Source: a virus
IMG/VR virus record: IMGVR_UViG_3300028840_008160
Span: 124,001 to 188,000 of that record
Direction: 5' to 3' (one strand)
Length of the DNA: 64,000 nt
The position numbers and the translations under genes are program-made. Below the pieces are notes generated by a model, which was not told the origin of the DNA, ran no database searches, and was given only the letters and a program-made list of their open reading frames with translations. This document shows positions 1 to 64,000 of the stretch, piece after piece (position 1 is the first letter of the stretch; the number at the start of each line of letters is the position of its first letter).

Positions 1-2275
1 TGATATTGATACTGTTCGTATTGTTGTTGATGATATTGAATATTCAACAAGCAAAAACTCATCATTCTTTTCTTATTCAGGCACGCCGTTTGCTACACAA
101 GTTCAAGTAGGGCCTGTTGCTAGTATACCAAATTTTGATAAATTAGAGAGTGCAGTCATTTATGCTAATGATTTTGCTGGTAATGCTTTAGATCCTGAAG
201 TCATTCAAGTCATACCAGTTGATAATGAACCGCCTTACATTAGACGTTTTTGGCCAAGAGATAAAGCTAATGATGTGTCAAGAGATACAAATATCGTATT
301 TGAGATCAACGATGACATTTCTACTGTTGATATTAGAACAGTTAAAGTTAAAGTCGCTGAAACAGAGTATCAATTAGTTACTAAAGATGTAATTGATATT
401 GAATATTCTGGGTTGGGCAATCAAATTTTTATTGATGTTCGCAATCATAGTTTGTTTATAACAGTTGATGGCATCGTAATTATTAATATTAATTTAACTC
501 ATGAAGATTATATCACATGTAAGAAAGTTGCGACATTTATTGATGGTTTGCCAGGTTTTAGTACAACGATAGATCGTGAAAATGACCAAATATTAAGTAC
601 TGACCTTATTGGTTTGTATCATGTAAGAATTGATCCGACGATTACATTGTCTGTTGCTACTTTTGAAGACAATGTGAACATAAACTATATGCCGAGAGAT
701 CGAGGTTATTTAATCGCAATTACACCGACAGAAACATTTGATGATAATTACACTGTAATTACTAGAATTGAAGCATCTGATTTTACTGGTAATGAAATGC
801 CAGTTGAACAATATTCGTTTGTTTGTAAAGACATAACTACTCCATCTAGAGATATAAGATATAGATGGTATGATTATCATGTTGACATCATTAACAGAAT
901 TAAAAGCAATTTAGAAAGCACGTATAATAAATATACTGATTCAACAGTGTTTCACGGTTATTTTAGGTCGTTAGCACTCGAAATTGCTAGAGCAATGCAA
1001 ATAGCTGAAGATTATCGTGATGATGTTTATTATGATGGCGGAACAACAAGATCAGAATTGTTGTATCAAAATATTGGATATTTACTTAAAACGCCACCAC
1101 AAGAAGAGTATACACATAATGAATATAGACAGATTTTAATGGCAGTTATGTATATGTTATTTCATGGATCAACTAAACAAAGTCTACTTACTGGTTTAGG
1201 TGTGTTTTTAGGTATTCATGATTTGTCAATTACTGAAAATAGCTTGACAGAAAGCAGTGATATTTCACAACAATTTAGTTTTACGTTTGACGTGTCAATA
1301 GGTGATAATCATATAAGAAATTGGGAAGATTTTAATGAAAACATTGATGCCGTATTGCGTATTGTTAAACCGGCTCATACTTATTTCTTGATAAGATATT
1401 TATTTTCTGAAATTGTTAGAACAAAAGATATTGTTGATGAGATTATTAAATGGCATTTTGAATATTATGGTACTGAAGACGTAAGAACTGACTGTGCTGA
1501 AAAGTACAAAGTAGCTGAAACAATCACAGAAGACGTTTCAAATCAATTTAGTGGTTCAAACAATTGTTGTACGGCTTTTTATACGCCGATTTTAAGTTGG
1601 GACGAAACAACAATAACTACTACACCATCTGATATACAAGTTACTGCGTCTGGTGGACCAATAAATGTGATTTCTGTCGACGGCTTTACTGGCGAAATTT
1701 GTTTCGATCGTAATCCGGGACCTGCAGAAATAGTTGAAATTATCTATAAGTTTAATAAATACGTTATTTACAGGAAGATCGGTTTTTATCTGAACACATA
1801 TACACTTACAGGTGGAGGGTTTGATCCAGCTCAACCATATCTGCTAAATCAAACTGGTAATCCTGTAATTGTTATGATTGCGTATGATAATCCAGAAGAA
1901 ATGCATGCTCATATTTGCGAAGCTGGATTATTTATTGATGTTCATTATCCTATTAGTGAGAAACTATGGACGTCACCTGTTGAGAGAATAATATTTGACG
2001 TTGTTGAATCTAAAGAAGAAGTAGTTAATTTTGATGTAAAGTCTCAATTGACAAGTCTTATAACAAACTTGATTGAAGAACCATTTGGAACAATACGAGA
2101 ATCAGTAAGTATTGCATTAACATTTTCTGAACAAGCAGAGTTTATCGTGTCAGAACACGGTGAAGCGGAAGAAACTAATCCAAATCCGTTTGAAACAAAT
2201 GATCCGAATTCGCTTCTTAATACGTCTTCTGACATGCTGTTCTTCTTAATTAAACGAGTATTTGGAGATATCTAA
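1..2275 (+). CDS. Tail/baseplate-type protein with Ig-like modules (5' truncated)
   Basis: The frame is open from base 2 to the TAA at 2273-2275, so the true start lies outside the window; about 757 residues are visible. The first ~270 residues read as beta-rich Ig-like (SbsA-type) modules: two end in a DFxGN motif (NDFAGN, SDFTGN) and one opens with RFWPRDKANDV. From about base 860 the protein turns helical (WYDYHVDIINRIKSN, LLYQNIGYLLKTPP) and it ends in an acidic Asn-rich tail. I infer a baseplate or tail structural protein from the Ig-like modules and the virion-type genes that follow. No enzymatic motif is visible and the exact family is not recognised. Confidence 0.7.
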   Translation, partial: DIDTVRIVVDDIEYSTSKNSSFFSYSGTPFATQVQVGPVASIPNFDKLESAVIYANDFAGNALDPEVIQVIPVDNEPPYIRRFWPRDKANDVSRDTNIVFEINDDISTVDIRTVKVKVAETEYQLVTKDVIDIEYSGLGNQIFIDVRNHSLFITVDGIVIININLTHEDYITCKKVATFIDGLPGFSTTIDRENDQILSTDLIGLYHVRIDPTITLSVATFEDNVNINYMPRDRGYLIAITPTETFDDNYTVITRIEASDFTGNEMPVEQYSFVCKDITTPSRDIRYRWYDYHVDIINRIKSNLESTYNKYTDSTVFHGYFRSLALEIARAMQIAEDYRDDVYYDGGTTRSELLYQNIGYLLKTPPQEEYTHNEYRQILMAVMYMLFHGSTKQSLLTGLGVFLGIHDLSITENSLTESSDISQQFSFTFDVSIGDNHIRNWEDFNENIDAVLRIVKPAHTYFLIRYLFSEIVRTKDIVDEIIKWHFEYYGTEDVRTDCAEKYKVAETITEDVSNQFSGSNNCCTAFYTPILSWDETTITTTPSDIQVTASGGPINVISVDGFTGEICFDRNPGPAEIVEIIYKFNKYVIYRKIGFYLNTYTLTGGGFDPAQPYLLNQTGNPVIVMIAYDNPEEMHAHICEAGLFIDVHYPISEKLWTSPVERIIFDVVESKEEVVNFDVKSQLTSLITNLIEEPFGTIRESVSIALTFSEQAEFIVSEHGEAEETNPNPFETNDPNSLLNTSSDMLFFLIKRVFGDI

Positions 2276-2410
2276 ATGCAGAAACAAGTATCTGAAAAGA
2301 AAAAGCCAAAAGTTAAGCCATATATTGATGAGTTTAAGAAAATTAATGGTGATGCTAGTATTGGCATTATGAAACATAAAGATGGTAGAGTTGAGAAACG
2401 CAAATTCTAA
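2276..2410 (+). CDS. Small basic protein, 44 aa
   Basis: The ATG directly abuts the TAA of the preceding structural gene, which suggests translational coupling. The product is Lys-rich (starts MQKQVSEKKK) and ends with KHKDGRVEKR. That segment resembles EHKDGTIERHH near the N-terminus of the next protein (2428), so the two may share a short duplicated motif. No function is recognised. Coding status is supported by the tight spacing and the ribosome binding site for the next gene just after its stop. Confidence 0.55.
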   Translation: MQKQVSEKKKPKVKPYIDEFKKINGDASIGIMKHKDGRVEKRKF

Positions 2411-2427
2411 TATTTAGGAGGATTAAT

Positions 2428-2940
2428 ATGTTAATTGATCGTAACTTACAGATCAAGCACGGTGAAATTTTCATGACAATGGAGCATAAAGATGGGACAA
2501 TCGAACGTCATCATGTCGAGAATGTTATTGTTGATGATGCTTCATTACTTATGGCTGAATTGATGAAAGAAAGCAGTGGTGTTGATGGCATCATGGTTCT
2601 TGCTGTAGGTACAGGCGATCCAGGTTGGGATTTACAGAATCCACCTATTGCGACAGCTGCTCAGTCGCAGCTAGTTAATGAATTGGAACGTAAAACGTTT
2701 GAGCAATCTTATTATGTTGATGGCGGCGGTTTACCGACAGTGACAAGAACAAATATTGTCGATTTTGAGACTAAGTATAATGAGACAGAAGCTGTTGGCG
2801 CTTTAGTTGAAATGGGATTATTTGGTGGCACTGGTGCAACTACTCCGGGTAGTGGTACAATGGTTAATTATCATACATTTCCTGTGTGGAACAAGCCGGC
2901 CACATCAACTCTTACTATTGTGTGGAGATTGACATTCTAA
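2428..2940 (+). CDS. Virion/tail-type structural protein, 170 aa
   Basis: Starts at ATG 2428 behind a strong AGGAGG site. The 170-residue product is Gly/Thr-rich in its second half (GGTGATTPGSGTMVNY) and ends in a beta-like WRLTF. Such short Gly-rich proteins without enzyme motifs are common among tail and fibre components of large phages, and it sits between two structural genes. The start of the next gene overlaps its stop (TAATG). The assignment rests on context and composition, not on a recognised domain. Confidence 0.6.
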   Translation: MLIDRNLQIKHGEIFMTMEHKDGTIERHHVENVIVDDASLLMAELMKESSGVDGIMVLAVGTGDPGWDLQNPPIATAAQSQLVNELERKTFEQSYYVDGGGLPTVTRTNIVDFETKYNETEAVGALVEMGLFGGTGATTPGSGTMVNYHTFPVWNKPATSTLTIVWRLTF

Positions 2941-5672
2941 TGAAGCATTTTGGACGGATTCAATCTGAGTTTATGATGAGAGCATCTCGTGATGGCATTA
3001 ATGTACCAGAAGGGACGCTTTTGTCTGTTTACAAAGTTGCAAAAGCTCCACCAAAAGGCAAAAACAAACCAGGTAGTTTTATTGCATTAAAAGGTCAAGA
3101 TGAAGTTCCTAATCCAAATCCTCATGGTAAAAAGCCAACTGTTAAAATAATTTCTTTGTCAAGAGCTGATAAGGGTACGCCTCAAAGACGATTATTTGAA
3201 ACTTTGTATAAAGCTTGGAAGAACACTGGGTCGTATTCTTCTGTTGTTAAAGAGATGAAAGCTAAAGGAAAAGTTAAAGAAACAGCAGAAAAAGTTAAAG
3301 ACCGAGCTGAAGAGATAAAGCGTTTAAAGCAAGAATTAGCTAAAGCTAAAAAAGAAACATCAAAAGAACAACGTGCTCGTCAAAAGCTTGAAGGTAAAAG
3401 ACAACAACTTGAAGAAAAATTAAAACGTAAGCCGAAAGAAAAAGTTGTTGAAAAAGCAGTAGAACCTAAGAAGCAGGTTCAACCAGAAAAAGTTGTTGAA
3501 CCTGAACCTAAAGCTGTCGAACCAGAAGTTAAAGAAGAGCCAAAGACAGAGATTCAAGAACAACATGAAGAATCAATTCAAGAAGAAGAAAAGAACGATG
3601 AGCAATATCAAGAAGTAGAAGCGGTCAAAACTGATATTTTAGAACAAGTTGGTGATAGAACAAGTAAAAGATATCAAGAGACTATTAAGAGAATTGATCG
3701 TAATGAAGACAAATTATATCGTGATGCTGATTTTTTAGAAAACCCACCACCTCCAAAGGCGTCAAGTATTGAGGCGATGAAGAAAGATGCAGATGCTATT
3801 AATCGAGCATTATCAGCATTAGATGTTAAAGGTGCGACTATAGAAGACACAGTAAACAGTCCAAATGTCGTGTCATATAAATTGAAATTTGACACTGATA
3901 AAAATAAAGCAAAAGGTATGAGATCATTGCTTTCTGGAGGCGCTAAAGACGTCGTTAGTTCTTTAGTTGGTAAGAAAGAAAACGTAACGATCTCAGAAGA
4001 CAGAGACGCAGGAACTATCGATATTCATGTACCAAAAGGCACAAGTCTTAAAGATAGAGATACTGTTTACTTCAAAGATTTGATAACTGATGACGATTTT
4101 GTAAAAGCGTCAAAGAATCCTACTAAATTACCTGTAGCATTAGGTAAGGATGAAAATAACAAAGCTATTTTATATGATTTTAGTGACACTCCTCATTTAC
4201 TTGTTTCTGGTGCAACAAAATCAGGTAAATCAGTGTTTATGCAAGGCATAATCAATTCTATTCAGATGAGTAAATCACCAGACGAAGTACAATTAGTATT
4301 AATTGATGTAGCTAAAAAAGGTGCTGAATTTGGTATGTATGATGGTAGTGCTTATCTGGCTAGAGATGTTGCTACTACTGCTAAAGACGCAGAACAATCT
4401 CTTAGAGCTGTGCACGATGAAGTTGGTCGCAGAAACAAATTTTTTAGAGATGTAAGCGAACAAACAGGGCTCAATATTAAGAATATTGAACAGTGGAATA
4501 AGTTTATCACTCAAAATCCAGATGAAATGAGTGATGAAGACCGTGCCGCTTATGATAAGATTCCAGAAGATCAACGTAAAAAGATGCCAAGATTAGTTAC
4601 TGTTGTCGATGAGGCTGCTGATCTTCTTAATAAAGATATCAATCCAAATGCTCAAAGAATAGCGTCAATGCTTGACAGCTTATTAGCTGTTGCTAGATCT
4701 GCTGGTGCTCATGTAGTAATCGCGACTCAATCACCTGCAAAACAAACTATACCAGGAAAGTTACAGAAGAATCTTGGTGCAAAGATGACGCTAAGATTGC
4801 AAAATCAAAATGATGCTGAGAATATTGGTACGCCTGATGCGACTGATTTACTAATGTATGGCGATGGATTTTTTGAAGATCCAACAACTGGTCGCAATAT
4901 TAGAGTACAATCTGGTTATGTTAGTGAAAATGAATCTTCTGAAATTGCTCAAAAAGCTAAAGGTAAGAGTGAACGATTAAAGTCTAAACGTGAACAGGTC
5001 GCCGAACAACGAAAGCAAGAAGAGATTACTGAGTTAGAAAAACCGACAACAGATATGAAAGATCTTGATCAATTTAGATCAGATATGTTAAGAGTAAGAC
5101 AACGTTTAGATGAAGCAAGATCAAAGATGGAAAGGATTTTAGCTGAATCTGCTGAACGTGAAAAAGCAAGGCGTCAAAGAACGGAAGATATAGAAGGAAA
5201 AGAATTTGAAGAAACTGAACGCAGCCGTGCTATAGAAGAAGATGAAGCAGCTCGTAAAAGACGAGTAGAACAAGCAGAATTACAAAGTGAATTTCCCGAG
5301 TTAGAAGTATCAGAACCAGAACTTCCTGAAGAAGCAAGAGAACCAGAAATTCCTGAAGAAGTAAAGTCACCAGAAGAAAAAGCTGTGCCTGTAAGTTCTG
5401 AAGGAGAACCTATTGACGATGAAGATGAAGTGTCTAAAGCAATAGAAGAAATGACAAAAGCACAGCCTATAACTGAAAGTGATATTGCTAAAGCACCAAC
5501 ACCACTGCCACCGGAACGAAGGCAAAGTCTTCTTGATAGAGCAAGAAAATTATTTGGCAAGAAAAAGAGTAGTTCAATACAATTTAATGGTTTTGTTGAC
5601 AATTTAGAATCAGCGGTCGATGACACTATTATTGATTCTTCAATTGATAACTCGCAAAGTTTCTTTTCATAG
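2940..5672 (+). CDS. FtsK/SpoIIIE-like DNA translocase with long coiled-coil arms, 910 aa
   Basis: Start ATG 2940 overlaps the preceding stop (TAATG); an upstream in-frame ATG at 2886 lies inside the previous gene and is less likely. Residues ~90-260 are a highly charged Lys/Glu coiled coil. An FtsK/HerA-type motor follows: Walker A GATKSGKS at ~424-431, LVLIDVAKKGAEF, Walker B LVTVVDEAADLL at ~551, and VVIATQSP as in FtsK sensor regions. A second Glu/Lys-rich helical region and a basic C-terminus (ARKLFGKKK) follow. FtsK-family ATPases pump double-stranded DNA. Its place inside the virion gene block suggests DNA packaging, ejection or nucleoid handling; which one is not shown. Ends in TAG. 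Confidence 0.85.
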   Translation: MKHFGRIQSEFMMRASRDGINVPEGTLLSVYKVAKAPPKGKNKPGSFIALKGQDEVPNPNPHGKKPTVKIISLSRADKGTPQRRLFETLYKAWKNTGSYSSVVKEMKAKGKVKETAEKVKDRAEEIKRLKQELAKAKKETSKEQRARQKLEGKRQQLEEKLKRKPKEKVVEKAVEPKKQVQPEKVVEPEPKAVEPEVKEEPKTEIQEQHEESIQEEEKNDEQYQEVEAVKTDILEQVGDRTSKRYQETIKRIDRNEDKLYRDADFLENPPPPKASSIEAMKKDADAINRALSALDVKGATIEDTVNSPNVVSYKLKFDTDKNKAKGMRSLLSGGAKDVVSSLVGKKENVTISEDRDAGTIDIHVPKGTSLKDRDTVYFKDLITDDDFVKASKNPTKLPVALGKDENNKAILYDFSDTPHLLVSGATKSGKSVFMQGIINSIQMSKSPDEVQLVLIDVAKKGAEFGMYDGSAYLARDVATTAKDAEQSLRAVHDEVGRRNKFFRDVSEQTGLNIKNIEQWNKFITQNPDEMSDEDRAAYDKIPEDQRKKMPRLVTVVDEAADLLNKDINPNAQRIASMLDSLLAVARSAGAHVVIATQSPAKQTIPGKLQKNLGAKMTLRLQNQNDAENIGTPDATDLLMYGDGFFEDPTTGRNIRVQSGYVSENESSEIAQKAKGKSERLKSKREQVAEQRKQEEITELEKPTTDMKDLDQFRSDMLRVRQRLDEARSKMERILAESAEREKARRQRTEDIEGKEFEETERSRAIEEDEAARKRRVEQAELQSEFPELEVSEPELPEEAREPEIPEEVKSPEEKAVPVSSEGEPIDDEDEVSKAIEEMTKAQPITESDIAKAPTPLPPERRQSLLDRARKLFGKKKSSSIQFNGFVDNLESAVDDTIIDSSIDNSQSFFS

Positions 5673-5681
5673 GAAATGATT

Positions 5682-5909
5682 ATGCAAAAAGAATCAATAA
5701 TTAAACAATGTCCTAAAAAAGACAAAGATGACAGACCAGACAGTCAGCAACGTTGGTGTCTTTATACGCACGACGGTGACAGACTTTTAGGTCGTCACCC
5801 ATCAAAAGAAAAAGCACAAGCTCAAGAACGAGCTGTTCAAAGTCATAAACATGGATCTGTTGAACAAATTGTAAATAGTGTTGTAAAAGATGGTATCAAA
5901 TTAATATAG
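5682..5909 (+). CDS. Small phage protein with WCLYTHDGDRLLGRHPSKEKA motif, 75 aa
   Basis: Start ATG 5682 is preferred over 5676 because the AGGAA site at 5671-5675 then has a normal spacer. The motif CPKKDKDD followed by WCLYTHDGDRLLGRHPSKEKAQ is a short module I have seen in other large-phage small proteins and at ends of virion proteins; its role is unknown to me. It lies between the FtsK-like gene and a large virion protein, 8 bases before the next start. Ends in TAG. Confidence 0.65.
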   Translation: MQKESIIKQCPKKDKDDRPDSQQRWCLYTHDGDRLLGRHPSKEKAQAQERAVQSHKHGSVEQIVNSVVKDGIKLI

Positions 5910-5917
5910 GAGATCAC

Positions 5918-8827
5918 GTGTCGGCAAACAATTTAGATTACAGTTATGACGGGTCTGATATTTCCAGAACATTACAACCTGGTAATAGATCTTTTGATAC
6001 GGTTGTGATGCAACAGGGCAAGCCTTTGCTTGACTCTGAGTATAATCTATTATTTGACATTTTGTCAGGTAAGTCGCAAGACAATTTTACAGATCAAGCT
6101 CAAAGCGGATTCATGAAAGCTGACACGTATGAATTTGATGCTTTATGGGTTGATAAGTTTAAGATGGCACAAGATGTAGCGATTGTCAATGGTTGGAGGC
6201 TAGATGTTGTTCCTTTTGGAGATGAGTTTGTTCAATTGTCGCCTGCATCTGTAGGTTCAGGAAACCAACGATGGGATTTTGTTTTTCTTGAAGTATGGAA
6301 GACAATTTTAGTTGCCGGTTCAACTGAGCACAAACCATCGGCATCGCAAATTTATAGAGATGGAAATGTACAAAATACAACGGGAAATTATTCAGACGAT
6401 ATTCTGGATCCTGTTGTTACATTTGAGACGACTAGACGAGTACAAATTCAATATCGAATTCGAATTCAAGAAGATGTTGTGGCACCAACACATCAGAATG
6501 TAAATATATTTGATGCGTCAACATTTGCACAAGGTGGAGCTGCAATACCTATTGATCCATATACATTTTCAAATCAAGGTGCATCAATTGGTGATTATGG
6601 ATTATGGAAAGCTGGAAATGGAGATGCTGCTTCAAGAGCACAATTATTGACAGTTGATGGTCATGTTTATGCAATACCATTAGCGTTTGTGTTTAGACGA
6701 GCAATTGCACCGTACATTGATGAGGATACTGACGGACAGCAAGCATCTGCAACTGATATTACTTCTGGCATGTCTGATAGAATTGATGGATTATTTTATG
6801 ATTCTGTTGCACAAACAGATGTTATTGATTTGCGGCATCAGATAATAGCTGGTAATTATGTAGATTTTGATAAGATTCTTGAAAAAGCAATTCAGGATTT
6901 ATTGACTGGTGAAAATGATGTTAGAAGACCGGTTGCAATTCGATATGAAGCTATTAGTGATATTCCTATTACAGGCTATTCAATATTAAATACTGACAAT
7001 GTTTGTGATAAAACTAGATCTGTATGGAGTGATTTGCAGACCACAGTGCTTTCTAACACGATAAGAATAAATATTGGAAATACTGACACTGGTCAAGATT
7101 TCTATACTAGCAGAGCATCAGGTTTGTGGCAAATTGGCGACACAATTACTGTTAAGATACCTAATGGCGCACCTACCGGCACAATTATTCTTGGCACTGA
7201 TGATAGTAATCTAGCAACAAAACCATGGGTATATAGAAATAATGGAGCAACATTAATAGATGTTGCCGGCTCTTGGTCGGGTACAGGTACAGTACAGGCT
7301 GTATTTACAGTTGATGAAAATTTGTCAAATGAAGAATTTTGGATTGTTTACGATGTTCAATATCCAAATAATCAAGGCTTAACGTATGTTCCAGATCTAA
7401 TGTTGAAATTAGAATATTCAAATGCTGCAGCTTATCCAAATAATGTAACTGCGTACATGCCACATGCTGGTGTTGTAAGATCAGGAACTAATTTACTTAA
7501 CAATTCACTTGTTGTTGCTAGAAATTCTAAACAATTAAATTTTGAACATATTAGTACATTTAATAATTATGCAGCAAACTACATAGTTAACAAACGTAAT
7601 AAACAGTTACAGATATCGCCGATCATTTCATCAACTGATGATGTTGATAGCGGTACTAGATCAATGTATGTTAGTAATTATGATGCATCAACTAAAAGAC
7701 TATATTTACCGTTTCAAACTAGTAAGGTTTGGTTTGTTAGAGGCGTTTATGACGCTCAATCTGGTGGAAATGAACTTGTTACAGAAACATATTTGACTCA
7801 GAATCCTGCTTTAATATCTGGGGATGTTTTTCAGCATCCTTCAGCAAATTATTCATTTGCATTCATAACATCAGTTGTATATGATCCGCTTGGGGCAGCT
7901 ACAGAATTGGTTGTTAATAGCGGTGGTGATTATTGGCCTGTATATAGACAAAATTCATCTGGTGATCAGAATTTATTTGTACTAGTAGATAGTAACGGCG
8001 ACGTATATCATCCACCATCTGCTAATCCTGCTGATTATGTGATTAGTCATAGAAGTATTCCAACAAATAAAGTAAATGGTTACACTGTAAATAGTCCATC
8101 ACCGACTGATAATTGGTTGCAATTACGAGCTGATGTGACAACAATCATAAATGGGCAGACTTTGTGGGTAGATATTGATTTTATTGGTGAACCACATGAT
8201 GGTGCTCAAATAAAGATTGCTTATGAATATTTGCCATATCAAGGACTGGTAGAAAATACTGGAGCCGAACTGACAGCAAAACTTAAATCATTGGCCGGTT
8301 TTATTCATTCTGATGGTACAGGCAATGTAACAGCAAATATTGATCCAGTAAAATATCCTAGAACATTAGTGTCATATTTACCGACGCCAATCAATTTAGA
8401 ATTACAATTGACTGGCGATTCTATTGCTGGTGCAGGAACAATTGGGTTATTTAATTCGCAAAATTTATGTTATGCTAATGCAGAGATACTCGATTATTCT
8501 AACGATAATGAACAACCATTGAAAATTAATGACATCATAACTGCAAAGTTCAATGGTGGATTAGTTGCAATGGAGCGTGGTGGAAATGATGCAACAACTA
8601 GCAAATCATTAATGATACCAGATACAGTAGGATCTGATTATCGTCAGGCTGTTATTTTTGGTTTGGCTGTGGCAAAAATAGGAATTGCAGTTCAAAATGA
8701 ACTAGTTTTATTCGTGTGGACATTTACTGATAATGTTACTGAAAATTTGTTTTCATCGGGTGACGGTTTACATATTGGCGTGGACATGTACTTTATAAAG
8801 AAAAGACCATTGATTAAGTTTGATTGA
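5918..8827 (+). CDS. Large virion/tail protein, 969 aa
   Basis: GTG start at 5918 with AGGAGA site just upstream; no in-frame ATG fits as well. The N-terminus contains SFDTVVMQQGKPLLDSEYNLL, a motif I recognise from tail or baseplate proteins of large phages (a length-starting element of long beta-rich appendage proteins). The rest is beta-strand-like with many Asn, Thr and Gly residues and no catalytic motif. Followed by a terminator at 8895, so it closes the structural operon. Confidence 0.7.
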   Translation: MSANNLDYSYDGSDISRTLQPGNRSFDTVVMQQGKPLLDSEYNLLFDILSGKSQDNFTDQAQSGFMKADTYEFDALWVDKFKMAQDVAIVNGWRLDVVPFGDEFVQLSPASVGSGNQRWDFVFLEVWKTILVAGSTEHKPSASQIYRDGNVQNTTGNYSDDILDPVVTFETTRRVQIQYRIRIQEDVVAPTHQNVNIFDASTFAQGGAAIPIDPYTFSNQGASIGDYGLWKAGNGDAASRAQLLTVDGHVYAIPLAFVFRRAIAPYIDEDTDGQQASATDITSGMSDRIDGLFYDSVAQTDVIDLRHQIIAGNYVDFDKILEKAIQDLLTGENDVRRPVAIRYEAISDIPITGYSILNTDNVCDKTRSVWSDLQTTVLSNTIRINIGNTDTGQDFYTSRASGLWQIGDTITVKIPNGAPTGTIILGTDDSNLATKPWVYRNNGATLIDVAGSWSGTGTVQAVFTVDENLSNEEFWIVYDVQYPNNQGLTYVPDLMLKLEYSNAAAYPNNVTAYMPHAGVVRSGTNLLNNSLVVARNSKQLNFEHISTFNNYAANYIVNKRNKQLQISPIISSTDDVDSGTRSMYVSNYDASTKRLYLPFQTSKVWFVRGVYDAQSGGNELVTETYLTQNPALISGDVFQHPSANYSFAFITSVVYDPLGAATELVVNSGGDYWPVYRQNSSGDQNLFVLVDSNGDVYHPPSANPADYVISHRSIPTNKVNGYTVNSPSPTDNWLQLRADVTTIINGQTLWVDIDFIGEPHDGAQIKIAYEYLPYQGLVENTGAELTAKLKSLAGFIHSDGTGNVTANIDPVKYPRTLVSYLPTPINLELQLTGDSIAGAGTIGLFNSQNLCYANAEILDYSNDNEQPLKINDIITAKFNGGLVAMERGGNDATTSKSLMIPDTVGSDYRQAVIFGLAVAKIGIAVQNELVLFVWTFTDNVTENLFSSGDGLHIGVDMYFIKKRPLIKFD

Positions 8828-8894
8828 AGTTGTAAACTTTGATTTTCTATTGACATATAAAATCTTGAGCTTGCCGAAAGAAAAGAGGAAATTA

Positions 8895-8924
8895 GGGCTG
8901 GCTGTAAAGTCAGCCCTTTTGTTT
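8895..8924 (+). terminator. Rho-independent terminator after the virion operon
   Basis: Hairpin GGGCTG (8895-8900) with CAGCCC (8911-8916), followed by TTTTGTTT. It separates the structural genes from the helicase gene. Confidence 0.75.
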
Positions 8925-8953
8925 GCTATAGATTTAAACGTGATTAGAACACT

Positions 8954-10411
8954 ATGTTGGCCTTATTACAAGTAGGCAATGTAAATGCTAAGATTGTTGG
9001 TGATTTGACTCAGTCAATAATAGATGATTTGTCTGCTTCAATGTCTTATAAAACGAATGAATACAATGGTTATACTTTTGTTGAAGTTGAATATCATTTA
9101 TTTAATAGATTGCAGCAATCGTTGCCAACGGGCTTATGTTCAAATGCTATTAACGTTTTACGTAAGCACGATATTGAGTATGAAATTGTAGATAAAAGAA
9201 CTACCCCTGATAAAACTGCGCAATTAAAACTGCACGAAGTAACGCCTTATAAATTTCAAAAGACAATTATTAATGACGCGATAACAAGTCAAAGGTTTGT
9301 GATTCAAGTAGCTACTGGTGGCGGCAAAACTGTGATAGCTGCTGCAATTTTAGCTAAGTTGAATATGAAGTCTATGTTTGTTGTTCATACTGGTGATTTA
9401 TTTGAACAAGCATATGATGAATTAACGCGATTGTTGAAAATACCTATAGGTAGAATTGGTGGCGGTTTGTGTGATATACAACAAATCAATGTTGTAATGA
9501 TACAGACAGTTCATGCTGTAATAGGTAAAGCGTATATACCGTTTGATGATGTTGAAAAAGATCAGATGAAAGATGATGATATTGTTCAAAAAAGTTATCA
9601 ACGAAATAAAGACATTACTAAGTTTATACAGTCGGTAGAATGTGTATTAATTGACGAATGTCATCATCTTCGAGCCGACTCGTATATAGCTGTAATGAAA
9701 GCTTGTAAAACAGCTTTTTATAGAGGCGGATTATCTGCTACTCCGTGTAATGAAGATGGTCGAGATATAATTCTTCAAGCATATGCAGGTAGAATTATTG
9801 GTAAAATAACTGCTTCATATCTAATTAGACACAAGTTTCTTACACCGCCAAAGATTTATTATTTATGTGGCACGAAAAACAAACAATACAAGTTTAGACG
9901 AAAAACGTATAGATCGATATATAAGACATATATCGTAAACAGCAATTTTCGAAATACATTGATTGTTGATTGCGTAAGACGATTGCGAGAACTTAATAAG
10001 ACAGTACTGATTACTGTAACAATGAAGAATCATGGTAAGAAATTACTTAAACTGTTAAGTGATGAAAAAATAGATGCTGAATTCATTTTTAGTGGCGTAC
10101 ATAAATTAAAGAGAAAAGAGCATATCGAACGAGTAAGACAGAGAACACTTGGTGTTATTATTGGTACTAGTCTGGCTGATGAAGGGTTGAATATACCGTC
10201 ATTAGATTCATTGATTCTTGCAGGTGGTGGTAAGTCGCCGACTAGAATGATACAACGCATCGGTAGGACGTTAAGAAAAGCTGACGGCAAAGATTATTCT
10301 ATTGTTATTGATTTTAAAGACAATGTCAGATATTTGACTGGTCATTATAAGAAAAGACGAGCAATTTGTGAGCAAGAAGATGCTTTTGAAATTATTGATT
10401 GTTTTGAATGA
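8954..10411 (+). CDS. Superfamily 2 DNA helicase (UvsW-like)
   Basis: 485 residues. Walker A ATGGGKT (~119-126), motif II LIDECHH (~232, DECH box), motif III GLSATP, and C-terminal motifs with GTSLADEGLNIPSLD and QRIGRTLRKADGKD (motif VI QRxGRxxR). The size and layout match phage UvsW-type branch-migration/unwinding helicases, which act on recombination intermediates and stalled forks. It stands alone between two terminators. Confidence 0.88.
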   Translation: MLALLQVGNVNAKIVGDLTQSIIDDLSASMSYKTNEYNGYTFVEVEYHLFNRLQQSLPTGLCSNAINVLRKHDIEYEIVDKRTTPDKTAQLKLHEVTPYKFQKTIINDAITSQRFVIQVATGGGKTVIAAAILAKLNMKSMFVVHTGDLFEQAYDELTRLLKIPIGRIGGGLCDIQQINVVMIQTVHAVIGKAYIPFDDVEKDQMKDDDIVQKSYQRNKDITKFIQSVECVLIDECHHLRADSYIAVMKACKTAFYRGGLSATPCNEDGRDIILQAYAGRIIGKITASYLIRHKFLTPPKIYYLCGTKNKQYKFRRKTYRSIYKTYIVNSNFRNTLIVDCVRRLRELNKTVLITVTMKNHGKKLLKLLSDEKIDAEFIFSGVHKLKRKEHIERVRQRTLGVIIGTSLADEGLNIPSLDSLILAGGGKSPTRMIQRIGRTLRKADGKDYSIVIDFKDNVRYLTGHYKKRRAICEQEDAFEIIDCFE

Positions 10412-10428
10412 TATACATTTTCCAGCTC

Positions 10429-10455
10429 AGCAGCTAGATATTAGCTGCTATTTTT
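10429..10455 (+). terminator. Rho-independent terminator after helicase gene
   Basis: AGCAGCTA (10429-10436) pairs perfectly with TAGCTGCT (10442-10449) around a 5-base loop, followed by a T-tract. Confidence 0.8.
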
Positions 10456-10508
10456 ATGTAAATTTTTGGAAATAATTTGTGAAAAATTAGAATAACAAGG
10501 AGAAAAAG

Positions 10509-10880
10509 ATGACGTCAAATGTATTGCTTATTTCATTGATTGCTATTGCTGTCATAATAGTCGTAGTAGTGTTAGTTAAATTTCCTAAATTTCAAAAATA
10601 CGGTAAATATGTACTTATCATACTTCCTGGTGTCATATTACTTTTATGGGCTATTTTAAAACCTAAAAAGAAAACTGACGATGTAAAAGAGACGACGACT
10701 CAATTTAAAGAACAACTTAATGAAATTAAAGCAGACTTACATGAAGTAAATACAGTTGCTGAATTAAAAACTAAATATGCTAAAGAAGAGAATAAAGAAA
10801 AAATGGAAGAATTAAAAGCTGTAACTAAAACGACTGATAAAGTTAAAAGACGTAAGAAACTAGCTGAAATGATAGGATAA
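10509..10880 (+). CDS. Two-TM membrane protein, candidate holin, 123 aa
   Basis: ATG 10509 behind AAGGAG. Two hydrophobic helices (~residues 5-23, IAIAVIIVVVVLV, and ~36-51, VLIILPGVILLLWAIL) are followed by a highly charged helical tail of about 65 residues (KKKTDDVKE... KRRKKLAEMIG). Two transmembrane helices plus a charged C-terminal tail is compatible with a class II holin. The next gene, 4 bases away, has spanin architecture, which strengthens a lysis role. No sequence family is recognised and no endolysin is visible next to it. Confidence 0.55.
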   Translation: MTSNVLLISLIAIAVIIVVVVLVKFPKFQKYGKYVLIILPGVILLLWAILKPKKKTDDVKETTTQFKEQLNEIKADLHEVNTVAELKTKYAKEENKEKMEELKAVTKTTDKVKRRKKLAEMIG

Positions 10881-10884
10881 TATC

Positions 10885-11409
10885 ATGAAAATCATGTGGA
10901 TTTTGTTGTTGATGTTTGTTGTTGGTTGTCAAAGGACAGTATTAAAACAAGATATCATATATGGTTTTATGCCTGATTCAATGCACATAATGGATAGTTT
11001 ACTGACGACAGTATCTGAAGCACCTGATTTGAAAGATTATGATGATTTTAAGTCTGTTGATATTAATGGTGGTACTGGCAATGTTTGTGTTGATGACGAA
11101 TGCGATAGTGTGACGCAAATATCGTTGCAACGCGGAATATTAGTGTCTGATCGAACAGCGTATGAATTAGCTTATAACAGAATTGCAATAACAGATGTAA
11201 ATAGACGGTTGGTAATTGCTAATGAATTGTTTACTGAGTATTATAAGCAAATTAAAATAGCTGAAAATTTGTATGATAAAAGAATTCAATATTTAGAGAA
11301 AGCTTGTGAAAGATCATGGTTTGAACAAAACAGCATATATTTTGGATTTCTAGCAGGTATTATAACTACTGTTGCTATTCAATATGCTGTAATTGAAGTT
11401 GCAAAATAA
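10885..11409 (+). CDS. Lipoprotein with C-terminal TM: candidate unimolecular spanin, 174 aa
   Basis: The N-terminus MKIMWILLLMFVVGC is a signal II sequence with lipobox VVGC (Cys15). The C-terminus (~residues 148-170, IYFGFLAGIITTVAIQYAV) is a transmembrane helix. Outer-membrane lipid anchor at one end and inner-membrane helix at the other is the defining layout of u-spanins such as phage T1 gp11, which fuse inner and outer membranes at lysis. It pairs with the two-TM protein just upstream and is followed by a terminator. The family is inferred from topology, not sequence. It implies a Gram-negative host. Confidence 0.65.
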   Translation: MKIMWILLLMFVVGCQRTVLKQDIIYGFMPDSMHIMDSLLTTVSEAPDLKDYDDFKSVDINGGTGNVCVDDECDSVTQISLQRGILVSDRTAYELAYNRIAITDVNRRLVIANELFTEYYKQIKIAENLYDKRIQYLEKACERSWFEQNSIYFGFLAGIITTVAIQYAVIEVAK

Positions 11410-11431
11410 ATAGGCGTATATAGTGTTGATT

Positions 11432-11458
11432 GGGGGCTATAATATGCTCCCTTTTTTT
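11432..11458 (+). terminator. Rho-independent terminator after lysis-type genes
   Basis: GGGGGC (11432-11437) pairs with GCTCCC (11446-11451) with one G-U pair, followed by seven T. Confidence 0.8.
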
Positions 11459-11498
11459 GTGGTAAATCTTTTGCAAAATTAGCCGTATAATAAAAAGT

Positions 11499-12407
11499 AT
11501 GGATGCGATATTTGAAATAGAACGAGTGTTTTTTGAGAAATATATAAATGAATTAAGTAGTGACGCATTCAAAGTATTAGCAAAACTACTTTACTTAGCT
11601 AAGACGACTGAATCTGACATTGAAATTAAAACTAATAGATTGCTTAGACGTGTGATTGGTGTAAACGTCGCATATTCAAGTAGTATATGGAATGAGTTAA
11701 TCGAATATGGTGTTGTGACGAAAAAAGTTCGTAAAGGCAAGATTGTATATGTTCTGAATAGTAAAAAAATTCGTAATGATAATGCCGAATTTGAGATACA
11801 AGCTCAAAAAGTAAGAAGTTTATCTGTTGCTGTATACAATATAGACAGAGTAATACCTGAAGCATTTACAGGTTTAGATGATGATGTTATTAGACGAAAG
11901 ATAAAGTCAACTTTTGAAAATGTTAGTGATGAGTTGTTTGAGGAGTTAGTTAAAACTGTTCAATTGTTGAAATCATATCATACTGATCGTGAAAAACGAT
12001 TTCGTTTGTCAGATTTAGGAAAGTTTTTAATTGGCTTGGTTAAATATGATAATTCAGTAGTAAAAGAAGTATGTTATAGATATAACAACAATAGCAAAAT
12101 TGCTGGAATGCGAGGGCTTAGATACGTTTTAAGGATGGCACAAGGTATCAGTTTAGATAAGAAAAATATTAAGAAAGATACTGTGGACGACGAGAAGATA
12201 ATTGAGAAAAGAAAAACTGAAGGTGAACAAAAATTTGCTATCAAACTAGCTTTAGGCAACATTAATGGCAGTTTAATTTACAATAGATTGTTAAAGAATC
12301 AAGAATATGAAAAGTTAACGGATTATTGGCATAAAGGTGTCATAATATTAGAAGCCGCAAATAGAAAGAATGAAATATTTAATGATTATGGTTGGCTAAA
12401 AACATAA
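11499..12407 (+). CDS. Replication initiation-type protein with N-terminal winged helix, 302 aa
   Basis: Residues ~20-90 look like a winged-helix DNA-binding domain (FKVLAKLLYLAK, then IWNELIEYGVVTKKVRKGKIVYVLN with a wing hairpin). A helical middle and a Lys/Glu-rich C-terminus follow. It is the first gene of a block continuing with a DnaC-like loader and DnaB helicase. That order (wHTH initiator or DnaD-like protein, loader, helicase) is typical of phage replication modules. The family assignment is by context and the wHTH only. Confidence 0.6.
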   Translation: MDAIFEIERVFFEKYINELSSDAFKVLAKLLYLAKTTESDIEIKTNRLLRRVIGVNVAYSSSIWNELIEYGVVTKKVRKGKIVYVLNSKKIRNDNAEFEIQAQKVRSLSVAVYNIDRVIPEAFTGLDDDVIRRKIKSTFENVSDELFEELVKTVQLLKSYHTDREKRFRLSDLGKFLIGLVKYDNSVVKEVCYRYNNNSKIAGMRGLRYVLRMAQGISLDKKNIKKDTVDDEKIIEKRKTEGEQKFAIKLALGNINGSLIYNRLLKNQEYEKLTDYWHKGVIILEAANRKNEIFNDYGWLKT

Positions 12408-12432
12408 GTGAAAAATTGTATATGAGTTAACT

Positions 12433-13200
12433 ATGAATTTAAAACGAAAATTTCTAGATCATTATTTCAGAATGTATGAAGCTTCTGAATTTGACGGCCT
12501 TAGACGAATCGTTAAAGATGAAACTAATGAAATGACTCGTCATATGATTCTTGCAAATATTCCAATGGGTTATCAAGGATATACAATTGATAATGTTTTA
12601 GACACATGGAGCGCAGATATTGCAAATGATGATGCTATTGAAAATTTCACATTATATTACAATAATTTAGAAAGAGCTAGAGAAAACGGAACTGGATTAT
12701 TTTTTACTGGAACACATGGTTTAGCAAAGACGACGGCTGCTATTGTTATTCTTAAACATGCGTTAGCACAAAGTTTTACAACATATTTTATTTCTATGAG
12801 TGATCTTGCAGAATTTGTTACATCAGGTTGGAAAGATTATAACATTAAACTTAAATATCAATATATTGTGACACATGTAGATTTTTTAGTTGTTGATGAT
12901 ATTGGTCGTAATTATAACATACAATCAAATCAATCTACTCAATTTCTTGACAAATTATTTGTAACAAGATGTAACCAACGCAAGTCAACAATTTTGACAT
13001 CTAAACATGGTATTTATGAAGGTGATACAATATTTAATGAATCATTGTTAACATTACTTAAAGCAAGTTTGATTGAAATAAAAGTTGTTGGTAGCGATAT
13101 TAGAGAACATAAATCAACAATGTTGATAGATCAACTTAAAGAGGATACATCTAAGAAGAAAACAGATAAGACTGGTAAACGAGGAAAGAAAATTGGCTAA
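12433..13200 (+). CDS. DnaC/IstB-like AAA+ helicase loader
   Basis: 255 residues. Walker A GTHGLAKTTA (~94-103), Walker B FLVVDDIGRN (~150-159), and a sensor-like TSKHGIY. This is the DnaC/DnaA-type AAA+ fold that delivers DnaB to DNA. Note that the Walker A lysine is preceded by Ala (GLAKTT), as in DnaC-type loops. Its end overlaps the TTG start of the DnaB gene by 8 bases, so the two are translationally coupled. A basic KKKTDKTGKRGKK tail could contact DNA or helicase. Confidence 0.82.
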   Translation: MNLKRKFLDHYFRMYEASEFDGLRRIVKDETNEMTRHMILANIPMGYQGYTIDNVLDTWSADIANDDAIENFTLYYNNLERARENGTGLFFTGTHGLAKTTAAIVILKHALAQSFTTYFISMSDLAEFVTSGWKDYNIKLKYQYIVTHVDFLVVDDIGRNYNIQSNQSTQFLDKLFVTRCNQRKSTILTSKHGIYEGDTIFNESLLTLLKASLIEIKVVGSDIREHKSTMLIDQLKEDTSKKKTDKTGKRGKKIG

Positions 13201-14620
13201 ATTGTTTACATCAATTAGAAGTGAAAATAAACTTCTTAAAGGTTTAATTTGTCATGACGATCAAAATAGTCAGTCGACTATACGTAATATTGAAAAAGTT
13301 ATTGCTGAAAATGTGAACCCTGATTGTTTTACATCTGATTTTAGAAGCTGGTTATATTCTGCAATTGTGTCTCATTATCATGCTTATTCAACTGAATTGA
13401 CTGTTGATTTACTGAATCAAAAAATTGTAAGAAGATATAAAAAAGAACAACCAATAAGTGATGCTAAGTCGTTATTAGTAAAGATTTTAAATCGCCCATT
13501 TGAACAGAGTGAATTAGAACCATTAATTGATGAACTAAAAAATTTACAACATATTCGAAAGATTTCGGAAACTACCGAGGATGTTTTACAAACACTGAGA
13601 TTAATAAAAGAAAATACTGCTATTGAAGTTAATGCAGCACCATTACTTGCTAAGTTAGAATCGACAATTGAATCAATTAAGGAGCAAAATACAAGAGAAC
13701 GAGTAATTGAAGAAGATGCGTTTTTGAATATAGAACATGACATGGATTTCATCCGTGATTGTCATGATAATCCTGAAAAATATAGAGGTATTGATACAGG
13801 AATTGAACCATTAACATTAGCGACTAATGGTTGGCATGGTGGTGAACTTATTACAGTAATGGGAAGAACTGGACAAGGAAAATCTATAGTAATGTTGAAT
13901 TTTGCATATTCGGCATGGTTGAGCGGACGAAACATTATGTATGTTACAATAGAAATGCCGATATTACAACAAAAAAGACGACTTTATTCAAGGATGACGA
14001 CAGTTGAATATTTTAAGATGAAGAATGCTCATCTATTGTCAAACGAAGAATTGATTTATGTTGAAGAAAAAATCAAACGAATGAAGATTGAGCATGACAA
14101 TGTTTTTATGATTTTAGATGCACCATCAATGTGTACGGCGAATTTTATTGAAAACAGAATTTTGAATTTTGAGAAAAGTTCAGGTAAAAGAATTGAACTT
14201 GTTATTATTGATCCTATTTATTTAATGAGGCCAAACCAAAAAGATGATGATCCTGTTGGTGCAATATCTTGGGACCTCAAATTATTAGCTAGGAAATTAG
14301 ATGTTCCAGTTATAAATGCAAATCAGATTAATAGAGAAGGTCATAAAAGACATCTTGCTGGTAGAGAAATGGATGCAATGGATTCTTCTAGTTCTGATAG
14401 ACTTGGTCAAAATTCAGATGTAATGTTAGGCATATTCTCTGATGAACAACAATGGTTAAAAATGTCAATTGTCAAATACAGAGACGGAAAGGGACCAACA
14501 TTATATTTAAAACGAAAATTTGATGTGATGAAGATTGAATATGATGAAGAATATAATCCTCATGATGATATTATGGCACAAATTTTAGGGCAGGATAACA
14601 CTAATGGAGACAATGAATAA
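13193..14620 (+). CDS. dnaB: Replicative DNA helicase (DnaB family)
   Basis: 475 residues, probable TTG start at 13193 overlapping the loader gene. A helical N-terminal domain is followed by a RecA-like motor: GWHGGELITVMGRTGQGKS (Walker A ~224-231), LVIIDPIYLM (Walker B) and NQINREG with an arginine-finger region ending at MLGIFSDE. DnaB unwinds the phage fork and recruits primase; a DnaG-type primase is encoded at 55780. Overlaps the next small gene by 17 bases. Confidence 0.9.
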   Translation: MAKLFTSIRSENKLLKGLICHDDQNSQSTIRNIEKVIAENVNPDCFTSDFRSWLYSAIVSHYHAYSTELTVDLLNQKIVRRYKKEQPISDAKSLLVKILNRPFEQSELEPLIDELKNLQHIRKISETTEDVLQTLRLIKENTAIEVNAAPLLAKLESTIESIKEQNTRERVIEEDAFLNIEHDMDFIRDCHDNPEKYRGIDTGIEPLTLATNGWHGGELITVMGRTGQGKSIVMLNFAYSAWLSGRNIMYVTIEMPILQQKRRLYSRMTTVEYFKMKNAHLLSNEELIYVEEKIKRMKIEHDNVFMILDAPSMCTANFIENRILNFEKSSGKRIELVIIDPIYLMRPNQKDDDPVGAISWDLKLLARKLDVPVINANQINREGHKRHLAGREMDAMDSSSSDRLGQNSDVMLGIFSDEQQWLKMSIVKYRDGKGPTLYLKRKFDVMKIEYDEEYNPHDDIMAQILGQDNTNGDNE

Positions 14621-14840
14621 TTCTGATGAGAACAAAGATGTTAAGCAGCAGTTATTTGATTTTCAATTTGTATGTGAAATAACAGTTGCTTCAATCATTT
14701 TATTTCTAACTGAAGCTGGTTATGAAAAAAGCGAAGATGTCGACGAAAATCGTGTAGCTGATTTTGTTTTAAAACGGTTTCTAGAGATTGTAGAATCAAT
14801 TACAGATGATGCAAAGACGAACGAATATGAAGATACTTAA
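14604..14840 (+). CDS. Small acidic protein, 78 aa
   Basis: Unrecognised. Acidic helical protein (starts METMNNSDENK, contains DENRVADFVLKRFLEIV). It overlaps the helicase gene upstream and its stop overlaps the next start (TAATG), so it is part of the replication operon and probably co-translated. Confidence 0.6.
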   Translation: METMNNSDENKDVKQQLFDFQFVCEITVASIILFLTEAGYEKSEDVDENRVADFVLKRFLEIVESITDDAKTNEYEDT

Positions 14841-15517
14841 TGGCAACGACACCTAAAGATATTGAAGTCTGCTATTATAGACTAAACAATGCTGTTTTGT
14901 TAGGTGACACAGACAAAGCCAGAATGTATCTTGACATTCTTCGACATGAATTTGAGAATTATGAAGATTGCTTTAGTATACTTAAAACTGATGATCGATG
15001 GGAACATCTTAAACAATTAGGACGTGCAGTCGATAATGGTTTAGTTGTTAAAAATTACAATTATAATGACAACAGCGACGATGTAGAAGAGGCTGATAAG
15101 GATGAAGATAGAGCAGAAGATGAACAATCGTTAGTTAAAGTTGTTTGTGATAATATTGACGTTTTACGTGACATTTTGAATGCATCGAATGATTTATTTA
15201 TTTACAATATAGAACAACCGACAAAATATGGTAGAGTAGATGTAGTATTAAGAGATAAAGATATTGTTTATTTAGTCGAAGTAAAAAAGAGTCATGCAAG
15301 ATACAGTGTCATTAGTCAAATTGAAAAATACATGTTAGATTTTAGATTGAAATTGATTTTGAAAATGTGGCGAGATGTTGTTGGTGTTGTTATTGCAAAT
15401 GGATTTATCGGTCGAGTATCAAAAGAACTCGTAAAATTAGGCGTTATTCCGATAAAATACAGAATTAAGAACGATACATTGATTTTACGGAGACTTCATG
15501 CCAAGAAAACGGCATAA
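14840..15517 (+). CDS. Putative PD-(D/E)XK nuclease, 225 aa
   Basis: After an acidic helical N-terminus (~1-95, with EEADKDEDRAEDEQ), residues ~125-160 read GRVDVVLRDKDIVYLVEVKKSHA: Asp and the E-V-K triad of a restriction-like (NucS/RecB-like) nuclease core, followed by helix QIEKYMLDF. Such folds cut or bind branched or single-stranded DNA. It lies in the replication operon, so a repair or end-processing role is plausible. The active site is read by eye. Confidence 0.6.
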   Translation: MATTPKDIEVCYYRLNNAVLLGDTDKARMYLDILRHEFENYEDCFSILKTDDRWEHLKQLGRAVDNGLVVKNYNYNDNSDDVEEADKDEDRAEDEQSLVKVVCDNIDVLRDILNASNDLFIYNIEQPTKYGRVDVVLRDKDIVYLVEVKKSHARYSVISQIEKYMLDFRLKLILKMWRDVVGVVIANGFIGRVSKELVKLGVIPIKYRIKNDTLILRRLHAKKTA

Positions 15518-15668
15518 AAAAAGAATTATTATACCAGAGCTTTTGTCTAAATCGTTAGAAATATCGACAAAAGTACAAAAACATGAGAGTAAAAAATTAG
15601 AAAAAAATTTAGATGATAAACTATTAAAGTTCAAATTTTTATGTAGCGGAGGACAAGATGATTGCTAG
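15498..15668 (+). CDS. Small basic protein, 56 aa
   Basis: ATG 15498 lies inside the end of the nuclease gene and the TAG at 15666 lies inside the start of the trigger factor gene, so both junctions overlap. The product is Lys/Arg-rich (MPRKRHKKRIII) and ends FLCSGGQDDC. No family recognised; the ribosome site for trigger factor lies in its 3' end, which suggests coupling. Confidence 0.45.
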   Translation: MPRKRHKKRIIIPELLSKSLEISTKVQKHESKKLEKNLDDKLLKFKFLCSGGQDDC

Positions 15669-16947
15669 TTTGCAAGAACAAGCCAGACCATACAAATTGA
15701 TATTTACAGAAGATGCTGAAGAAATTAAAAAGTTGATGAACAAGACATATGATCGATTGAAAGAAACTGTTGAAGTTTCAGGATTTAGAAAAGGTCATGT
15801 GCCAAGGCAAGTTGCTGAAAAACAAAAATGGTTTAATAAATTTCAGATGTATCGACCCGTGTTTGATGAACTATATATTCGTGCAGTTAACGAATTAAAA
15901 ATAGATGTAGTTGATGCATTTGATTTTGAAGTTAAAGGCCCGTTTGAAGATACTTCACCAGTGACGATTCAAGCTACTGTATTTTTAATGCCTGTTGTAG
16001 AGTCATTTGACATTAATACTGTTAAAGTTCAAAAGAAAGTTACTAATGTAACAGAAGAAATGATTGATGATCAAATTAAGATTCATCTTGACAAATGTGC
16101 GACTTTTACAGCTGTTGATGATCCTGAGTATAAGATTAAAAACGGTGATGTGCTTATCATTGATTATGAAGGAAAAATAAATGGTAAGACATTTAAAGGT
16201 GGAACAGCAAAATTGTTTAAATACATTGTAGGGCAGACAAGATTTATTGAAGGTTTTGCTGAACAACTTTTGACATTTAAATCTGGTGAGTCTGGAGTTG
16301 TTAAAGTCAAATTTCCAGACAATTATTCGTCGACGGAATTACAAGGTAAAGATGCAGAGTTTAATGTGACTGTTCGCAAAGTTGATTCTAGAAGCAATGT
16401 AACGATTGAAGATCTTGCACGGCGTGATAATAAAACAGTACAACAATTTAGAGATGATATTAAAGCTAAACTCATAGTTGATCATGAAAGAATTAATGAA
16501 GAACAATTTAATAGTGATGTATTAGCTGCATGTGTGACAGCTGCTAGTATAGAACCTATTCCAACAAAGATGATTACATGGGAGATTGACAATGAGTGGC
16601 ATCAATTATTGTATCGTTTAAACATGACTGAAGAACAATATTTGAAAGATCGGCCAGAAAGTAAAACAGCATTTTATGCACAAAGACATATTAGAACAGA
16701 AAAAAAAGTACAAATAAAAGTTTTTCTAGATTACATTTGTGAACAACAAAAAATTACTGTTACTGAAGAAGAAGTTGCTGATTTTATTAAGGGTAGATCG
16801 GCAATGCTACAAAAATCTGATGAAGAACGTAAAGAAATATTTGAAAATTTGAAAAAGGAAGCAAATTATAAGGCTGCAGAATCAGCAGTGAAAAACGATA
16901 AGGCAACAGCATATCTTGTAGAATGTATTAGAGTAAAATTGCAATGA
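15658..16947 (+). CDS. tig: Trigger factor (ribosome-associated chaperone / PPIase)
   Basis: 429 residues, essentially full-length for the family. The ribosome-docking signature is present as GFRKGHVP (~42-49; bacterial consensus GFRxGxxP). An FKBP-type PPIase domain follows (~160-240: NGDVLIIDYEGKINGKTFKGG, then FIEGFAEQLLTFKSGE and VKFPDNYSS). The C-terminal helical cradle (~250-429) is complete. Trigger factor binds ribosomal protein L23 at the exit tunnel and shields nascent chains. A phage-encoded, three-domain trigger factor is very unusual; it fits the translation-takeover theme of this genome. It overlaps the next start by 4 bases. Confidence 0.9.
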   Translation: MIASLQEQARPYKLIFTEDAEEIKKLMNKTYDRLKETVEVSGFRKGHVPRQVAEKQKWFNKFQMYRPVFDELYIRAVNELKIDVVDAFDFEVKGPFEDTSPVTIQATVFLMPVVESFDINTVKVQKKVTNVTEEMIDDQIKIHLDKCATFTAVDDPEYKIKNGDVLIIDYEGKINGKTFKGGTAKLFKYIVGQTRFIEGFAEQLLTFKSGESGVVKVKFPDNYSSTELQGKDAEFNVTVRKVDSRSNVTIEDLARRDNKTVQQFRDDIKAKLIVDHERINEEQFNSDVLAACVTAASIEPIPTKMITWEIDNEWHQLLYRLNMTEEQYLKDRPESKTAFYAQRHIRTEKKVQIKVFLDYICEQQKITVTEEEVADFIKGRSAMLQKSDEERKEIFENLKKEANYKAAESAVKNDKATAYLVECIRVKLQ

Positions 16948-17759
16948 TTACATTAAACTTCAATTTATCTGCTTCTACAATTAATTCATTTGTAGCATGT
17001 CCTTGGGCATTTAAGCAAGATAAAATTCTTAATAGAGAAACAATTCAACTGCCTAGCGCTGCATTAGTTTTGGGTCAAGCATTTCATAAGTTGCTAGAAA
17101 TGTTTTATACTAAAAAAACATGGCGAACTTACGATTTATTTCGATCTTGGGAACAGATGTTTGATACTGAAGCAAAAATTCAAAATGCTAAAGATTTGCC
17201 GTATTTAAAGTATGCTAAAGCATCTGGGTTTTCTATGATTAAGAATTGGGTTACAATGGCAAAAGAAAATCATTGGTTGCAAGAAGCATATAGATTTGAT
17301 TCTAATATTAGTGGCATTGAATATGAATTTTTATTACCGTATGATAACGATAGATTCAAAATTAATGTTCATGGGTTCATGGATTTAGTAATTGAAGTAA
17401 ATGGCAGAATTTATATATTAGATTGGAAATCAGGGAAACATCATGCCGAGGATTATTTTAGGCAAGCTGTTTTATATAGTTGGGCATTATATAAGCAACA
17501 TGGTTTAGTTGAAGATTGCGTGCGCTTCGTGCATCCAACAAAGAAAGTAAATGAGATTATTGATGTTGTCGTTAGAGACAAAGATTATTATCAAATAGCT
17601 GACATAGTCAATGAAATTTTTAATGCTATTTCATCTGATAATTTTGAGAAACGCCGAGATGAAAAGCGCTGCAAATGGTGTAGATGGACAGATTGTTCAA
17701 ACAATACTAATATTGAATTAAAAGAATTGACACGTCAAGAGACTACTCTGCTGAGTTAA
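16944..17759 (+). CDS. Cas4/RecB-like nuclease with probable Fe-S cysteines
   Basis: 271 residues. N-terminal SASTINSFVACPWAFKQDK (first Cys), then GQAFHKLLE (catalytic His), GFMDLVIEV and YILDWKSGK (D and D-W-K of the PD-(D/E)XK core), QAVLYSWAL, and a C-terminal CKWCRWTDC. One N-terminal and three C-terminal cysteines is the Cas4/AddB-type 4Fe-4S arrangement. These are single-strand exonucleases used in recombination and end resection. ATG overlaps the trigger factor stop (ATGA). Confidence 0.82.
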   Translation: MITLNFNLSASTINSFVACPWAFKQDKILNRETIQLPSAALVLGQAFHKLLEMFYTKKTWRTYDLFRSWEQMFDTEAKIQNAKDLPYLKYAKASGFSMIKNWVTMAKENHWLQEAYRFDSNISGIEYEFLLPYDNDRFKINVHGFMDLVIEVNGRIYILDWKSGKHHAEDYFRQAVLYSWALYKQHGLVEDCVRFVHPTKKVNEIIDVVVRDKDYYQIADIVNEIFNAISSDNFEKRRDEKRCKWCRWTDCSNNTNIELKELTRQETTLLS

Positions 17760-17810
17760 TCAATCTTCATTTCTATTATCTTTATTTTCAAACTTTTCAC
17801 CAAATCATAA

Positions 17811-17832
17811 CTTCGTTATTTTTAGTGATTAA
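17811..17832 (+). promoter_or_regulatory. Putative phage promoter motif (CTTCG-N10-TGATTAA) before Ro60 gene
   Basis: CTTCG, ten bases, then TGATTAA, 36 bases before the Ro60 ATG. The same bipartite spacing occurs as CTACG-N10-TGAYTA upstream of all four tRNA operons, so I infer a shared promoter class. One base differs from the tRNA-operon form. Confidence 0.4.
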
Positions 17833-17867
17833 TCTTCTTAGTTAATAAAAAGAAGAAGAGGTGAATT

Positions 17868-19472
17868 ATGACAGAAGCAACAGCAATTTGTGCTGCAAGA
17901 AAGCATGTGCAGTCGAAAGACCAGACAAACGAGATAGCTTTGACCGGTGAAGCTATGATAGCTTTTATCTCTGGTGCTCAAACCAATGTTGGTAAGTCGA
18001 CGTTTTATAATTTGAAATCTGAGCAGCAACAGGCTCTAGTGGATCAGCATGCCCCAATGCTAAATAACGCAAGACCTTTTTATTCATTGATGATATTGCC
18101 GCAGGGCGTAAACGATGTTAACAAACAATTGATAGCATGGAACTTGATCGAGCATACACTTCCGGCAAACGAAGAGTATACAGATAGTGAAGGTTTGCGA
18201 CACAAACACTCACAGCAAACAAAATGGGAGAATGAACTCATATTACAAGCCTTTGAAAACATGTCAGTGCCACGAGTGTTTGATTTTATTGCTGATTTAC
18301 AAAAGCGCCGTGTGACAAAAAAGAGAGCGTTGTATTTGATTAGAGCATATTTACAACGTAATAGAAGCAAATGGCCATTGTGGGCTATCAAATATAGAAC
18401 AGATTTCAAACGAGCATTACGTCATGTTCATGTCAAGTTCAATAATAATGATCGTAATAACGATCCTGTGCTTATTACAATTTGGCGGTATTTAAAATAT
18501 AATGAACATGAAAATTGCCCACAGTTAATTCAAGATTATGTGGCTGTTCAAAATGGAGATCAGAGTAAATTAGCCAATTTACCATCGTCAGTAGCTGAAG
18601 GCTTCATGACAAAGTTTGGGCTATCGACTGATGAATTTTGGAAATTGTTTACTTCGGGTGGAGGTCAGTTTACACAAAAAGAAAAACGCACAAAAGCTGA
18701 ATCTGTCAGGAAAGCTGGTGCAAGTACTGGCTTTAATATGAAAAGTGCAAGATTGTTTGATTTGCTAGTTTATTTGAGATCACTTGATCAATTGCCAAAA
18801 CCTGAAGCAGAGATTAGAGAACTTTTGACAATGAAAGCAAAAGAAGTCGCAAAAACTTTGGCTTTTTCACTGGAAAAAGTTGGATTGATATTGGACACTT
18901 CAATCAGCATGAGTGGTACAAAAGATCAACCTTACCATCCTATGCTTAGGGGACTTGCAATAAGTTTGGTTTTAGAACAAGTATCTGAAGGTTTCAAGGA
19001 GTATAGGACAACTGAATCAAACCAGTTGTTTCCTGTACTTAAAAATCAATCAAATTATGCTGGAGCTTTGATAAAAGCTCTTAAAGATGGTTGTGAAACA
19101 ATAATTTTCGTTGGTGATGGATATGAGAATGCGCCTTTTGAAGGAATGTTGCATTCAATGCTTTATGCATTGAAGAAAAAGATTGATAAGAAGAATAAGA
19201 TTATGATTCTTCATTTTAATCCTGTATTTGCATCAGAAGCAATGGATGTACGAAGTTTATCATCTGTAGCTGCATCAATTGGAATAAGAACTGTTGATGG
19301 ATTAAATGAAGCAATGTTTTTGGCTGTCGCGAAGCATAAGCCAATGTTGGCTGTTGCAAAATTTGCTGGGCATTTACTTAAATTGCAAAAACCAAAGACT
19401 GCAGAATTAATGCCACAAGCAATTAGAAAAGCAATTGCAGACAAGAAGTTGTTGACTGATGAGAAAGTTTAG
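17868..19472 (+). CDS. rsr: Ro60/Rsr-like TROVE-vWA RNA-binding protein
   Basis: 534 residues, the usual size for bacterial Ro60 (Rsr). An alpha-helical repeat region (~30-330) is followed by a von Willebrand A domain whose MIDAS motif is seen in GLILDTSISMSG (DxSxS) and IIFVGDG. Ro60 proteins form a ring that binds Y RNA and ends of misfolded or damaged RNA. In Salmonella, Rsr and Y RNAs neighbour RtcB. Here Y-RNA-like elements lie at 20878, 33537 and 46771 and RtcB at 24067. GAGGTG site before ATG 17868. Base composition is less AT-rich than neighbours, suggesting a separate history. Assignment is by fold and motif order. Confidence 0.72.
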   Translation: MTEATAICAARKHVQSKDQTNEIALTGEAMIAFISGAQTNVGKSTFYNLKSEQQQALVDQHAPMLNNARPFYSLMILPQGVNDVNKQLIAWNLIEHTLPANEEYTDSEGLRHKHSQQTKWENELILQAFENMSVPRVFDFIADLQKRRVTKKRALYLIRAYLQRNRSKWPLWAIKYRTDFKRALRHVHVKFNNNDRNNDPVLITIWRYLKYNEHENCPQLIQDYVAVQNGDQSKLANLPSSVAEGFMTKFGLSTDEFWKLFTSGGGQFTQKEKRTKAESVRKAGASTGFNMKSARLFDLLVYLRSLDQLPKPEAEIRELLTMKAKEVAKTLAFSLEKVGLILDTSISMSGTKDQPYHPMLRGLAISLVLEQVSEGFKEYRTTESNQLFPVLKNQSNYAGALIKALKDGCETIIFVGDGYENAPFEGMLHSMLYALKKKIDKKNKIMILHFNPVFASEAMDVRSLSSVAASIGIRTVDGLNEAMFLAVAKHKPMLAVAKFAGHLLKLQKPKTAELMPQAIRKAIADKKLLTDEKV

Positions 19473-19725
19473 ATCACATAAAGAATTAGTTGATGTACTG
19501 AAAAAAGTACAGACTAGCATTTGTGCTTATAGATCTGCTGCTTTTTGTGATTGTAAATATGGTGTGCAAAATGTTGGAAAATCAACTGAATCTGGTAATG
19601 GTTGTCCTGAAGTTAGAGAAGTAATTGCATTGTTTTCTGTATTAACACCATTTGAATATGAACGGCTTACAAAACGAATTTATAAAGAAAAATTGAAAAA
19701 AGTGAGGGTGTCATGGCACAAATGA
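19459..19725 (+). CDS. Small Cys-containing protein, 88 aa
   Basis: ATG 19459 lies inside the end of the Ro60 gene, and its stop overlaps the next start (19713), so all three are coupled. Contains C-x6-C-x-C (CAYRSAAFCDC) and a basic C-terminus. No family recognised; the operon position suggests a role with Ro60 or the ARPP-1-like protein. Confidence 0.55.
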   Translation: MRKFRSHKELVDVLKKVQTSICAYRSAAFCDCKYGVQNVGKSTESGNGCPEVREVIALFSVLTPFEYERLTKRIYKEKLKKVRVSWHK

Positions 19726-20777
19726 TACAACTACAAGATTTGTTGAAAGGTTATGTTGTTGATCGTGAAAATATTCAAAGTGTCGGCAATATGACAATGA
19801 TTCCAATTATTGCTGATGTTGAGTTTACAAACGTTGCCGATGTAAACGATGTGACGTTGAAACGAGATCCAGCATATAATACATTAGAATTTCAGAATGC
19901 TAGTGGAAATATCGGCATTGCTTTGCAAGGATGGACATTGATTGATAACAATCAGCGTGCTCAGGATAGAACAATTCCCTATGCTCATTTGATTAAAGCA
20001 GCAAATGCTAAACTTATTCCTGCAAATTGTGTTCAAGCACATCAAGGCGGACATTTTGATGCGTCAAAGGTTGATCAGGAATCTTTTATGGTTTTGCCGC
20101 CATCATTGCGAGGGCTTGCTTTGAAGAAGTCAACATATAGTTCAGCTGACTATAGTGCATTATGGGAATCACTTGGTAAATGGGCAAAAGGTGTGGATTG
20201 CTATAGTAATGGATTACAACTTTTTTACAGCAAGTTTGAAGATAAACTTGAACAATTCGTTGCGCAGTTTGAGCCTGTTGAAAAGCAATTGGGCTCGATT
20301 GTATTGATTAATGGTAAATTAGTTGCTATTGATTTGATGCCAAAATATAAGAATTGGAATTCAGTCTGGCGAGCGATTATTCGTGATAGTTATGGTGCTG
20401 AAGCTGTTCGAGTAATCGAAAATGAAGGAGCTATCAACATTCATCCTTCGTTGGACCTTTCAAGTATTAACACGATTGATGATCTTGAAGAAGCATACGA
20501 AAACATGAAAAATGATTTTTATGATTCTTTGCAAAACATGCTCAATCAAACTTTGCAGATGCATGTTAGTAATACTATTCTTGATCAAGCTGGCGAATTG
20601 ACAATGATGAAGTTTGAAAGCGACGAGTATACTGGTCAAGGCGTCGTTCATGGCGATGAACATTTTGTTTATTTGTCTGTAGTGAATTCATCGTCTAAAC
20701 CAAGTGGAAGTCGACCACAGCAGTTTCAATCACTGCGGAGAACGCCTTATAGCGGTACGTCATTCAATTTTAGATAA
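19713..20777 (+). CDS. ARPP-1-like protein, 354 aa
   Basis: The central region (~45-115: GIALQGWTLIDNNQRAQD, then IPANCVQAHQGGHFD) resembles the ARPP-1 domain (G-x-x-NR ... IPVxCVExGR) known from proteins linked to ADP-ribose and RNA-repair type operons. Molecular activity is unknown. It is translationally coupled to the Ro60-like operon. The C-terminus is Ser/Gly/Arg-rich (SKPSGSRPQQF), possibly RNA-binding. The domain call is from memory of the motif and should be treated as tentative. Confidence 0.55.
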   Translation: MAQMIQLQDLLKGYVVDRENIQSVGNMTMIPIIADVEFTNVADVNDVTLKRDPAYNTLEFQNASGNIGIALQGWTLIDNNQRAQDRTIPYAHLIKAANAKLIPANCVQAHQGGHFDASKVDQESFMVLPPSLRGLALKKSTYSSADYSALWESLGKWAKGVDCYSNGLQLFYSKFEDKLEQFVAQFEPVEKQLGSIVLINGKLVAIDLMPKYKNWNSVWRAIIRDSYGAEAVRVIENEGAINIHPSLDLSSINTIDDLEEAYENMKNDFYDSLQNMLNQTLQMHVSNTILDQAGELTMMKFESDEYTGQGVVHGDEHFVYLSVVNSSSKPSGSRPQQFQSLRRTPYSGTSFNFR

Positions 20778-20786
20778 GATGAAAAG

Positions 20787-20808
20787 CTACGATTTTCATC
20801 ATGACTAA
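20787..20808 (+). promoter_or_regulatory. Operon A promoter motif CTACG-N10-TGACTAA
   Basis: CTACG (20787-20791), ten bases, TGACTAA (20802-20808). One of four copies with identical spacing upstream of tRNA operons A-D; TGA could be an extended -10 and CTACG an upstream element for a phage-specific holoenzyme. Confidence 0.5.
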
Positions 20809-20830
20809 AGCTTCAGGTAAAATACCTGTT

Positions 20831-20859
20831 AATCTTCGTGATTTTAAGGTATATTTATC
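20831..20859 (+). promoter_or_regulatory. Second conserved promoter-like repeat, copy 1
   Basis: A 29-base segment (AATCTTCGTG, then TTTTAAGGTATATTTATC) matches 31409-31437 at 28 of 29 positions. It contains a TATATT -10-like box at 20850-20855. In operon B the copy ends 24 bases before the leader ATG, which fits a promoter. Confidence 0.5.
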
Positions 20860-20860
20860 T

Positions 20861-20872
20861 TGCTCTTTGAAA
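20861..20872 (+). promoter_or_regulatory. boxA-like antitermination site
   Basis: TGCTCTTTGAAA, close to the ribosomal-operon boxA TGCTCTTTAACA bound by NusB/NusE. Placed just before the Y-like RNA of operon A. Confidence 0.5.
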
Positions 20873-20877
20873 GTATT

Positions 20878-21010
20878 GAAAGTGGCGCTTTAGAGCAAGA
20901 CTTCAGAAAAAGTAGCTCAGTTGGTAGAGCGTCAGTTTATTCAACTGAATGTCATGGATTCAAATTCCATCTTTTTTACCTTAAAAGGTTTTGTTCACTT
21001 TCGCCCTTTC
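20878..21010 (+). ncRNA. Y-RNA-like ncRNA 1 containing a tRNA-like domain
   Basis: Terminal stem: GAAAG (20878-20882), bulged T, GGCG (20884-20887) pair with CGCC (21002-21005) and CTTTC (21006-21010). After an internal loop, AGCAAGA (20894-20900) pairs with TTTTGTT (20989-20995). The same architecture with compensatory changes recurs at 33537 and 46771. A bulged terminal stem and a distal tRNA-like module match bacterial Y RNAs (YrlA type), and a Ro60 gene ends 1.4 kb upstream. Y RNAs regulate access of RNAs to Ro60. The identification is structural inference. Confidence 0.6.
20906..20978 (+). tRNA. tRNA-like domain, anticodon position ATT
   Basis: Full cloverleaf: acceptor GAAAAAG/CTTTTTT (one G-T), D-arm GCTC...GAGC, anticodon arm TCAGT TTATTCA ACTGA, T-arm ATGGA TTCAAAT TCCAT. 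Anticodon would be ATT (Asn codon AAT). The A/T-only acceptor stem and its enclosure in the Y-like RNA argue for a structural mimic instead of a working tRNA. Confidence 0.5.
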
Positions 21011-21054
21011 AATTCTTTTTATAAGTAGAATATAGGTAACGGAAGGAATATTAA

Positions 21055-21138
21055 ATGACTTCACTGACTTGTAATAGCAATTACTTTACAAGTAGTTTTT
21101 CCAATTACGGAAAAACTGATCAGTGGGGTTTTGCATAG
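21055..21138 (+). CDS. Leader peptide A (27 aa) of tRNA operon A
   Basis: ATG 21055 behind GGAAGGA, TAG at 21136. The core codons are those read by the tRNAs downstream: TGT for tRNA-Cys(GCA); AAT three times for tRNA-Asn(GTT); AGC once and AGT twice for tRNA-Ser(GCT); TTT three times for tRNA-Phe(GAA). TAC also occurs twice (tRNA-Tyr is in operon B). The stop lies just 3' of strand 2 of the antiterminator, so a ribosome finishing the ORF would mask strand 2 and permit termination, whereas a ribosome stalled in the Cys/Asn/Ser/Phe run would allow antitermination. Codon match and geometry are seen in sequence; the mechanism is inferred. Confidence 0.8.
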   Translation: MTSLTCNSNYFTSSFSNYGKTDQWGFA

Positions 21139-21203
21139 GTTTCTAACTCAAAGCAAAACGAAATTCAAAGCTCCACTGATCTAACGGTCGGTGGGGCTTT
21201 TTT
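21120..21203 (+). promoter_or_regulatory. Attenuator A: competing antiterminator and terminator
   Basis: Antiterminator: TCAGTGGGG (21120-21128) pairs with CTCCACTGA (21171-21179), with an inner TTTTGC/GCAAAA. Terminator: GCTCCAC (21170-21176) pairs with GTGGGGC (21191-21197) followed by six T. CTCCAC is shared, so the two are mutually exclusive. It sits 28 bases before tRNA-Phe. Confidence 0.85.
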
Positions 21204-21230
21204 AATGGGAGAATGTTAATGAAAATCAAT

Positions 21231-21306
21231 GCTGCTTTAGCTCAGTCGGTAGAGCAAGGGACTGAAAATCCCTGTGTCCGCAGTTCAATTCTGCGAGGCG
21301 GTACCA
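21231..21306 (+). tRNA. tRNA-Phe(GAA) 1
   Basis: Acceptor GCTGCTT/AGGCGGT, anticodon arm GGGA CTGAAAA TCCC, T-arm CGCAG TTCAATT CTGCG, CCA encoded. First tRNA of operon A; its codon TTT occurs in leader A. Confidence 0.93.
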
Positions 21307-21314
21307 TTTTTCAT

Positions 21315-21390
21315 GCCGTTGTAACTCAGTTGGTAGAGTGCTGGACCGAAAATCCAGTGGTCGGCGGTTCAAATCCGCCCGGCGGCACCA
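21315..21390 (+). tRNA. tRNA-Phe(GAA) 2
   Basis: Acceptor GCCGTTG/CGGCGGC, anticodon arm CTGGA CCGAAAA TCCAG, CCA encoded. Position 33 is C, not the usual T. Confidence 0.92.
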
Positions 21391-21402
21391 AAAGGAAACA
21401 AA

Positions 21403-21591
21403 ATGAATGACAAACGAGTTCAGAGATTGATTGATGAACAAATTTGCTGTTCATTTGCTGAAGCGCGCAGATTAGTTGCCGCTATATCAGATGATTGTTT
21501 TGATTCATTTGTCGAAAGGCAAAAACGAAAAAGAGTAACATGGGTCGCAAGCCAATTCGTAAACCGACCCTTTTGTGGCCAAAGGAGGTAA
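21403..21591 (+). CDS. Small protein between tRNAs, 62 aa
   Basis: ATG 21403 with AAGGA site, 13 bases after the CCA of tRNA-Phe 2. Sequence includes RLIDEQICCSFAEARRLVAAI and a basic C-terminus. No family recognised. Inserted between tRNAs of operon A, so co-transcribed with them. Confidence 0.5.
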   Translation: MNDKRVQRLIDEQICCSFAEARRLVAAISDDCFDSFVERQKRKRVTWVASQFVNRPFCGQRR

Positions 21592-21613
21592 TTACTGGTA
21601 CGTAGCTATTTAC

Positions 21614-21701
21614 TGACGAGTAGCCTAGCGGCAAGGCAGTTGGCTGTTAACCAACCGTGACGCAAGTCCAATCGGGGGTTCGAATCCCTCCTCGTCAGCC
21701 A
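21614..21701 (+). tRNA. tRNA with Asn anticodon (GTT) but long variable arm
   Basis: Acceptor TGACGAG/CTCGTCA, G73, CCA encoded; anticodon arm GTTGG CTGTTAA CCAAC. The variable region is 18 bases and can form GAC-GCAA-GTC, a class II feature normally limited to Leu, Ser and bacterial Tyr. Identity is therefore uncertain: Asn by anticodon and G73, Ser-like by body. Confidence 0.85.
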
Positions 21702-21702
21702 A

Positions 21703-21713
21703 GTTCTTTGACA
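21703..21713 (+). promoter_or_regulatory. boxA-like site
   Basis: GTTCTTTGACA immediately after the CCA of the preceding tRNA; resembles boxA of ribosomal operons. Confidence 0.35.
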
Positions 21714-21720
21714 TTTTTAC

Positions 21721-21995
21721 TGGCGTGTAGCTCAGTTGGCAGAGCAGTTGGCTGAATTTCGGCCCACTACATAGTAATATGTAGTTGCAAACTCTTTAAA
21801 TTCAGGGAAAGCTAAGTCATTTGTGATATGCTAATCCTGAGCGAAGCTCGAAAGAGAACGTGCAGAGACTATAATAGGAGCATCCAATTTTAGGATGATG
21901 GGATAGTCCAGACTACAAACAGTTTATACTGGCAGTGAAAACTGTAGTTAGTATGGTTAACCAACATGTCGTAGGTTCGAACCCTACCACGCCAG
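21721..21995 (+). tRNA. tRNA-Asn(GTT) interrupted by a group I intron
   Basis: Exons 21721-21753 and 21956-21995 join into a standard tRNA: acceptor TGGCGTG/CACGCCA, D-arm, anticodon arm GTTGG CT-GTTAA CCAAC, T-arm GTAGG TTCGAAC CCTAC, G73. The intron splits the anticodon loop between T33 and G34. No CCA is encoded. Confidence 0.9.
21754..21955 (+). other. Group I intron in tRNA-Asn (202 nt)
   Basis: 5' exon ends in T and the intron ends in G, as required for group I splicing. The core R element GTGCAGAGACTA (21860-21871) and S element GGATAGTCC (21901-21909) form P7. No ORF inside. The 12-base R core is identical to that of the tmRNA intron at 53747-53758. Confidence 0.88.
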
Positions 21996-22063
21996 CTTTC
22001 TTTTCTCTTTGTCTGACACAAAACGGTGGATAAAGATAGCTAACGAATTTGTTGGACAATAAA

Positions 22064-22150
22064 GGAGGATTAGCGTAACCAGGTAACGCAGCAGATTGCT
22101 AATCTGTGAACTGAAAGGTTTTGGGGGTTCAAATCCCTCATCCTCCGCCA
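22064..22150 (+). tRNA. tRNA-Ser(GCT)
   Basis: Acceptor GGAGGAT/ATCCTCC, anticodon arm GCAGA TTGCTAA TCTGT, long variable arm, G73, CCA encoded. Codons AGC and AGT appear in leader A. Confidence 0.92.
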
Positions 22151-22253
22151 TGAAAATAAGGAGTAATTATGCATAAGGAGTTTCTTTATCACATGTTTAT
22201 GCGGAAAAGTATTTCAATTAACTCAGATTCAATTTGATGATTTTGATTGTGGG

Positions 22254-22367
22254 ATGATGGGTTATTTGAAATGTCAATGTGGTAATGTGATTATGCCTCA
22301 TTGTGAAAGTCGCAAAGTTCAAATCAACGTAATTGATGTTGAAGGAGAAGATAATGGTTGGGCTTGA
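22254..22367 (+). CDS. Possible small zinc-ribbon-like ORF (start unclear)
   Basis: The frame ending TGA at 22365-22367 reads CGMMGYLKCQCGNVIMPHCES and an acidic tail. It stays open upstream through a Cys-containing stretch (CLCGKVFQLTQ) with no in-frame ATG, GTG or TTG near the AAGGAG at 22172. ATG 22254 is the first standard start but cuts the pattern. Either a rare start codon is used or this is a degraded gene. Confidence 0.3.
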   Translation: MMGYLKCQCGNVIMPHCESRKVQINVIDVEGEDNGWA

Positions 22368-22443
22368 TTAGAACTTAAATGAAATTCTACTTTTATCATA
22401 TAATAAAACAAAAAATAGTTTCACATTTTAACGGAAGGATTAT

Positions 22444-22836
22444 ATGATGAAAGTAGAAATCAAAAAACTTGGCGAAGAAGTTATTTGTGATGCTTTAGTT
22501 CAAGTTGATTATCTCAATAATCCGGATAAATTAAAAGAAGTTTGTTTAAGTTCGTTGAAAAAAGGTGATTGTCAAATTGTATCAGATCAAGCAGCTATTT
22601 TTCATCAATTTTCAGATGACAAAGATGGTCACGGAGATGGAGTAACAGGGTTGATCGTTATTAAAGAATCTCATTTTCATATAAGTACATGGCCAGAAGA
22701 ACAATATATACAGATTAACGTTAATACTTGTGGTCATATTGCTAAACCGTTAATTGCATTAAACTGGTTATTGTTTGAAATGAGAGTTGTAAAAAGTACA
22801 TTACAAGTGATTGAACGAGGAGTGTTGTTGAAGTGA
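22444..22836 (+). CDS. speH: S-adenosylmethionine decarboxylase (SpeH/SpeD type)
   Basis: 130 residues, the size of the small prokaryotic proenzymes. Signature GVTGLIVIKESHFHISTWPEE holds the self-cleavage site E75-S76 (Ser becomes the pyruvoyl group) and His residues, and NTCG at ~94-97 supplies the conserved Cys. The enzyme makes decarboxylated AdoMet, the aminopropyl donor for spermidine. Polyamines stabilise packaged DNA, tRNA and ribosomes, so it fits both virion and translation roles. RBS GGAAGG before ATGATG. Confidence 0.88.
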   Translation: MMKVEIKKLGEEVICDALVQVDYLNNPDKLKEVCLSSLKKGDCQIVSDQAAIFHQFSDDKDGHGDGVTGLIVIKESHFHISTWPEEQYIQINVNTCGHIAKPLIALNWLLFEMRVVKSTLQVIERGVLLK

Positions 22837-22907
22837 AAAAGAAGAAAAAGACAAAAAGACAACCTTGTAATAGAGATTGTGCTAATTGTAATAAAATTCT
22901 TTGTTAA
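22833..22907 (+). CDS. Cys-rich micropeptide, 24 aa
   Basis: GTG at 22833 overlaps the TGA of the AdoMet decarboxylase gene; Lys-rich start then C-x3-C-x2-C-x4-C (CNRDCANCNKILC). Could bind a metal. Short, so only moderately supported. Confidence 0.35.
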   Translation: MKKKKKTKRQPCNRDCANCNKILC

Positions 22908-22911
22908 GATT

Positions 22912-23598
22912 ATGTCAAATTATACTGGACAATTTGCTGGACAAGGTCATATCTGGAAGAGAGGAAAAACTGACATTGAATTATTTGGGCCAGAGAAAGC
23001 AAAATTAATTGGTAAAAAAATATCTAAAGCGTTAAAAGGTAAAAGTACTGGTATAGCTAAGAATGCTGACGCAGAACTGTTGCGACGAAAGCGTATTTCA
23101 GATGGCATGAAAAAAGCACATCGTGAAGGTCGTGCTAATAAATGGAAAAGAACAAATTCGTTTGCAGAACAAATGTTTGAAGCTTTTTTGATTAAGAAGA
23201 ATTATAAAAAAGGTGTTGATTTTGTACGAGAAAAAAGGTTTGGATTGTTTTCAGTTGATTTTTTCTTTCCAGAAAAAAATTTAGCAATCGAAATAGATGG
23301 ACAAGCACATTTTAGATATGAACATTTGAAACAACGTGATAAAGTAAAAGATAATTTTTTAAATAGTAAAGGCATAATTGTTTTACGAATTATTTGGAAA
23401 GTATTGTTTCATCATGCTAAAATTACATTTAATCAAATTGAAAAATTGATAATTCAAAATGATAGAATTGCAATTGAAAAATTTATGCTTGATCAATTTG
23501 ATAAATTGTTAATGATGAAAAATGATAAGCATAAATATACAAAAGTAATGAAAGACGGTGTAGCAGAGTTGGTTTCATGCTCTAGACTGCAAATCTAG
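22912..23598 (+). CDS. Homing endonuclease (NUMOD-like plus VSR/DUF559-type nuclease)
   Basis: ATG 22912 (MSNYTGQF). A basic DNA-binding N-terminus with NUMOD3-like segments (KLIGKKISKALKGKS, RRKRISDGMKKAHREG) is followed by a PD-(D/E)XK-type core: FSVDFFFPEKNLAIEIDGQAHF, then DNFLNSKGIIVLRIIWK. This is the very-short-patch-like fold of free-standing phage homing nucleases. Its 3' end runs into tRNA-Cys and stops at the tRNA anticodon stem, which suggests tRNA-Cys is its insertion or target site. Confidence 0.8.
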   Translation: MSNYTGQFAGQGHIWKRGKTDIELFGPEKAKLIGKKISKALKGKSTGIAKNADAELLRRKRISDGMKKAHREGRANKWKRTNSFAEQMFEAFLIKKNYKKGVDFVREKRFGLFSVDFFFPEKNLAIEIDGQAHFRYEHLKQRDKVKDNFLNSKGIIVLRIIWKVLFHHAKITFNQIEKLIIQNDRIAIEKFMLDQFDKLLMMKNDKHKYTKVMKDGVAELVSCSRLQI

Positions 23599-23630
23599 GT
23601 ACGTGGGTTCAAATCCCACCACCGTCTCCA
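23554..23630 (+). tRNA. tRNA-Cys(GCA)
   Basis: Acceptor GACGGTG/CACCGTC, anticodon arm CTAGA CTGCAAA TCTAG, T73 (the Cys discriminator), CCA encoded. Overlaps the end of the homing endonuclease gene. Codon TGT is in leader A. Confidence 0.92.
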
Positions 23631-23637
23631 AAATATA

Positions 23638-23922
23638 GTTGCTCTGGGCTTACGCGCTTAATGAAAGTTGGGTGAGGAAACTCGGGACACCACTGCTGAA
23701 GGTAGGAGATAGGCACCTTAAAAGACGGCTCAAACAATAATTAGTATGACTTTGATGGGTATGTCCAAGCCGAATGAAAGTCCATCAGCCTATCGTTTTT
23801 ACTACCGAGGGTGCAACTCCAAGCAGACCTAGAGGGTGAGCAGCTCGATGATGGTCGGGTCGGAGGCATTAGTCAGATGTAAGCCGCCCGAAAGGGTACA
23901 GAATCCCGGTTATAGGAGCAAC
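23638..23922 (+). ncRNA. rnpB: RNase P RNA (phage-encoded)
   Basis: Ends pair as P1: GTTGCTC (23638-23644) with GAGCAAC (23916-23922). The universal 5' core GAGGAAA (23674-23680) is followed by CGGGA, which pairs with TCCCG (23904-23908) inside ACAGAATCCCGG, forming P4. Other conserved pieces are AGGGTGCAACTCC, and AGATGTAAGCCGCCC ahead of the 3' core, matching the bacterial pattern. About 285 nt, a compact bacterial-type RNA. RNase P trims 5' leaders of tRNA precursors; here it lies among tRNAs it would process. No rnpA is seen in the window. Confidence 0.9.
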
Positions 23923-23948
23923 TTTTTCTTTTGAAGGAGTTTATAAAT

Positions 23949-24034
23949 GGGTGAGTAGCTCAGTTGGTCAGAGCGCCGGGCCGTTAACCCGGAGGCCCAT
24001 TGGGATTTCGTGGGTTCGAATCCCACCTTGCCCT
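23949..24034 (+). tRNA. tRNA with Asn anticodon (GTT) and long variable arm 2
   Basis: Acceptor GGGTGAG/CTTGCCC, anticodon arm CCGGG CCGTTAA CCCGG (C33), 17-base variable region with CCC-ATT-GGG, T-arm GTGGG TTCGAAT CCCAC. Second Asn-anticodon tRNA with a class II-like arm. Position 73 is T and CCA is not encoded. Confidence 0.82.
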
Positions 24035-24066
24035 CTTTCTACGCAAATAGATATGATTACTATAAC

Positions 24067-26496
24067 ATGTTAGAGATTATAGGGAAACATTCAACTGCTA
24101 AAATAATGGTTGACGAAGTTGAAGATTCGTGCATGACACAAATCAAAAATTTCGTTGATCATCCTGCATTTACTAATCCAATCGCAATCATGCCAGATAC
24201 ACATGCCGGTATCGGATCTGTTATTGGGTTCACTATGAGGTTGACTAATAAAGTAATACCAAATGTTATTGGCGTTGACATTGGTTGTTTTATTAAGTCG
24301 ACAAAAGTTTCTTTAGCTGATGGTCGTGAGTTAACATTTGAACAATTGATCGAAGAACATGACAAAGGTTTGAGAAATTTTTGTTTTTCAAAAGATGACA
24401 AAGGCAATATTGTTATTGAAGAGATTTTTAGTCCTAGAAAAACAAGAACCGTGACTGAGTTAATTGAGATTACATTAGATAATGATGAAGTGATTACGTG
24501 TACTGTTGATCATATTTTTTATGATATTAATTGTCAAGAGGTTAAAGTTAGTGATATTAATAAAGGACAATCGCTTTATCCTTTATATATTGAAAAATCT
24601 GGAACAGTTCAAGATGAATTGTCAAAAATTAGTAAGAAGTTCAAATTACGCGATTATTTAGTCGTGTACAATCCCAAAACATATAAGTATGATTATATTC
24701 ATATTTTAGCTGATGATTATAATTTACGACATCATGTTTATGAAAAATCAAAATCAATTAGACATCACATTGATTTTGATAAACACAACAATAATCCGAC
24801 AAATATTACAAGAATGCAATGGAAAGATCATTTTGTTTTGCATTCAAAACATGCGAAGCAGCAAAATATTAAAGGGAAATCTGGTTGGTCAGCTGCTTGG
24901 AGAAAAAATAAAGATCGTTTTTCTGAGATGTCATCTAAAAAAATGAAAAAATTGCATGAAGATGCTTTGTTTAAAGAAAGATTGAAAATTAGAGCTAAAA
25001 CAAATAGAAAAAAATATCTAGAATCAGATGCTTTTTATGAAATGACTAGAGATGCAGGTAATAGAGGAAAAAAATATCTTGTTGCATATTCAAAATCAGA
25101 AAAAGGTAGGAACAAATCATCTGAGATTGGCAGGAATGTAGTAAATCAAAAATATCGTTGTTCTATTTGTAATAAGACAATAAAAAGTGCACGGGCATGC
25201 CCTAATCATTTTAACAGAAAAGATCATAAGCAATGTAATTTGAATATGTCTGATATGATATTGTTAAAAAATCACACAGTAAAAAGTATAAAGCGAATTA
25301 GTTGCGAGCCAACAGATGTGTATTGTTTTACGACTAGATTTAGTAATTTTGCATTAGCATCAGGTGTGTTCGTTCATAATTGTGGCATGTTGTCTATTAA
25401 CATTGGTAAAACTTTGCCGATATCGTTAGAGGATTTTGATACAAAAATTCGTCAGAGAATTCCGTTTGGGCAAGAAGTGCATGATGAAGCAGTTATTCGT
25501 ATGGATACGGACTTTCCATGGAAAATTGCAATAAGTAAAGCTGAAGCATTTGCTGCAGCGTTTCGCGAATCTTATAGAGATATCAGTGTTCCAAGATATT
25601 GTATGGACTGGTTTCTTGAAAAATGTGATACTATTGGTGGTGGAGCAAGACGAGTAATTAATTCATTAGGAACACTTGGCGGAGGAAATCATTTTATCGA
25701 AACTGGTGTTTCAACAACAGGTGGTGATTACTGGATTACTATACATTCTGGGTCAAGGAATTTTGGATTAAAAGTTTGTAATTACTGGCAAAGTATTGCA
25801 GCTAAGTCTTTCAAAAAAGAAAGAACTGGAAAGATTCAAGAGCAAATAGAAGAAGCAAAACGTACTCTTGAAGGAAAAGAGTTGTACGATAGAATTAAAG
25901 AAATTAAACGGTCAACATCAACAAGAGGTATTGACATAACACATCTTGAATGGTTGGAAAATGAAGTCGCTGATGGTTATTTATTTGATATGATATTTGC
26001 TCAATTGTATGCTAGTGTTAATAGATCATATATGGCTAAGTTGATTTGTGATGTACTTGGAGTAGAAATACAAGATTCGATTGAGTCTATTCATAACTTT
26101 ATAGATTTTAATGACTTCATCATTAGAAAAGGTGCTATTAGTTCGTATATTGGTGAACCAATGATTATACCATTTAATATGCGTGATGGTATACTTATTT
26201 GTGAAGGAAAATCGAACAAAGAATGGAATTATTCTGCGCCTCATGGTGCAGGCAGATTGATGAGCAGAACTCAAGCAAATAAACGAATTGATTTAGACAC
26301 ATTTAAGAGTCAAATGAACGGGATTTTTTCTACATCAGTGTGCAAGTCGACATTGGATGAAGCACCGGATGCTTATAAGAGTTCTACAATGATAGAGCAG
26401 GCTATTGAACCAACAGCTGCGATTTTAAACAGGATAAAACCAATTCATAATATGAAAGATTCAAGTGAGTTTCAATTTAGAAGAAAGAAGCAATAA
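24067..26496 (+). CDS. rtcB: RtcB RNA ligase with an HNH intein
   Basis: ATG 24067 (MLEIIGKHS) is the real start; an upstream in-frame ATG lies in the tRNA. Exteins total 444 residues, normal for RtcB. Visible RtcB motifs: PDTHAGIGSVIG, GVDIG-CGM (metal-binding Cys at the intein junction), GGGNHFIE, IHSGSRNFG, and SAPHGAGR near the C-terminus with the guanylylated His region. RtcB joins 2',3'-cyclic phosphate ends to 5'-OH ends and repairs tRNAs cut by anticodon nucleases. Placement beside RNase P RNA and tRNA genes, with Ro60 upstream, indicates tRNA repair. Confidence 0.93.
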   Translation: MLEIIGKHSTAKIMVDEVEDSCMTQIKNFVDHPAFTNPIAIMPDTHAGIGSVIGFTMRLTNKVIPNVIGVDIGCFIKSTKVSLADGRELTFEQLIEEHDKGLRNFCFSKDDKGNIVIEEIFSPRKTRTVTELIEITLDNDEVITCTVDHIFYDINCQEVKVSDINKGQSLYPLYIEKSGTVQDELSKISKKFKLRDYLVVYNPKTYKYDYIHILADDYNLRHHVYEKSKSIRHHIDFDKHNNNPTNITRMQWKDHFVLHSKHAKQQNIKGKSGWSAAWRKNKDRFSEMSSKKMKKLHEDALFKERLKIRAKTNRKKYLESDAFYEMTRDAGNRGKKYLVAYSKSEKGRNKSSEIGRNVVNQKYRCSICNKTIKSARACPNHFNRKDHKQCNLNMSDMILLKNHTVKSIKRISCEPTDVYCFTTRFSNFALASGVFVHNCGMLSINIGKTLPISLEDFDTKIRQRIPFGQEVHDEAVIRMDTDFPWKIAISKAEAFAAAFRESYRDISVPRYCMDWFLEKCDTIGGGARRVINSLGTLGGGNHFIETGVSTTGGDYWITIHSGSRNFGLKVCNYWQSIAAKSFKKERTGKIQEQIEEAKRTLEGKELYDRIKEIKRSTSTRGIDITHLEWLENEVADGYLFDMIFAQLYASVNRSYMAKLICDVLGVEIQDSIESIHNFIDFNDFIIRKGAISSYIGEPMIIPFNMRDGILICEGKSNKEWNYSAPHGAGRLMSRTQANKRIDLDTFKSQMNGIFSTSVCKSTLDEAPDAYKSSTMIEQAIEPTAAILNRIKPIHNMKDSSEFQFRRKKQ
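24286..25380 (+). mobile_element. Intein with HNH endonuclease inside RtcB (365 aa)
   Basis: Starts at Cys (TGT 24286) right after GVDIG and ends FVHN followed by extein Cys-Gly-Met, the classical C...HN|C junctions. The splicing domain begins CFIKSTKVSLADGRE. The middle carries an HNH-type motif (HHIDFDKHNNNPTNI). Insertion is at the catalytic Cys of RtcB, a highly conserved DNA target. Confidence 0.9.
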
Positions 26497-26597
26497 TGTT
26501 GTAGAGTAATTTCAAACCACCATAGGTTTTCAAGCCTCCTTAACGTTACATTTCTTTTGAATTGTTGATTTTTTCATTAACTCAAAAGGAGTGTAAC

Positions 26598-26906
26598 ATG
26601 TCTAAGTTTATAGAACTCAAAAATATTCTCAAGAATCTTGCTAATGAGATCAAAGCTGCAAAAATTGAGCTTAAAGATTATCAGCGCGAACATGGTGGCG
26701 ATAGCGGTAGTCATTTATTCAACGTATATAAGCTTAAGTACGAATTTCGACATAAGCATATTGCTTACAGTCAATTGAGAGGTCGGACGTATGAAGAAAT
26801 TGAAAAAAGCTGCAGTCGTGCTGGTGAACCTAATTTTGAACTCATTAAAGGGATTATGGCAGAATATGGAACCAAAACCACTGAAGATGTACGTGCTTGT
26901 GCGTGA
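26598..26906 (+). CDS. Helical hypothetical protein, 102 aa
   Basis: ATG 26598 behind AAAGGAG; an upstream in-frame ATG lacks a site. Mainly alpha-helical, charged (LKNLANEIKAAKIELKDYQ). No family recognised. Overlaps the start of the Pth2-like gene, so they are coupled. Confidence 0.65.
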   Translation: MSKFIELKNILKNLANEIKAAKIELKDYQREHGGDSGSHLFNVYKLKYEFRHKHIAYSQLRGRTYEEIEKSCSRAGEPNFELIKGIMAEYGTKTTEDVRACA

Positions 26907-27177
26907 CGACTTAAGCACGGTATATAAGTGTGTTCAAGGATTACATGCTGCCATAGAGTATTATGAAACAGGAAATGATACTGATTGGCACAATGACACA
27001 GTTGTTACTTTGGCTGTGCCGAATGAGCGGCGGCTTAGAGAATGGGCATGGATGTTACAATATAAACATAAGAAAAAGTTTGTACCATTCTTTGAACCTG
27101 ATCTTCACGGTCAAATGACGTCAATTGCGTGCATTGACACCGGTGAAGTATTTCGAAAGTTGCCGTTAGCTAAATGA
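26887..27177 (+). CDS. Pth2-like peptidyl-tRNA hydrolase
   Basis: Start taken at ATG 26887 (MYVLVRDD), matching the strand that begins Pth2 proteins; in-frame ATGs at 26791 and 26866 are also possible. Features: MYVLVRDDLSTV, QGLHAAIEYYE (helix with H), VVTLAVPNERRL, and GQMTSIACIDTGEV, in the order of the Pth2 fold (K-x2-Q-x2-H replaced by V-Q-G-L-H). Pth2 enzymes release peptides from peptidyl-tRNA, recycling tRNA after stalled translation. Fits the tRNA salvage theme. About 96 residues, slightly short. Confidence 0.6.
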   Translation: MYVLVRDDLSTVYKCVQGLHAAIEYYETGNDTDWHNDTVVTLAVPNERRLREWAWMLQYKHKKKFVPFFEPDLHGQMTSIACIDTGEVFRKLPLAK

Positions 27178-27449
27178 ACTGTGTAATCTGCGAACGCGAG
27201 GTACCGGGTGAACGGTTTCTTGAAAAGCATCATTTGATTCCAAAATGTGGCAAGGGAAAAGACACTGTAAAAGTATGTGTTGATTGCGGTGATCAGATTC
27301 ATGTATTATTTACTGAAAAGGAACTACGAGACATATACAATACAGTTGAAAAGTTGAAATCAAATGAGCGAATGCAGAAGTGGATTAGATGGATTCAAAA
27401 AAGACCAACATTTGGTACTGTTTGTATGAAAAGAAAAAAGCGCCTATAG
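27174..27449 (+). CDS. HNH-type zinc protein, 91 aa
   Basis: CVIC (N-terminal), EKHHLIPKCGKGKDT and CVDCGDQIHVLF form a compact HNH nuclease with a Cys4 zinc site. Overlaps the Pth2-like stop (ATGA). Its stop codon TAG (27447-27449) is nucleotides 8-10 of the next tRNA. May be a homing-type nuclease or a structural HNH protein. Confidence 0.7.
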   Translation: MNCVICEREVPGERFLEKHHLIPKCGKGKDTVKVCVDCGDQIHVLFTEKELRDIYNTVEKLKSNERMQKWIRWIQKRPTFGTVCMKRKKRL

Positions 27450-27511
27450 TTCAGTGGTAGAACAACGGTCCCTAAAACCGTGTGTCGTGGGTTCAAATCC
27501 CTCTGGGCGCA
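27440..27511 (+). tRNA. Suppressor-type tRNA, anticodon CTA (reads UAG)
   Basis: Acceptor GCGCCTA/TGGGCGC, D-arm GTTC...GAAC, anticodon arm ACGGT CCCTAAA ACCGT, T-arm GTGGG TTCAAAT CCCTC (one mismatch). The seven-base loop puts CTA at 34-36 and C, not T, at 33. No CCA encoded. Confidence 0.8.
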
Positions 27512-27520
27512 TAAAATTGA

Positions 27521-27547
27521 AGAGGAGTAAATAACTCCTCTTTTTTT
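27521..27547 (+). terminator. Terminator ending operon A
   Basis: AGAGGAGT (27521-27528) pairs with ACTCCTCT (27534-27541), followed by six or more T. Confidence 0.88.
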
Positions 27548-27561
27548 GTGTAGAAATACAT

Positions 27562-28260
27562 ATGAAACCAACTAATGAAGATCTTGAATGGACTAATACA
27601 ATTGAGAGTATTGATGTAGATGCTTACATTGAAGAGCCAAGTAGAAGAGATTATGATCAATATTACGACGAATTTAAGTCGGCAGGATTGACGCGTGATT
27701 TATTTGATCGCATGTACCCATTATTATATCAATCTGTGTGGAGTACATTCGCTTTATTTAAACTTGCTAAATCTGTAAAACGATCAGGGATAATTGCAGA
27801 GATTGGATCAGCTAAAGGTGGCAGTTTAATTACAATGTTTTTAGCTAATCCAACATGCGTTTATTATTGTATTGACCCGTTTGAACCATATAATGCTATA
27901 TCTTTGGATTCTATACAAGAAAATCGTGTGTTTAGCAATTTTTTAGCTGCGTCATATGAAACATTTTTGAAAAATATTGAGCCATTTAGTGTTAATAAAA
28001 TTATTGTAAAATTAAAATCAGATGAGGCTATAACGCAATTACAAAACATTAAGTTTGACATGATTTTTATAGATGGTTGTCACGAATATGAATATGTAAA
28101 ACGCGATATTCAAAATTATAAATTGTTACTTAATGATAACGGCATTTTATGCGGACATGATTTTCATCCTAGATTTAATGGTGTAATTAAAGCAGTTAAA
28201 GAATGCATTGATGGTTATTTTGTTATTCAAAGATCGTCTATATGGGTTACATTATATTAG
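27562..28260 (+). CDS. SAM-dependent methyltransferase (Methyltransf_24/TylF-like)
   Basis: 232 residues. Motif I IIAEIGSAKGGSLI, then YYCIDPFEP, and FDMIFIDGCHEYEYVKRDIQ with LLNDNGILCGHDFHPRF, the usual order in class I O-methyltransferases of the TylF/Methyltransf_24 group. Substrate unknown; in phages such enzymes often modify sugars or virion glycans. Follows the operon A terminator. Confidence 0.75.
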   Translation: MKPTNEDLEWTNTIESIDVDAYIEEPSRRDYDQYYDEFKSAGLTRDLFDRMYPLLYQSVWSTFALFKLAKSVKRSGIIAEIGSAKGGSLITMFLANPTCVYYCIDPFEPYNAISLDSIQENRVFSNFLAASYETFLKNIEPFSVNKIIVKLKSDEAITQLQNIKFDMIFIDGCHEYEYVKRDIQNYKLLLNDNGILCGHDFHPRFNGVIKAVKECIDGYFVIQRSSIWVTLY

Positions 28261-28316
28261 TTTTTATAATTCAATAATTACTCTAGGAAACATATAAATT
28301 AATCAGAGGAGGAATA

Positions 28317-28643
28317 ATGGCAATTCAAAAAACTGTTACATTAGCTAATGATGTCGTGTTGACAGATGCTTATCACAGAATTGAGAGTATACACTATTCC
28401 AATTCAGAAAGTGCAACAAAAATTCGATTAGAAATATTTAAAGATGCTTCTGCATCGGCTGCAGCAAAGCCTGCAGTTGACGCAGTTGATATTGCAGTTA
28501 TTGATGCTTCATTTGAAACTTATTTTGGTATTACTGTGCTAGACGAAGTTAATAAAAATGTGGTGAAACAAGCTTACGAATATATTAAAACTCTGACAGA
28601 TGTTAATGGTTGGGATTATACTACGGGCACGTCTGACGTGTAA
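28317..28643 (+). CDS. Hypothetical phage protein, 108 aa
   Basis: ATG 28317 with GAGGAGG site, followed by its own terminator, so probably a well-expressed single gene. Ala/Val-rich, with AAAKPAVDAVDIAVIDASFETYF; no motif recognised. The composition would suit a virion or nucleoid component. Confidence 0.65.
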   Translation: MAIQKTVTLANDVVLTDAYHRIESIHYSNSESATKIRLEIFKDASASAAAKPAVDAVDIAVIDASFETYFGITVLDEVNKNVVKQAYEYIKTLTDVNGWDYTTGTSDV

Positions 28644-28672
28644 GTTTGATAAGAAGAATTTCCTGAGAAGAA

Positions 28673-28706
28673 AGCTGCAAGATCACAAATTGCAGCTTTT
28701 CTTTTG
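28673..28706 (+). terminator. Rho-independent terminator
   Basis: AGCTGCAA (28673-28680) pairs with TTGCAGCT (28690-28697), then TTTCTTTTGTTTT. Confidence 0.85.
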
Positions 28707-28728
28707 TTTTCAAGATGATTAACAAACT

Positions 28729-29028
28729 ATGGCGAAGAAAAAAATAGAGAGCAGTTTTGATATAAATAAGCCATTAGATAGATTGTTCTTACGTATAATG
28801 CATATTTGCGATGCGACAAATCAGCCATTTGTTTTAGGATATTGTCAAACAACTGCCGAGTATTCATTAACTATTGGTAATGAATTAAATCAACAACATT
28901 TTAATGGTGACATTAAAGATATTGAATTACAATTGTCTACGACATTGCCATGGAAATATTGTGCAGAATGCAGTACACATTATTATGGTGGTCGATGCTC
29001 ATGTCAACGATTTTTATATTCTTCGTAA
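28729..29028 (+). CDS. Hypothetical protein with C-terminal Cys cluster, 99 aa
   Basis: N-terminal Lys-rich, C-terminal KYCAECSTHYYGGRCSCQ gives C-x2-C and C-x-C that could bind zinc. No family recognised. Starts a short operon with 29049 and the RNase H gene. Confidence 0.6.
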   Translation: MAKKKIESSFDINKPLDRLFLRIMHICDATNQPFVLGYCQTTAEYSLTIGNELNQQHFNGDIKDIELQLSTTLPWKYCAECSTHYYGGRCSCQRFLYSS

Positions 29029-29048
29029 TCTAAGTTGATTACTTTTAC

Positions 29049-29195
29049 ATGACTATGTTAGTTTGTGAAATTTTAGTTCTTCGAAAATTGAATGACGGTG
29101 CATTGAAGCATCGTGTTTGGGATAAGAAAGCTATTTTAGCATACAAAATAAGTGATGAAGTAATTCTTAAGGAATATTCGAATGAGAGCAGATAA
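29049..29195 (+). CDS. Small protein, 48 aa
   Basis: ATG 29049 to TAA 29193; beta-rich (LVCEILVLRKL, KAILAYKISDEVIL). Overlaps the start of the RNase H gene by 14 bases, consistent with coupling. Unrecognised. Confidence 0.45.
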   Translation: MTMLVCEILVLRKLNDGALKHRVWDKKAILAYKISDEVILKEYSNESR

Positions 29196-29787
29196 ATTGA
29201 TCAGAAAATTAGGCGAACGGTATGGCGATCGTGTCGTAATCAATTCTGAATATCATATTCAAGTCGATTCTGACAAAGGACTTCATGATATTTGGTTAAA
29301 TCGTCATGGTGAAATAAAGTTCAAACCAGCCGGCAATCGCAATATTATAGAGCATACTTCTGTTGAAATTATTTTCAAAACGATAGATTCTATGAAGAAA
29401 ACGCATGTTGAATCTATGCAAGAAATGCTTGACGTTGCGCAATTTATTGGTCAATGTGAACAACAAGCAGATAAAATTGGTAATGGTATATTTGCTGATG
29501 CAGGTTTTAAAGATGGCAAAGCTAGAATAGCTGCTGTTATGATGTTAAACGGTGACATTGAAGCTAAAGCGACAACAGTAAAAGCTGACAATATCATTCA
29601 CGCAGAACAAATAGCAATCGAGCTTGCTTTAGATTTGCAAAGAGAACATTCTGATATACTTACTGTTTATAATGACAATCAAACTGCTTGTAAGAACATG
29701 CAAAATAAAGGATATGATTGCGTCAAATGGTTATCAAGAAAATTTACAAAAGCAGCTGACAAGATAGGCAATATGAGGTCAGCGTGA
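29182..29787 (+). CDS. Ribonuclease HI-like protein, 201 aa
   Basis: The C-terminal half (~100-190) is an RNase H fold: GIFADAGFKDGKARIAAVM (first Asp), HAEQIAIELALDL (Glu) and ILTVYNDNQTACKNM (Asp). The N-terminal ~90 residues are a separate basic domain. RNase H removes RNA primers and R-loops, useful in DNA replication and in heavily transcribed tRNA operons. Its stop overlaps the next start. Confidence 0.78.
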   Translation: MRADKLIRKLGERYGDRVVINSEYHIQVDSDKGLHDIWLNRHGEIKFKPAGNRNIIEHTSVEIIFKTIDSMKKTHVESMQEMLDVAQFIGQCEQQADKIGNGIFADAGFKDGKARIAAVMMLNGDIEAKATTVKADNIIHAEQIAIELALDLQREHSDILTVYNDNQTACKNMQNKGYDCVKWLSRKFTKAADKIGNMRSA

Positions 29788-30443
29788 GCGGTGTATTTTT
29801 ACTCAATAGAAACATTGATGTTTCATATCTTGATGATCTTCTTTTAAAAAATGAGCAGTTACAAGTTGTTGATGATTCTGTCTATCAAAATATTCCACAA
29901 GAACATTTAGCATTATGGTGTCATAACAAAGGTATATATGGATTGCCGACAACAGAATTAGTTGACTGGTTAAAATCACATATAGTCAAAGACAAGACAA
30001 TAGAAATAGGCGCAGGAAATGGAGCTCTTGGTAGAACATTAGGAATTCCAATAACTGATTCTTGTATGATGAACGATCCACTAATTGCATCGCTATATGC
30101 TCTTCAAGGTCAGCCTATAACATCATATCCAGACGATATTATTGAAATGGATGCTGTTAGTGCCGTGAAACATTTTAAACCATCAGTTGTTATTGGCAAT
30201 TGGGTAACACATAAATACCGTGAAGATGAACATTGGCGCGGCGGAAATGTATTTGGCATTGATGAAGATTTTATTCTTGATAATGTTAATAAATATATTG
30301 TGATTGGCAATTCTACTGTTCATATGAACAAACGAATTTTGGATAGAGATCATACAAAAGTGTCATTTTCATGGGTACGTAGTCGATCAATGAATTCATA
30401 TGCTAACATTATTTATATTTGGGATAAAAATTGTGAGTATTGA
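29784..30443 (+). CDS. Class I SAM methyltransferase-like protein
   Basis: 219 residues. Motif I TIEIGAGNGALGRTLG is clear; VVIGNWVTHKY and the strand IIYIW follow. The central DPLIASLYALQGQ aligns with motif II. No substrate can be read. Overlaps neighbours at both ends. Confidence 0.65.
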   Translation: MSGVFLLNRNIDVSYLDDLLLKNEQLQVVDDSVYQNIPQEHLALWCHNKGIYGLPTTELVDWLKSHIVKDKTIEIGAGNGALGRTLGIPITDSCMMNDPLIASLYALQGQPITSYPDDIIEMDAVSAVKHFKPSVVIGNWVTHKYREDEHWRGGNVFGIDEDFILDNVNKYIVIGNSTVHMNKRILDRDHTKVSFSWVRSRSMNSYANIIYIWDKNCEY

Positions 30444-30663
30444 ATGGGCATATGATGAGCGTACATGTACGCACGTTTTTGGTTGTAAACCAACTGATGG
30501 TGGTGGATGTTTTAAAGATGAAGTTGACGGTAAATGGTATGGTAATGTCGTTATTGAGGAACATAGCACTGTTTATGGTTTAGGACCGTATGATTCTATG
30601 CAACAGGCAAAAACAGATGTTGAATGTAAATATAACAATCTTAAACGGCATACTTTAATATAA
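30433..30663 (+). CDS. Hypothetical protein, 76 aa
   Basis: GTG 30433 (reads SIEWAYDERT) is preferred because an upstream in-frame ATG lies deep in the previous gene. Contains two Cys (CTHVFGC) and GWY-type aromatic spacing. Overlaps the methyltransferase end. Unrecognised. Confidence 0.5.
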   Translation: MSIEWAYDERTCTHVFGCKPTDGGGCFKDEVDGKWYGNVVIEEHSTVYGLGPYDSMQQAKTDVECKYNNLKRHTLI

Positions 30664-30673
30664 GGAGGAAAAT

Positions 30674-31336
30674 ATGGACATAACAATAGATCTTGGTGAA
30701 TTCTCAAGATCAACAAGACGAGCTATTAGAAAAGCTTTGCAAAAACCACATTTATCGGACATGATAGATGATCAACAGGCTCAAACATTGTTAAAGTACT
30801 TAGCTATGACTATCAATGATGAATTGTCTGGCGATGTTATAGAAATGGGTTGCTGTTGGGGAGTTAGTGCTGTATATGAGCAAGCATTATTAAACGAAAT
30901 GGAATCAGATAAAAAATTGTATTTATATGATTCATTTGAAGGACTACCAGAAAAAATGCTGCAAGATGATAATGAAGTTGACATAAAATTTTATGAAGGA
31001 ATGATGAGAACAACTGTTGAAAAATTAAAAGACAATTTTAAAAAATGTGAGTTGCAAGAACCGAATGTGATAAAAGGCTGGTTTGATGAAATTCCAGAAA
31101 ATAAATTTCCAAAACAAGTATGTTTTGCATTTTTTGATTGTGATTTTTATACATCAATGAAAGATTGTTGGACAATTATTTATCCCAAATTAGTTAAGGG
31201 AGCTCGTGTTGTTGTACATGATTATAATTGGGAAGTTTTGCCCGGTGTAAAAATCGCATGCGATGAATTTCTTGCTGACAAGCCTGAAAAAATAGAAGAT
31301 TTAGGATGTCGGATGGGGCTTGTAATAAAAAAATAG
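30674..31336 (+). CDS. TylF/MycF-type methyltransferase
   Basis: 220 residues, AAGGAGG site. DVIEMGCCWGVSAVYEQ (motif I), LYLYDSFEGLPEK, CFAFFDCDFYTSMKDCW and ARVVVHDYNW match the macrocin O-methyltransferase (TylF) family, which methylates sugar hydroxyls. May act on a phage or host glycan. It is the last protein gene before operon B. Confidence 0.82.
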   Translation: MDITIDLGEFSRSTRRAIRKALQKPHLSDMIDDQQAQTLLKYLAMTINDELSGDVIEMGCCWGVSAVYEQALLNEMESDKKLYLYDSFEGLPEKMLQDDNEVDIKFYEGMMRTTVEKLKDNFKKCELQEPNVIKGWFDEIPENKFPKQVCFAFFDCDFYTSMKDCWTIIYPKLVKGARVVVHDYNWEVLPGVKIACDEFLADKPEKIEDLGCRMGLVIKK

Positions 31337-31340
31337 TTTT

Positions 31341-31362
31341 CTACGCATTTCAAAGTGATTAT
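31341..31362 (+). promoter_or_regulatory. Operon B promoter motif CTACG-N10-TGATTAT
   Basis: CTACG at 31341, ten bases, TGATTAT at 31356-31362, identical spacing to operons A, C and D. Confidence 0.5.
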
Positions 31363-31408
31363 CTTTTTATCTATGGATTAAAACTGAATTAAAAAGAAAA
31401 AACCTTTC

Positions 31409-31437
31409 AATCTTCGTGTTTTTAAGGTATATTTATC
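31409..31437 (+). promoter_or_regulatory. Second conserved promoter-like repeat, copy 2
   Basis: Matches 20831-20859 at 28 of 29 bases, with TATATT at 31428-31433. Leader B starts 24 bases downstream. Confidence 0.5.
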
Positions 31438-31460
31438 AGGAATTTAAACGGGATAGACTA

Positions 31461-31589
31461 ATGCAAACTCCAAGAATCCATACAGCTTCGCTTATAAAGC
31501 ATGTACATGCAGCTGTCATGGTCTTGTCCTCATTATCATGGCTACTCGAAGGAGAAGGTTATGATAAAACGAGGGCAGGTGGGGTTTGA
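31461..31589 (+). CDS. Leader peptide B (42 aa) of tRNA operon B
   Basis: ATG 31461, TGA 31587 inside strand 2 of the antiterminator. The codons sample the isoacceptors of this long operon nearly one by one: CAT (His), TCG, TCC and TCA (three Ser), AAG and AAA (two Lys), GTA (Val TAC), TTG, TTA, CTA and CTC/CTT (four Leu), TGG (Trp), GAA (Glu TTC), GGA, GGT and GGG (three Gly), TAT (Tyr), GAT (Asp) and ACG (Thr CGT). Only CTG (Leu CAG) and GAG (Glu CTC) have a downstream tRNA without their codon. The densest segment encodes SWLLEGEGYDK. Ribosome stalling would favour antitermination. Confidence 0.82.
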   Translation: MQTPRIHTASLIKHVHAAVMVLSSLSWLLEGEGYDKTRAGGV

Positions 31590-31654
31590 TGGAATAAACG
31601 AAACGATCTGAAAATCAAACCCCGCCGATCCAAAAGATCGACGGGGTTTTTTTT
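31581..31654 (+). promoter_or_regulatory. Attenuator B: competing antiterminator and terminator
   Basis: Antiterminator GGGGTTTGAT (31581-31590) with ATCAAACCCC (31614-31623). Terminator CCCCGCCGATC (31620-31630) with GATCGACGGGG (31636-31646) then eight T. CCCC is shared. The C-A mismatch in the terminator stem recurs at the same position in attenuator C. Confidence 0.88.
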
Positions 31655-31673
31655 GCTCTTGGGTGATAGTCAT

Positions 31674-31751
31674 GGTGATAGTAGCTCAGCTGGTTAGAGC
31701 ACTGGATTGTGGTTCCAGATGTCGGGGGTTCGAATCCCCTCTATCACCCCA
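31674..31751 (+). tRNA. tRNA-His(GTG)
   Basis: Includes G-1 opposite C73 as in all bacterial tRNA-His, anticodon arm CTGGA TTGTGGT TCCAG, CCA encoded. Confidence 0.94.
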
Positions 31752-31764
31752 AAGATTTTGATTG

Positions 31765-31776
31765 TGCTCTTTGACA
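31765..31776 (+). promoter_or_regulatory. boxA-like antitermination site in operon B
   Basis: TGCTCTTTGACA, one base from ribosomal boxA TGCTCTTTAACA, placed just after the first tRNA. Confidence 0.55.
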
Positions 31777-31816
31777 GTCTCGGTAGTTGTTGCAAGCACA
31801 TTGTTGATGTAAACAA

Positions 31817-31900
31817 GCCGAAGTGGTGGAATTGGCAGACACGCTAGGTTCAGAGCTTAGTGAGAGCAATCTCATGCTGGTTCAAGTCCAGTCTTCGGCA
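31817..31900 (+). tRNA. tRNA-Leu(CAG)
   Basis: Acceptor GCCGAAG/CTTCGGC, anticodon arm CTAGG TTCAGAG CTTAG, class II arm, A73. Confidence 0.93.
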
Positions 31901-31947
31901 TGACAATATACGATGTGGGAGTATTTTGGAAACTTCCACATCGTTCT

Positions 31948-32030
31948 GCGGTCGTGGTGGAATGGCAGACACGCTACTTTGAGGTGGTAGTGAGAGCAAT
32001 CTCGTGAAGGTTCAAGTCCTTTCGACCGCA
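31948..32030 (+). tRNA. tRNA-Leu(GAG)
   Basis: Acceptor GCGGTCG/CGACCGC, anticodon arm CTACT TTGAGGT GGTAG, class II arm, A73. Confidence 0.92.
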
Positions 32031-32041
32031 TTAAATTTTGC

Positions 32042-32117
32042 GGAGACGTAGTTCAGTTGGTAGAACGCTGGATTGTCGATCCAGAGGCCGCGGGTTCAAA
32101 CCCCGTCGTTTCCGCCA
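32042..32117 (+). tRNA. tRNA-Asp(GTC) 1
   Basis: Acceptor GGAGACG/CGTTTCC, anticodon arm CTGGA TTGTCGA TCCAG, G73, CCA encoded. Confidence 0.93.
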
Positions 32118-32348
32118 AATTAAATTTGGTATGTAATGACAAGATGGGTTCGATTCCCATAACTTCTCTTCTAAAGAAGTGCTGGAAGCAATTTACTATG
32201 GATGTTATAGTAAAAATGAACGCGCGCAGGGTAATCGTAATTGATCCTATCATAGACGCGCATAAGAAACTGTTAGTCCAGTTTCATTGTAGAACTTAAT
32301 GATGGTACAAATGAAGTTACAGATGAAAATTATGATTATGGGATTTGC

Positions 32349-32423
32349 AGGCGTATAGCTCAATGGTAGAGCATTGGTCTCCAAAACCAACGGTTGCGGG
32401 TTCAAGTCCTGCTGCGCCTGCCA
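32349..32423 (+). tRNA. tRNA-Trp(CCA)
   Basis: Acceptor AGGCGTA/TGCGCCT, anticodon arm TTGGT CTCCAAA ACCAA, G73 (Trp identity), CCA encoded. Codon TGG is in leader B. Confidence 0.94.
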
Positions 32424-32440
32424 TTACTTGAAAGGTTCTA

Positions 32441-32581
32441 ATGGTACAAATTGTAAGAGTTAAATGCAAAGAATGTAATCACAGATTTACACATGTTAAA
32501 GTAGATGAAGCAATGATTACATGTCCGATTTGTCAGTCAGATACGTTAATTGAACAAGTTTTTCATGAAATTAAAGTTTAA
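32441..32581 (+). CDS. Zinc-ribbon protein, 46 aa
   Basis: ATG 32441 to TAA 32579, AAAGG site. CKEC...CPIC spacing (VKCKECNHRF and MITCPICQSD) forms a rubredoxin-like zinc ribbon. Lies between tRNA-Trp and tRNA-Gly, with the stop one base before the tRNA. Function unknown. Confidence 0.65.
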   Translation: MVQIVRVKCKECNHRFTHVKVDEAMITCPICQSDTLIEQVFHEIKV

Positions 32582-32657
32582 GCGGGCGTAGCTCAATTGA
32601 TAGAGTTCCACCCTTCCAAGGTGGCTGTTGTGGGTTTGAGTCCCATCGCCCGCTCCA
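32582..32657 (+). tRNA. tRNA-Gly(TCC)
   Basis: Acceptor GCGGGCG/CGCCCGC, anticodon arm CCACC CTTCCAA GGTGG, T73 (Gly), CCA encoded. Confidence 0.94.
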
Positions 32658-32661
32658 ATAT

Positions 32662-32748
32662 GGGTAGGCTGCGGAGACGGTGAGTCGCGGAAGACTGTAA
32701 ATCTTCTCCCTTCGGGGTGTGGGGGTTCGAATCCCTCCCTGCCCACCA
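32662..32748 (+). tRNA. tRNA-Tyr(GTA)
   Basis: Acceptor GGGTAGG/CCTGCCC, anticodon loop CTGTAAA, class II variable arm, A73, CCA encoded. Confidence 0.93.
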
Positions 32749-32754
32749 TTTTTT

Positions 32755-32828
32755 GGTCCGGTAGTGTAGTTGGTTAACACGGTACTCTCTCAAGGTACAG
32801 ATCACGAGTTCGATCCTCGTCCGGACTA
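32755..32828 (+). tRNA. tRNA-Glu(CTC)
   Basis: Acceptor GGTCCGG/CCGGACT, anticodon arm GTACT CTCTCAA GGTAC. Confidence 0.92.
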
Positions 32829-32880
32829 TTGCTTATGACAACAGATTTAATCGTCTGTTGACAGTTCGTTTTTCTAAAAC

Positions 32881-32954
32881 GGCCCGGTAGTGTAGCTGGT
32901 TAACACAACGCCCTTTCAAGGCGTAGATCGCGCGTTCAAGCCGCGTCCGGGCTA
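32881..32954 (+). tRNA. tRNA-Glu(TTC)
   Basis: Acceptor GGCCCGG/CCGGGCT, anticodon arm ACGCC CTTTCAA GGCGT. Codon GAA is in leader B. Confidence 0.93.
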
Positions 32955-32964
32955 TTTTAGGAGG

Positions 32965-33069
32965 ATGAATGATATTTCTAAACTATCTAAATTGTGGAAT
33001 TGTTCGCATACACAAGTTAGACGATATTTACGAGATAATGATATGACATTTAACATGTTGAAGAAATGA
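32965..33069 (+). CDS. 34-aa helix-turn-helix micro-ORF
   Basis: TTAGGAGG site directly before ATG 32965; encodes KLSKLWNCSHTQVRRYLRD, which reads as a complete helix-turn-helix. Could be the DNA-binding remnant of a homing endonuclease; a broken tRNA 3' half follows at 33108. Confidence 0.5.
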   Translation: MNDISKLSKLWNCSHTQVRRYLRDNDMTFNMLKK

Positions 33070-33107
33070 ATGCTGTATTCAACGTTATTTTGAATGCAGA
33101 GACGCGG

Positions 33108-33133
33108 AGTTCGATTCTCCCATGGGCTACCAA
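33108..33133 (+). pseudogene. tRNA 3' fragment (T-arm and acceptor)
   Basis: GGAG TTCGATT CTCC, then ATGGGCT-A-CCA. No matching 5' half (AGCCCAT) or anticodon arm is upstream; the HTH micro-ORF sits where it should be. Likely a tRNA broken by a mobile gene. Confidence 0.6.
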
Positions 33134-33184
33134 CATTTAACAAAGGAGGAAAATATGACTTAACATCTTAACAGGAGTTAAGTT

Positions 33185-33439
33185 ATGTCAAGATCGTATC
33201 GAAAGCCCTGGTGCGTTGATGGTTACGGAACGAAAGGTAAGAAAATTAGCAAACGATTTGCTAATAAGACTGTTCGTAATGCTGATGATGTTCCAAATGG
33301 AAAAGCATATCGAAAATATTTTGAATCGTGGAACATTTCTGATTACAGATTTTTTATGGACAGTGAACCTTACTTTTCAAGAATTACTTTACAGTGGGAA
33401 GAACCACTGACACCTACGTGGAAGGCGCGTAGAAAGTGA
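33185..33439 (+). CDS. Small basic conserved-type phage protein, 84 aa
   Basis: ATG 33185 (MSRSYRKPWCVDGYGTKGKK), good site AGGAG. Basic and aromatic-rich; no motif recognised. Similar short basic proteins recur between phage tRNAs. Stop lies 6 bases before tRNA-Gly(GCC). Confidence 0.65.
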   Translation: MSRSYRKPWCVDGYGTKGKKISKRFANKTVRNADDVPNGKAYRKYFESWNISDYRFFMDSEPYFSRITLQWEEPLTPTWKARRK

Positions 33440-33444
33440 AGTTT

Positions 33445-33518
33445 GCGGTAGTCGCATAGTGGCCAATTGCGCCACGTTGCCAACGTGGATGTCGGGAGTT
33501 CGAATCTCCCCTACCGCA
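33445..33518 (+). tRNA. tRNA-Gly(GCC)
   Basis: Acceptor GCGGTAG/CTACCGC, anticodon arm CCACG TTGCCAA CGTGG. Codon GGT is in leader B. Confidence 0.92.
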
Positions 33519-33536
33519 TTTATTTTGAAAATAAAA

Positions 33537-33687
33537 GGAAGTGGTGCTCTAGAATAAGACTTCAGAAAATCTTTTTACAGGTTCGAGTCCTGTTCTCCCC
33601 GCTATTATGGGGAGATAGCCAAATTGGTAAGGCAAAAGATCGCTAATCTTTGATAATTTTCATGGTTTTATTCACTTTCACCCTTTC
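33537..33687 (+). ncRNA. Y-RNA-like ncRNA 2 containing a circularly permuted tRNA-Ser(GCT)
   Basis: Terminal stem GGAAG, bulged T, GGTG (33537-33546) with CACC-CTTTC (33679-33687); then GAATAAGA (33552-33559) with TTTTATTC (33666-33673). Both helices differ from element 1 by compensatory changes. Inside, the 3' half of a tRNA (T-arm ACAGG TTCGAGT CCTGT 33577-33593; acceptor strand TCTCCCC 33594-33600) precedes the 5' half (acceptor strand GGGGAGA 33609-33615; D-arm; anticodon arm AAAGA TCGCTAA TCTTT 33635-33651). The acceptor is closed by 8 bases and the long stem takes the place of the variable arm. Confidence 0.7.
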
Positions 33688-33694
33688 TTTTTAT

Positions 33695-33771
33695 GGGCGC
33701 ATAACTCAGCGGTACAGAGTACCTGCCTTACAAGCAGGAGGTCGTAGGTTCAAATCCTACTGTGCCCACCA
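33695..33771 (+). tRNA. tRNA-Val(TAC)
   Basis: Acceptor GGGCGCA/TGTGCCC, anticodon arm CCTGC CTTACAA GCAGG, CCA encoded. Codon GTA is in leader B. Confidence 0.93.
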
Positions 33772-33778
33772 TATTTAT

Positions 33779-33851
33779 CGCGGGGTGTAGCAGTTGGTAG
33801 CTTGTTGGGCTCATAACCCAACGGTCGTCGGTTCGAGTCCGACCCCCGCTA
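33779..33851 (+). tRNA. Initiator tRNA-fMet(CAT) 1
   Basis: C1 opposite T72 (unpaired first position) and three G-C pairs in the anticodon stem (TTGGG CTCATAA CCCAA) are initiator hallmarks. Acceptor CGCGGGG/CCCCGCT. Confidence 0.88.
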
Positions 33852-33856
33852 TTTAC

Positions 33857-33917
33857 GCAGACTTAGATGGCCGGAGTCACTGCCCCTAGGGTATGTAAGG
33901 CCGCATCGACAGTCTGC
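33857..33917 (+). ncRNA. Structured hairpin RNA, unknown
   Basis: GCAGACT (33857-33863) pairs perfectly with AGTCTGC (33911-33917); inside, GATG/CATC, GCC/GGC and TGCCC/GGGTA stack in line. It starts like a tRNA (7 bp, then TA) but has no T-arm. Lies between tRNA-fMet and a broken tRNA-Leu. Confidence 0.5.
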
Positions 33918-33921
33918 AAAT

Positions 33922-33960
33922 GCCAGTGTGGCGGAATGGTAGACGCGCTAGTTCTAATCT
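33922..33960 (+). pseudogene. tRNA-Leu 5' fragment
   Basis: GCCAGTG, then a class II D-arm (GGCGGAATGGTAGACGC) and start of an anticodon arm, with no 3' half. The homing endonuclease gene begins 36 bases later and an intact tRNA-Leu(TAG) follows it, so the nuclease gene probably replaced or duplicated a tRNA. Confidence 0.65.
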
Positions 33961-33995
33961 TTTGATATGAGAGTTTCTAATAAAAGGAAGTTCTC

Positions 33996-34748
33996 GTGTA
34001 CAAATGTGAAATATGTGGTAGAAAATTTGAAAAAGCTCAGCAAAAAGGTGGCCATGTTTATTATTGTCGTGCAAAACGTGATGGTATAGATTTACGGCCT
34101 GGCGACAGATTTGCTAAAGGTCGCGGCTGGGCGAAAGGTTTAACAAAAGATACTCATTCTGGTTTGATGAACATGTCAAGGCGGCATTCTGGACGGTTAA
34201 AGGGAAGGACTGATACACCTTATACAACTTGGCGAAAAGATAAAGAAAAAAGTAGAAAAGCAAACTTAAAATTATCAATTACACGAAAACGATTATTTGC
34301 TGACGGCAAATTAACAGTACCTGTTGCTAGCAAACGAGGACAATCGTCAATTTTTATTTATAATAGTAATAGGTATCATTTTCGTAGTAGATACGAGTTT
34401 GTTTTTGCGTTGTTTCTAGCGCACAAAAATATCATATTTAATTATGAAAATGTTCGTGTTGAATACAATAGTATAACAAGAATTTGTGATTTTGAAGTAA
34501 ATGGCAAACTTTACGAAATAAAAGGCTATCATTCTGATAAAGATATAATTGTGAAAAATACATTTACAACTTCAGGATTTGATGTTAAGTTTGTTTATAG
34601 ACCGTTTATCAAATTGGCTAGAAAGTATTTACATCGTCGCGGTTATGACATAAAACATTTGCTAGAACAAATTAAACAATATAGAGATCAAAATCGTATT
34701 TTTGAATTTGAATTTTGCCACAGTGGAGAAATTGGTATACTCGCATGA
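33996..34748 (+). CDS. Zinc-finger homing endonuclease (PD-(D/E)XK type)
   Basis: GTG 33996 behind AAAGGAAG. N-terminal C2HC-type finger (YKCEICGRKFEKAQQKGGHVYYC), basic middle (NUMOD-like), then FRSRYEFVFALFLAHKNI and YNSITRICDFEVNGKLYEIKGY, a D...E-x-K nuclease core as in the 42190 and 58617 proteins. The 3' end overlaps tRNA-Leu(TAG), indicating that it homes to the tRNA. Confidence 0.78.
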   Translation: MYKCEICGRKFEKAQQKGGHVYYCRAKRDGIDLRPGDRFAKGRGWAKGLTKDTHSGLMNMSRRHSGRLKGRTDTPYTTWRKDKEKSRKANLKLSITRKRLFADGKLTVPVASKRGQSSIFIYNSNRYHFRSRYEFVFALFLAHKNIIFNYENVRVEYNSITRICDFEVNGKLYEIKGYHSDKDIIVKNTFTTSGFDVKFVYRPFIKLARKYLHRRGYDIKHLLEQIKQYRDQNRIFEFEFCHSGEIGILA

Positions 34749-34799
34749 TTTAGGGTCATGTGCATTTTATGCATAAGGGTTCGAGTCCCTTCTGTGGCA
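34717..34799 (+). tRNA. tRNA-Leu(TAG)
   Basis: Acceptor GCCACAG/CTGTGGC, anticodon arm CATGA TTTAGGG TCATG, long variable arm, A73. Overlaps the homing endonuclease gene. Codon CTA is in leader B. Confidence 0.9.
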
Positions 34800-34815
34800 T
34801 TTAAGGAGGAATGAA

Positions 34816-34887
34816 ATGAGAGTTAAGCTATGTCCTACACAAGTTTTTGATGGCCGAATATGCATGACAAATCAATGTTATGTATAG
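34816..34887 (+). CDS. Possible 23-aa Cys-containing micropeptide
   Basis: ATG 34816 behind AAGGAGGA; three Cys in MRVKLCPTQ...ICMTNQCYV. Ends in TAG at the first bases of the next tRNA. Very short, so weakly supported. Confidence 0.3.
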   Translation: MRVKLCPTQVFDGRICMTNQCYV

Positions 34888-34958
34888 GGGCATAGCTCAG
34901 GGGTTAGAGCGACGGCCTTAAGCCGTGTCTGTCGTGGGTTCAATTCCCACTGCCCTCA
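34886..34958 (+). tRNA. Suppressor-type tRNA, anticodon TTA (reads UAA)
   Basis: D-arm GCTC...GAGC, T-arm GTGGG TTCAATT CCCAC. The anticodon arm is two bases short: ACGG CCTTAAG CCGT. With a 7-base loop, TTA is at 34-36 with C33; with 5 stem pairs the loop is only CTTAA. Acceptor has an A-C mismatch at the first pair. Confidence 0.65.
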
Positions 34959-35008
34959 TTGTGAAAACTATGAAATCAATAGCATACAATTCTCTAAAAG
35001 GAGATTGT

Positions 35009-35332
35009 ATGAATGAAAAAGACGATGATCTTCGACCAGCGACTAATGATGAAATGATACAACATGCTAAAGAGCTTATTGATAGCTGCGAAACTGAAGA
35101 TGATTATAAAAAAATGGAAAACTTTATGGGTTGTGCAATTATCATTGCAGCTGCAAATCTAGAAGTAAGAGAAGGCGTTGAACAACTTCTTGAGAATAAA
35201 GCTAAAGAATTTGGTTTGAAATATAAACGAATGAGTAGATTTTTTCTTAAACAAAGTGACAAGAAAATCTTAGCTTTAGCAAAAAAGATTGTTAGAATGG
35301 TTTACAAAAAAGTATTGGCAGAAAACATATAA
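35009..35332 (+). CDS. Helical hypothetical protein, 107 aa
   Basis: ATG 35009 behind AAAGGAGA; the longer in-frame ORF starts inside a tRNA. Alpha-helical, acidic N-terminus and basic C-terminus (KKIVRMVYKKVLAENI). The stop TAA directly abuts tRNA-Leu(TAA). Unrecognised. Confidence 0.6.
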   Translation: MNEKDDDLRPATNDEMIQHAKELIDSCETEDDYKKMENFMGCAIIIAAANLEVREGVEQLLENKAKEFGLKYKRMSRFFLKQSDKKILALAKKIVRMVYKKVLAENI

Positions 35333-35415
35333 GCCCAGGTGGTGGAATGGCAGACACTGAAGACTTAAAATCTTCTGGGATTTATCCCGTACCGGTTCGA
35401 ATCCGGTCCTGGGCA
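35333..35415 (+). tRNA. tRNA-Leu(TAA)
   Basis: Acceptor GCCCAGG/CCTGGGC, anticodon arm GAAGA CTTAAAA TCTTC, class II arm, A73. Codon TTA is in leader B. Confidence 0.93.
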
Positions 35416-35423
35416 TTTAGATT

Positions 35424-35942
35424 ATGTCTAAGATTGTGATTAATAGACATGAGCTTAAAAAAGCTGTTGTGCAGTCTAGAACATACAAAGATGTTTTTCG
35501 GCATCTTTGTATTACTGGAACAGGACATCATTATCGTATAGTTAAACGATTAGTAAAGCAGAGTGGTTTGAGCATTGATCATTTTGTTGGTCGAGGATGG
35601 AATAAAGGACTGAAGCTTAAAGGGATTAGACAAAAACCATTAAATGAAATTTTAATTGAAAATTCAACATATACAAATACGAATAGACTTCGTAAGAGAC
35701 TTATTGATGAAGGTATTTTCGAACAAAAATGTAACAATTGTAAACGAACAAAGTGGTGTAATAAGCAAATACCTTTAGAATTAGAACATAAGAATGGAAT
35801 TAAGCATGATTTTAGAATAGAGAATTTAGAACTTTTATGTCCTAATTGTCATGCTCAAACACGATTTTATCGCGGGCGAAATATGAAAAGTGCGAGAAAG
35901 AAAAATGAAGCACATCTGGTTGTTTTTCTATCATGTGTTTAG
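35424..35942 (+). CDS. HNH homing endonuclease
   Basis: 172 residues. HTH-like N-terminus, then CNNCKRTKW...PLELEHKNGIKHDFRIENLELLCPNCHAQ, the canonical HNH with two CxxC pairs. Free-standing phage HNH nucleases of this type drive their own spread and often sit between tRNAs. Confidence 0.85.
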   Translation: MSKIVINRHELKKAVVQSRTYKDVFRHLCITGTGHHYRIVKRLVKQSGLSIDHFVGRGWNKGLKLKGIRQKPLNEILIENSTYTNTNRLRKRLIDEGIFEQKCNNCKRTKWCNKQIPLELEHKNGIKHDFRIENLELLCPNCHAQTRFYRGRNMKSARKKNEAHLVVFLSCV

Positions 35943-36010
35943 TGTTGTAGAAGTTATATTACTAATGCCTGCAATTTTTGTTGAGCTGGCATTTACTAGA
36001 AGATTTTTAT

Positions 36011-36084
36011 CGCGGGGTAGAGCAGTCTGGTAGCTCGTTAGGCTCATAACCTAAAGGTCGGCGGTTCAAATCCGCTCCCCGCTA
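36011..36084 (+). tRNA. Initiator-type tRNA-fMet(CAT) 2
   Basis: Acceptor CGCGGGG/CCCCGCT with C1-T72 mismatch, D-arm AGCAGTCTGGTAGCT like initiators, anticodon arm TTAGG CTCATAA CCTAA (two G-C pairs plus A-T). Confidence 0.85.
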
Positions 36085-36088
36085 TTTT

Positions 36089-36164
36089 GCCTCCTTAGCT
36101 CAGTTGGTAGAGCAACTGACTCTTAATCAGTAGGTCGTAGGTTCGATCCCTACAGGGGGTACCA
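36089..36164 (+). tRNA. tRNA-Lys(CTT)
   Basis: Acceptor GCCTCCT/AGGGGGT, anticodon arm ACTGA CTCTTAA TCAGT, CCA encoded. Codon AAG is in leader B. Confidence 0.93.
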
Positions 36165-36167
36165 ATT

Positions 36168-36337
36168 TACTTGACATTCAGCGAGCCTATTACGCTGGAG
36201 TCTTTAAGGTTTGCATGAGGATAACCGTAATTGGCCTCAATTGAAATGCATAAGCCTGACTGCGAGAGAGTAGGCGGGATCGGTAAAAGTCCGGGGAAGT
36301 ATCTGTGGAAGGTTGCCCTTAAATTCAATGTCAAGTA
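36168..36337 (+). ncRNA. Structured ncRNA of unknown type (170 nt)
   Basis: Ends pair over 11 bp: TACTTGACATT (36168-36178) with AATGTCAAGTA (36327-36337). Inside: hairpin AGCG/CGCT; helix TTTAAGG with CCTTAAA; a long arm with TGCAT...GAGG/CCTC...ATGCA; and hairpin GCCT/AGGC. A multibranched RNA comparable in size to 6S or small RNase P, but no signature of either is seen. Lies between tRNA-Lys and tRNA-Gly. Confidence 0.6.
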
Positions 36338-36340
36338 GGT

Positions 36341-36413
36341 GCGATAGTAACTCAGTTAGTAGAGTATCTGCTTCCCAAGCAGAATGTCGCGGGTTCGAGT
36401 CCCGCCTATCGCT
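36341..36413 (+). tRNA. tRNA-Gly(CCC)
   Basis: Acceptor GCGATAG/CTATCGC, anticodon arm TCTGC TTCCCAA GCAGA, T73. Codon GGG is in leader B. Confidence 0.93.
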
Positions 36414-36432
36414 TATTTTGAAAGGAGAGATG

Positions 36433-36669
36433 ATGGGATATGCGATTTTAGGGAAACACAGTATCACTTGTTTTAGAGGCGGAACACCTTTAGCAAATAT
36501 GAAAATGAAGGTGAAAGACAGAAAAAATAACGAGTGGTATTGTAAATGTTCAGAAGAAGAATTCAATCGCTATCCTGATTCTCGATCTGTTGAAGTATAT
36601 GATAATAAAGGACGTTTAGCAAAGAAGTTTCTTAAAGGATTTTTGACAATTGTTGAAATGCGCTCATAG
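36433..36669 (+). CDS. Hypothetical protein, 78 aa
   Basis: ATG 36433 chosen because AGGAG at 36423 then has a normal spacer. Beta-type sequence (YAILGKHSITCFRGGTPLANMKMKVKDR) ending in KKFLKGFLTIVE. Unrecognised. Its TAG stop is nucleotides 8-10 of tRNA-Lys(TTT). Confidence 0.6.
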   Translation: MGYAILGKHSITCFRGGTPLANMKMKVKDRKNNEWYCKCSEEEFNRYPDSRSVEVYDNKGRLAKKFLKGFLTIVEMRS

Positions 36670-36732
36670 CTCAATTGGTAGAGCAATGCCCTTTTAAGGC
36701 ATGGGTTTCAGGTTCAAGTCCTGATGGGCGTA
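36660..36732 (+). tRNA. tRNA-Lys(TTT)
   Basis: Acceptor GCGCTCA/TGGGCGT, anticodon arm ATGCC CTTTTAA GGCAT. Codon AAA is in leader B. Confidence 0.93.
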
Positions 36733-36777
36733 TTTAGACTTAAATGATCTCATTTGATATAATTTGGAGGTGCAGAA

Positions 36778-36825
36778 TGTTTAACAAACGGTACAAACGA
36801 AAACGAAAGACATTCTGCCCGTAGT
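36778..36825 (+). CDS. Possible 15-aa basic micropeptide before a suppressor-type tRNA
   Basis: GGAGG site then ATG 36778; Lys/Arg-rich, stop TAG at 36823. Its ends are an inverted repeat (GCAGAATGT 36772-36780, ACATTCTGC 36810-36818) and a hairpin GCCCGTAG/CTACGGGC (36817-36841) overlaps the stop. The arrangement recalls the tRNA-operon leaders, but no T-tract follows. Confidence 0.35.
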
Positions 36826-36845
36826 CGTGATGGCTACGGGCTTAT

Positions 36846-36927
36846 GGGCTCGTGGCCAAGTGGTAGCCGAAAGGCGAAGGCAACGGACTTAATCCGTGGA
36901 TCGGGGGTTCGAATCCCTCCGGGCCCA
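36846..36927 (+). tRNA. Suppressor-type tRNA, anticodon TTA, with D-loop hairpin insertion
   Basis: Acceptor GGGCTCG/CGGGCCC, T-arm GGGGG TTCGAAT CCCTC. Anticodon arm ACGG ACTTAAT CCGT again gives TTA with C33, or a 5-base loop. The D-loop carries an extra GCC-GAAA-GGC hairpin. Confidence 0.7.
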
Positions 36928-36948
36928 TTAACTTTGGAAAGATTCATA

Positions 36949-37395
36949 ATGGATAAACCGATATTAGGCTTTTTTGGTGAGTACAGGTTCCTTTCAAATT
37001 TTCATTTATGCGAGATTGTTTACAAAGGAATAACATTTCCTAGTACTGAACACGCGTTTCAAGCTGATAAGGCTACAAATGAAGAATTAAGACAATATAT
37101 TGCTGATCTACCTACATGTAGAGCAGCGAAAAAGGCAGGCGGAACAATTGACCTTCGTGCTCATTGGGAAACTGATAAGATTCAAGTAATGATCGACATT
37201 ACTAGAATAAAATATCAGATACCAGAACTTAAAGAAAAATTACTTGCTACTGGGCAAGCATATTTAGAAGAAACAAACACATGGAATGATAAATTTTGGG
37301 GTGTTTGTAATGGTGTTGGACAAAATCAACTCGGTAAGACATTAATGCAAGTGCGATATGAATTAAGATGGATTGGTCAAGACAAATATACTTGA
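36949..37395 (+). CDS. NADAR (YbiA-like) family protein
   Basis: 148 residues from ATG 36949. LGFFGEYRFLSNFHLCEI, then GITFPSTEHAFQADKA and NDKFWGVCNGVGQNQLGKTLMQVR are the NADAR signatures (E-x-x-F-x-x-K-A region and W/G-N-x-L-G). NADAR enzymes are N-glycosidases that remove ADP-ribose from guanine and can reverse DarT-type DNA ADP-ribosylation, so a phage copy is a likely anti-defence factor. Confidence 0.85.
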   Translation: MDKPILGFFGEYRFLSNFHLCEIVYKGITFPSTEHAFQADKATNEELRQYIADLPTCRAAKKAGGTIDLRAHWETDKIQVMIDITRIKYQIPELKEKLLATGQAYLEETNTWNDKFWGVCNGVGQNQLGKTLMQVRYELRWIGQDKYT

Positions 37396-37407
37396 AAAAA
37401 TGCGTAT

Positions 37408-37674
37408 ATGAATCAGAAAGTTTGGAATGTACAAGCTCGCAGAGGTGGTCCATATTGCGAACATTTTAGATGTCCAAGAATCAAGAGAAAGACGGGCAAA
37501 TGTGACGGAAAATGCAGTAAACATGGAACAACAAGCGCTAGAATTGGAATAAAACGAGCTAGACAACATATGAAACAGATAAGCCGGGATGGTGGAACGG
37601 CAGACACAACGGACTCAAAATCCGTCGAAGGCAACTTCATGAGGGTTCAAGTCCCTCTCCCGGCACCATTTTAA
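37408..37674 (+). CDS. Small basic Cys-containing ORF running through tRNA-Leu(CAA)
   Basis: The first ~57 codons (ARRGGPYCEHFRCPRIKRKTGKCDGKC) look like a genuine small basic, possibly metal-binding protein, but no stop occurs until after the downstream tRNA. The C-terminal third is therefore translated tRNA sequence. Either the mRNA is cut by RNase P before translation ends, or this is not a real gene. Confidence 0.4.
   Translation: MNQKVWNVQARRGGPYCEHFRCPRIKRKTGKCDGKCSKHGTTSARIGIKRARQHMKQISRDGGTADTTDSKSVEGNFMRVQVPLPAPF
37583..37668 (+). tRNA. tRNA-Leu(CAA)
   Basis: Acceptor GCCGGGA/TCCCGGC, anticodon arm ACGGA CTCAAAA TCCGT, class II arm, A73, CCA encoded. Codon TTG is in leader B. Confidence 0.94.
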
Positions 37675-37676
37675 TT

Positions 37677-38090
37677 ATGAATCTTACGTCAACACCAGTA
37701 AGACGAAAAAATTATTTTGTTGAAGCATTACAGCAAAGCGCTTTACCAGAGCCATTTGCTTTACCAGAGCCATTTGTTACATACAACGACATTCATAATT
37801 TTTTTCGCAAACGAGGATTTAATAATGTACGAATTGAACCTGGTGATTTTGGTAGGATTGATATTTATATAAAAGAGTATTGGTTTAATTTAAATAAGTT
37901 GTTAAAACAAGTTGATGAAGTAAAACTTGTTGGCATATTAGTTTCGTTGCACAGACCAACATTTTGGCAATGGTTAATGACAATAAAAATTGTTAGAGTT
38001 TGTCGATATAAGTTGATAAAAATTGGTCGTCGATATAGAAAAAGATCAAGACCAATTGTTTCAAAATTCGATGTAATAACGGAGGATTAG
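37677..38090 (+). CDS. Hypothetical protein, 137 aa
   Basis: ATG 37677. Contains an exact tandem duplication (LPEPF-A-LPEPF) near the N-terminus and a basic C-terminus (RRYRKRSRPIV). No function recognised. It lies between tRNA-Leu and tRNA-Ser. Confidence 0.55.
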   Translation: MNLTSTPVRRKNYFVEALQQSALPEPFALPEPFVTYNDIHNFFRKRGFNNVRIEPGDFGRIDIYIKEYWFNLNKLLKQVDEVKLVGILVSLHRPTFWQWLMTIKIVRVCRYKLIKIGRRYRKRSRPIVSKFDVITED

Positions 38091-38166
38091 GATAACGGTA
38101 ATCAAAAAACAACATATAAAATGGAAGATAGGAAAAAGTAGCGTTAGACGATTTTTAAAAGTTTAT

Positions 38167-38258
38167 GGAGGAGTGCCGGAGTCTGGTTTATCGGAGCAGT
38201 CTTGAAAACTGTCGGTCGTTCACACGGCCCGTAGGTTCAAATCCTACCTCCTCCGCCA
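38167..38258 (+). tRNA. tRNA-Ser(TGA)
   Basis: Acceptor GGAGGAG/CTCCTCC, anticodon loop CTTGAAA, class II arm, G73, CCA encoded. Codon TCA is in leader B. Confidence 0.94.
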
Positions 38259-38306
38259 TATCTTTGCTAGTAAGAAGTCTTGTATGATTTAAAAGGAGAT
38301 GATAGA

Positions 38307-38651
38307 TTGAGAGTTTTAGTGTTAGATGATTCAAAGATTAGATTAATTCAATTCAGACAGAATTTGATTGGTCACAATGTCAGGTGTGTTACAACTGTTA
38401 GAGAGACGATTGATTCTTTGGCAGATGAAGACTGGGATTATTTGTTTTTGGATCATGATCTTGGTGGTCAAGTTAATGTACCATCGGGTCCAGGTACAGG
38501 ATATGAAGTCGCTCAATGGCTAGTTGAACATCCTGATAGACAACCTGAACACATTGTTCTTCATAGTTTTAATGAAAATGGACGAAAGAACATGCAATCA
38601 TTGCTTCCTGAAGCTATGATGTGTCCTGGTGCATGGACAAAAATAAGGTAG
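38307..38651 (+). CDS. Cyclic-phosphate processing receiver (cREC) domain protein
   Basis: TTG start at 38307 after AAGGAGA; about 114 residues. RVLVLDDSKIRLIQFR, WDYLFLDHDLGGQ, GYEVAQWLVEHP and EHIVLHSFNENGRKNM match the receiver-like domain predicted to process cyclic phosphates in RNA-repair operons. With RtcB, Ro60 and Pth2-like proteins in the same tRNA region, a role in handling 2',3'-cyclic phosphate RNA ends is plausible. Its stop falls inside tRNA-Ser(CGA). Confidence 0.72.
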   Translation: MRVLVLDDSKIRLIQFRQNLIGHNVRCVTTVRETIDSLADEDWDYLFLDHDLGGQVNVPSGPGTGYEVAQWLVEHPDRQPEHIVLHSFNENGRKNMQSLLPEAMMCPGAWTKIR

Positions 38652-38732
38652 GTTAGGATAATTGGTAATCCAGCAGTTTCGAAAACTGCCGACCGCAAGG
38701 TCTTGGGGGTTCAAATCCCTCACCTACCGCCA
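38647..38732 (+). tRNA. tRNA-Ser(CGA)
   Basis: Acceptor GGTAGGT/ACCTACC, anticodon arm GCAGT TTCGAAA ACTGC, class II arm, G73, CCA encoded. Codon TCG is in leader B. Confidence 0.94.
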
Positions 38733-38737
38733 AAATT

Positions 38738-39028
38738 ATGGACGAGCCAGAGTTTAAACAGTTTAAAGAACAGCTTGATCACTTAGATCAAGAAATAATG
38801 ATGGGTACTGTTAAATCTGTTTTGTTTGTTGACGGCCCAAAAGCAGGAGAAACATTGTTGATGAATTGGAAAGATGGTAAGCCTTGTCATCTGAAAATGT
38901 TTATGATTGTGCCCAGAATGTTTAAATTATCTGAGCCAGTAAAAAAAGCTGAATATGAATGGAATATTGATGACGAAGTGTTTGAATTTACAGGACGAAC
39001 AAAAGTTGATTTTGCAAGGGATTTATGA
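38738..39028 (+). CDS. Hypothetical protein, 96 aa
   Basis: ATG 38738. Acidic, with VLFVDGPKAGETLLMNW; beta-rich. No family recognised. Overlaps the next ATG region (TGAATG). Confidence 0.6.
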   Translation: MDEPEFKQFKEQLDHLDQEIMMGTVKSVLFVDGPKAGETLLMNWKDGKPCHLKMFMIVPRMFKLSEPVKKAEYEWNIDDEVFEFTGRTKVDFARDL

Positions 39029-39199
39029 ATGGAAGGTATAGAACAATTAACAACTGCATTTGCTGAAATTGAAAAACACGAACTCAAAGTGAATACTATT
39101 ATTTGTACAGCTTGTGGTTGTGTTTTATCTGTTAATGATGATAATAAACCATGTGAACATCTTAGAGAATTAGGGAAAGCGTTTGAATTAAAAGATTGA
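39029..39199 (+). CDS. Small Cys-containing protein, 56 aa
   Basis: ATG 39029 immediately follows the previous stop. CTACGC and CEH could form a zinc site (C-x2-C...C-x-H). Unrecognised. Confidence 0.5.
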   Translation: MEGIEQLTTAFAEIEKHELKVNTIICTACGCVLSVNDDNKPCEHLRELGKAFELKD

Positions 39200-39248
39200 A
39201 TTATTAAAACAAGGAAAAACAATTGTCTCAAAAGAGCCAGGTAATTCA

Positions 39249-39473
39249 ATGACACCATTGTTGAAGTCGAGGCAACCTGTAAGAATTGCTCCAGTTACAA
39301 TAGATGAAGTTGATGTTGGTGACATCGTATATTGTAAGGTGAGAGGAAATTGTTATACGCATTTGGTGAAAGCAAAAAGTTCTAGAGGTTGTCTAATTGG
39401 CAATAATCATGGACGAATTAATGGTTGGACGAAACAAGTTTACGGCAAAGTCATTGAAATTTTGGAGGGTTAA
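39249..39473 (+). CDS. S24/LexA-like fold small protein, 74 aa
   Basis: VDVGDIVYCKVRGNCYTHLVKAK and LIGNNHGRINGW resemble the C-terminal beta fold of S24/S26 peptidases, but the catalytic Ser/Lys pair is not evident, so it may be non-catalytic. Its TAA stop is nucleotides 8-10 of tRNA-Ser(GGA). Confidence 0.5.
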   Translation: MTPLLKSRQPVRIAPVTIDEVDVGDIVYCKVRGNCYTHLVKAKSSRGCLIGNNHGRINGWTKQVYGKVIEILEG

Positions 39474-39553
39474 ACCCGTAACTGGTAGCGGTGTAGATTG
39501 GAAATCTACGGCTTGTAAAAGTCCTGAGGGTTCAAGTCCCTCACCCTCCGCCA
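39464..39553 (+). tRNA. tRNA-Ser(GGA)
   Basis: Acceptor GGAGGGT/ACCCTCC, anticodon arm GTAGA TTGGAAA TCTAC, class II arm, G73, CCA encoded. Codon TCC is in leader B. Confidence 0.94.
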
Positions 39554-39582
39554 TCTTTGTATTTCAGTATGATTAGATAGAC

Positions 39583-40008
39583 ATGAATCAAATACTTTGC
39601 GAAACACCGATGCATTTTATAGCAAAAGCATTGTCAAATGTTATATTTCTTGAAGCTAGATGGTTGCCTGATAACAATGATAAAGGATTGAATGTTAAGG
39701 ACATTATAGATTTACCTTATCATGTAATAGAATCAGTGCCTGTGATAATAACTCCATCATTAGAAATAGTGATAACTAAACCAATAGAATTGAAATTTGA
39801 AAACAAGACAATGTTCTACTGTGTTTTTTATCATCAAAGTTCAAAGTCAGTTTGTATTCCTAATTGGTTTCCAATGGTTATGTGGGGAGAGCCAACAACA
39901 TCATACACAATTTCTAGCAAAAATATTCCAAGTAATAGTATTGCTGGTATCCAGATGTCAGATATACCGTCTTTTAATAAGTTTGACATATTAGTAGGCG
40001 AGAATTGA
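39583..40008 (+). CDS. Hypothetical protein, 141 aa
   Basis: Beta-rich (HVIESVPVIITPSLEIVITKPIEL), no motif recognised. Stands alone between tRNA-Ser(GGA) and the 40060 gene. Confidence 0.55.
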   Translation: MNQILCETPMHFIAKALSNVIFLEARWLPDNNDKGLNVKDIIDLPYHVIESVPVIITPSLEIVITKPIELKFENKTMFYCVFYHQSSKSVCIPNWFPMVMWGEPTTSYTISSKNIPSNSIAGIQMSDIPSFNKFDILVGEN

Positions 40009-40059
40009 TATAGATTTGATAATGAGATTCACAATAAATTTAACATACAGAAGGGCTTT

Positions 40060-47281: not shown

Positions 47282-47412
47282 TGAGGTTCAAGTCCTCATT
47301 CATCTGAATCTTACTACTGGTCTAGAACAGCTGGTAGGAGCAACTTTGGCGATAACGTAAAAGCCTTGGAAGTTAAGATGATCGTTCAACTGGCAAAGGA
47401 TACCTTCGCCAT
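47282..47412 (+). ncRNA. Orphan T-arm followed by a structured hairpin, unknown
   Basis: TGAGG TTCAAGT CCTCA (47282-47298) is a perfect T-arm without the rest of a tRNA. A stem TGGCGA (47347-47352)/TCGCCA (47406-47411) with inner GCC/GGC and GTT/AAC helices follows. Could be a decayed or permuted tRNA or a separate ncRNA. Confidence 0.4.
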
Positions 47413-47416
47413 TTAC

Positions 47417-47492
47417 TGGGGTGTAGCTCAATTGGTAGAGCATCGGCCTTTGGAGCCGAGTGTTGTTGGTTCAAATCCAACCACTCCAGCCA
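47417..47492 (+). tRNA. tRNA-Gln(TTG) 2
   Basis: Acceptor TGGGGTG/CACTCCA, anticodon arm TCGGC CTTTGGA GCCGA, G73, CCA encoded. Confidence 0.94.
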
Positions 47493-47511
47493 AAATATAT
47501 TAGGAGAAAAA

Positions 47512-47757
47512 ATGAATCAGATCGACAATTGTTGGTTGAAAGATATGGAAGGTTGTGATTTAGAATGTGGTGATCATTGTGGATATTATAAGTTTTTGCA
47601 AGTGATGAAAGATTTAATCAATAATTGGAGAGAAAGTTCAGAACATGCTAATCGTAATAATGACGAGCAAGCAGCTGGAATATTTCAATTATGTGCTAAC
47701 GAATTAGAATGTTCTTTGAAAACTGGTAGTGATAAAGTAGAACGCATTGGGGTATAG
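47512..47757 (+). CDS. Hypothetical protein, 81 aa
   Basis: TAGGAG site, ATG 47512. N-terminal CWLKDMEGCDLECGDHC has four Cys that could bind zinc; the rest is helical. Unrecognised. TAG stop is nucleotides 8-10 of tRNA-Gln(CTG). Confidence 0.6.
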   Translation: MNQIDNCWLKDMEGCDLECGDHCGYYKFLQVMKDLINNWRESSEHANRNNDEQAAGIFQLCANELECSLKTGSDKVERIGV

Positions 47758-47823
47758 TTCAATTGGTAGAACGCCTGACTCTGGATCAGGAAGTCTGAGG
47801 TTCGAGTCCTCATACCCCAGCCA
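47748..47823 (+). tRNA. tRNA-Gln(CTG)
   Basis: Acceptor TGGGGTA/TACCCCA, anticodon arm CCTGA CTCTGGA TCAGG, G73, CCA encoded. Codon CAG is in leader D. Confidence 0.94.
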
Positions 47824-47831
47824 TAAATTAT

Positions 47832-47908
47832 GCCCGCGTAGCTCAATTGGATAGAGCGTCTGGCTACGGACCAGGAGGTTGAGGGTTCGAATCCTTCCGC
47901 GGGTGCCA
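47832..47908 (+). tRNA. tRNA-Arg(ACG)
   Basis: Acceptor GCCCGCG/CGCGGGT, anticodon arm TCTGG CTACGGA CCAGG, CCA encoded. A34 would be deaminated to inosine to read CGC and CGA, both in leader D. Confidence 0.93.
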
Positions 47909-47915
47909 TATTTTT

Positions 47916-47992
47916 CGGGCAGTGGCGCAGTCTGGTAGCGCACTTGAATGGGGTTCAAGGGGTCGGAGGTTCAAATCCTCTCTGCCCGACCA
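47916..47992 (+). tRNA. tRNA-Pro(GGG)
   Basis: Acceptor CGGGCAG/CTGCCCG, anticodon arm CTTGA ATGGGGT TCAAG, A73, CCA encoded. Codon CCC is in leader D. Confidence 0.93.
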
Positions 47993-48007
47993 TTTTTGAG
48001 AATTATT

Positions 48008-48361
48008 ATGCAAAGTTTACACGGGTTAAGCCGAAACAAGTTATATGTTGATGATCCGCATGTGCAATCGCATGCAGCATTGTCTTTATTGGTGACCAAA
48101 TTAGGTGAAGAAAGTCATAAAGAATGGCTGACATTTCGAGTAAAATATTTAAGTCAATTCGAATCATTAGTTTGCCATTATTGTGGAAAAGAAGGATTGT
48201 TAATTGAAACTGATGATGAAGAGCATCTTGCTACCGTTGATCATGTAGTTCCATTGTCGAAAGGTGGAGCCGAATTTGATCCTGAAAATTTAGTTGTGGC
48301 TTGCCTTTCGTGCAATGGTAACAAGAAAGACAAGGATTATGATCGATATACGAACGATTAA
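48008..48361 (+). CDS. HNH endonuclease
   Basis: 117 residues. CHYCGKEG...[33 protein letters not shown] is a complete HNH with two CxxC pairs. Short form typical of phage HNH nucleases inserted among tRNAs. Overlaps the start of the radical SAM gene. Confidence 0.85.
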
Positions 48362-49325
48362 AAACGGCTATTGGTGGGATTCTATTGGCAAATTTGATGC
48401 GTTAGTTAATAACGAATTGTCGTTAAGAGAATTAACTATGCAAATAACTGATAGATGCAACATGAATTGTATTAAATGTAATAAGCGAAATTTTACATTT
48501 GAAGATATGAAATCTGAAGATGTTGTTAGAATCATAAACGAATCATGTGATCTAGGGCTAAAGCATATTCATTTTACTGGAGGCGAGCCAACACTGCATG
48601 CTGATTTTGTTGATTTTGTCAAATTATGTAGAAGTAAAGATTTACGAATAGACATGTCTACGAATGGTATGTTTAATTATGAAATGGGTAAGTCATTAGT
48701 TGATGCAGGTATTAATTCAATAAATGTTTCATGGGATTACATAGACAAAGAACCTGAATGTATCAGCTTTATCGGTGACTTTCCAATTAAAGTGTTTTTG
48801 AATCATATGGTGATACCAGATAATTATGATAAGTTGTGTGATTTTTTACTTCATGTGTTTAATTTGAAGTTCATTGAAGATATTCAGTTAATGCCGCCAA
48901 GAGGAGATGCGCAAAAGTTCACAAAAGAACAAATTAATGATTTTTGTCAAGCAGTTGATAAATCACATGTCTTAAGTAGATCTATTGTATCAGGCAAACG
49001 TCGTTTTCCAATGGTTGCTTATAAGATTTGTGATCTTTTAACTGATAGTGAGGCAGATAAAGGTATTTATCATGAACGAATAAGTTGGCCATGTCATAGG
49101 TCAAAAGCTGAATTACGAGTCGGTTGCAAAGGATTTGTAACATGTACTTATTTATATCGTGATGGTCATATTACATGTGGTTTAGATCATTCGGTAAAAG
49201 ATGCATGGGAAAAGTGTATGATTGAATGTGAATCTATACCACCTGTAAAACATATGTGTGATTTTAGTTGCAGTCCTGAAGTATGTTATTTCAATTATTT
49301 TGTTGAGAATAGAATGCCCTCGTAG
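48339..49325 (+). CDS. Radical SAM enzyme 1
   Basis: 328 residues from ATG 48339. CNMNCIKC (C40, C44, C47; CX3CX2C) binds the 4Fe-4S cluster; HFTGGEPTLHADF is the SAM-binding GGE motif. C-terminal Cys clusters (HMCDFSCSPEVC) suggest an auxiliary cluster (SPASM/Twitch type). Substrate unknown; such enzymes modify peptides, nucleotides or sugars. Its TAG stop is nucleotides 8-10 of tRNA-Arg(CCG). Confidence 0.87.
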   Translation: MIDIRTIKNGYWWDSIGKFDALVNNELSLRELTMQITDRCNMNCIKCNKRNFTFEDMKSEDVVRIINESCDLGLKHIHFTGGEPTLHADFVDFVKLCRSKDLRIDMSTNGMFNYEMGKSLVDAGINSINVSWDYIDKEPECISFIGDFPIKVFLNHMVIPDNYDKLCDFLLHVFNLKFIEDIQLMPPRGDAQKFTKEQINDFCQAVDKSHVLSRSIVSGKRRFPMVAYKICDLLTDSEADKGIYHERISWPCHRSKAELRVGCKGFVTCTYLYRDGHITCGLDHSVKDAWEKCMIECESIPPVKHMCDFSCSPEVCYFNYFVENRMPS

Positions 49326-49392
49326 TTCAATTGGATAGAGCACTAGATTCCGAATCTAGAAGTTGGAGGTTCAAATCCTCTCGAGGGTGCCA
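49316..49392 (+). tRNA. tRNA-Arg(CCG)
   Basis: Acceptor GCCCTCG/CGAGGGT, anticodon arm CTAGA TTCCGAA TCTAG, G73, CCA encoded. Codon CGG is in leader D. Confidence 0.94.
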
Positions 49393-49467
49393 CGGGGTAT
49401 AGCTCAGTCTGGTTAGAGCGCTGCGTTCGGGACGCAGAGGTCGTCAGTTCAAATCTGACTACCCCGA
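49393..49467 (+). tRNA. tRNA-Pro(CGG)
   Basis: Acceptor CGGGGTA/TACCCCG, anticodon arm CTGCG TTCGGGA CGCAG, A73. Directly abuts the previous CCA. Codon CCG is in leader D. Confidence 0.94.
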
Positions 49468-49511
49468 TTATCTTCGATTTAATGCATGATTATCATTCAA
49501 AGAGGTTAAAT

Positions 49512-50903
49512 ATGTCAATGGAAAAACTCTACGAATCGCTTCACAGACGTTTACGTCCCGAAGATGTCGCAGAACTTATTTTAAAAGTTTTGCACCCTAA
49601 TCTGACACGTTCTGAACGTGATGAGCTTAATAAAATCGCTAAGCATTCATTAAAGCGCGGAATGTATTCGTTTACTTCAATGGCTCAAGATTTTCATTGT
49701 GCTATTGCACCTGATCGCCAAGTAAAGAAAGCAAAGGAGTTGTTTGAAACTGCATATAAAATTGATTGTACTGACCCTGAAGCAGTACTTGCGTTGATTC
49801 GTACTATTTCCAAAGAGATAGAGAAAACTGTCGGTAAAGGTGATTTCAAAGACGACAGAATGAATCGCGAAGCACGTAAATCACATGGACTTGACATTTC
49901 TCGTCGTCGGTATAACAAATTGTTCAGATTTCTTGGCAGATTTGAACAAAAAGTTGAGAAGTATGTGTTTGAAATGCGCAAAGAACGTGCTACACGCGTT
50001 TCAAAATCGGGTCTTGCGTTTAAAGTTTCCGAGAAAGATTTTATGAAGTCAAAAGAAGCAGCATGCTTTGTTGCTTATTTTACTGCAAGAAAGAATCGCA
50101 GAAGTGTATTTACTAATTCATCGCAAGATCGTGCATATGATAATTTGTCAAAACTTTTATTGAACAAATTTAAATCAAATCCTTGTCGAGCAGGTTGGCG
50201 AATTATAGCTAGAGTGATGCCTGATGCTGAAATTGTTGCAAAATTAACAAAGAAAGACAAGATGGAATTGTTTGCGACATGGATTGATGTTCTTAATGAC
50301 ATTGCTGATATGCTTAAGACTGTGTGGTTGGGTAGCCGGTTCAATCGAGAAACTATGGTTGTTTCTCGCGGTGATGATTCAAGCACATGGAATTCTTTGG
50401 CTGGCGCATGGAACACTGCACGTCAAGGATGGTTCAGTCTTGTTTATGCTCTTGGCATGGATAAGATGCTTGAAACTGTTTGTTTTGGTAAGGTTATGAG
50501 ATTGATGGCTGCTGATGTTGTTCGTTGGCATCAGTCAAGTGGTGGTCAACTTGAGCCTGATACTTTGGTATGGGCCACATTACCAGCTCCATGGGAAGTC
50601 TTTTCGGGCGAAAAAGAATGTTCAAAGCAAATAGTTGAAGGTGTTTGCAAAAAGAATAATGTTGATCCTGTTCGAAAGAATTGGATAATGCCAATTAAGT
50701 CAAGATCAGCTGTTGAATTTAAACCGACGCCTGAACTTGTTCATGGTGTAACAGTGTCGCATCCAGGGTTGGCTAATATTCTTAAGAAAGCTGGATGGTT
50801 TTCTGGAAAGCAAGCTGTTCCAGTTTCAGAAGCAGTTGTAGTTGATCATGATGAACATGGAGCAGTTGTAGGAGCAAACTTTGCAAATGCGTCGTCGATA
50901 TAG
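49512..50903 (+). CDS. Conserved-type large-phage protein of unknown function, 463 aa
   Basis: ATG 49512 behind AGAGG. All-helical protein with SRGDDSSTWNSLAGAWNTARQGWF and MRLMAADVVRWHQSSGGQL. I recall related proteins in other phages with large tRNA sets, but not a function. It is less AT-rich than neighbours, like the genes at 17868 and 40060. It sits inside operon D and its TAG stop is nucleotides 8-10 of the next tRNA, tying its expression to the tRNAs. Confidence 0.6.
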   Translation: MSMEKLYESLHRRLRPEDVAELILKVLHPNLTRSERDELNKIAKHSLKRGMYSFTSMAQDFHCAIAPDRQVKKAKELFETAYKIDCTDPEAVLALIRTISKEIEKTVGKGDFKDDRMNREARKSHGLDISRRRYNKLFRFLGRFEQKVEKYVFEMRKERATRVSKSGLAFKVSEKDFMKSKEAACFVAYFTARKNRRSVFTNSSQDRAYDNLSKLLLNKFKSNPCRAGWRIIARVMPDAEIVAKLTKKDKMELFATWIDVLNDIADMLKTVWLGSRFNRETMVVSRGDDSSTWNSLAGAWNTARQGWFSLVYALGMDKMLETVCFGKVMRLMAADVVRWHQSSGGQLEPDTLVWATLPAPWEVFSGEKECSKQIVEGVCKKNNVDPVRKNWIMPIKSRSAVEFKPTPELVHGVTVSHPGLANILKKAGWFSGKQAVPVSEAVVVDHDEHGAVVGANFANASSI

Positions 50904-50966
50904 CTCAGTGGTAGAGCGCACGGCTCTTGGACCGTGTGGACGCTGGTTCGAGCCCAGCTGTCGACG
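50894..50966 (+). tRNA. tRNA with 8-base anticodon loop (Gln TTG-like or Lys CTT-like)
   Basis: Acceptor GTCGATA/TGTCGAC, T-arm GCTGG TTCGAGC CCAGC. The anticodon arm is CACGG CTCTTGGA CCGTG, one base longer than normal. By similarity to the loop CTTTGGA at 47417 it may be Gln(TTG) with an inserted C. Eight-base loops are known in +1 frameshift-suppressor tRNAs. Confidence 0.75.
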
Positions 50967-50975
50967 CTATACTAT

Positions 50976-51047
50976 GACCTTGTAGCTCAGCGGTAGAGCT
51001 GTCGGCTCCTAACCGACTGGACGCTGGTTCGAGCCCAGTCAAGGTCA
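50976..51047 (+). tRNA. tRNA-Arg(CCT) 2
   Basis: Acceptor GACCTTG/CAAGGTC, anticodon arm GTCGG CTCCTAA CCGAC. Last tRNA of operon D; its T-arm and variable region are nearly identical to those of the 8-base-loop tRNA just upstream. Confidence 0.9.
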
Positions 51048-51050
51048 CAA

Positions 51051-51082
51051 AATCGAGCAGTCAAAAACTGCTCGATTTTTTT
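51051..51082 (+). terminator. Terminator ending operon D
   Basis: AATCGAGCAGT (51051-51061) pairs perfectly with ACTGCTCGATT (51067-51077), followed by T-tract. Confidence 0.92.
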
Positions 51083-51120
51083 ATGTAAAATTATCAATGT
51101 GATTAGTAAAAAAAAAGTAT

Positions 51121-51861
51121 ATGATAACGTTAAGAGATCATCACTTTAAAGGTATTCAAATTGATATTAATGTCGAATGCAATCTTATGTGTTATAATTG
51201 CAATAGATCTTGCAGACAAGCACCTAGTAATGAAATGATGACAATTGATCAGATCAAGAAGTTCATTGATGAAAGTATTCAAGCAAATTATTGTTGGCCA
51301 CAAATTGATATTCTCGGCGGTGAACCGACATTGCATCCAAAGTTTCTAGACATTGTTCAGTTATTTAACGATTATAGACAAGTACATAATCCAAATTGTG
51401 TTTTGAAAATTGTTACTAACGGTTACACGGATGAAACAAATAGATTGATTGATGAAGCAAATAAAATCACACACTTATGGGTTGAAAATACATTCAAGAA
51501 ATCTGTTGTACAATCATTTAATCCATTCAATGTCGCGCCAATAGATACTCTTAGTGACATAGATTATTCAGCTGATTGCTGGATTTTGCAGTTATGTGGC
51601 AAAGGCTTGTCATTCAGTGGATATTATTTGTGTGCTGTTGCAGCATCTATTGACAGAATTTTTGGGTTTGATATTGGTCTAAAACATTTGACTGACATTA
51701 ATCAAGATGCACTTAAGAAGCAGTTAATAAAATTATGCCCATTATGTGGGCATTGGCAAATTCCAAATGATAAGTACGTTAATGAAGAAATAATGTCAAA
51801 AACATGGGTGGAAGCATATGCACGATACAAGCAATGTCGACCGAGATTGTCTTTATATTGA
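51121..51861 (+). CDS. Radical SAM enzyme 2
   Basis: 246 residues. CNLMCYNC (C20, C24, C27) and ILGGEPTLHPKF are the cluster and SAM motifs; CPLCGHW near the C-terminus may bind a second metal. It is followed, partly overlapping, by a glycosyltransferase, so a modified glycan or nucleotide-sugar product is conceivable. Substrate not readable. Confidence 0.87.
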   Translation: MITLRDHHFKGIQIDINVECNLMCYNCNRSCRQAPSNEMMTIDQIKKFIDESIQANYCWPQIDILGGEPTLHPKFLDIVQLFNDYRQVHNPNCVLKIVTNGYTDETNRLIDEANKITHLWVENTFKKSVVQSFNPFNVAPIDTLSDIDYSADCWILQLCGKGLSFSGYYLCAVAASIDRIFGFDIGLKHLTDINQDALKKQLIKLCPLCGHWQIPNDKYVNEEIMSKTWVEAYARYKQCRPRLSLY

Positions 51862-51868
51862 AGGATTG

Positions 51869-52543
51869 ATGGTTAGTTCTGGCTATGGTGACTATCTAAA
51901 AGTAACGTTGCCGTTGAACAAGTCATATTTTGATAACCTCGTGATAATAACTACAGTTGATGATTTCGAAACGCAATCAGTTTGCAAACAAAATGATATT
52001 AGATATTTGTTGTCCGATGAAATTCATAAGGATGGTGCAGGAATAAACCGAGGATTGACGTACAATAAAGCTGTAAAGAAGTTGAACAGATCTGGTTGGA
52101 TATTGTTTTTTGATGCTGATATTATTTTGCCTGTTAATTTTAGAACACTCTTACAACAGCAGCAATTAGATACTGAGTATTTGTACTACACTGGTCGTGT
52201 TGGTCCAGTTGATGACATCAAAAATCAAATAATAAGTTTTCTAGAAAATCGAGAGTTGATACATTCATGGGAGATGGGATCTGAATTTGCTAATCAAGGT
52301 CCATGGGGTTACTTTCAGTTATTCAACGTCAATGCGACAACATTAAGACATGATGAATGTTGGTACCCAGAAAACTTTCATGGTGTAGGTGAATCAGATA
52401 ATCAGTTTCAGTTGAAATGGGGTGACAAGAAACGCTTGTTACCACAACCTCAGTTTAGAGTAGCGCATTTGTATCACCAGTTGTCTTATGATGGTGAAGG
52501 CTTAAATTGGAATGGAAGAAGAACGCCAAAGCTTTGCTTATGA
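51869..52543 (+). CDS. GT-A type glycosyltransferase-like protein
   Basis: Start uncertain: ATG 51869 has AAGGA close by; the frame is open to ATG 51818 inside the radical SAM gene. VSSGYGDYLKVTLPLNKSYF, FDNLVIITTVDD, then GWILFFDADIILP (DxD-type metal motif) and YPENFHGVGESDNQF match GT2-like transferases. A role in glycosylating DNA, virion or host surface is inferred only from the family. Confidence 0.7.
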   Translation: MVSSGYGDYLKVTLPLNKSYFDNLVIITTVDDFETQSVCKQNDIRYLLSDEIHKDGAGINRGLTYNKAVKKLNRSGWILFFDADIILPVNFRTLLQQQQLDTEYLYYTGRVGPVDDIKNQIISFLENRELIHSWEMGSEFANQGPWGYFQLFNVNATTLRHDECWYPENFHGVGESDNQFQLKWGDKKRLLPQPQFRVAHLYHQLSYDGEGLNWNGRRTPKLCL

Positions 52544-52559
52544 AGGTGACTAAACTACC

Positions 52560-53171
52560 ATGTATTTAATTGTTGATTTTGAAGCTACGTGTTGGAAGAA
52601 AGACACTCCTGAAGGGCGTCGTAAAACTAATCGTAATGAAAATGAAATCATTGAGATTGGTGCTGCGATTGTCAATGATAGTTTTCAGATGATATCATCT
52701 TTAGGTTTGTTTGTTAAGCCGATATTGAATCCTGTGTTGTCAGATTTTTGTAAACAACTTACTACAATAACGCAAGAAGATATTGATAATGCTGAACCAT
52801 TGTCAAAAGCATGGATTAAATTTGAAAATGATGTAAGACTTATCACAGATAAAATGTTATCAGAGTTCGTGTTTTGTTCGTGGGGTCATTATGATAGACG
52901 ACAACTAAAGCGTGATTTAGATAGACACGGATTACAGTTTCCATTTACATATCATGTTAGTCTGAAACACGATTTTTTAGATCGAACAGGAAAAAGGTTT
53001 GGCGTTGGTCAAGCTTTACAGTATTTTGGATTGCAATTTGAAGGGACACAGCATAGAGGTGTTGATGATGCAAAAAATATTGCAAGAATTTTTGCTATAG
53101 AATGGAAATCAACAGGTTTTATATTAAGAGATGATCATAAATGCGCGACACAAGATATGTTGAAAAGCTGA
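52560..53171 (+). CDS. DEDDh 3'-5' exonuclease (ERI-1-like)
   Basis: 203 residues. YLIVDFEATCW (D-x-E), NEIIEIGAAIV, FCSWGHYDRRQLKRDL (D) and HRGVDDAKNIARIF (H...D) give all five DEDDh residues. The ERI-1/KapD subgroup degrades RNA 3' ends. Directly upstream of tmRNA, so it may trim structured RNA. Confidence 0.87.
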   Translation: MYLIVDFEATCWKKDTPEGRRKTNRNENEIIEIGAAIVNDSFQMISSLGLFVKPILNPVLSDFCKQLTTITQEDIDNAEPLSKAWIKFENDVRLITDKMLSEFVFCSWGHYDRRQLKRDLDRHGLQFPFTYHVSLKHDFLDRTGKRFGVGQALQYFGLQFEGTQHRGVDDAKNIARIFAIEWKSTGFILRDDHKCATQDMLKS

Positions 53172-53216
53172 GACAATTAGATTGATTATCTGTTTATTTG
53201 GATTATTAACATATCT

Positions 53217-53228
53217 GGCTCTTTGAAA
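53217..53228 (+). promoter_or_regulatory. boxA-like site before tmRNA
   Basis: GGCTCTTTGAAA, five bases before the tmRNA 5' end; resembles boxA. Confidence 0.35.
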
Positions 53229-53232
53229 ATTT

Positions 53233-53873
53233 GGGGGTGTACTGGTTATCGACGTGTGGTGTGAACTATGAGTTGCATGTCGAGGATAGTCGTTGGCCTC
53301 GTTAATCATCGGCTAAAACCATAACTGCCAAAGCTAATAACTTTGCGGTTGCTTTCGCTCGTCAGTTCGCTGACAATGTACGCTTCGGCGTCATGGCGGG
53401 AGCGCTCCAAGCTGCCTAATTAAAGGCAGCAAAGAAACAGGACGACGCCGCTGATTCTGTTTCTCAGCTAGCGGCTGGATTCTTAAGTGGGTTCGGCTTA
53501 AGAGTTAAGAAATACAGACCGATTCGTGGGGAATAGTTGGTCATCTACCTACCCGGCGTCTTATTAAAAGTTGACTAAACATGTAGTAACTTGTACGGAT
53601 TGTCACACGGACAGGGGTTCGATTAATTTGGTCGCTTTAGTTGGTAACAACTATTGAAAAGTGGGTGAATTCAAGGAACTCTAAATCAAGTAATTGACAT
53701 GACAACCTTGAGCCAAGTCGGTTGAAGAGCAAATGTAAACCGAAAGGTGCAGAGACTAAGAGGTGAGAAGCTCAATCAATAATCCTCTATTAGCGCCCAT
53801 CATCCAATACCATGGATGAAGAAATAGTCCACACCATCATGAAAATGATGGATTATGTGTCCCCTCACCTCCA
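53233..53873 (+). ncRNA. ssrA: tmRNA with a group I intron in the T-loop
   Basis: 5' end GGGGGTG pairs with CACCTCC (53866-53872); A73 follows and CCA is not encoded. The 5' region GCATGTCGAGG...TTGGCCTCG and the 3' region TTGACTAAACATGTAGTA match bacterial tmRNA. The tag reading frame probably starts at GCC (53328-53330) and ends with ALQAA then TAA (53418-53420), a 30-residue tag with an AA-ending degron like ALAA. tmRNA rescues ribosomes stuck on non-stop mRNA. The T-loop is interrupted by an intron (53624-53859); joining restores AGGGG TTCGATT CCCCT. Confidence 0.92.
53624..53859 (+). other. Group I intron in tmRNA (236 nt)
   Basis: 5' exon ends in T, intron ends in G. R element GTGCAGAGACTA (53747-53758) and S element AAATAGTCC (53822-53830) form P7. 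Same 12-base core as the tRNA-Asn intron at 21754. No ORF. T-loop insertion of group I introns into tmRNA has been described in bacteria. Confidence 0.88.
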
Positions 53874-53882
53874 TTAATTGAT

Positions 53883-53925
53883 AAGCCGTTATTGAGATCG
53901 AAACACTTAATAACGGCTTTCTTTT
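53883..53925 (+). terminator. Terminator after tmRNA
   Basis: AAGCCGTTATT (53883-53893) pairs perfectly with AATAACGGCTT (53909-53919), then TCTTTTG. Confidence 0.85.
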
Positions 53926-53990
53926 GTTGTTCAAATGTAGTGCATAAACACAATATTAAGAGTTCGAGACCGAACACTTCGAGAATTATT

Positions 53991-54914
53991 ATGGACATTA
54001 AAAAACTTCAAGAACAAATCAACAATGTTTACATTGGCGCTTTTGGATCAACGCCGTTACGCCAAAGATTAGAAGACATTCATGGCGAAGCAGATGAACT
54101 TTGTAGATTTACTGATTTACGTAATCTTCGAGAAGAAGCTGGTGATTTGTTAAGTTCATTAATACAGCTTTGTAATGAAGCTAATTGGGATGTTTCAGAA
54201 CTCATTAATGAAAATTTAGAAAAAATCAAAAAACGTTTGCAACAATATCATGGACTAGGTCGAAAGAAAACTATTGCTTTATTTGGTGGCGCATTCGATC
54301 CAATTACAATTGGTCATATAGAAGTTGCTAAACTAGTACTAGATACTAGTAAAACATTTGATGAAGTATGGTTCATGCCATGTTACCAGCATATGTATAA
54401 CAAAGAAATGGCAGCCGCTAAACATCGCTTGCAGATGTGTAATTTAGCGATAGAAGATGCTAGAATGAAAGTATTTGATTTCGAAATTAAACACAAGTTA
54501 GCGGGCGAAACATATCATACTGTAAAACAATTGCTAGGAACAGATTTTGCAAAGCACACATATGATTTCAGTATGATAATTGGAATGGATAACGCTAATA
54601 CATTTCACCAATGGGTTAATTTCGAAGATCTTGAAAGAATGCTTAGATTTGTTGTAGTTCCTCGAAAAGGAGAGACGAGGGATGAATCTGTAGATTGGTA
54701 TTTACATAGACCCCATATATACCTATCTCCTGATAATAGTATACCTCAGATATCTTCTAGTAAGATCAGAGAATGGTTACAGACATTCTATATCAACGCA
54801 TTACATGGTGGACGACAGGACGAATATCATCATGTCGTTGATTTACTAGAGAAGAATCTATCACTTAAAGTATTTGATTATATACGAAGTTGCGAACTAT
54901 ATGTCAAATCTTGA
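53991..54914 (+). CDS. MazG-like / NadD-like fusion protein
   Basis: 307 residues from ATG 53991. N-terminal ~85 residues are a MazG-type all-helical domain (RQRLEDIHGEADELCRFTDLRNLREEAGDLLSSL; E-x2-E and E-x2-D metal ligands). Residues ~90-300 are a nicotinate mononucleotide adenylyltransferase: ALFGGAFDPITIGHIEVA (T/HxGH) and ISSSKIREWL (ISxTxxR type). NadD makes NAD precursors; MazG cleaves NTPs. The fusion may couple nucleotide clean-up to NAD supply, possibly against NAD-depleting defences. Confidence 0.85.
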   Translation: MDIKKLQEQINNVYIGAFGSTPLRQRLEDIHGEADELCRFTDLRNLREEAGDLLSSLIQLCNEANWDVSELINENLEKIKKRLQQYHGLGRKKTIALFGGAFDPITIGHIEVAKLVLDTSKTFDEVWFMPCYQHMYNKEMAAAKHRLQMCNLAIEDARMKVFDFEIKHKLAGETYHTVKQLLGTDFAKHTYDFSMIIGMDNANTFHQWVNFEDLERMLRFVVVPRKGETRDESVDWYLHRPHIYLSPDNSIPQISSSKIREWLQTFYINALHGGRQDEYHHVVDLLEKNLSLKVFDYIRSCELYVKS

Positions 54915-55269
54915 TTTACTAACTGGATTATTAAGACCATTGTTGGATGTTGGTATAGTGCTCGAGTTAGTTTGGCACGAAAAGTATGGTTATGGATTTA
55001 ATATAGAAGGTTTTTATAAGTCGGGAAAAGTAAGTATTTATTGCAACGATGTGCCAGATGAACATCAATACATTGTTTTTAGTAGATATGATCAAACTGA
55101 TTATATAGATAATTTTAAAGATCTAGTTATTATAAATTATGAATGGTGGTTGAAGTCGCATGATCGACATGATGGCTGGGCAAAGCCAGATTCAAAATGG
55201 ATACAATTTTTGATTAATGAGTCTCTTATTAAACAAATACAAGATATTAAGTATGAACCAGCAAGTTGA
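54901..55269 (+). CDS. Hypothetical protein, 122 aa
   Basis: ATG 54901 overlaps the end of the fusion gene. Aromatic-rich (VWHEKYGYGFNIEGFYKSG, WWLKSHDRHDGW). Unrecognised; coupling suggests a related metabolic role. Confidence 0.6.
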   Translation: MSNLDLLTGLLRPLLDVGIVLELVWHEKYGYGFNIEGFYKSGKVSIYCNDVPDEHQYIVFSRYDQTDYIDNFKDLVIINYEWWLKSHDRHDGWAKPDSKWIQFLINESLIKQIQDIKYEPAS

Positions 55270-55318
55270 CAACATGTCGCTTCTAGATTGAATGTTGAGT
55301 TTATTGCATGCTAAGAAT

Positions 55319-55347
55319 GCTGTTCAATTGATTTGGGCAGCTTTTTT
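55319..55347 (+). terminator. Terminator after the NadD operon
   Basis: GCTGTTCAA (55319-55327) with TTGGGCAGC (55333-55341, two G-U pairs), then six T. Confidence 0.65.
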
Positions 55348-55437
55348 ATTGTTGTCGCTTACTTCACGAGTAGATTACAAGTAGTGCATAATATTCGTTT
55401 TAAATAATCTAATAATAGGTTAATTAGGAATCTTTGT

Positions 55438-55608
55438 ATGGTGCGTTCTAGCAAAATAAATTTAATTCAGATATACAGTGTCGCTTATACATGTTGTTAT
55501 TTATTAATAGTTATTTTAACAATTATGGCGTTAATTGGAATACATATGGCATTAAGTAATCTATTATCGTGGCGACATTGTAGTAAGATGAAAGTAATAA
55601 TGTACTAG
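55438..55608 (+). CDS. Small membrane protein, 56 aa
   Basis: ATG 55438, TAG 55606. One or two hydrophobic helices (YLLIVILTIMALIG) between basic ends. The surrounding 55348-55437 and 55609-55779 are very AT-rich and hold no other gene I can support. No clear ribosome site, so moderate support. Confidence 0.35.
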   Translation: MVRSSKINLIQIYSVAYTCCYLLIVILTIMALIGIHMALSNLLSWRHCSKMKVIMY

Positions 55609-55779
55609 AGTAATTTTTATATTTAATATAAGTACTAAACTAAATTTAAGATTAATTACGACACATTATGCTGATGGCGAACTAATTTATCAAGGTAATC
55701 AGTCGCTTTGAGATCGTGCTATTTACATGTAAAAGTATATATACAAACAAACTTCAAGATGGAATGTGATTAAATAAAT

Positions 55780-56916
55780 ATGGATGAAAAGAAACACGAA
55801 AGATTTACAAAAGCTGAGTTAAAAAGGATTTATCAGATGGTTGACATTGATAAATTCTTTGATCATTATCGTGCAAGGATAGTTCATACAATAGGTAATG
55901 AAATCAGAATGTGTTGTATTTTACCGAATCATAAAGACAGCTCACCGTCAGCTAATTTCAACACTGAAAAAGCATTATATAACTGTTTTGTTTGTGGAGG
56001 CATGGGCTTTTTTAAGTTAGTTCAAGAATTAGAAGGATTTTCATCATTTGCTGAATCTGTTAATCATGTAAAAAAAATGGTAGGATATGATGAGAATCAA
56101 GAGTTGACTTACATAGATGTTTTACTTGAAGAATTAAAAGATATTCAAACTGAAGAAGATGATGATGAAGAGCCAGAATTTCTTGAAGTTAATTTATCAT
56201 TGCATACTGAGTTTGAAGATGCAATGAATCATTTTTCAATTGTAAAAAAACGTGTAAGTAAACGAATGATAGAATTATGGGACTTGAAGTATGCTGTTAG
56301 TGGATATTATCGAGAACGATTAGTTATTCCTATTAAATTAAAATCAAAGGTTATGTCGTTTGCAGCTAGAGATATGAGTGGTCGAGCTAACAAATGGTTA
56401 AGTACATTAGCTCAAGCTAAAAAAGACAAATTAACTGTCACTGAATTGGCAGAGTTACGAGAGAAATATGAATGTAAGAAGATATTATATCCACCAATTT
56501 TAGATAAATATGATGAAACTAAAAAGAACATCATATATGCTACAGCCATTAAATATTTGTTATTTAATTTAGATATGGCATTAGAGCGCACTAAAGATTA
56601 CGTAATTATTGTTGAAGGCGTATTTGATGCTATGAGGCTGTTTATATGGGGATACAATGCAGTAGCTTTACTTGGAACAAAGCTTAGTAAATATAATCGG
56701 TCTATGTTGTTAGCTAATTTTGATAGATTATATATAGCTTTAGATAATGACATCAAAGATAATGGCGATAATCCGGGTCAAGAAGCTGCAGCCAAAATTA
56801 TTGAAAGCATTCAAGGTGAGATAGAGGTGTTCAACATATTATTACCACCTGGAAAAGATCCCGATGATTGTACTAAAGATGAGTTTCAATTATGCTTTGA
56901 AATGTCGACTCAATAG
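55780..56916 (+). CDS. dnaG: DnaG-type DNA primase
   Basis: 378 residues. CHC2-type zinc domain (CCILPNHKDSSPSANF...NCFVCGGMGFFKL, ~45-80) and a Toprim domain (YVIIVEGVFDAMRLF ~275-290 with the catalytic Glu, and LYIALDNDIKDNGDNPGQEAA with D-x-D). Lays RNA primers for lagging-strand synthesis alongside the DnaB helicase at 13193. Shorter than cellular DnaG; lacks an obvious helicase-interaction tail. Confidence 0.9.
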   Translation: MDEKKHERFTKAELKRIYQMVDIDKFFDHYRARIVHTIGNEIRMCCILPNHKDSSPSANFNTEKALYNCFVCGGMGFFKLVQELEGFSSFAESVNHVKKMVGYDENQELTYIDVLLEELKDIQTEEDDDEEPEFLEVNLSLHTEFEDAMNHFSIVKKRVSKRMIELWDLKYAVSGYYRERLVIPIKLKSKVMSFAARDMSGRANKWLSTLAQAKKDKLTVTELAELREKYECKKILYPPILDKYDETKKNIIYATAIKYLLFNLDMALERTKDYVIIVEGVFDAMRLFIWGYNAVALLGTKLSKYNRSMLLANFDRLYIALDNDIKDNGDNPGQEAAAKIIESIQGEIEVFNILLPPGKDPDDCTKDEFQLCFEMSTQ

Positions 56917-57050
56917 TAGAAAAAAAAGTTAAATTGGTATGTACAAAATGGTTTGAGAAATATATATTAGGTTTATAATTTTCTGGGAGAGTTTATGTTT
57001 TCTACACCCACATACTATCATCAACCTACCATAATGGGGAGTTCAGGCAT

Positions 57051-57761
57051 ATGGATTATTTATCTGATGAACAACTGATAAACGATTATAGAATTCAACA
57101 AACAGCAGCTCAAAAGACGAGGGTCTTTAAGCTGCTTTTGTCGCGCAGAAGGCAAGAAAAAAGTTCTTGGCAAATGGTTATTCGCAAATATGTATCGTGG
57201 CGCTTGTCAAGATCGAAAAACAGTTTCGATGTATATGATAAAGATGATTTGTATCAAAGATGTTTGTGTTGTTTTTACAAAGCTGTGTCAGATAAGTTCG
57301 ATCTTGCAAGAGGTGTTAAATTTTCAACTTATATGTATACGGCTTTGGAGAAGACAGTCAATCGAGTAATAGTTGAACTTAGAAAGAAAAAAAGAACGAT
57401 AGAGATTGATGGGAGAAGAATTAGTCCTCAACGTTTTACAGATAGTTTGCAAAAACCTATTGGGGAAGATACTAAAACTACACTTAGCGACATTGTTGCT
57501 GAACCAAATAACGACATTACTGATGATGAACGAATGTTAGCAGAATTGATTATTAAGAAATGTCAACATTATTTGACACCGATGCAATTTGAAATATTTA
57601 TCAATGGTGATATTAGAGGTATTATATCTGGTAAAGAGTTGGCTATAAAATATGGCAAATCAGAGCCTACAATATCAGCAATTAAAAAACGAAAAATTAC
57701 TAAAGCTCTTCGACGAGTTCGGGCTGAGTTGGTTGAGGAGTTTAACTTAGTGACTTCGTAA
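57051..57761 (+). CDS. Sigma-70-family RNA polymerase sigma factor
   Basis: 236 residues. Region 2-like DLYQRCLCCFYKAVSDKFDLARGVKFSTYMYTAL (helices with the melting segment) and a C-terminal HTH like region 4 (GKELAIKYGKSEPTISAIKKRKITKAL). Probably directs host polymerase to phage promoters; the CTACG-N10-TGATTAT motif found before the tRNA operons is a candidate target. Next gene is NusG, so both transcription factors are adjacent. Confidence 0.82.
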   Translation: MDYLSDEQLINDYRIQQTAAQKTRVFKLLLSRRRQEKSSWQMVIRKYVSWRLSRSKNSFDVYDKDDLYQRCLCCFYKAVSDKFDLARGVKFSTYMYTALEKTVNRVIVELRKKKRTIEIDGRRISPQRFTDSLQKPIGEDTKTTLSDIVAEPNNDITDDERMLAELIIKKCQHYLTPMQFEIFINGDIRGIISGKELAIKYGKSEPTISAIKKRKITKALRRVRAELVEEFNLVTS

Positions 57762-57802
57762 TTTTTGTAAATCGACAGAAGGCATTAAGATACAATGTCT
57801 AT

Positions 57803-58312
57803 ATGGACTATAAATGGTATGCATTATTTGTTATGCAGGGAAAAGAATTTTACGTTAAAGACAAGTTAGAACTTATTTGTACTGAACTTGATAACATTGA
57901 CCGCGTATTATTACCCACCATAAAAGAAATTTCTGAAGTTCGTCGCAAAAAAATAGTTCGAAACATTCCTGTTTATCCTAGTTATCTTTTTATTCATGCT
58001 TATCTTGGTCGCGGTTTACAAACAATTATTTCTGAAGTTAATTATGTTGTGCGACTTTTAGGTCGGACTAAACCATTTGCGATTCCAGATAAGGAAATGG
58101 ACATTGTTCAAGCAATTGCTTCGGATAACAAAATTCATAGTGCGTTTTCATATAAGATTGGTGATGTTGTTGAAATTTTAGGCGGTCATTGTAAAGGTTT
58201 ATCTGGTCGTGTAATTGATATTATTGATACAAATAATCTCAAATTAGAGATTCAAATATTCAATAGAGCAATTTATACGACTATAAAGTTAGAAGATGCA
58301 AAAGCAGGTTAA
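57803..58312 (+). CDS. nusG: NusG-family transcription elongation factor
   Basis: 169 residues. NGN domain: WYALFVMQGKEFYVKDKL, then RKKIVRNIPVYPSYLFIHAYL and VNYVVRLLGR. KOW domain: YKIGDVVEILGGHCKGLSGRVIDI. Full NusG architecture. NusG/RfaH proteins bind RNA polymerase and control pausing, Rho termination and coupling of ribosome to polymerase. That is directly relevant to the four attenuated tRNA operons with boxA-like sites. Confidence 0.92.
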   Translation: MDYKWYALFVMQGKEFYVKDKLELICTELDNIDRVLLPTIKEISEVRRKKIVRNIPVYPSYLFIHAYLGRGLQTIISEVNYVVRLLGRTKPFAIPDKEMDIVQAIASDNKIHSAFSYKIGDVVEILGGHCKGLSGRVIDIIDTNNLKLEIQIFNRAIYTTIKLEDAKAG

Positions 58313-58365
58313 ATGGTAGAGTTGGTGTAAATCGTCAGGTTGACTTTTATTATAGGCGGTACGAA

Positions 58366-58596
58366 ATGAAGTGTCTTTTTGAATCGGTAGATTGTGAGCA
58401 TAGAAATACTGGTGGGTGTTCAAGGGGCGACTGTGTGTTCGCACCGCAGGAAGCTAAGGAGCAACCTGCCGACATCCACCAACAGGCCCAGCCTACAATT
58501 TGCCCTTTGTATGTGCAGGGTCATATCTGTCGTTGGGGGCACGGTTATATTTGCGGTGCATCTCCGTGTAGCGATACGGGCAAACAGCAGGCGTAG
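58366..58596 (+). CDS. Cys-rich protein, 76 aa
   Basis: ATG 58366. Nine Cys (CLFESVDCEHRNTGGCSRGDC, CPLY...CRWGHGYICGASPC) suggest two zinc sites. No family recognised. Higher GC than neighbours. Confidence 0.55.
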   Translation: MKCLFESVDCEHRNTGGCSRGDCVFAPQEAKEQPADIHQQAQPTICPLYVQGHICRWGHGYICGASPCSDTGKQQA

Positions 58597-58616
58597 GCCA
58601 GTTATTAGGATAGCTT

Positions 58617-59675
58617 ATGTCATATAAGCTTAGAAAATTTGAATGTGAACATTGTCATAATAAGTTTGAAAGAAAAGCTAAAAAGGCTAAGTATTGTAGT
58701 ACACAGTGTCAGATAGCTTATAAAAATCCAGGACTGAATTTTCATCCTTCTCAAACTGAGATATTTGCACAAAAAATATTTCATTGTGAATACTGCAAAG
58801 AACCATTTTCTTCTCGTGAAAATAAACGTCGAAAATATTGTAGCCACGAATGTCAGTTATTTGATTTAAAGGCTAAAAAGAAGATTACGGGTCGAAAAAA
58901 AACATGTAAAGATTATGATAAAGTATGTAAGACATGTGGTGATAGTTTTACTACAAAATCAAAAAATAGAAGATTTTGCAGCACATTGTGTTGGTACATG
59001 TCAGATGAATGTAGAAGAAAATGTTCACATGCTGTTAGATATAATGGTATTACATTTAGAAGTTCATGGGAAGCAATTATAGCTGAAAGTCTTGATAAAG
59101 CTTGCTTCAAATATGAGTACGAAAAACATACGTTTGATGTAGGTAATGACATAGGTAAGTATATACCAGATTTTTATATTCCTGAAAAAGATGTCTTCAT
59201 TGAAGTTAAGGGACAGTGGATAGGTGATGCAAAAAAGAAAGTTGCTAGATTCAAAGAATTGTATAGCGATAAACGATTGTATGTTATTGAGTCAGTCGAT
59301 TCGTTAAATATCTTTATGCTGCTGCAATATTTATATGGGCTGTCTCATTTTGATTTTGATTCAAAAGATGAAAATTATATCGAAGGTCGAGTGCGTTACG
59401 TATGCATGTTGATGATAGACGAGATTATTGAAGTTTTACGAGAAACAAATTATAAAGAACATAAGCAACCAAAAGTCGTAGATAGAGATCACCTTATTGA
59501 AGAAGTCGTTGACGTGTTCATATTTGTGTTAAATTTGATGCTGTTGTTGAAAGTTGATTTCAAAGAATTTAAACATGCATTTAAGCAGAAGTATACATTA
59601 AATAGATTTAGAATTCTTTTTCCACAGATTAAATTCAAATCAATCGCTACATTTTTTGAAGACGTAAATCATTGA
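58617..59675 (+). CDS. Zinc-finger homing endonuclease fused to a dUTPase/MazG-like C-terminus
   Basis: 352 residues. Residues ~1-130 hold three zinc-finger motifs (CEHCHNKF...CSTQC, CEYCKEPF...CSHEC, CKTCGDSF...CSTLC). Residues ~140-220 are the PD-(D/E)XK core (FRSSWEAIIAESLDKACFKYEY, YIPDFYIPEKDVFIEVKGQW) shared with 42190. The last ~90 residues (LMIDEIIEVLRETNYKEH, HLIEEVVDVFIFVLNLMLLL) look like the metal-binding helices of all-alpha NTP pyrophosphatases. The join suggests a nuclease gene inserted into, and now fused with, a dUTPase-type gene. Confidence 0.7.
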   Translation: MSYKLRKFECEHCHNKFERKAKKAKYCSTQCQIAYKNPGLNFHPSQTEIFAQKIFHCEYCKEPFSSRENKRRKYCSHECQLFDLKAKKKITGRKKTCKDYDKVCKTCGDSFTTKSKNRRFCSTLCWYMSDECRRKCSHAVRYNGITFRSSWEAIIAESLDKACFKYEYEKHTFDVGNDIGKYIPDFYIPEKDVFIEVKGQWIGDAKKKVARFKELYSDKRLYVIESVDSLNIFMLLQYLYGLSHFDFDSKDENYIEGRVRYVCMLMIDEIIEVLRETNYKEHKQPKVVDRDHLIEEVVDVFIFVLNLMLLLKVDFKEFKHAFKQKYTLNRFRILFPQIKFKSIATFFEDVNH

Positions 59676-59732
59676 TTATTTAGGTGATTATTCTACTGAA
59701 CAATTATCTAGATATGTTAAAATAGAGATGAC

Positions 59733-61352
59733 ATGCAACCACGATTTGATACAAAGCAGATTACTGATTTCTTTCCGTTCCCTACCTATAGACCATATCA
59801 ACGAGAGACTGTTGAGCAAGTTCAACGTCATCTTTTGGATGGTGTTAAAGATATCATTTTAGAGATGCCAACTGGCTCCGGTAAATCACCTGTTGCAATA
59901 AGCGCAGGTTTATGGTCGAGTAATGCGTACGCATTAACATCTCAAAAGATTTTACAAGATCAATACGTTCGTGATTTTGAAGAAGGCATGGAAGTTGCTT
60001 TACTAAAAGGTCGTGGCAATTATGAATGCACTTTTATGGGTGCACCAACAATGTGTAATGAATGCTATGAACCTGCAAGAAAAAATTGTTATAAAACTGG
60101 TGTTTGTTTGTACCGTAATGCGAAGATGCGAGCTGCAGCAGCTAATGTGGCATTGATGAATTATTCATATTTTCTTAATGTCACTGATTGTGATCCTGGC
60201 GAAACATTCAAGCCTCGAAAATTACTTATATGTGATGAAGCTCATTTACTTGAGAAAGAATTAATGGGCCAAATTGAATTCATTTTATCTGAATTTACTT
60301 TTAAGCGAGTTGGTTATGAAGTACATATACCAACTTATGATACATTAGATGAATATCATCAATGGATTGAAGCCCATATTGGTAATATTGGTCGTGTTCT
60401 TCATGATAAAGAAGTTGAGTTGAAAAGTTTAAATGATGTTAGAGCTAGATTAAATCGATCATCTCACGAATTTCTTAAGTTGTCAGGTGAGGCTTCTGAA
60501 ATAACGTCACAAGCAGAAGAACTCGATAGATTATTTCGTAGAATGAAAACATTTTTGAATACGTTAAATCATGTTGAATGGATTTTTACTATTGAAAAAA
60601 CGCAAAAGCTTAAGATGAAAAAGATTGTATTTCGACCATTAACAGTTGATATGTTTGGTGTTGATACGTTATTTAGATTCGGTGAACAAAGACTCTATCT
60701 ATCTGCTACGATATTAGATAAGAACAGTTTTTGTCGAAGTCTTGGTCTTAATGCTGATGAAGCTGTATTTATTCGTGTACCATCAACATTTCCAGTACAA
60801 AATAGAAAGATTTATTTTACTAATTCTGGTTTTATGAATATGGCAAACATTGATGATACATTACCGAATATTGCTAGAGACTTAAATAGAGCACTTGAAT
60901 ATCATAAGACAGAAAAAGGAATTGTTCATTGTCATTCATATAAGATTGCTCAATTTATTGAGAATAATTGTGGTAATGATAGATTGCTTTTTCATACTAG
61001 TGAAAATAGAGAAGGCACACTAAATCGTTTTATGCGTGCTGAATATCCAGCTGTTTTGGTATCGCCATCAATGACAGAAGGTGTTGATTTAAAGGATGAT
61101 CTTGCTAGATGGGAAGTGATTGTTAAAATTCCGTATTTATATATCGGTGACAAACAGATAGCAAGACGAATGACTATTGATAGAGACTGGTATAACTGGC
61201 AAACATGTTTGACTTTAGTTCAAAGTTATGGTCGAATTTTTCGATCTGAACACGATTGGGGAACTGCATATATCTTCGATAGTGGTGCTAGGTCTTTCAT
61301 ACGAAAGAATAGGCACATTCTTCCCGATTGGTTTTTAGAAGCTTGCTCTTAA
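59733..61352 (+). CDS. dinG: DinG/XPD-type superfamily 2 helicase
   Basis: 539 residues. Walker A MPTGSGKSP (~45-53), four Cys of a 4Fe-4S domain (YECTFMG, MCNECYEP, NCYKTGVCLY at ~97-128), DEAH box CDEAHL (~166), and motif VI QSYGRIFRSEHD. Such helicases unwind 5'-3', including R-loops and G4 structures. Acts with the exonuclease and primase genes of this block. Confidence 0.88.
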   Translation: MQPRFDTKQITDFFPFPTYRPYQRETVEQVQRHLLDGVKDIILEMPTGSGKSPVAISAGLWSSNAYALTSQKILQDQYVRDFEEGMEVALLKGRGNYECTFMGAPTMCNECYEPARKNCYKTGVCLYRNAKMRAAAANVALMNYSYFLNVTDCDPGETFKPRKLLICDEAHLLEKELMGQIEFILSEFTFKRVGYEVHIPTYDTLDEYHQWIEAHIGNIGRVLHDKEVELKSLNDVRARLNRSSHEFLKLSGEASEITSQAEELDRLFRRMKTFLNTLNHVEWIFTIEKTQKLKMKKIVFRPLTVDMFGVDTLFRFGEQRLYLSATILDKNSFCRSLGLNADEAVFIRVPSTFPVQNRKIYFTNSGFMNMANIDDTLPNIARDLNRALEYHKTEKGIVHCHSYKIAQFIENNCGNDRLLFHTSENREGTLNRFMRAEYPAVLVSPSMTEGVDLKDDLARWEVIVKIPYLYIGDKQIARRMTIDRDWYNWQTCLTLVQSYGRIFRSEHDWGTAYIFDSGARSFIRKNRHILPDWFLEACS

Positions 61353-61422
61353 ATTTGTTGACTTTTACAGTAAATGATTAATTACTGTAGTGTTACTTTT
61401 AAGTTAACAAAGGAGTAGTGCA

Positions 61423-62013
61423 ATGGCTAAACGTCGGAAAAAAGATCCGGTAGAAGTAGCAGATGAATTGAATCAAACGGGTGAACTTCCTGAAGATGAA
61501 GAAACAGCAAAGCCGCCCAAATGGGTTAGGTATGATGAATTGAAGCCAATTGTTTCTGAACTTATTGAAATGTATCCGGAAAAGTTGAATCATATTAGAC
61601 CTTCTTCTATTGGCTATGCAGCATTTTCTAAGAAGCGGTCTGATGTCGCTGCAAAGGTATATCCTATGCGGCCTATGTTTGGTTTATTTTCAAACGTAGA
61701 ATATATTGTGGCTATTCATATTGAATCTTGGGTGTTGAAATCAGTATCTGAACGATATGTACTGATACTGCATGAGTTATTACATATACCAGCAGAAGGA
61801 TTTGATGAAAATAGTAATGATTATAGAAAGACTATAAAGCATGACATTCAAGATTTTGCTTTTGTGTTAGAACATTTTGGCATACATTGGGAAAATTCTG
61901 AGAAGATATTGAAAAAAAGGAAAGTAGATGAAGCACAAACAGAAGTCCAAGATACCGAATCAAAAGAAACAGTTGACGTTCGTGAAGACGAAGAAGACGA
62001 ATCAACAGAGTAA
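61423..62013 (+). CDS. Putative phage metallopeptidase
   Basis: 196 residues. RYVLILHELLHIPAEGFDE carries a zinc-metallopeptidase HExxH (HELLH, ~117-121), and IRPSSIGYAAFSKKRSD precedes it, as in the phage metallopeptidase family often found in large phages. The C-terminus is a long acidic tail. Target unknown. Confidence 0.75.
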   Translation: MAKRRKKDPVEVADELNQTGELPEDEETAKPPKWVRYDELKPIVSELIEMYPEKLNHIRPSSIGYAAFSKKRSDVAAKVYPMRPMFGLFSNVEYIVAIHIESWVLKSVSERYVLILHELLHIPAEGFDENSNDYRKTIKHDIQDFAFVLEHFGIHWENSEKILKKRKVDEAQTEVQDTESKETVDVREDEEDESTE

Positions 62014-62014
62014 G

Positions 62015-62245
62015 ATGGCGATGTTGAAGAAGAATGACGTTGTCATTCTATCATTGAAAAATAGTTCAAAATATTTTCATCCTTTGCTTATAAAATTTGA
62101 GTCGGTAATCATATCAGCGACAAATGAACAGATTACTATACCAGCTCCGGTAAAAAGCGCGTCAGAAAAAACTTGGACGATTAAACATGATGACATTGAT
62201 TTGTTACTATTGAAAATTGGCAATGAAAAAAGCACTCTTAGTTGA
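62015..62245 (+). CDS. Small beta-rich protein, 76 aa
   Basis: ATG 62015 right after the previous stop; the longer frame upstream overlaps the metallopeptidase tail. Sequence MLKKNDVVILSLKNSSKYFHPL is beta-like. Unrecognised. Overlaps the exonuclease gene start by 23 bases. Confidence 0.55.
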   Translation: MAMLKKNDVVILSLKNSSKYFHPLLIKFESVIISATNEQITIPAPVKSASEKTWTIKHDDIDLLLLKIGNEKSTLS

Positions 62246-63131
62246 CGCACATCATCTGTTAAGCCGAACATATCATGTTCCGTCTTTTCAGAATATGTCT
62301 ATAGAGATTGATGGTGAACGAGTACATACAGGCGCTGCATACGGATTTTTATTGTCATTGAAGAAATTTATTGAATTACATAAGCATAATGATGATGTTT
62401 TAATTGTGGTCTGGGATGGTGGTCGTGGATTTAGAGTAAAATTAAGTCCTACATATAAAGCAAACAGAACTAAAAGAACATCTGAGTTCATTGAACAGTT
62501 GAAATTAACTAGACAATTTTTACACGTCATGGGCGTAATGCAGTGTCAAGTCGCTGATGCTGAAGCAGATGATGTAATTGGCACATTAACTCGTAGAGCT
62601 AGAAGTACCGGTTATCAAGTTCTAATTTTATCTGGCGATAAAGATTTCAATCAATTAGTAAGTAAACACGTAAATATATTGAATCCAAAAGGCAAAGATG
62701 AATATATTTTAGTTACGCCACAATATGTAAAAGAAAAATATGGTATAACTCCTAGTTTATTTATCGATTATTTAGCTCTTCTAGGTGATTCGTCAGATAA
62801 TGTAGCTGGTTTAGAAGGCTGCGGAAAGAAAACTGCTTCTGAACTTGTTCAATGCAACGGTACAATTGAAGATATTATTGCAGCTAAAACTCTCTTTAAG
62901 TTTGGTCGTGATGGATCTAAAAAATCTGTAAGTAAAAAATTGGAAGAAAAAATTAAATTAGCCACTGATCAACTTAAATTATCAAAGCAGTTGGTTAGTA
63001 TAAGAACAACAGAAAATGCTGAAATAGAATATGATAAACCTAATTTTTTGACTCTCAAGGCGATGTTTAAAACTTATGGATTCAAGACATTTTTAAATAG
63101 GTTCAACGAGTTTGTTGCTGCGTTTTCTTAA
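62223..63131 (+). CDS. 5'-3' exonuclease / flap endonuclease (FEN family)
   Basis: 302 residues from ATG 62223. LLVDAHHLLSRTYH, VVWDGGRGFRVKLSPTYKANRT, ADAEADDVIGTL, ILSGDKDFNQLV and LLGDSSDNVAGLEGCGKKTA give the full acidic metal site and the helix-hairpin-helix of T5/T4 RNase H-type nucleases. Removes RNA primers and flaps during phage replication. Confidence 0.92.
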   Translation: MKKALLVDAHHLLSRTYHVPSFQNMSIEIDGERVHTGAAYGFLLSLKKFIELHKHNDDVLIVVWDGGRGFRVKLSPTYKANRTKRTSEFIEQLKLTRQFLHVMGVMQCQVADAEADDVIGTLTRRARSTGYQVLILSGDKDFNQLVSKHVNILNPKGKDEYILVTPQYVKEKYGITPSLFIDYLALLGDSSDNVAGLEGCGKKTASELVQCNGTIEDIIAAKTLFKFGRDGSKKSVSKKLEEKIKLATDQLKLSKQLVSIRTTENAEIEYDKPNFLTLKAMFKTYGFKTFLNRFNEFVAAFS

Positions 63132-63320
63132 AACAATGATTTAAACACTGCGAACTTTACGACATACATGTATATAAGCATTTCACAACATAACAGTACT
63201 AATGTAATACGAGACCAACTTTTTTTGTAAATTTAAGCTTGCTACAAGTATATAATGACAAAGTAGACAATGGAAATAACTTATCAGTTTAACCGGCCTT
63301 AACCAAAATAGGAGGTGTTT

Positions 63321-63677
63321 ATGGCCACTCGCAGAAAGACAAAAGATCAGCAGTTTAGAATGCCTGATCTGATCACTGTCGTTCAGGAAGTTACAAGCCT
63401 TTCTCGCCGTGAATCAAAGGTGGCAATTCAAGCTGTTATTTATGCCATCAAGAAGGGTCTGGTGGAAAAAGGTTATGTGAAGATTCCTGGTTTTGGTAAG
63501 TTTGTCAAGGTTCACAAGGATGCAACTGAACGTAAGTCATTTGGTAAGATGACAAAAATTCCTGCAAAGGATGTCGTGAAGTTCCGTCCGTTGAAGAACC
63601 TCAAGCTGCTCACCAATGGACAGATTGAACTTGAAGTTTATGATGATGAGGAAGAAGAAGCAGACGACGAAGAATAA
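63321..63677 (+). CDS. HU/IHF-family DNA-binding protein
   Basis: 118 residues, ATG 63321 with perfect AGGAGGT site; a TATAAT box lies at 63251. RMPDLITVVQEVTSLSRRESKVAIQAVIYAIKKGL and VKIPGFGKFVKVHKDA...PAKDVVKFRPLKNLK match HU/IHF, followed by a ~25-residue acidic tail not present in classical HU. Less AT-rich with host-like codons, as expected for a highly expressed nucleoid protein. Confidence 0.88.
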   Translation: MATRRKTKDQQFRMPDLITVVQEVTSLSRRESKVAIQAVIYAIKKGLVEKGYVKIPGFGKFVKVHKDATERKSFGKMTKIPAKDVVKFRPLKNLKLLTNGQIELEVYDDEEEEADDEE

Positions 63678-63702
63678 ACTTCATTCATTTCTGGATAAAG
63701 TC

Positions 63703-63732
63703 AAAGCTGGCGCTTATGCGCCAGCTTTTTTT
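63703..63732 (+). terminator. Terminator after HU-like gene
   Basis: AAAGCTGGCGC (63703-63713), TTAT loop, GCGCCAGCTTT (63718-63728) and T-tract. Confidence 0.92.
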
Positions 63733-63788
63733 CTGTAAAGTTGACGATAAAAAATGTATAGAAAAATAAAATTGGAAGGATTGTAAAT

Positions 63789-63950
63789 ATGAAAATTAAA
63801 TGTTCACATTGCGGGTTAGAAAAAGAAAAGAAACGAACAGTCGTCAGAGCTGTCGATTCGCATAACAATTTAGTTGAATATTTTTGTAATGAATGCAAAA
63901 ATGTTACTGTCAAACTTGAAAATATAGAGGATGGGGCGTATGAAAAATGA
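63789..63950 (+). CDS. Zinc-ribbon protein, 53 aa
   Basis: ATG 63789 behind GGAAGG. CSHCGLEKEKK...YFCNECKN provides two CxxC knuckles. Similar to the ribbon protein at 32441 in layout. The next ATG (63940) overlaps its end. Confidence 0.65.
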   Translation: MKIKCSHCGLEKEKKRTVVRAVDSHNNLVEYFCNECKNVTVKLENIEDGAYEK

Positions 63951-64000
63951 AGATGTTGTAGTTCAAAATGTGTTTGTTCCGTTTGTAAAAAAGATTAACA
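63940..64000 (+). CDS. Start of a further gene (3' truncated)
   Basis: ATG 63940 overlaps the zinc-ribbon stop; GGATGGGG precedes it. Only MKNEDVVVQNVFVPFVKK is visible before the window ends. Confidence 0.5.
   Translation, partial: MKNEDVVVQNVFVPFVKKIN

What the first reader, a model, noticed from the sequence alone, without database searches (positions are those of the whole stretch)
21055..51082. Codon-checklist attenuation: four tRNA operons each led by a peptide whose codons are those of the tRNAs downstream
Seen directly: four short ORFs with ribosome sites (21055, 31461, 41053, 46883), each ending at or next to an antiterminator strand that competes with a rho-independent terminator located before the first tRNA. 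Their codon content follows the anticodons of the operon they precede: A = Cys, Asn, Ser(AGY), Phe; B = His, Leu, Trp, Glu, Gly, Tyr, Asp, Lys, Val, Ser(UCN), Thr(ACG); C = Met, Thr, Ile, three Ala, Asp, Arg(AGR), Val(GUC); D = Pro, Gln, Arg(CGN). Leader attenuation is established for amino-acid biosynthesis operons. Here the regulated output is the tRNA itself, so I infer that ribosomes stalling for lack of a given tRNA (host shut-off, codon mismatch or anticodon nuclease attack) switch on the operon that replaces it. I know of no described phage system of this kind.
Basis: partly seen in the sequence, partly recalled or inferred. Interest (0 to 1): 0.98.

Follow-up and report, generated by a model that had tools for sequence, protein, structure and literature searches.

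The report
Phage tRNA operons guarded by codon-checklist leaders
Several groups of large bacterial viruses place, in front of their tRNA gene clusters, a tiny gene spelled with the codons that those tRNAs read, followed in most cases by an RNA switch, which suggests that the virus makes each set of tRNAs only when the cell runs short of them.

Summary
All four leader ORFs lie where stated; each is followed by a three-strand antiterminator/terminator before a tRNA cluster, and each leader's codons match its own operon best (1st of 24 pairings). It is not local. I found 39 leader/tRNA-operon pairs in 14 phages or phage contigs, including isolates: Bacillus phage G, Tunturiibacter phage Tunturi_5, cluster C mycobacteriophages, Xanthomonas XacN1, Caulobacter CcrColossus and Brevundimonas Bajun and Gurke. 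An unbiased test (best-matching ORF upstream of every tRNA cluster against permuted operons) gave z = 4.7-6.7, with 0 of 20,000 permutations reaching the observed value. Curated leaders carry 173 of 175 of their operons' amino acids; 55% of codons are cognate against 28% expected. In the 21 terminator-type leaders the antiterminator strand pairs with its own terminator far better than with others (0 of 20,000). Folding predicts antitermination when a ribosome stalls on the checklist and termination when it reaches the stop. Cognate codons are concentrated before the predicted switch point (64% against 31%). Serine codons follow the anticodon box. I found no prior description. Function is inferred: no transcript, ribosome-profiling or mutant data. 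A second class (cluster C mycobacteriophages, LR745208) has checklist leaders without a U-tract terminator.

The parts
21055..21138 (+). Leader ORF A (27 aa), codons for Cys, Asn, Ser, Phe
   Evidence: 12/26 cognate codons, p=5e-4
21117..21134 (+). A strand 1 (antiterminator), inside the end of the leader
   Evidence: duplex -24.7 kcal/mol with strand 2
21168..21203 (+). A terminator: strand 2 21168-21181, loop, strand 3 21186-21199, U-tract
   Evidence: hairpin -21.7 kcal/mol
21231..24035 (+). tRNA operon A: Phe, Phe, Asn, Asn (intron, 21721-21996), Ser(GCT), Cys, Asn
31461..31589 (+). Leader ORF B (42 aa)
   Evidence: contains all 12 amino acids of its operon
31577..31590 (+). B strand 1 (antiterminator), overlapping the stop codon
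   Evidence: duplex -23.0
31618..31654 (+). B terminator: strand 2 31618-31630, strand 3 31636-31648, U-tract
   Evidence: P(terminator) about 0.01 for stalls at VMVLSSLSWLLEG, 0.99 at stop
31675..40957 (+). tRNA operon B: His, Leu, Asp, Trp, Gly, Tyr, Glu, Val, Met, Lys, Ser(UCN), ochre-reading tRNA, Thr(CGT)
41053..41169 (+). Leader ORF C (38 aa)
   Evidence: contains all 7 amino acids of its operon
41168..41182 (+). C strand 1 (antiterminator), starting at the stop codon
   Evidence: duplex -22.0
41201..41234 (+). C terminator: strand 2 41201-41213, strand 3 41218-41230, U-tract
   Evidence: P(terminator) 0.02-0.6 for stalls on nearly all of the leader, 0.97 at stop
41268..45125 (+). tRNA operon C: Met, Thr, Thr, Ile, Ile, Ala x3, Asp, Arg(AGR), Met, Arg, Val
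46883..46945 (+). Leader ORF D (20 aa), RRPQPQQPRR core
   Evidence: 10/19 cognate codons, p=1e-4; weak match to Rfam Thr_leader
46946..46956 (+). D strand 1 (antiterminator), directly after the stop codon
46975..47006 (+). D terminator: strand 2 46975-46984, strand 3 46992-47001, U-tract
   Evidence: hairpin -14.4
47025..51048 (+). tRNA operon D: Pro, Gln, Pro, Gln, Gln, Arg(ACG), Pro, Arg(CCG), Pro, tRNA with 4-base anticodon call, Arg(CCT)
31420..31437 (+). 18-base motif TTTTAAGGTATATTTATC, identical at 20842-20859 upstream of leader A; candidate shared promoter
   Evidence: 2 exact matches; shuffles expect 0.17 with up to 3 mismatches

Best explanation
Each leader is a ribosome-mediated transcription attenuator that measures the supply of the tRNAs encoded behind it. 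RNA polymerase transcribes the leader and a ribosome follows. If every codon of the checklist is decoded promptly, the ribosome reaches the stop codon, covers strand 1, strand 2 is free to pair with strand 3, and the terminator ends transcription before the tRNA genes. If any listed codon is slow because its tRNA is scarce, cut or poorly matched, the ribosome stalls upstream of strand 1, strand 1 captures strand 2 before strand 3 emerges, and transcription runs on into the tRNA operon, which replaces the missing tRNA among others. This is one OR-gate per operon with negative feedback on tRNA supply. The anatomy, the codon/anticodon match and the predicted switch are shown by computation. Translation of the leaders, attenuation in vivo and the physiological trigger are inferred.
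For: Codon match: 39 leader/operon pairs, 605/1110 codons cognate against 314 expected, 173/175 operon amino acids present in their leader, none of 50,000 swaps reaching this. An unbiased max-over-ORF test on 128-157 tRNA clusters gives z 4.7-6.7, 0/20,000. The own pairing is best of 24 (window), 6 (Tunturi_5), 720 (LR745208) and 24 (G013). Structure: strand 1:strand 2 duplex mean -18.1 own against -10.7 swapped, 0/20,000. Before strand 3 emerges, strand 2 is captured upstream with mean probability 0.78 for stalled ribosomes against 0.13 for a ribosome at the stop, in the same direction in 21/21. Cognate codons are 64% before and 31% after the predicted switch point, Fisher p = 5e-11. Codon-box specificity for Ser p = 6e-4. 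Specificity: T4, KVP40, Felix O1, S-PM2, CBB, RaK2 and PegLeg showed no convincing leader in the same scan, while CcrColossus did at p = 3e-7.
Against: No expression data. At full-length equilibrium about half of the leaders (A and D types, G007-1, G013-Y, G013-H, Tun-L, phage G) favour the terminator at nearly every stall position, so these need the kinetic order of folding. D is the weakest of the window's switches (0.69 against 0.49). Cluster C mycobacteriophages and LR745208 have checklist leaders but no U-tract terminator, so the output step there must differ. With no translation at all the model predicts read-through, because no strand protects strand 1. Some curated pairs are individually weak (Ccr-E, G003-C, G013-H, LR-E). 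The curated list was chosen by eye; only the test is free of that choice.
Confidence: 0.84

Rival explanations
1. The leaders sense amino-acid starvation of the host (classical attenuation by uncharged tRNA in general), not the level of particular tRNAs.
For: A stall caused by lack of an amino acid would trip the same switch; classical leaders (trp, his, thr, ilv) work so (general knowledge).
Against: The regulated product is tRNA, which would not relieve lack of an amino acid. Operon groupings follow anticodons, and Ser codons follow the AGY or UCN box of the downstream tRNA (p = 6e-4). Sets such as Pro+Gln+Arg or Tyr+Cys+His do not correspond to one pathway.
Confidence: 0.1
2. The leaders are translational testers or timing devices: they delay tRNA expression until host tRNAs fall late in infection, with the terminator only partly involved, or they act through processing of the tRNA precursor.
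For: The terminator-less class (cluster C mycobacteriophages, LR745208) still has checklist leaders; its strand after the stop pairs back into the leader (own -16.7 against -12.6 swapped, 2/20,000) and in some cases with the 5' end of the first tRNA (67/20,000; the set includes orthologs).
Against: Twenty-one leaders, including all four in the window, have an intrinsic terminator with a matched antiterminator.
Confidence: 0.12
3. The match is a coincidence or an artefact of choosing ORFs that fit.
For: Short ORFs are frequent, some operons cover most amino acids, and several individual pairs are weak.
Against: The max-over-ORF permutation test controls for ORF choice (0/20,000); orthologous leaders diverge in sequence and keep the match (Myrna, LinStu, Tonenili, Lukilu: LSLSSSL core); cognate codons are concentrated before the switch point.
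Confidence: 0.01

Closest known systems
Leader-peptide transcription attenuators of amino-acid operons (trp, his, thr, ilv; Rfam Thr_leader RF00506, Phe_leader RF01859)
   Same: Short translated leader rich in regulatory codons; alternative antiterminator and intrinsic terminator; stall gives read-through. Leader D aligns over the whole Thr_leader model, below its cut-off (34.4 bits against 55; E = 0.006 in 31.5 kb).
   Different: Output is tRNA genes and not enzymes; up to 12 amino acids listed in one leader; only three strands (no separate protector of strand 1); located in phages.
T-box riboswitches
   Same: cis-RNA antitermination in response to tRNA status.
   Different: No T-box hit in the window.
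Phage tRNA clusters that counter anticodon nucleases or codon mismatch (T4/T5-type; e.g. PMC11555353)
   Same: Phage-encoded tRNAs replace or supplement host tRNAs.
   Different: The papers checked here describe no codon-matched leader control of such tRNA genes; T4, KVP40, Felix O1, S-PM2, CBB and RaK2 showed no convincing leader in this scan.

Membership tests
Ribosome-mediated (leader-peptide) transcription attenuator | Short ORF with start signal upstream of the operon | tested here: met
   GGAAGGAA, AGGA or GAGG-like sites before several starts; leaderless-type starts in cluster C mycobacteriophages
Ribosome-mediated (leader-peptide) transcription attenuator | Leader enriched in codons linked to the operon's product | tested here: met
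Ribosome-mediated (leader-peptide) transcription attenuator | Intrinsic terminator before the first gene | tested here: met
   21 leaders incl. A-D; not met for cluster C mycobacteriophages and LR745208
Ribosome-mediated (leader-peptide) transcription attenuator | Mutually exclusive antiterminator, masked by a ribosome at the stop | tested here: met
Ribosome-mediated (leader-peptide) transcription attenuator | Leader translated, and stalling raises read-through in vivo | not testable with these tools
   needs ribosome profiling and reporter assays
T-box riboswitch | Specifier loop and T-box sequence detected by the Rfam model | tested here: not met
   no hit

The most novel reading that the evidence does not exclude
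A widespread phage regulatory class in which tRNA operons are induced, one group at a time, by ribosomes that stall for lack of the very tRNAs encoded downstream: a self-diagnosing tRNA repair or supply circuit that counters host tRNA loss (including defence nucleases). It arose or spread across phages of at least four bacterial phyla and uses at least two RNA output mechanisms.
Probability: 0.7. Interest if true: 0.96.

Novelty: new variant of a known kind. Interest (0 to 1): 0.93.

Why it matters
Why large phages carry dozens of tRNA genes is a long-standing question. A codon checklist in front of each operon says which tRNAs the phage expects to lose together and suggests that their supply is sensed and not constitutive. 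It gives a sequence-readable prediction for every operon, testable in culturable phages (phage G, Tunturi_5, the more than 200 sequenced cluster C mycobacteriophages, CcrColossus), and a possible direct readout of tRNA-targeting defence during infection. It would also be attenuation with tRNA genes as the regulated output.

Tried and rejected
The search for related loci with the protein upstream of leader A found nothing; a tblastn of the 473-aa protein in operon D found nothing. Equilibrium folding of the full leader was not enough to show switching in about half the leaders, so a truncated (before strand 3) calculation was added. Considered a T-box: no Rfam hit. Considered that leader peptides are conserved proteins: B orthologs share a core (LSWL..GYDK), but unrelated phages have unrelated peptides that share only the codon rule. 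In the terminator-less class I tested pairing of the post-stop strand with the first tRNA's 5' end: suggestive (67/20,000), driven largely by Ser operons of related phages, so left as an idea. In-frame openness beyond the leader stop (13/21 against 4.5 for other frames) may be composition; not pursued. Most gaps inside clusters carry no leader (median rank of the true operon 76 of 156 over all gaps); leaders sit at operon starts. Some control-phage ORFs scored near p = 1e-3 (KVP40, Felix O1, S-PM2), which is chance level for the number of gaps and ORFs scanned.

Full report
WHAT WAS CHECKED. The window is bases 124001-188000 of a 329.8-kb virus record, and all tRNAs found in that record lie inside it. 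The four leaders exist at the stated coordinates and each is followed by strand 1 (at or beside the stop), strand 2 and strand 3 with a U-tract, before the first tRNA.

RELATIVES. A distant 485-kb phage, LR745208.1, was reached through its tail proteins. Its tRNAs are grouped by amino acid, and six clusters are preceded by matching short ORFs: Glu/Asp/Glu by MNSYTTSERERESDSERT; Arg3Gly2 by a leader ending GRDGGTLARGCGRVQRRRRIRPTT; Thr3 by MRFFTTTRTRTAGLTRKG; Pro/Ala by MNLSTHSTNTAPAATAACVVACVGPAAPPAA; Tyr/Cys/His by MNQHLHHHCY; Leu5 by MFDRATNSIPSLKLELLLSCAGVDLCTRA. The true pairing is the best of 720. Tunturi_5 has three: MKTLCLSSYCLSSSLSLS... before Leu/Cys/Tyr/Ser; MQHVSTFRFAVPATAGNPAGQQGTNACDTGGG... 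before Gln/Gly/Thr/Pro/His/Ala/Phe; MKQILKQLGHDFDIRGKRGVVVDTWDITIRGERKWSDVRDMRV... before Trp/Asp/Met/Lys/Val/Arg/Glu/Ile/Gly. Phage G has MMKCSWFEFDTDFTDVFYCEYTFYSLYTF... before Cys/Asp/Phe/Tyr/Glu/Thr/Ser. Cluster C mycobacteriophages have MFA(L/R)LSLSSSLRLS before Ser/Leu3 and MRTSSQQNRQQ or MRTNRLNRQQ before Gln/Asn; diverged members keep the LSLSSSL core. XacN1 has MNKPYYKRYYAKA before Lys/Lys/Tyr and a 41-aa leader with 34/40 cognate codons. CcrColossus has a leader with 29/38 cognate codons, and Brevundimonas phages Bajun and Gurke have its counterparts. IMG/VR relatives G002 and G003 carry orthologs of A-D or A-C; G006, G007 and G013 carry further leaders.

STATISTICS. To avoid picking ORFs that fit, every tRNA cluster with a gap before it was taken, the best-matching ORF upstream was scored against its own operon, and operons were permuted. 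In five settings (128-157 clusters) z was 4.7 to 6.7 and none of 20,000 permutations reached the observed mean. For 39 curated pairs (chosen by eye) 605/1110 codons are cognate against 314 expected, 173/175 operon amino acids occur in their leader, and no swap of 50,000 comes near; the result stands with one pair per ortholog group, n = 28. Ser codons follow the AGY or UCN box of the operon's tRNA (18:11 against 6:28, p = 6e-4); Arg and Leu gave too few cases.

STRUCTURE AND MECHANISM. In 21 terminator-type leaders strand 1 pairs with its own strand 2 at -18.1 kcal/mol on average against -10.7 when swapped (0/20,000). With the RNA truncated before strand 3 emerges, and the stalled ribosome masking RNA up to 12 bases past the A-site codon, strand 2 is captured upstream with mean probability 0.78 for stalls in the body of the leader and 0.13 for a ribosome at the stop, in the same direction in 21/21. 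The last codon whose stall leaves strand 1 free falls at or after the end of the checklist in many leaders (for example ...WLLEGEGYDK|TRAGGV...LSCLSSLYFK|VRQEGEA...TSSFSNYG|KTDQWGFA). Cognate codons make up 64% before and 31% after this point (p = 5e-11; 19 leaders in which the point could be placed inside the ORF with a clear tail). The 'expected' values used rounded amino-acid frequencies typed in; the before/after contrast does not depend on them. The A-type leaders also carry a hairpin just before strand 1 whose sequence differs between orthologs (AGTTTTTCC/GGAAAAACT; GTTTTTGC/GCAAAAAC; TTCTGC/GCAGAA; read). It could serve as a pause hairpin that lets the ribosome catch up with RNA polymerase, as in trp (inference).

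LIMITS. All evidence is computational. Leaders in cluster C mycobacteriophages and LR745208 lack a U-tract terminator and end 6-50 bases before the tRNA; their output step is unknown. Control phages T4, KVP40, Felix O1, S-PM2, CBB, RaK2 and PegLeg show no convincing leader, so the system is not universal. Ten searches of open-access literature found no description; papers on XacN1, Tunturi viruses and mycobacteriophage tRNAs that were opened and searched by keyword gave no mention of such leaders (for the Tunturi paper only its tRNA passages were read). Subscription papers and bioRxiv preprints were not covered.

Noticed in passing
window 23636-23928 (+): Rfam match to bacterial RNase P class A RNA over the whole model (55 bits, E = 1.7e-14, below the curated cut-off of 100), lying between tRNA-Cys and tRNA-Asn in operon A: a possible phage-encoded RNase P RNA in a tRNA operon.
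   Followed up: partly
window 53241-53851 (+): tmRNA gene followed at once by a group I intron match.
   Followed up: no
window 21721-21996 (+); L091 and L093: tRNA-Asn(gtt) split by a 202-base intron; G002 and G003 have tRNA-Thr(tgt) split by introns of about 200 bases, the one in G003 a group I match.
   Followed up: partly
window 27440-27511, 34885-34959, 50894-50967: Amber-reading and ochre-reading tRNAs and one tRNA with a four-base anticodon call (cttg). Leaders A, C and D end in TAG.
   Followed up: no
window, downstream of leader stops A-D, and other leaders: The frame beyond the leader stop stays open to the U-tract in all four window leaders (13 of 21 overall; 4.5 expected from the other frames). 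A stop-codon read-through would melt the terminator, so the stop codon itself may be on the checklist.
   Followed up: partly
window 20842-20859 and 31420-31437; 20876-20890 and 46769-46783: Two shared upstream motifs: TTTTAAGGTATATTTATC before A and B, and TTGAAAGTGGYGCTT before A and D. In A a tRNA-Asn(att) lies between these motifs and the leader.
   Followed up: partly
L030, L036, L116, L117 (cluster C mycobacteriophages); L003:15397-15519: In terminator-less leaders a strand after the stop can pair either back into the leader region or with the 5' end of the first tRNA; possible control of tRNA folding instead of termination.
   Followed up: partly
window 24010-26496: Large ORF that by eye looks like an RtcB-type RNA ligase interrupted by an intein-like insert, in operon A; no domain search was run. 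PegLeg also has RtcB beside its tRNA array.
   Followed up: no
L134:965-1093 (Brevundimonas phage Bajun): A checklist leader is already annotated as a hypothetical protein (BAJUN_02440), so other leaders may be hidden among annotated short ORFs.
   Followed up: yes
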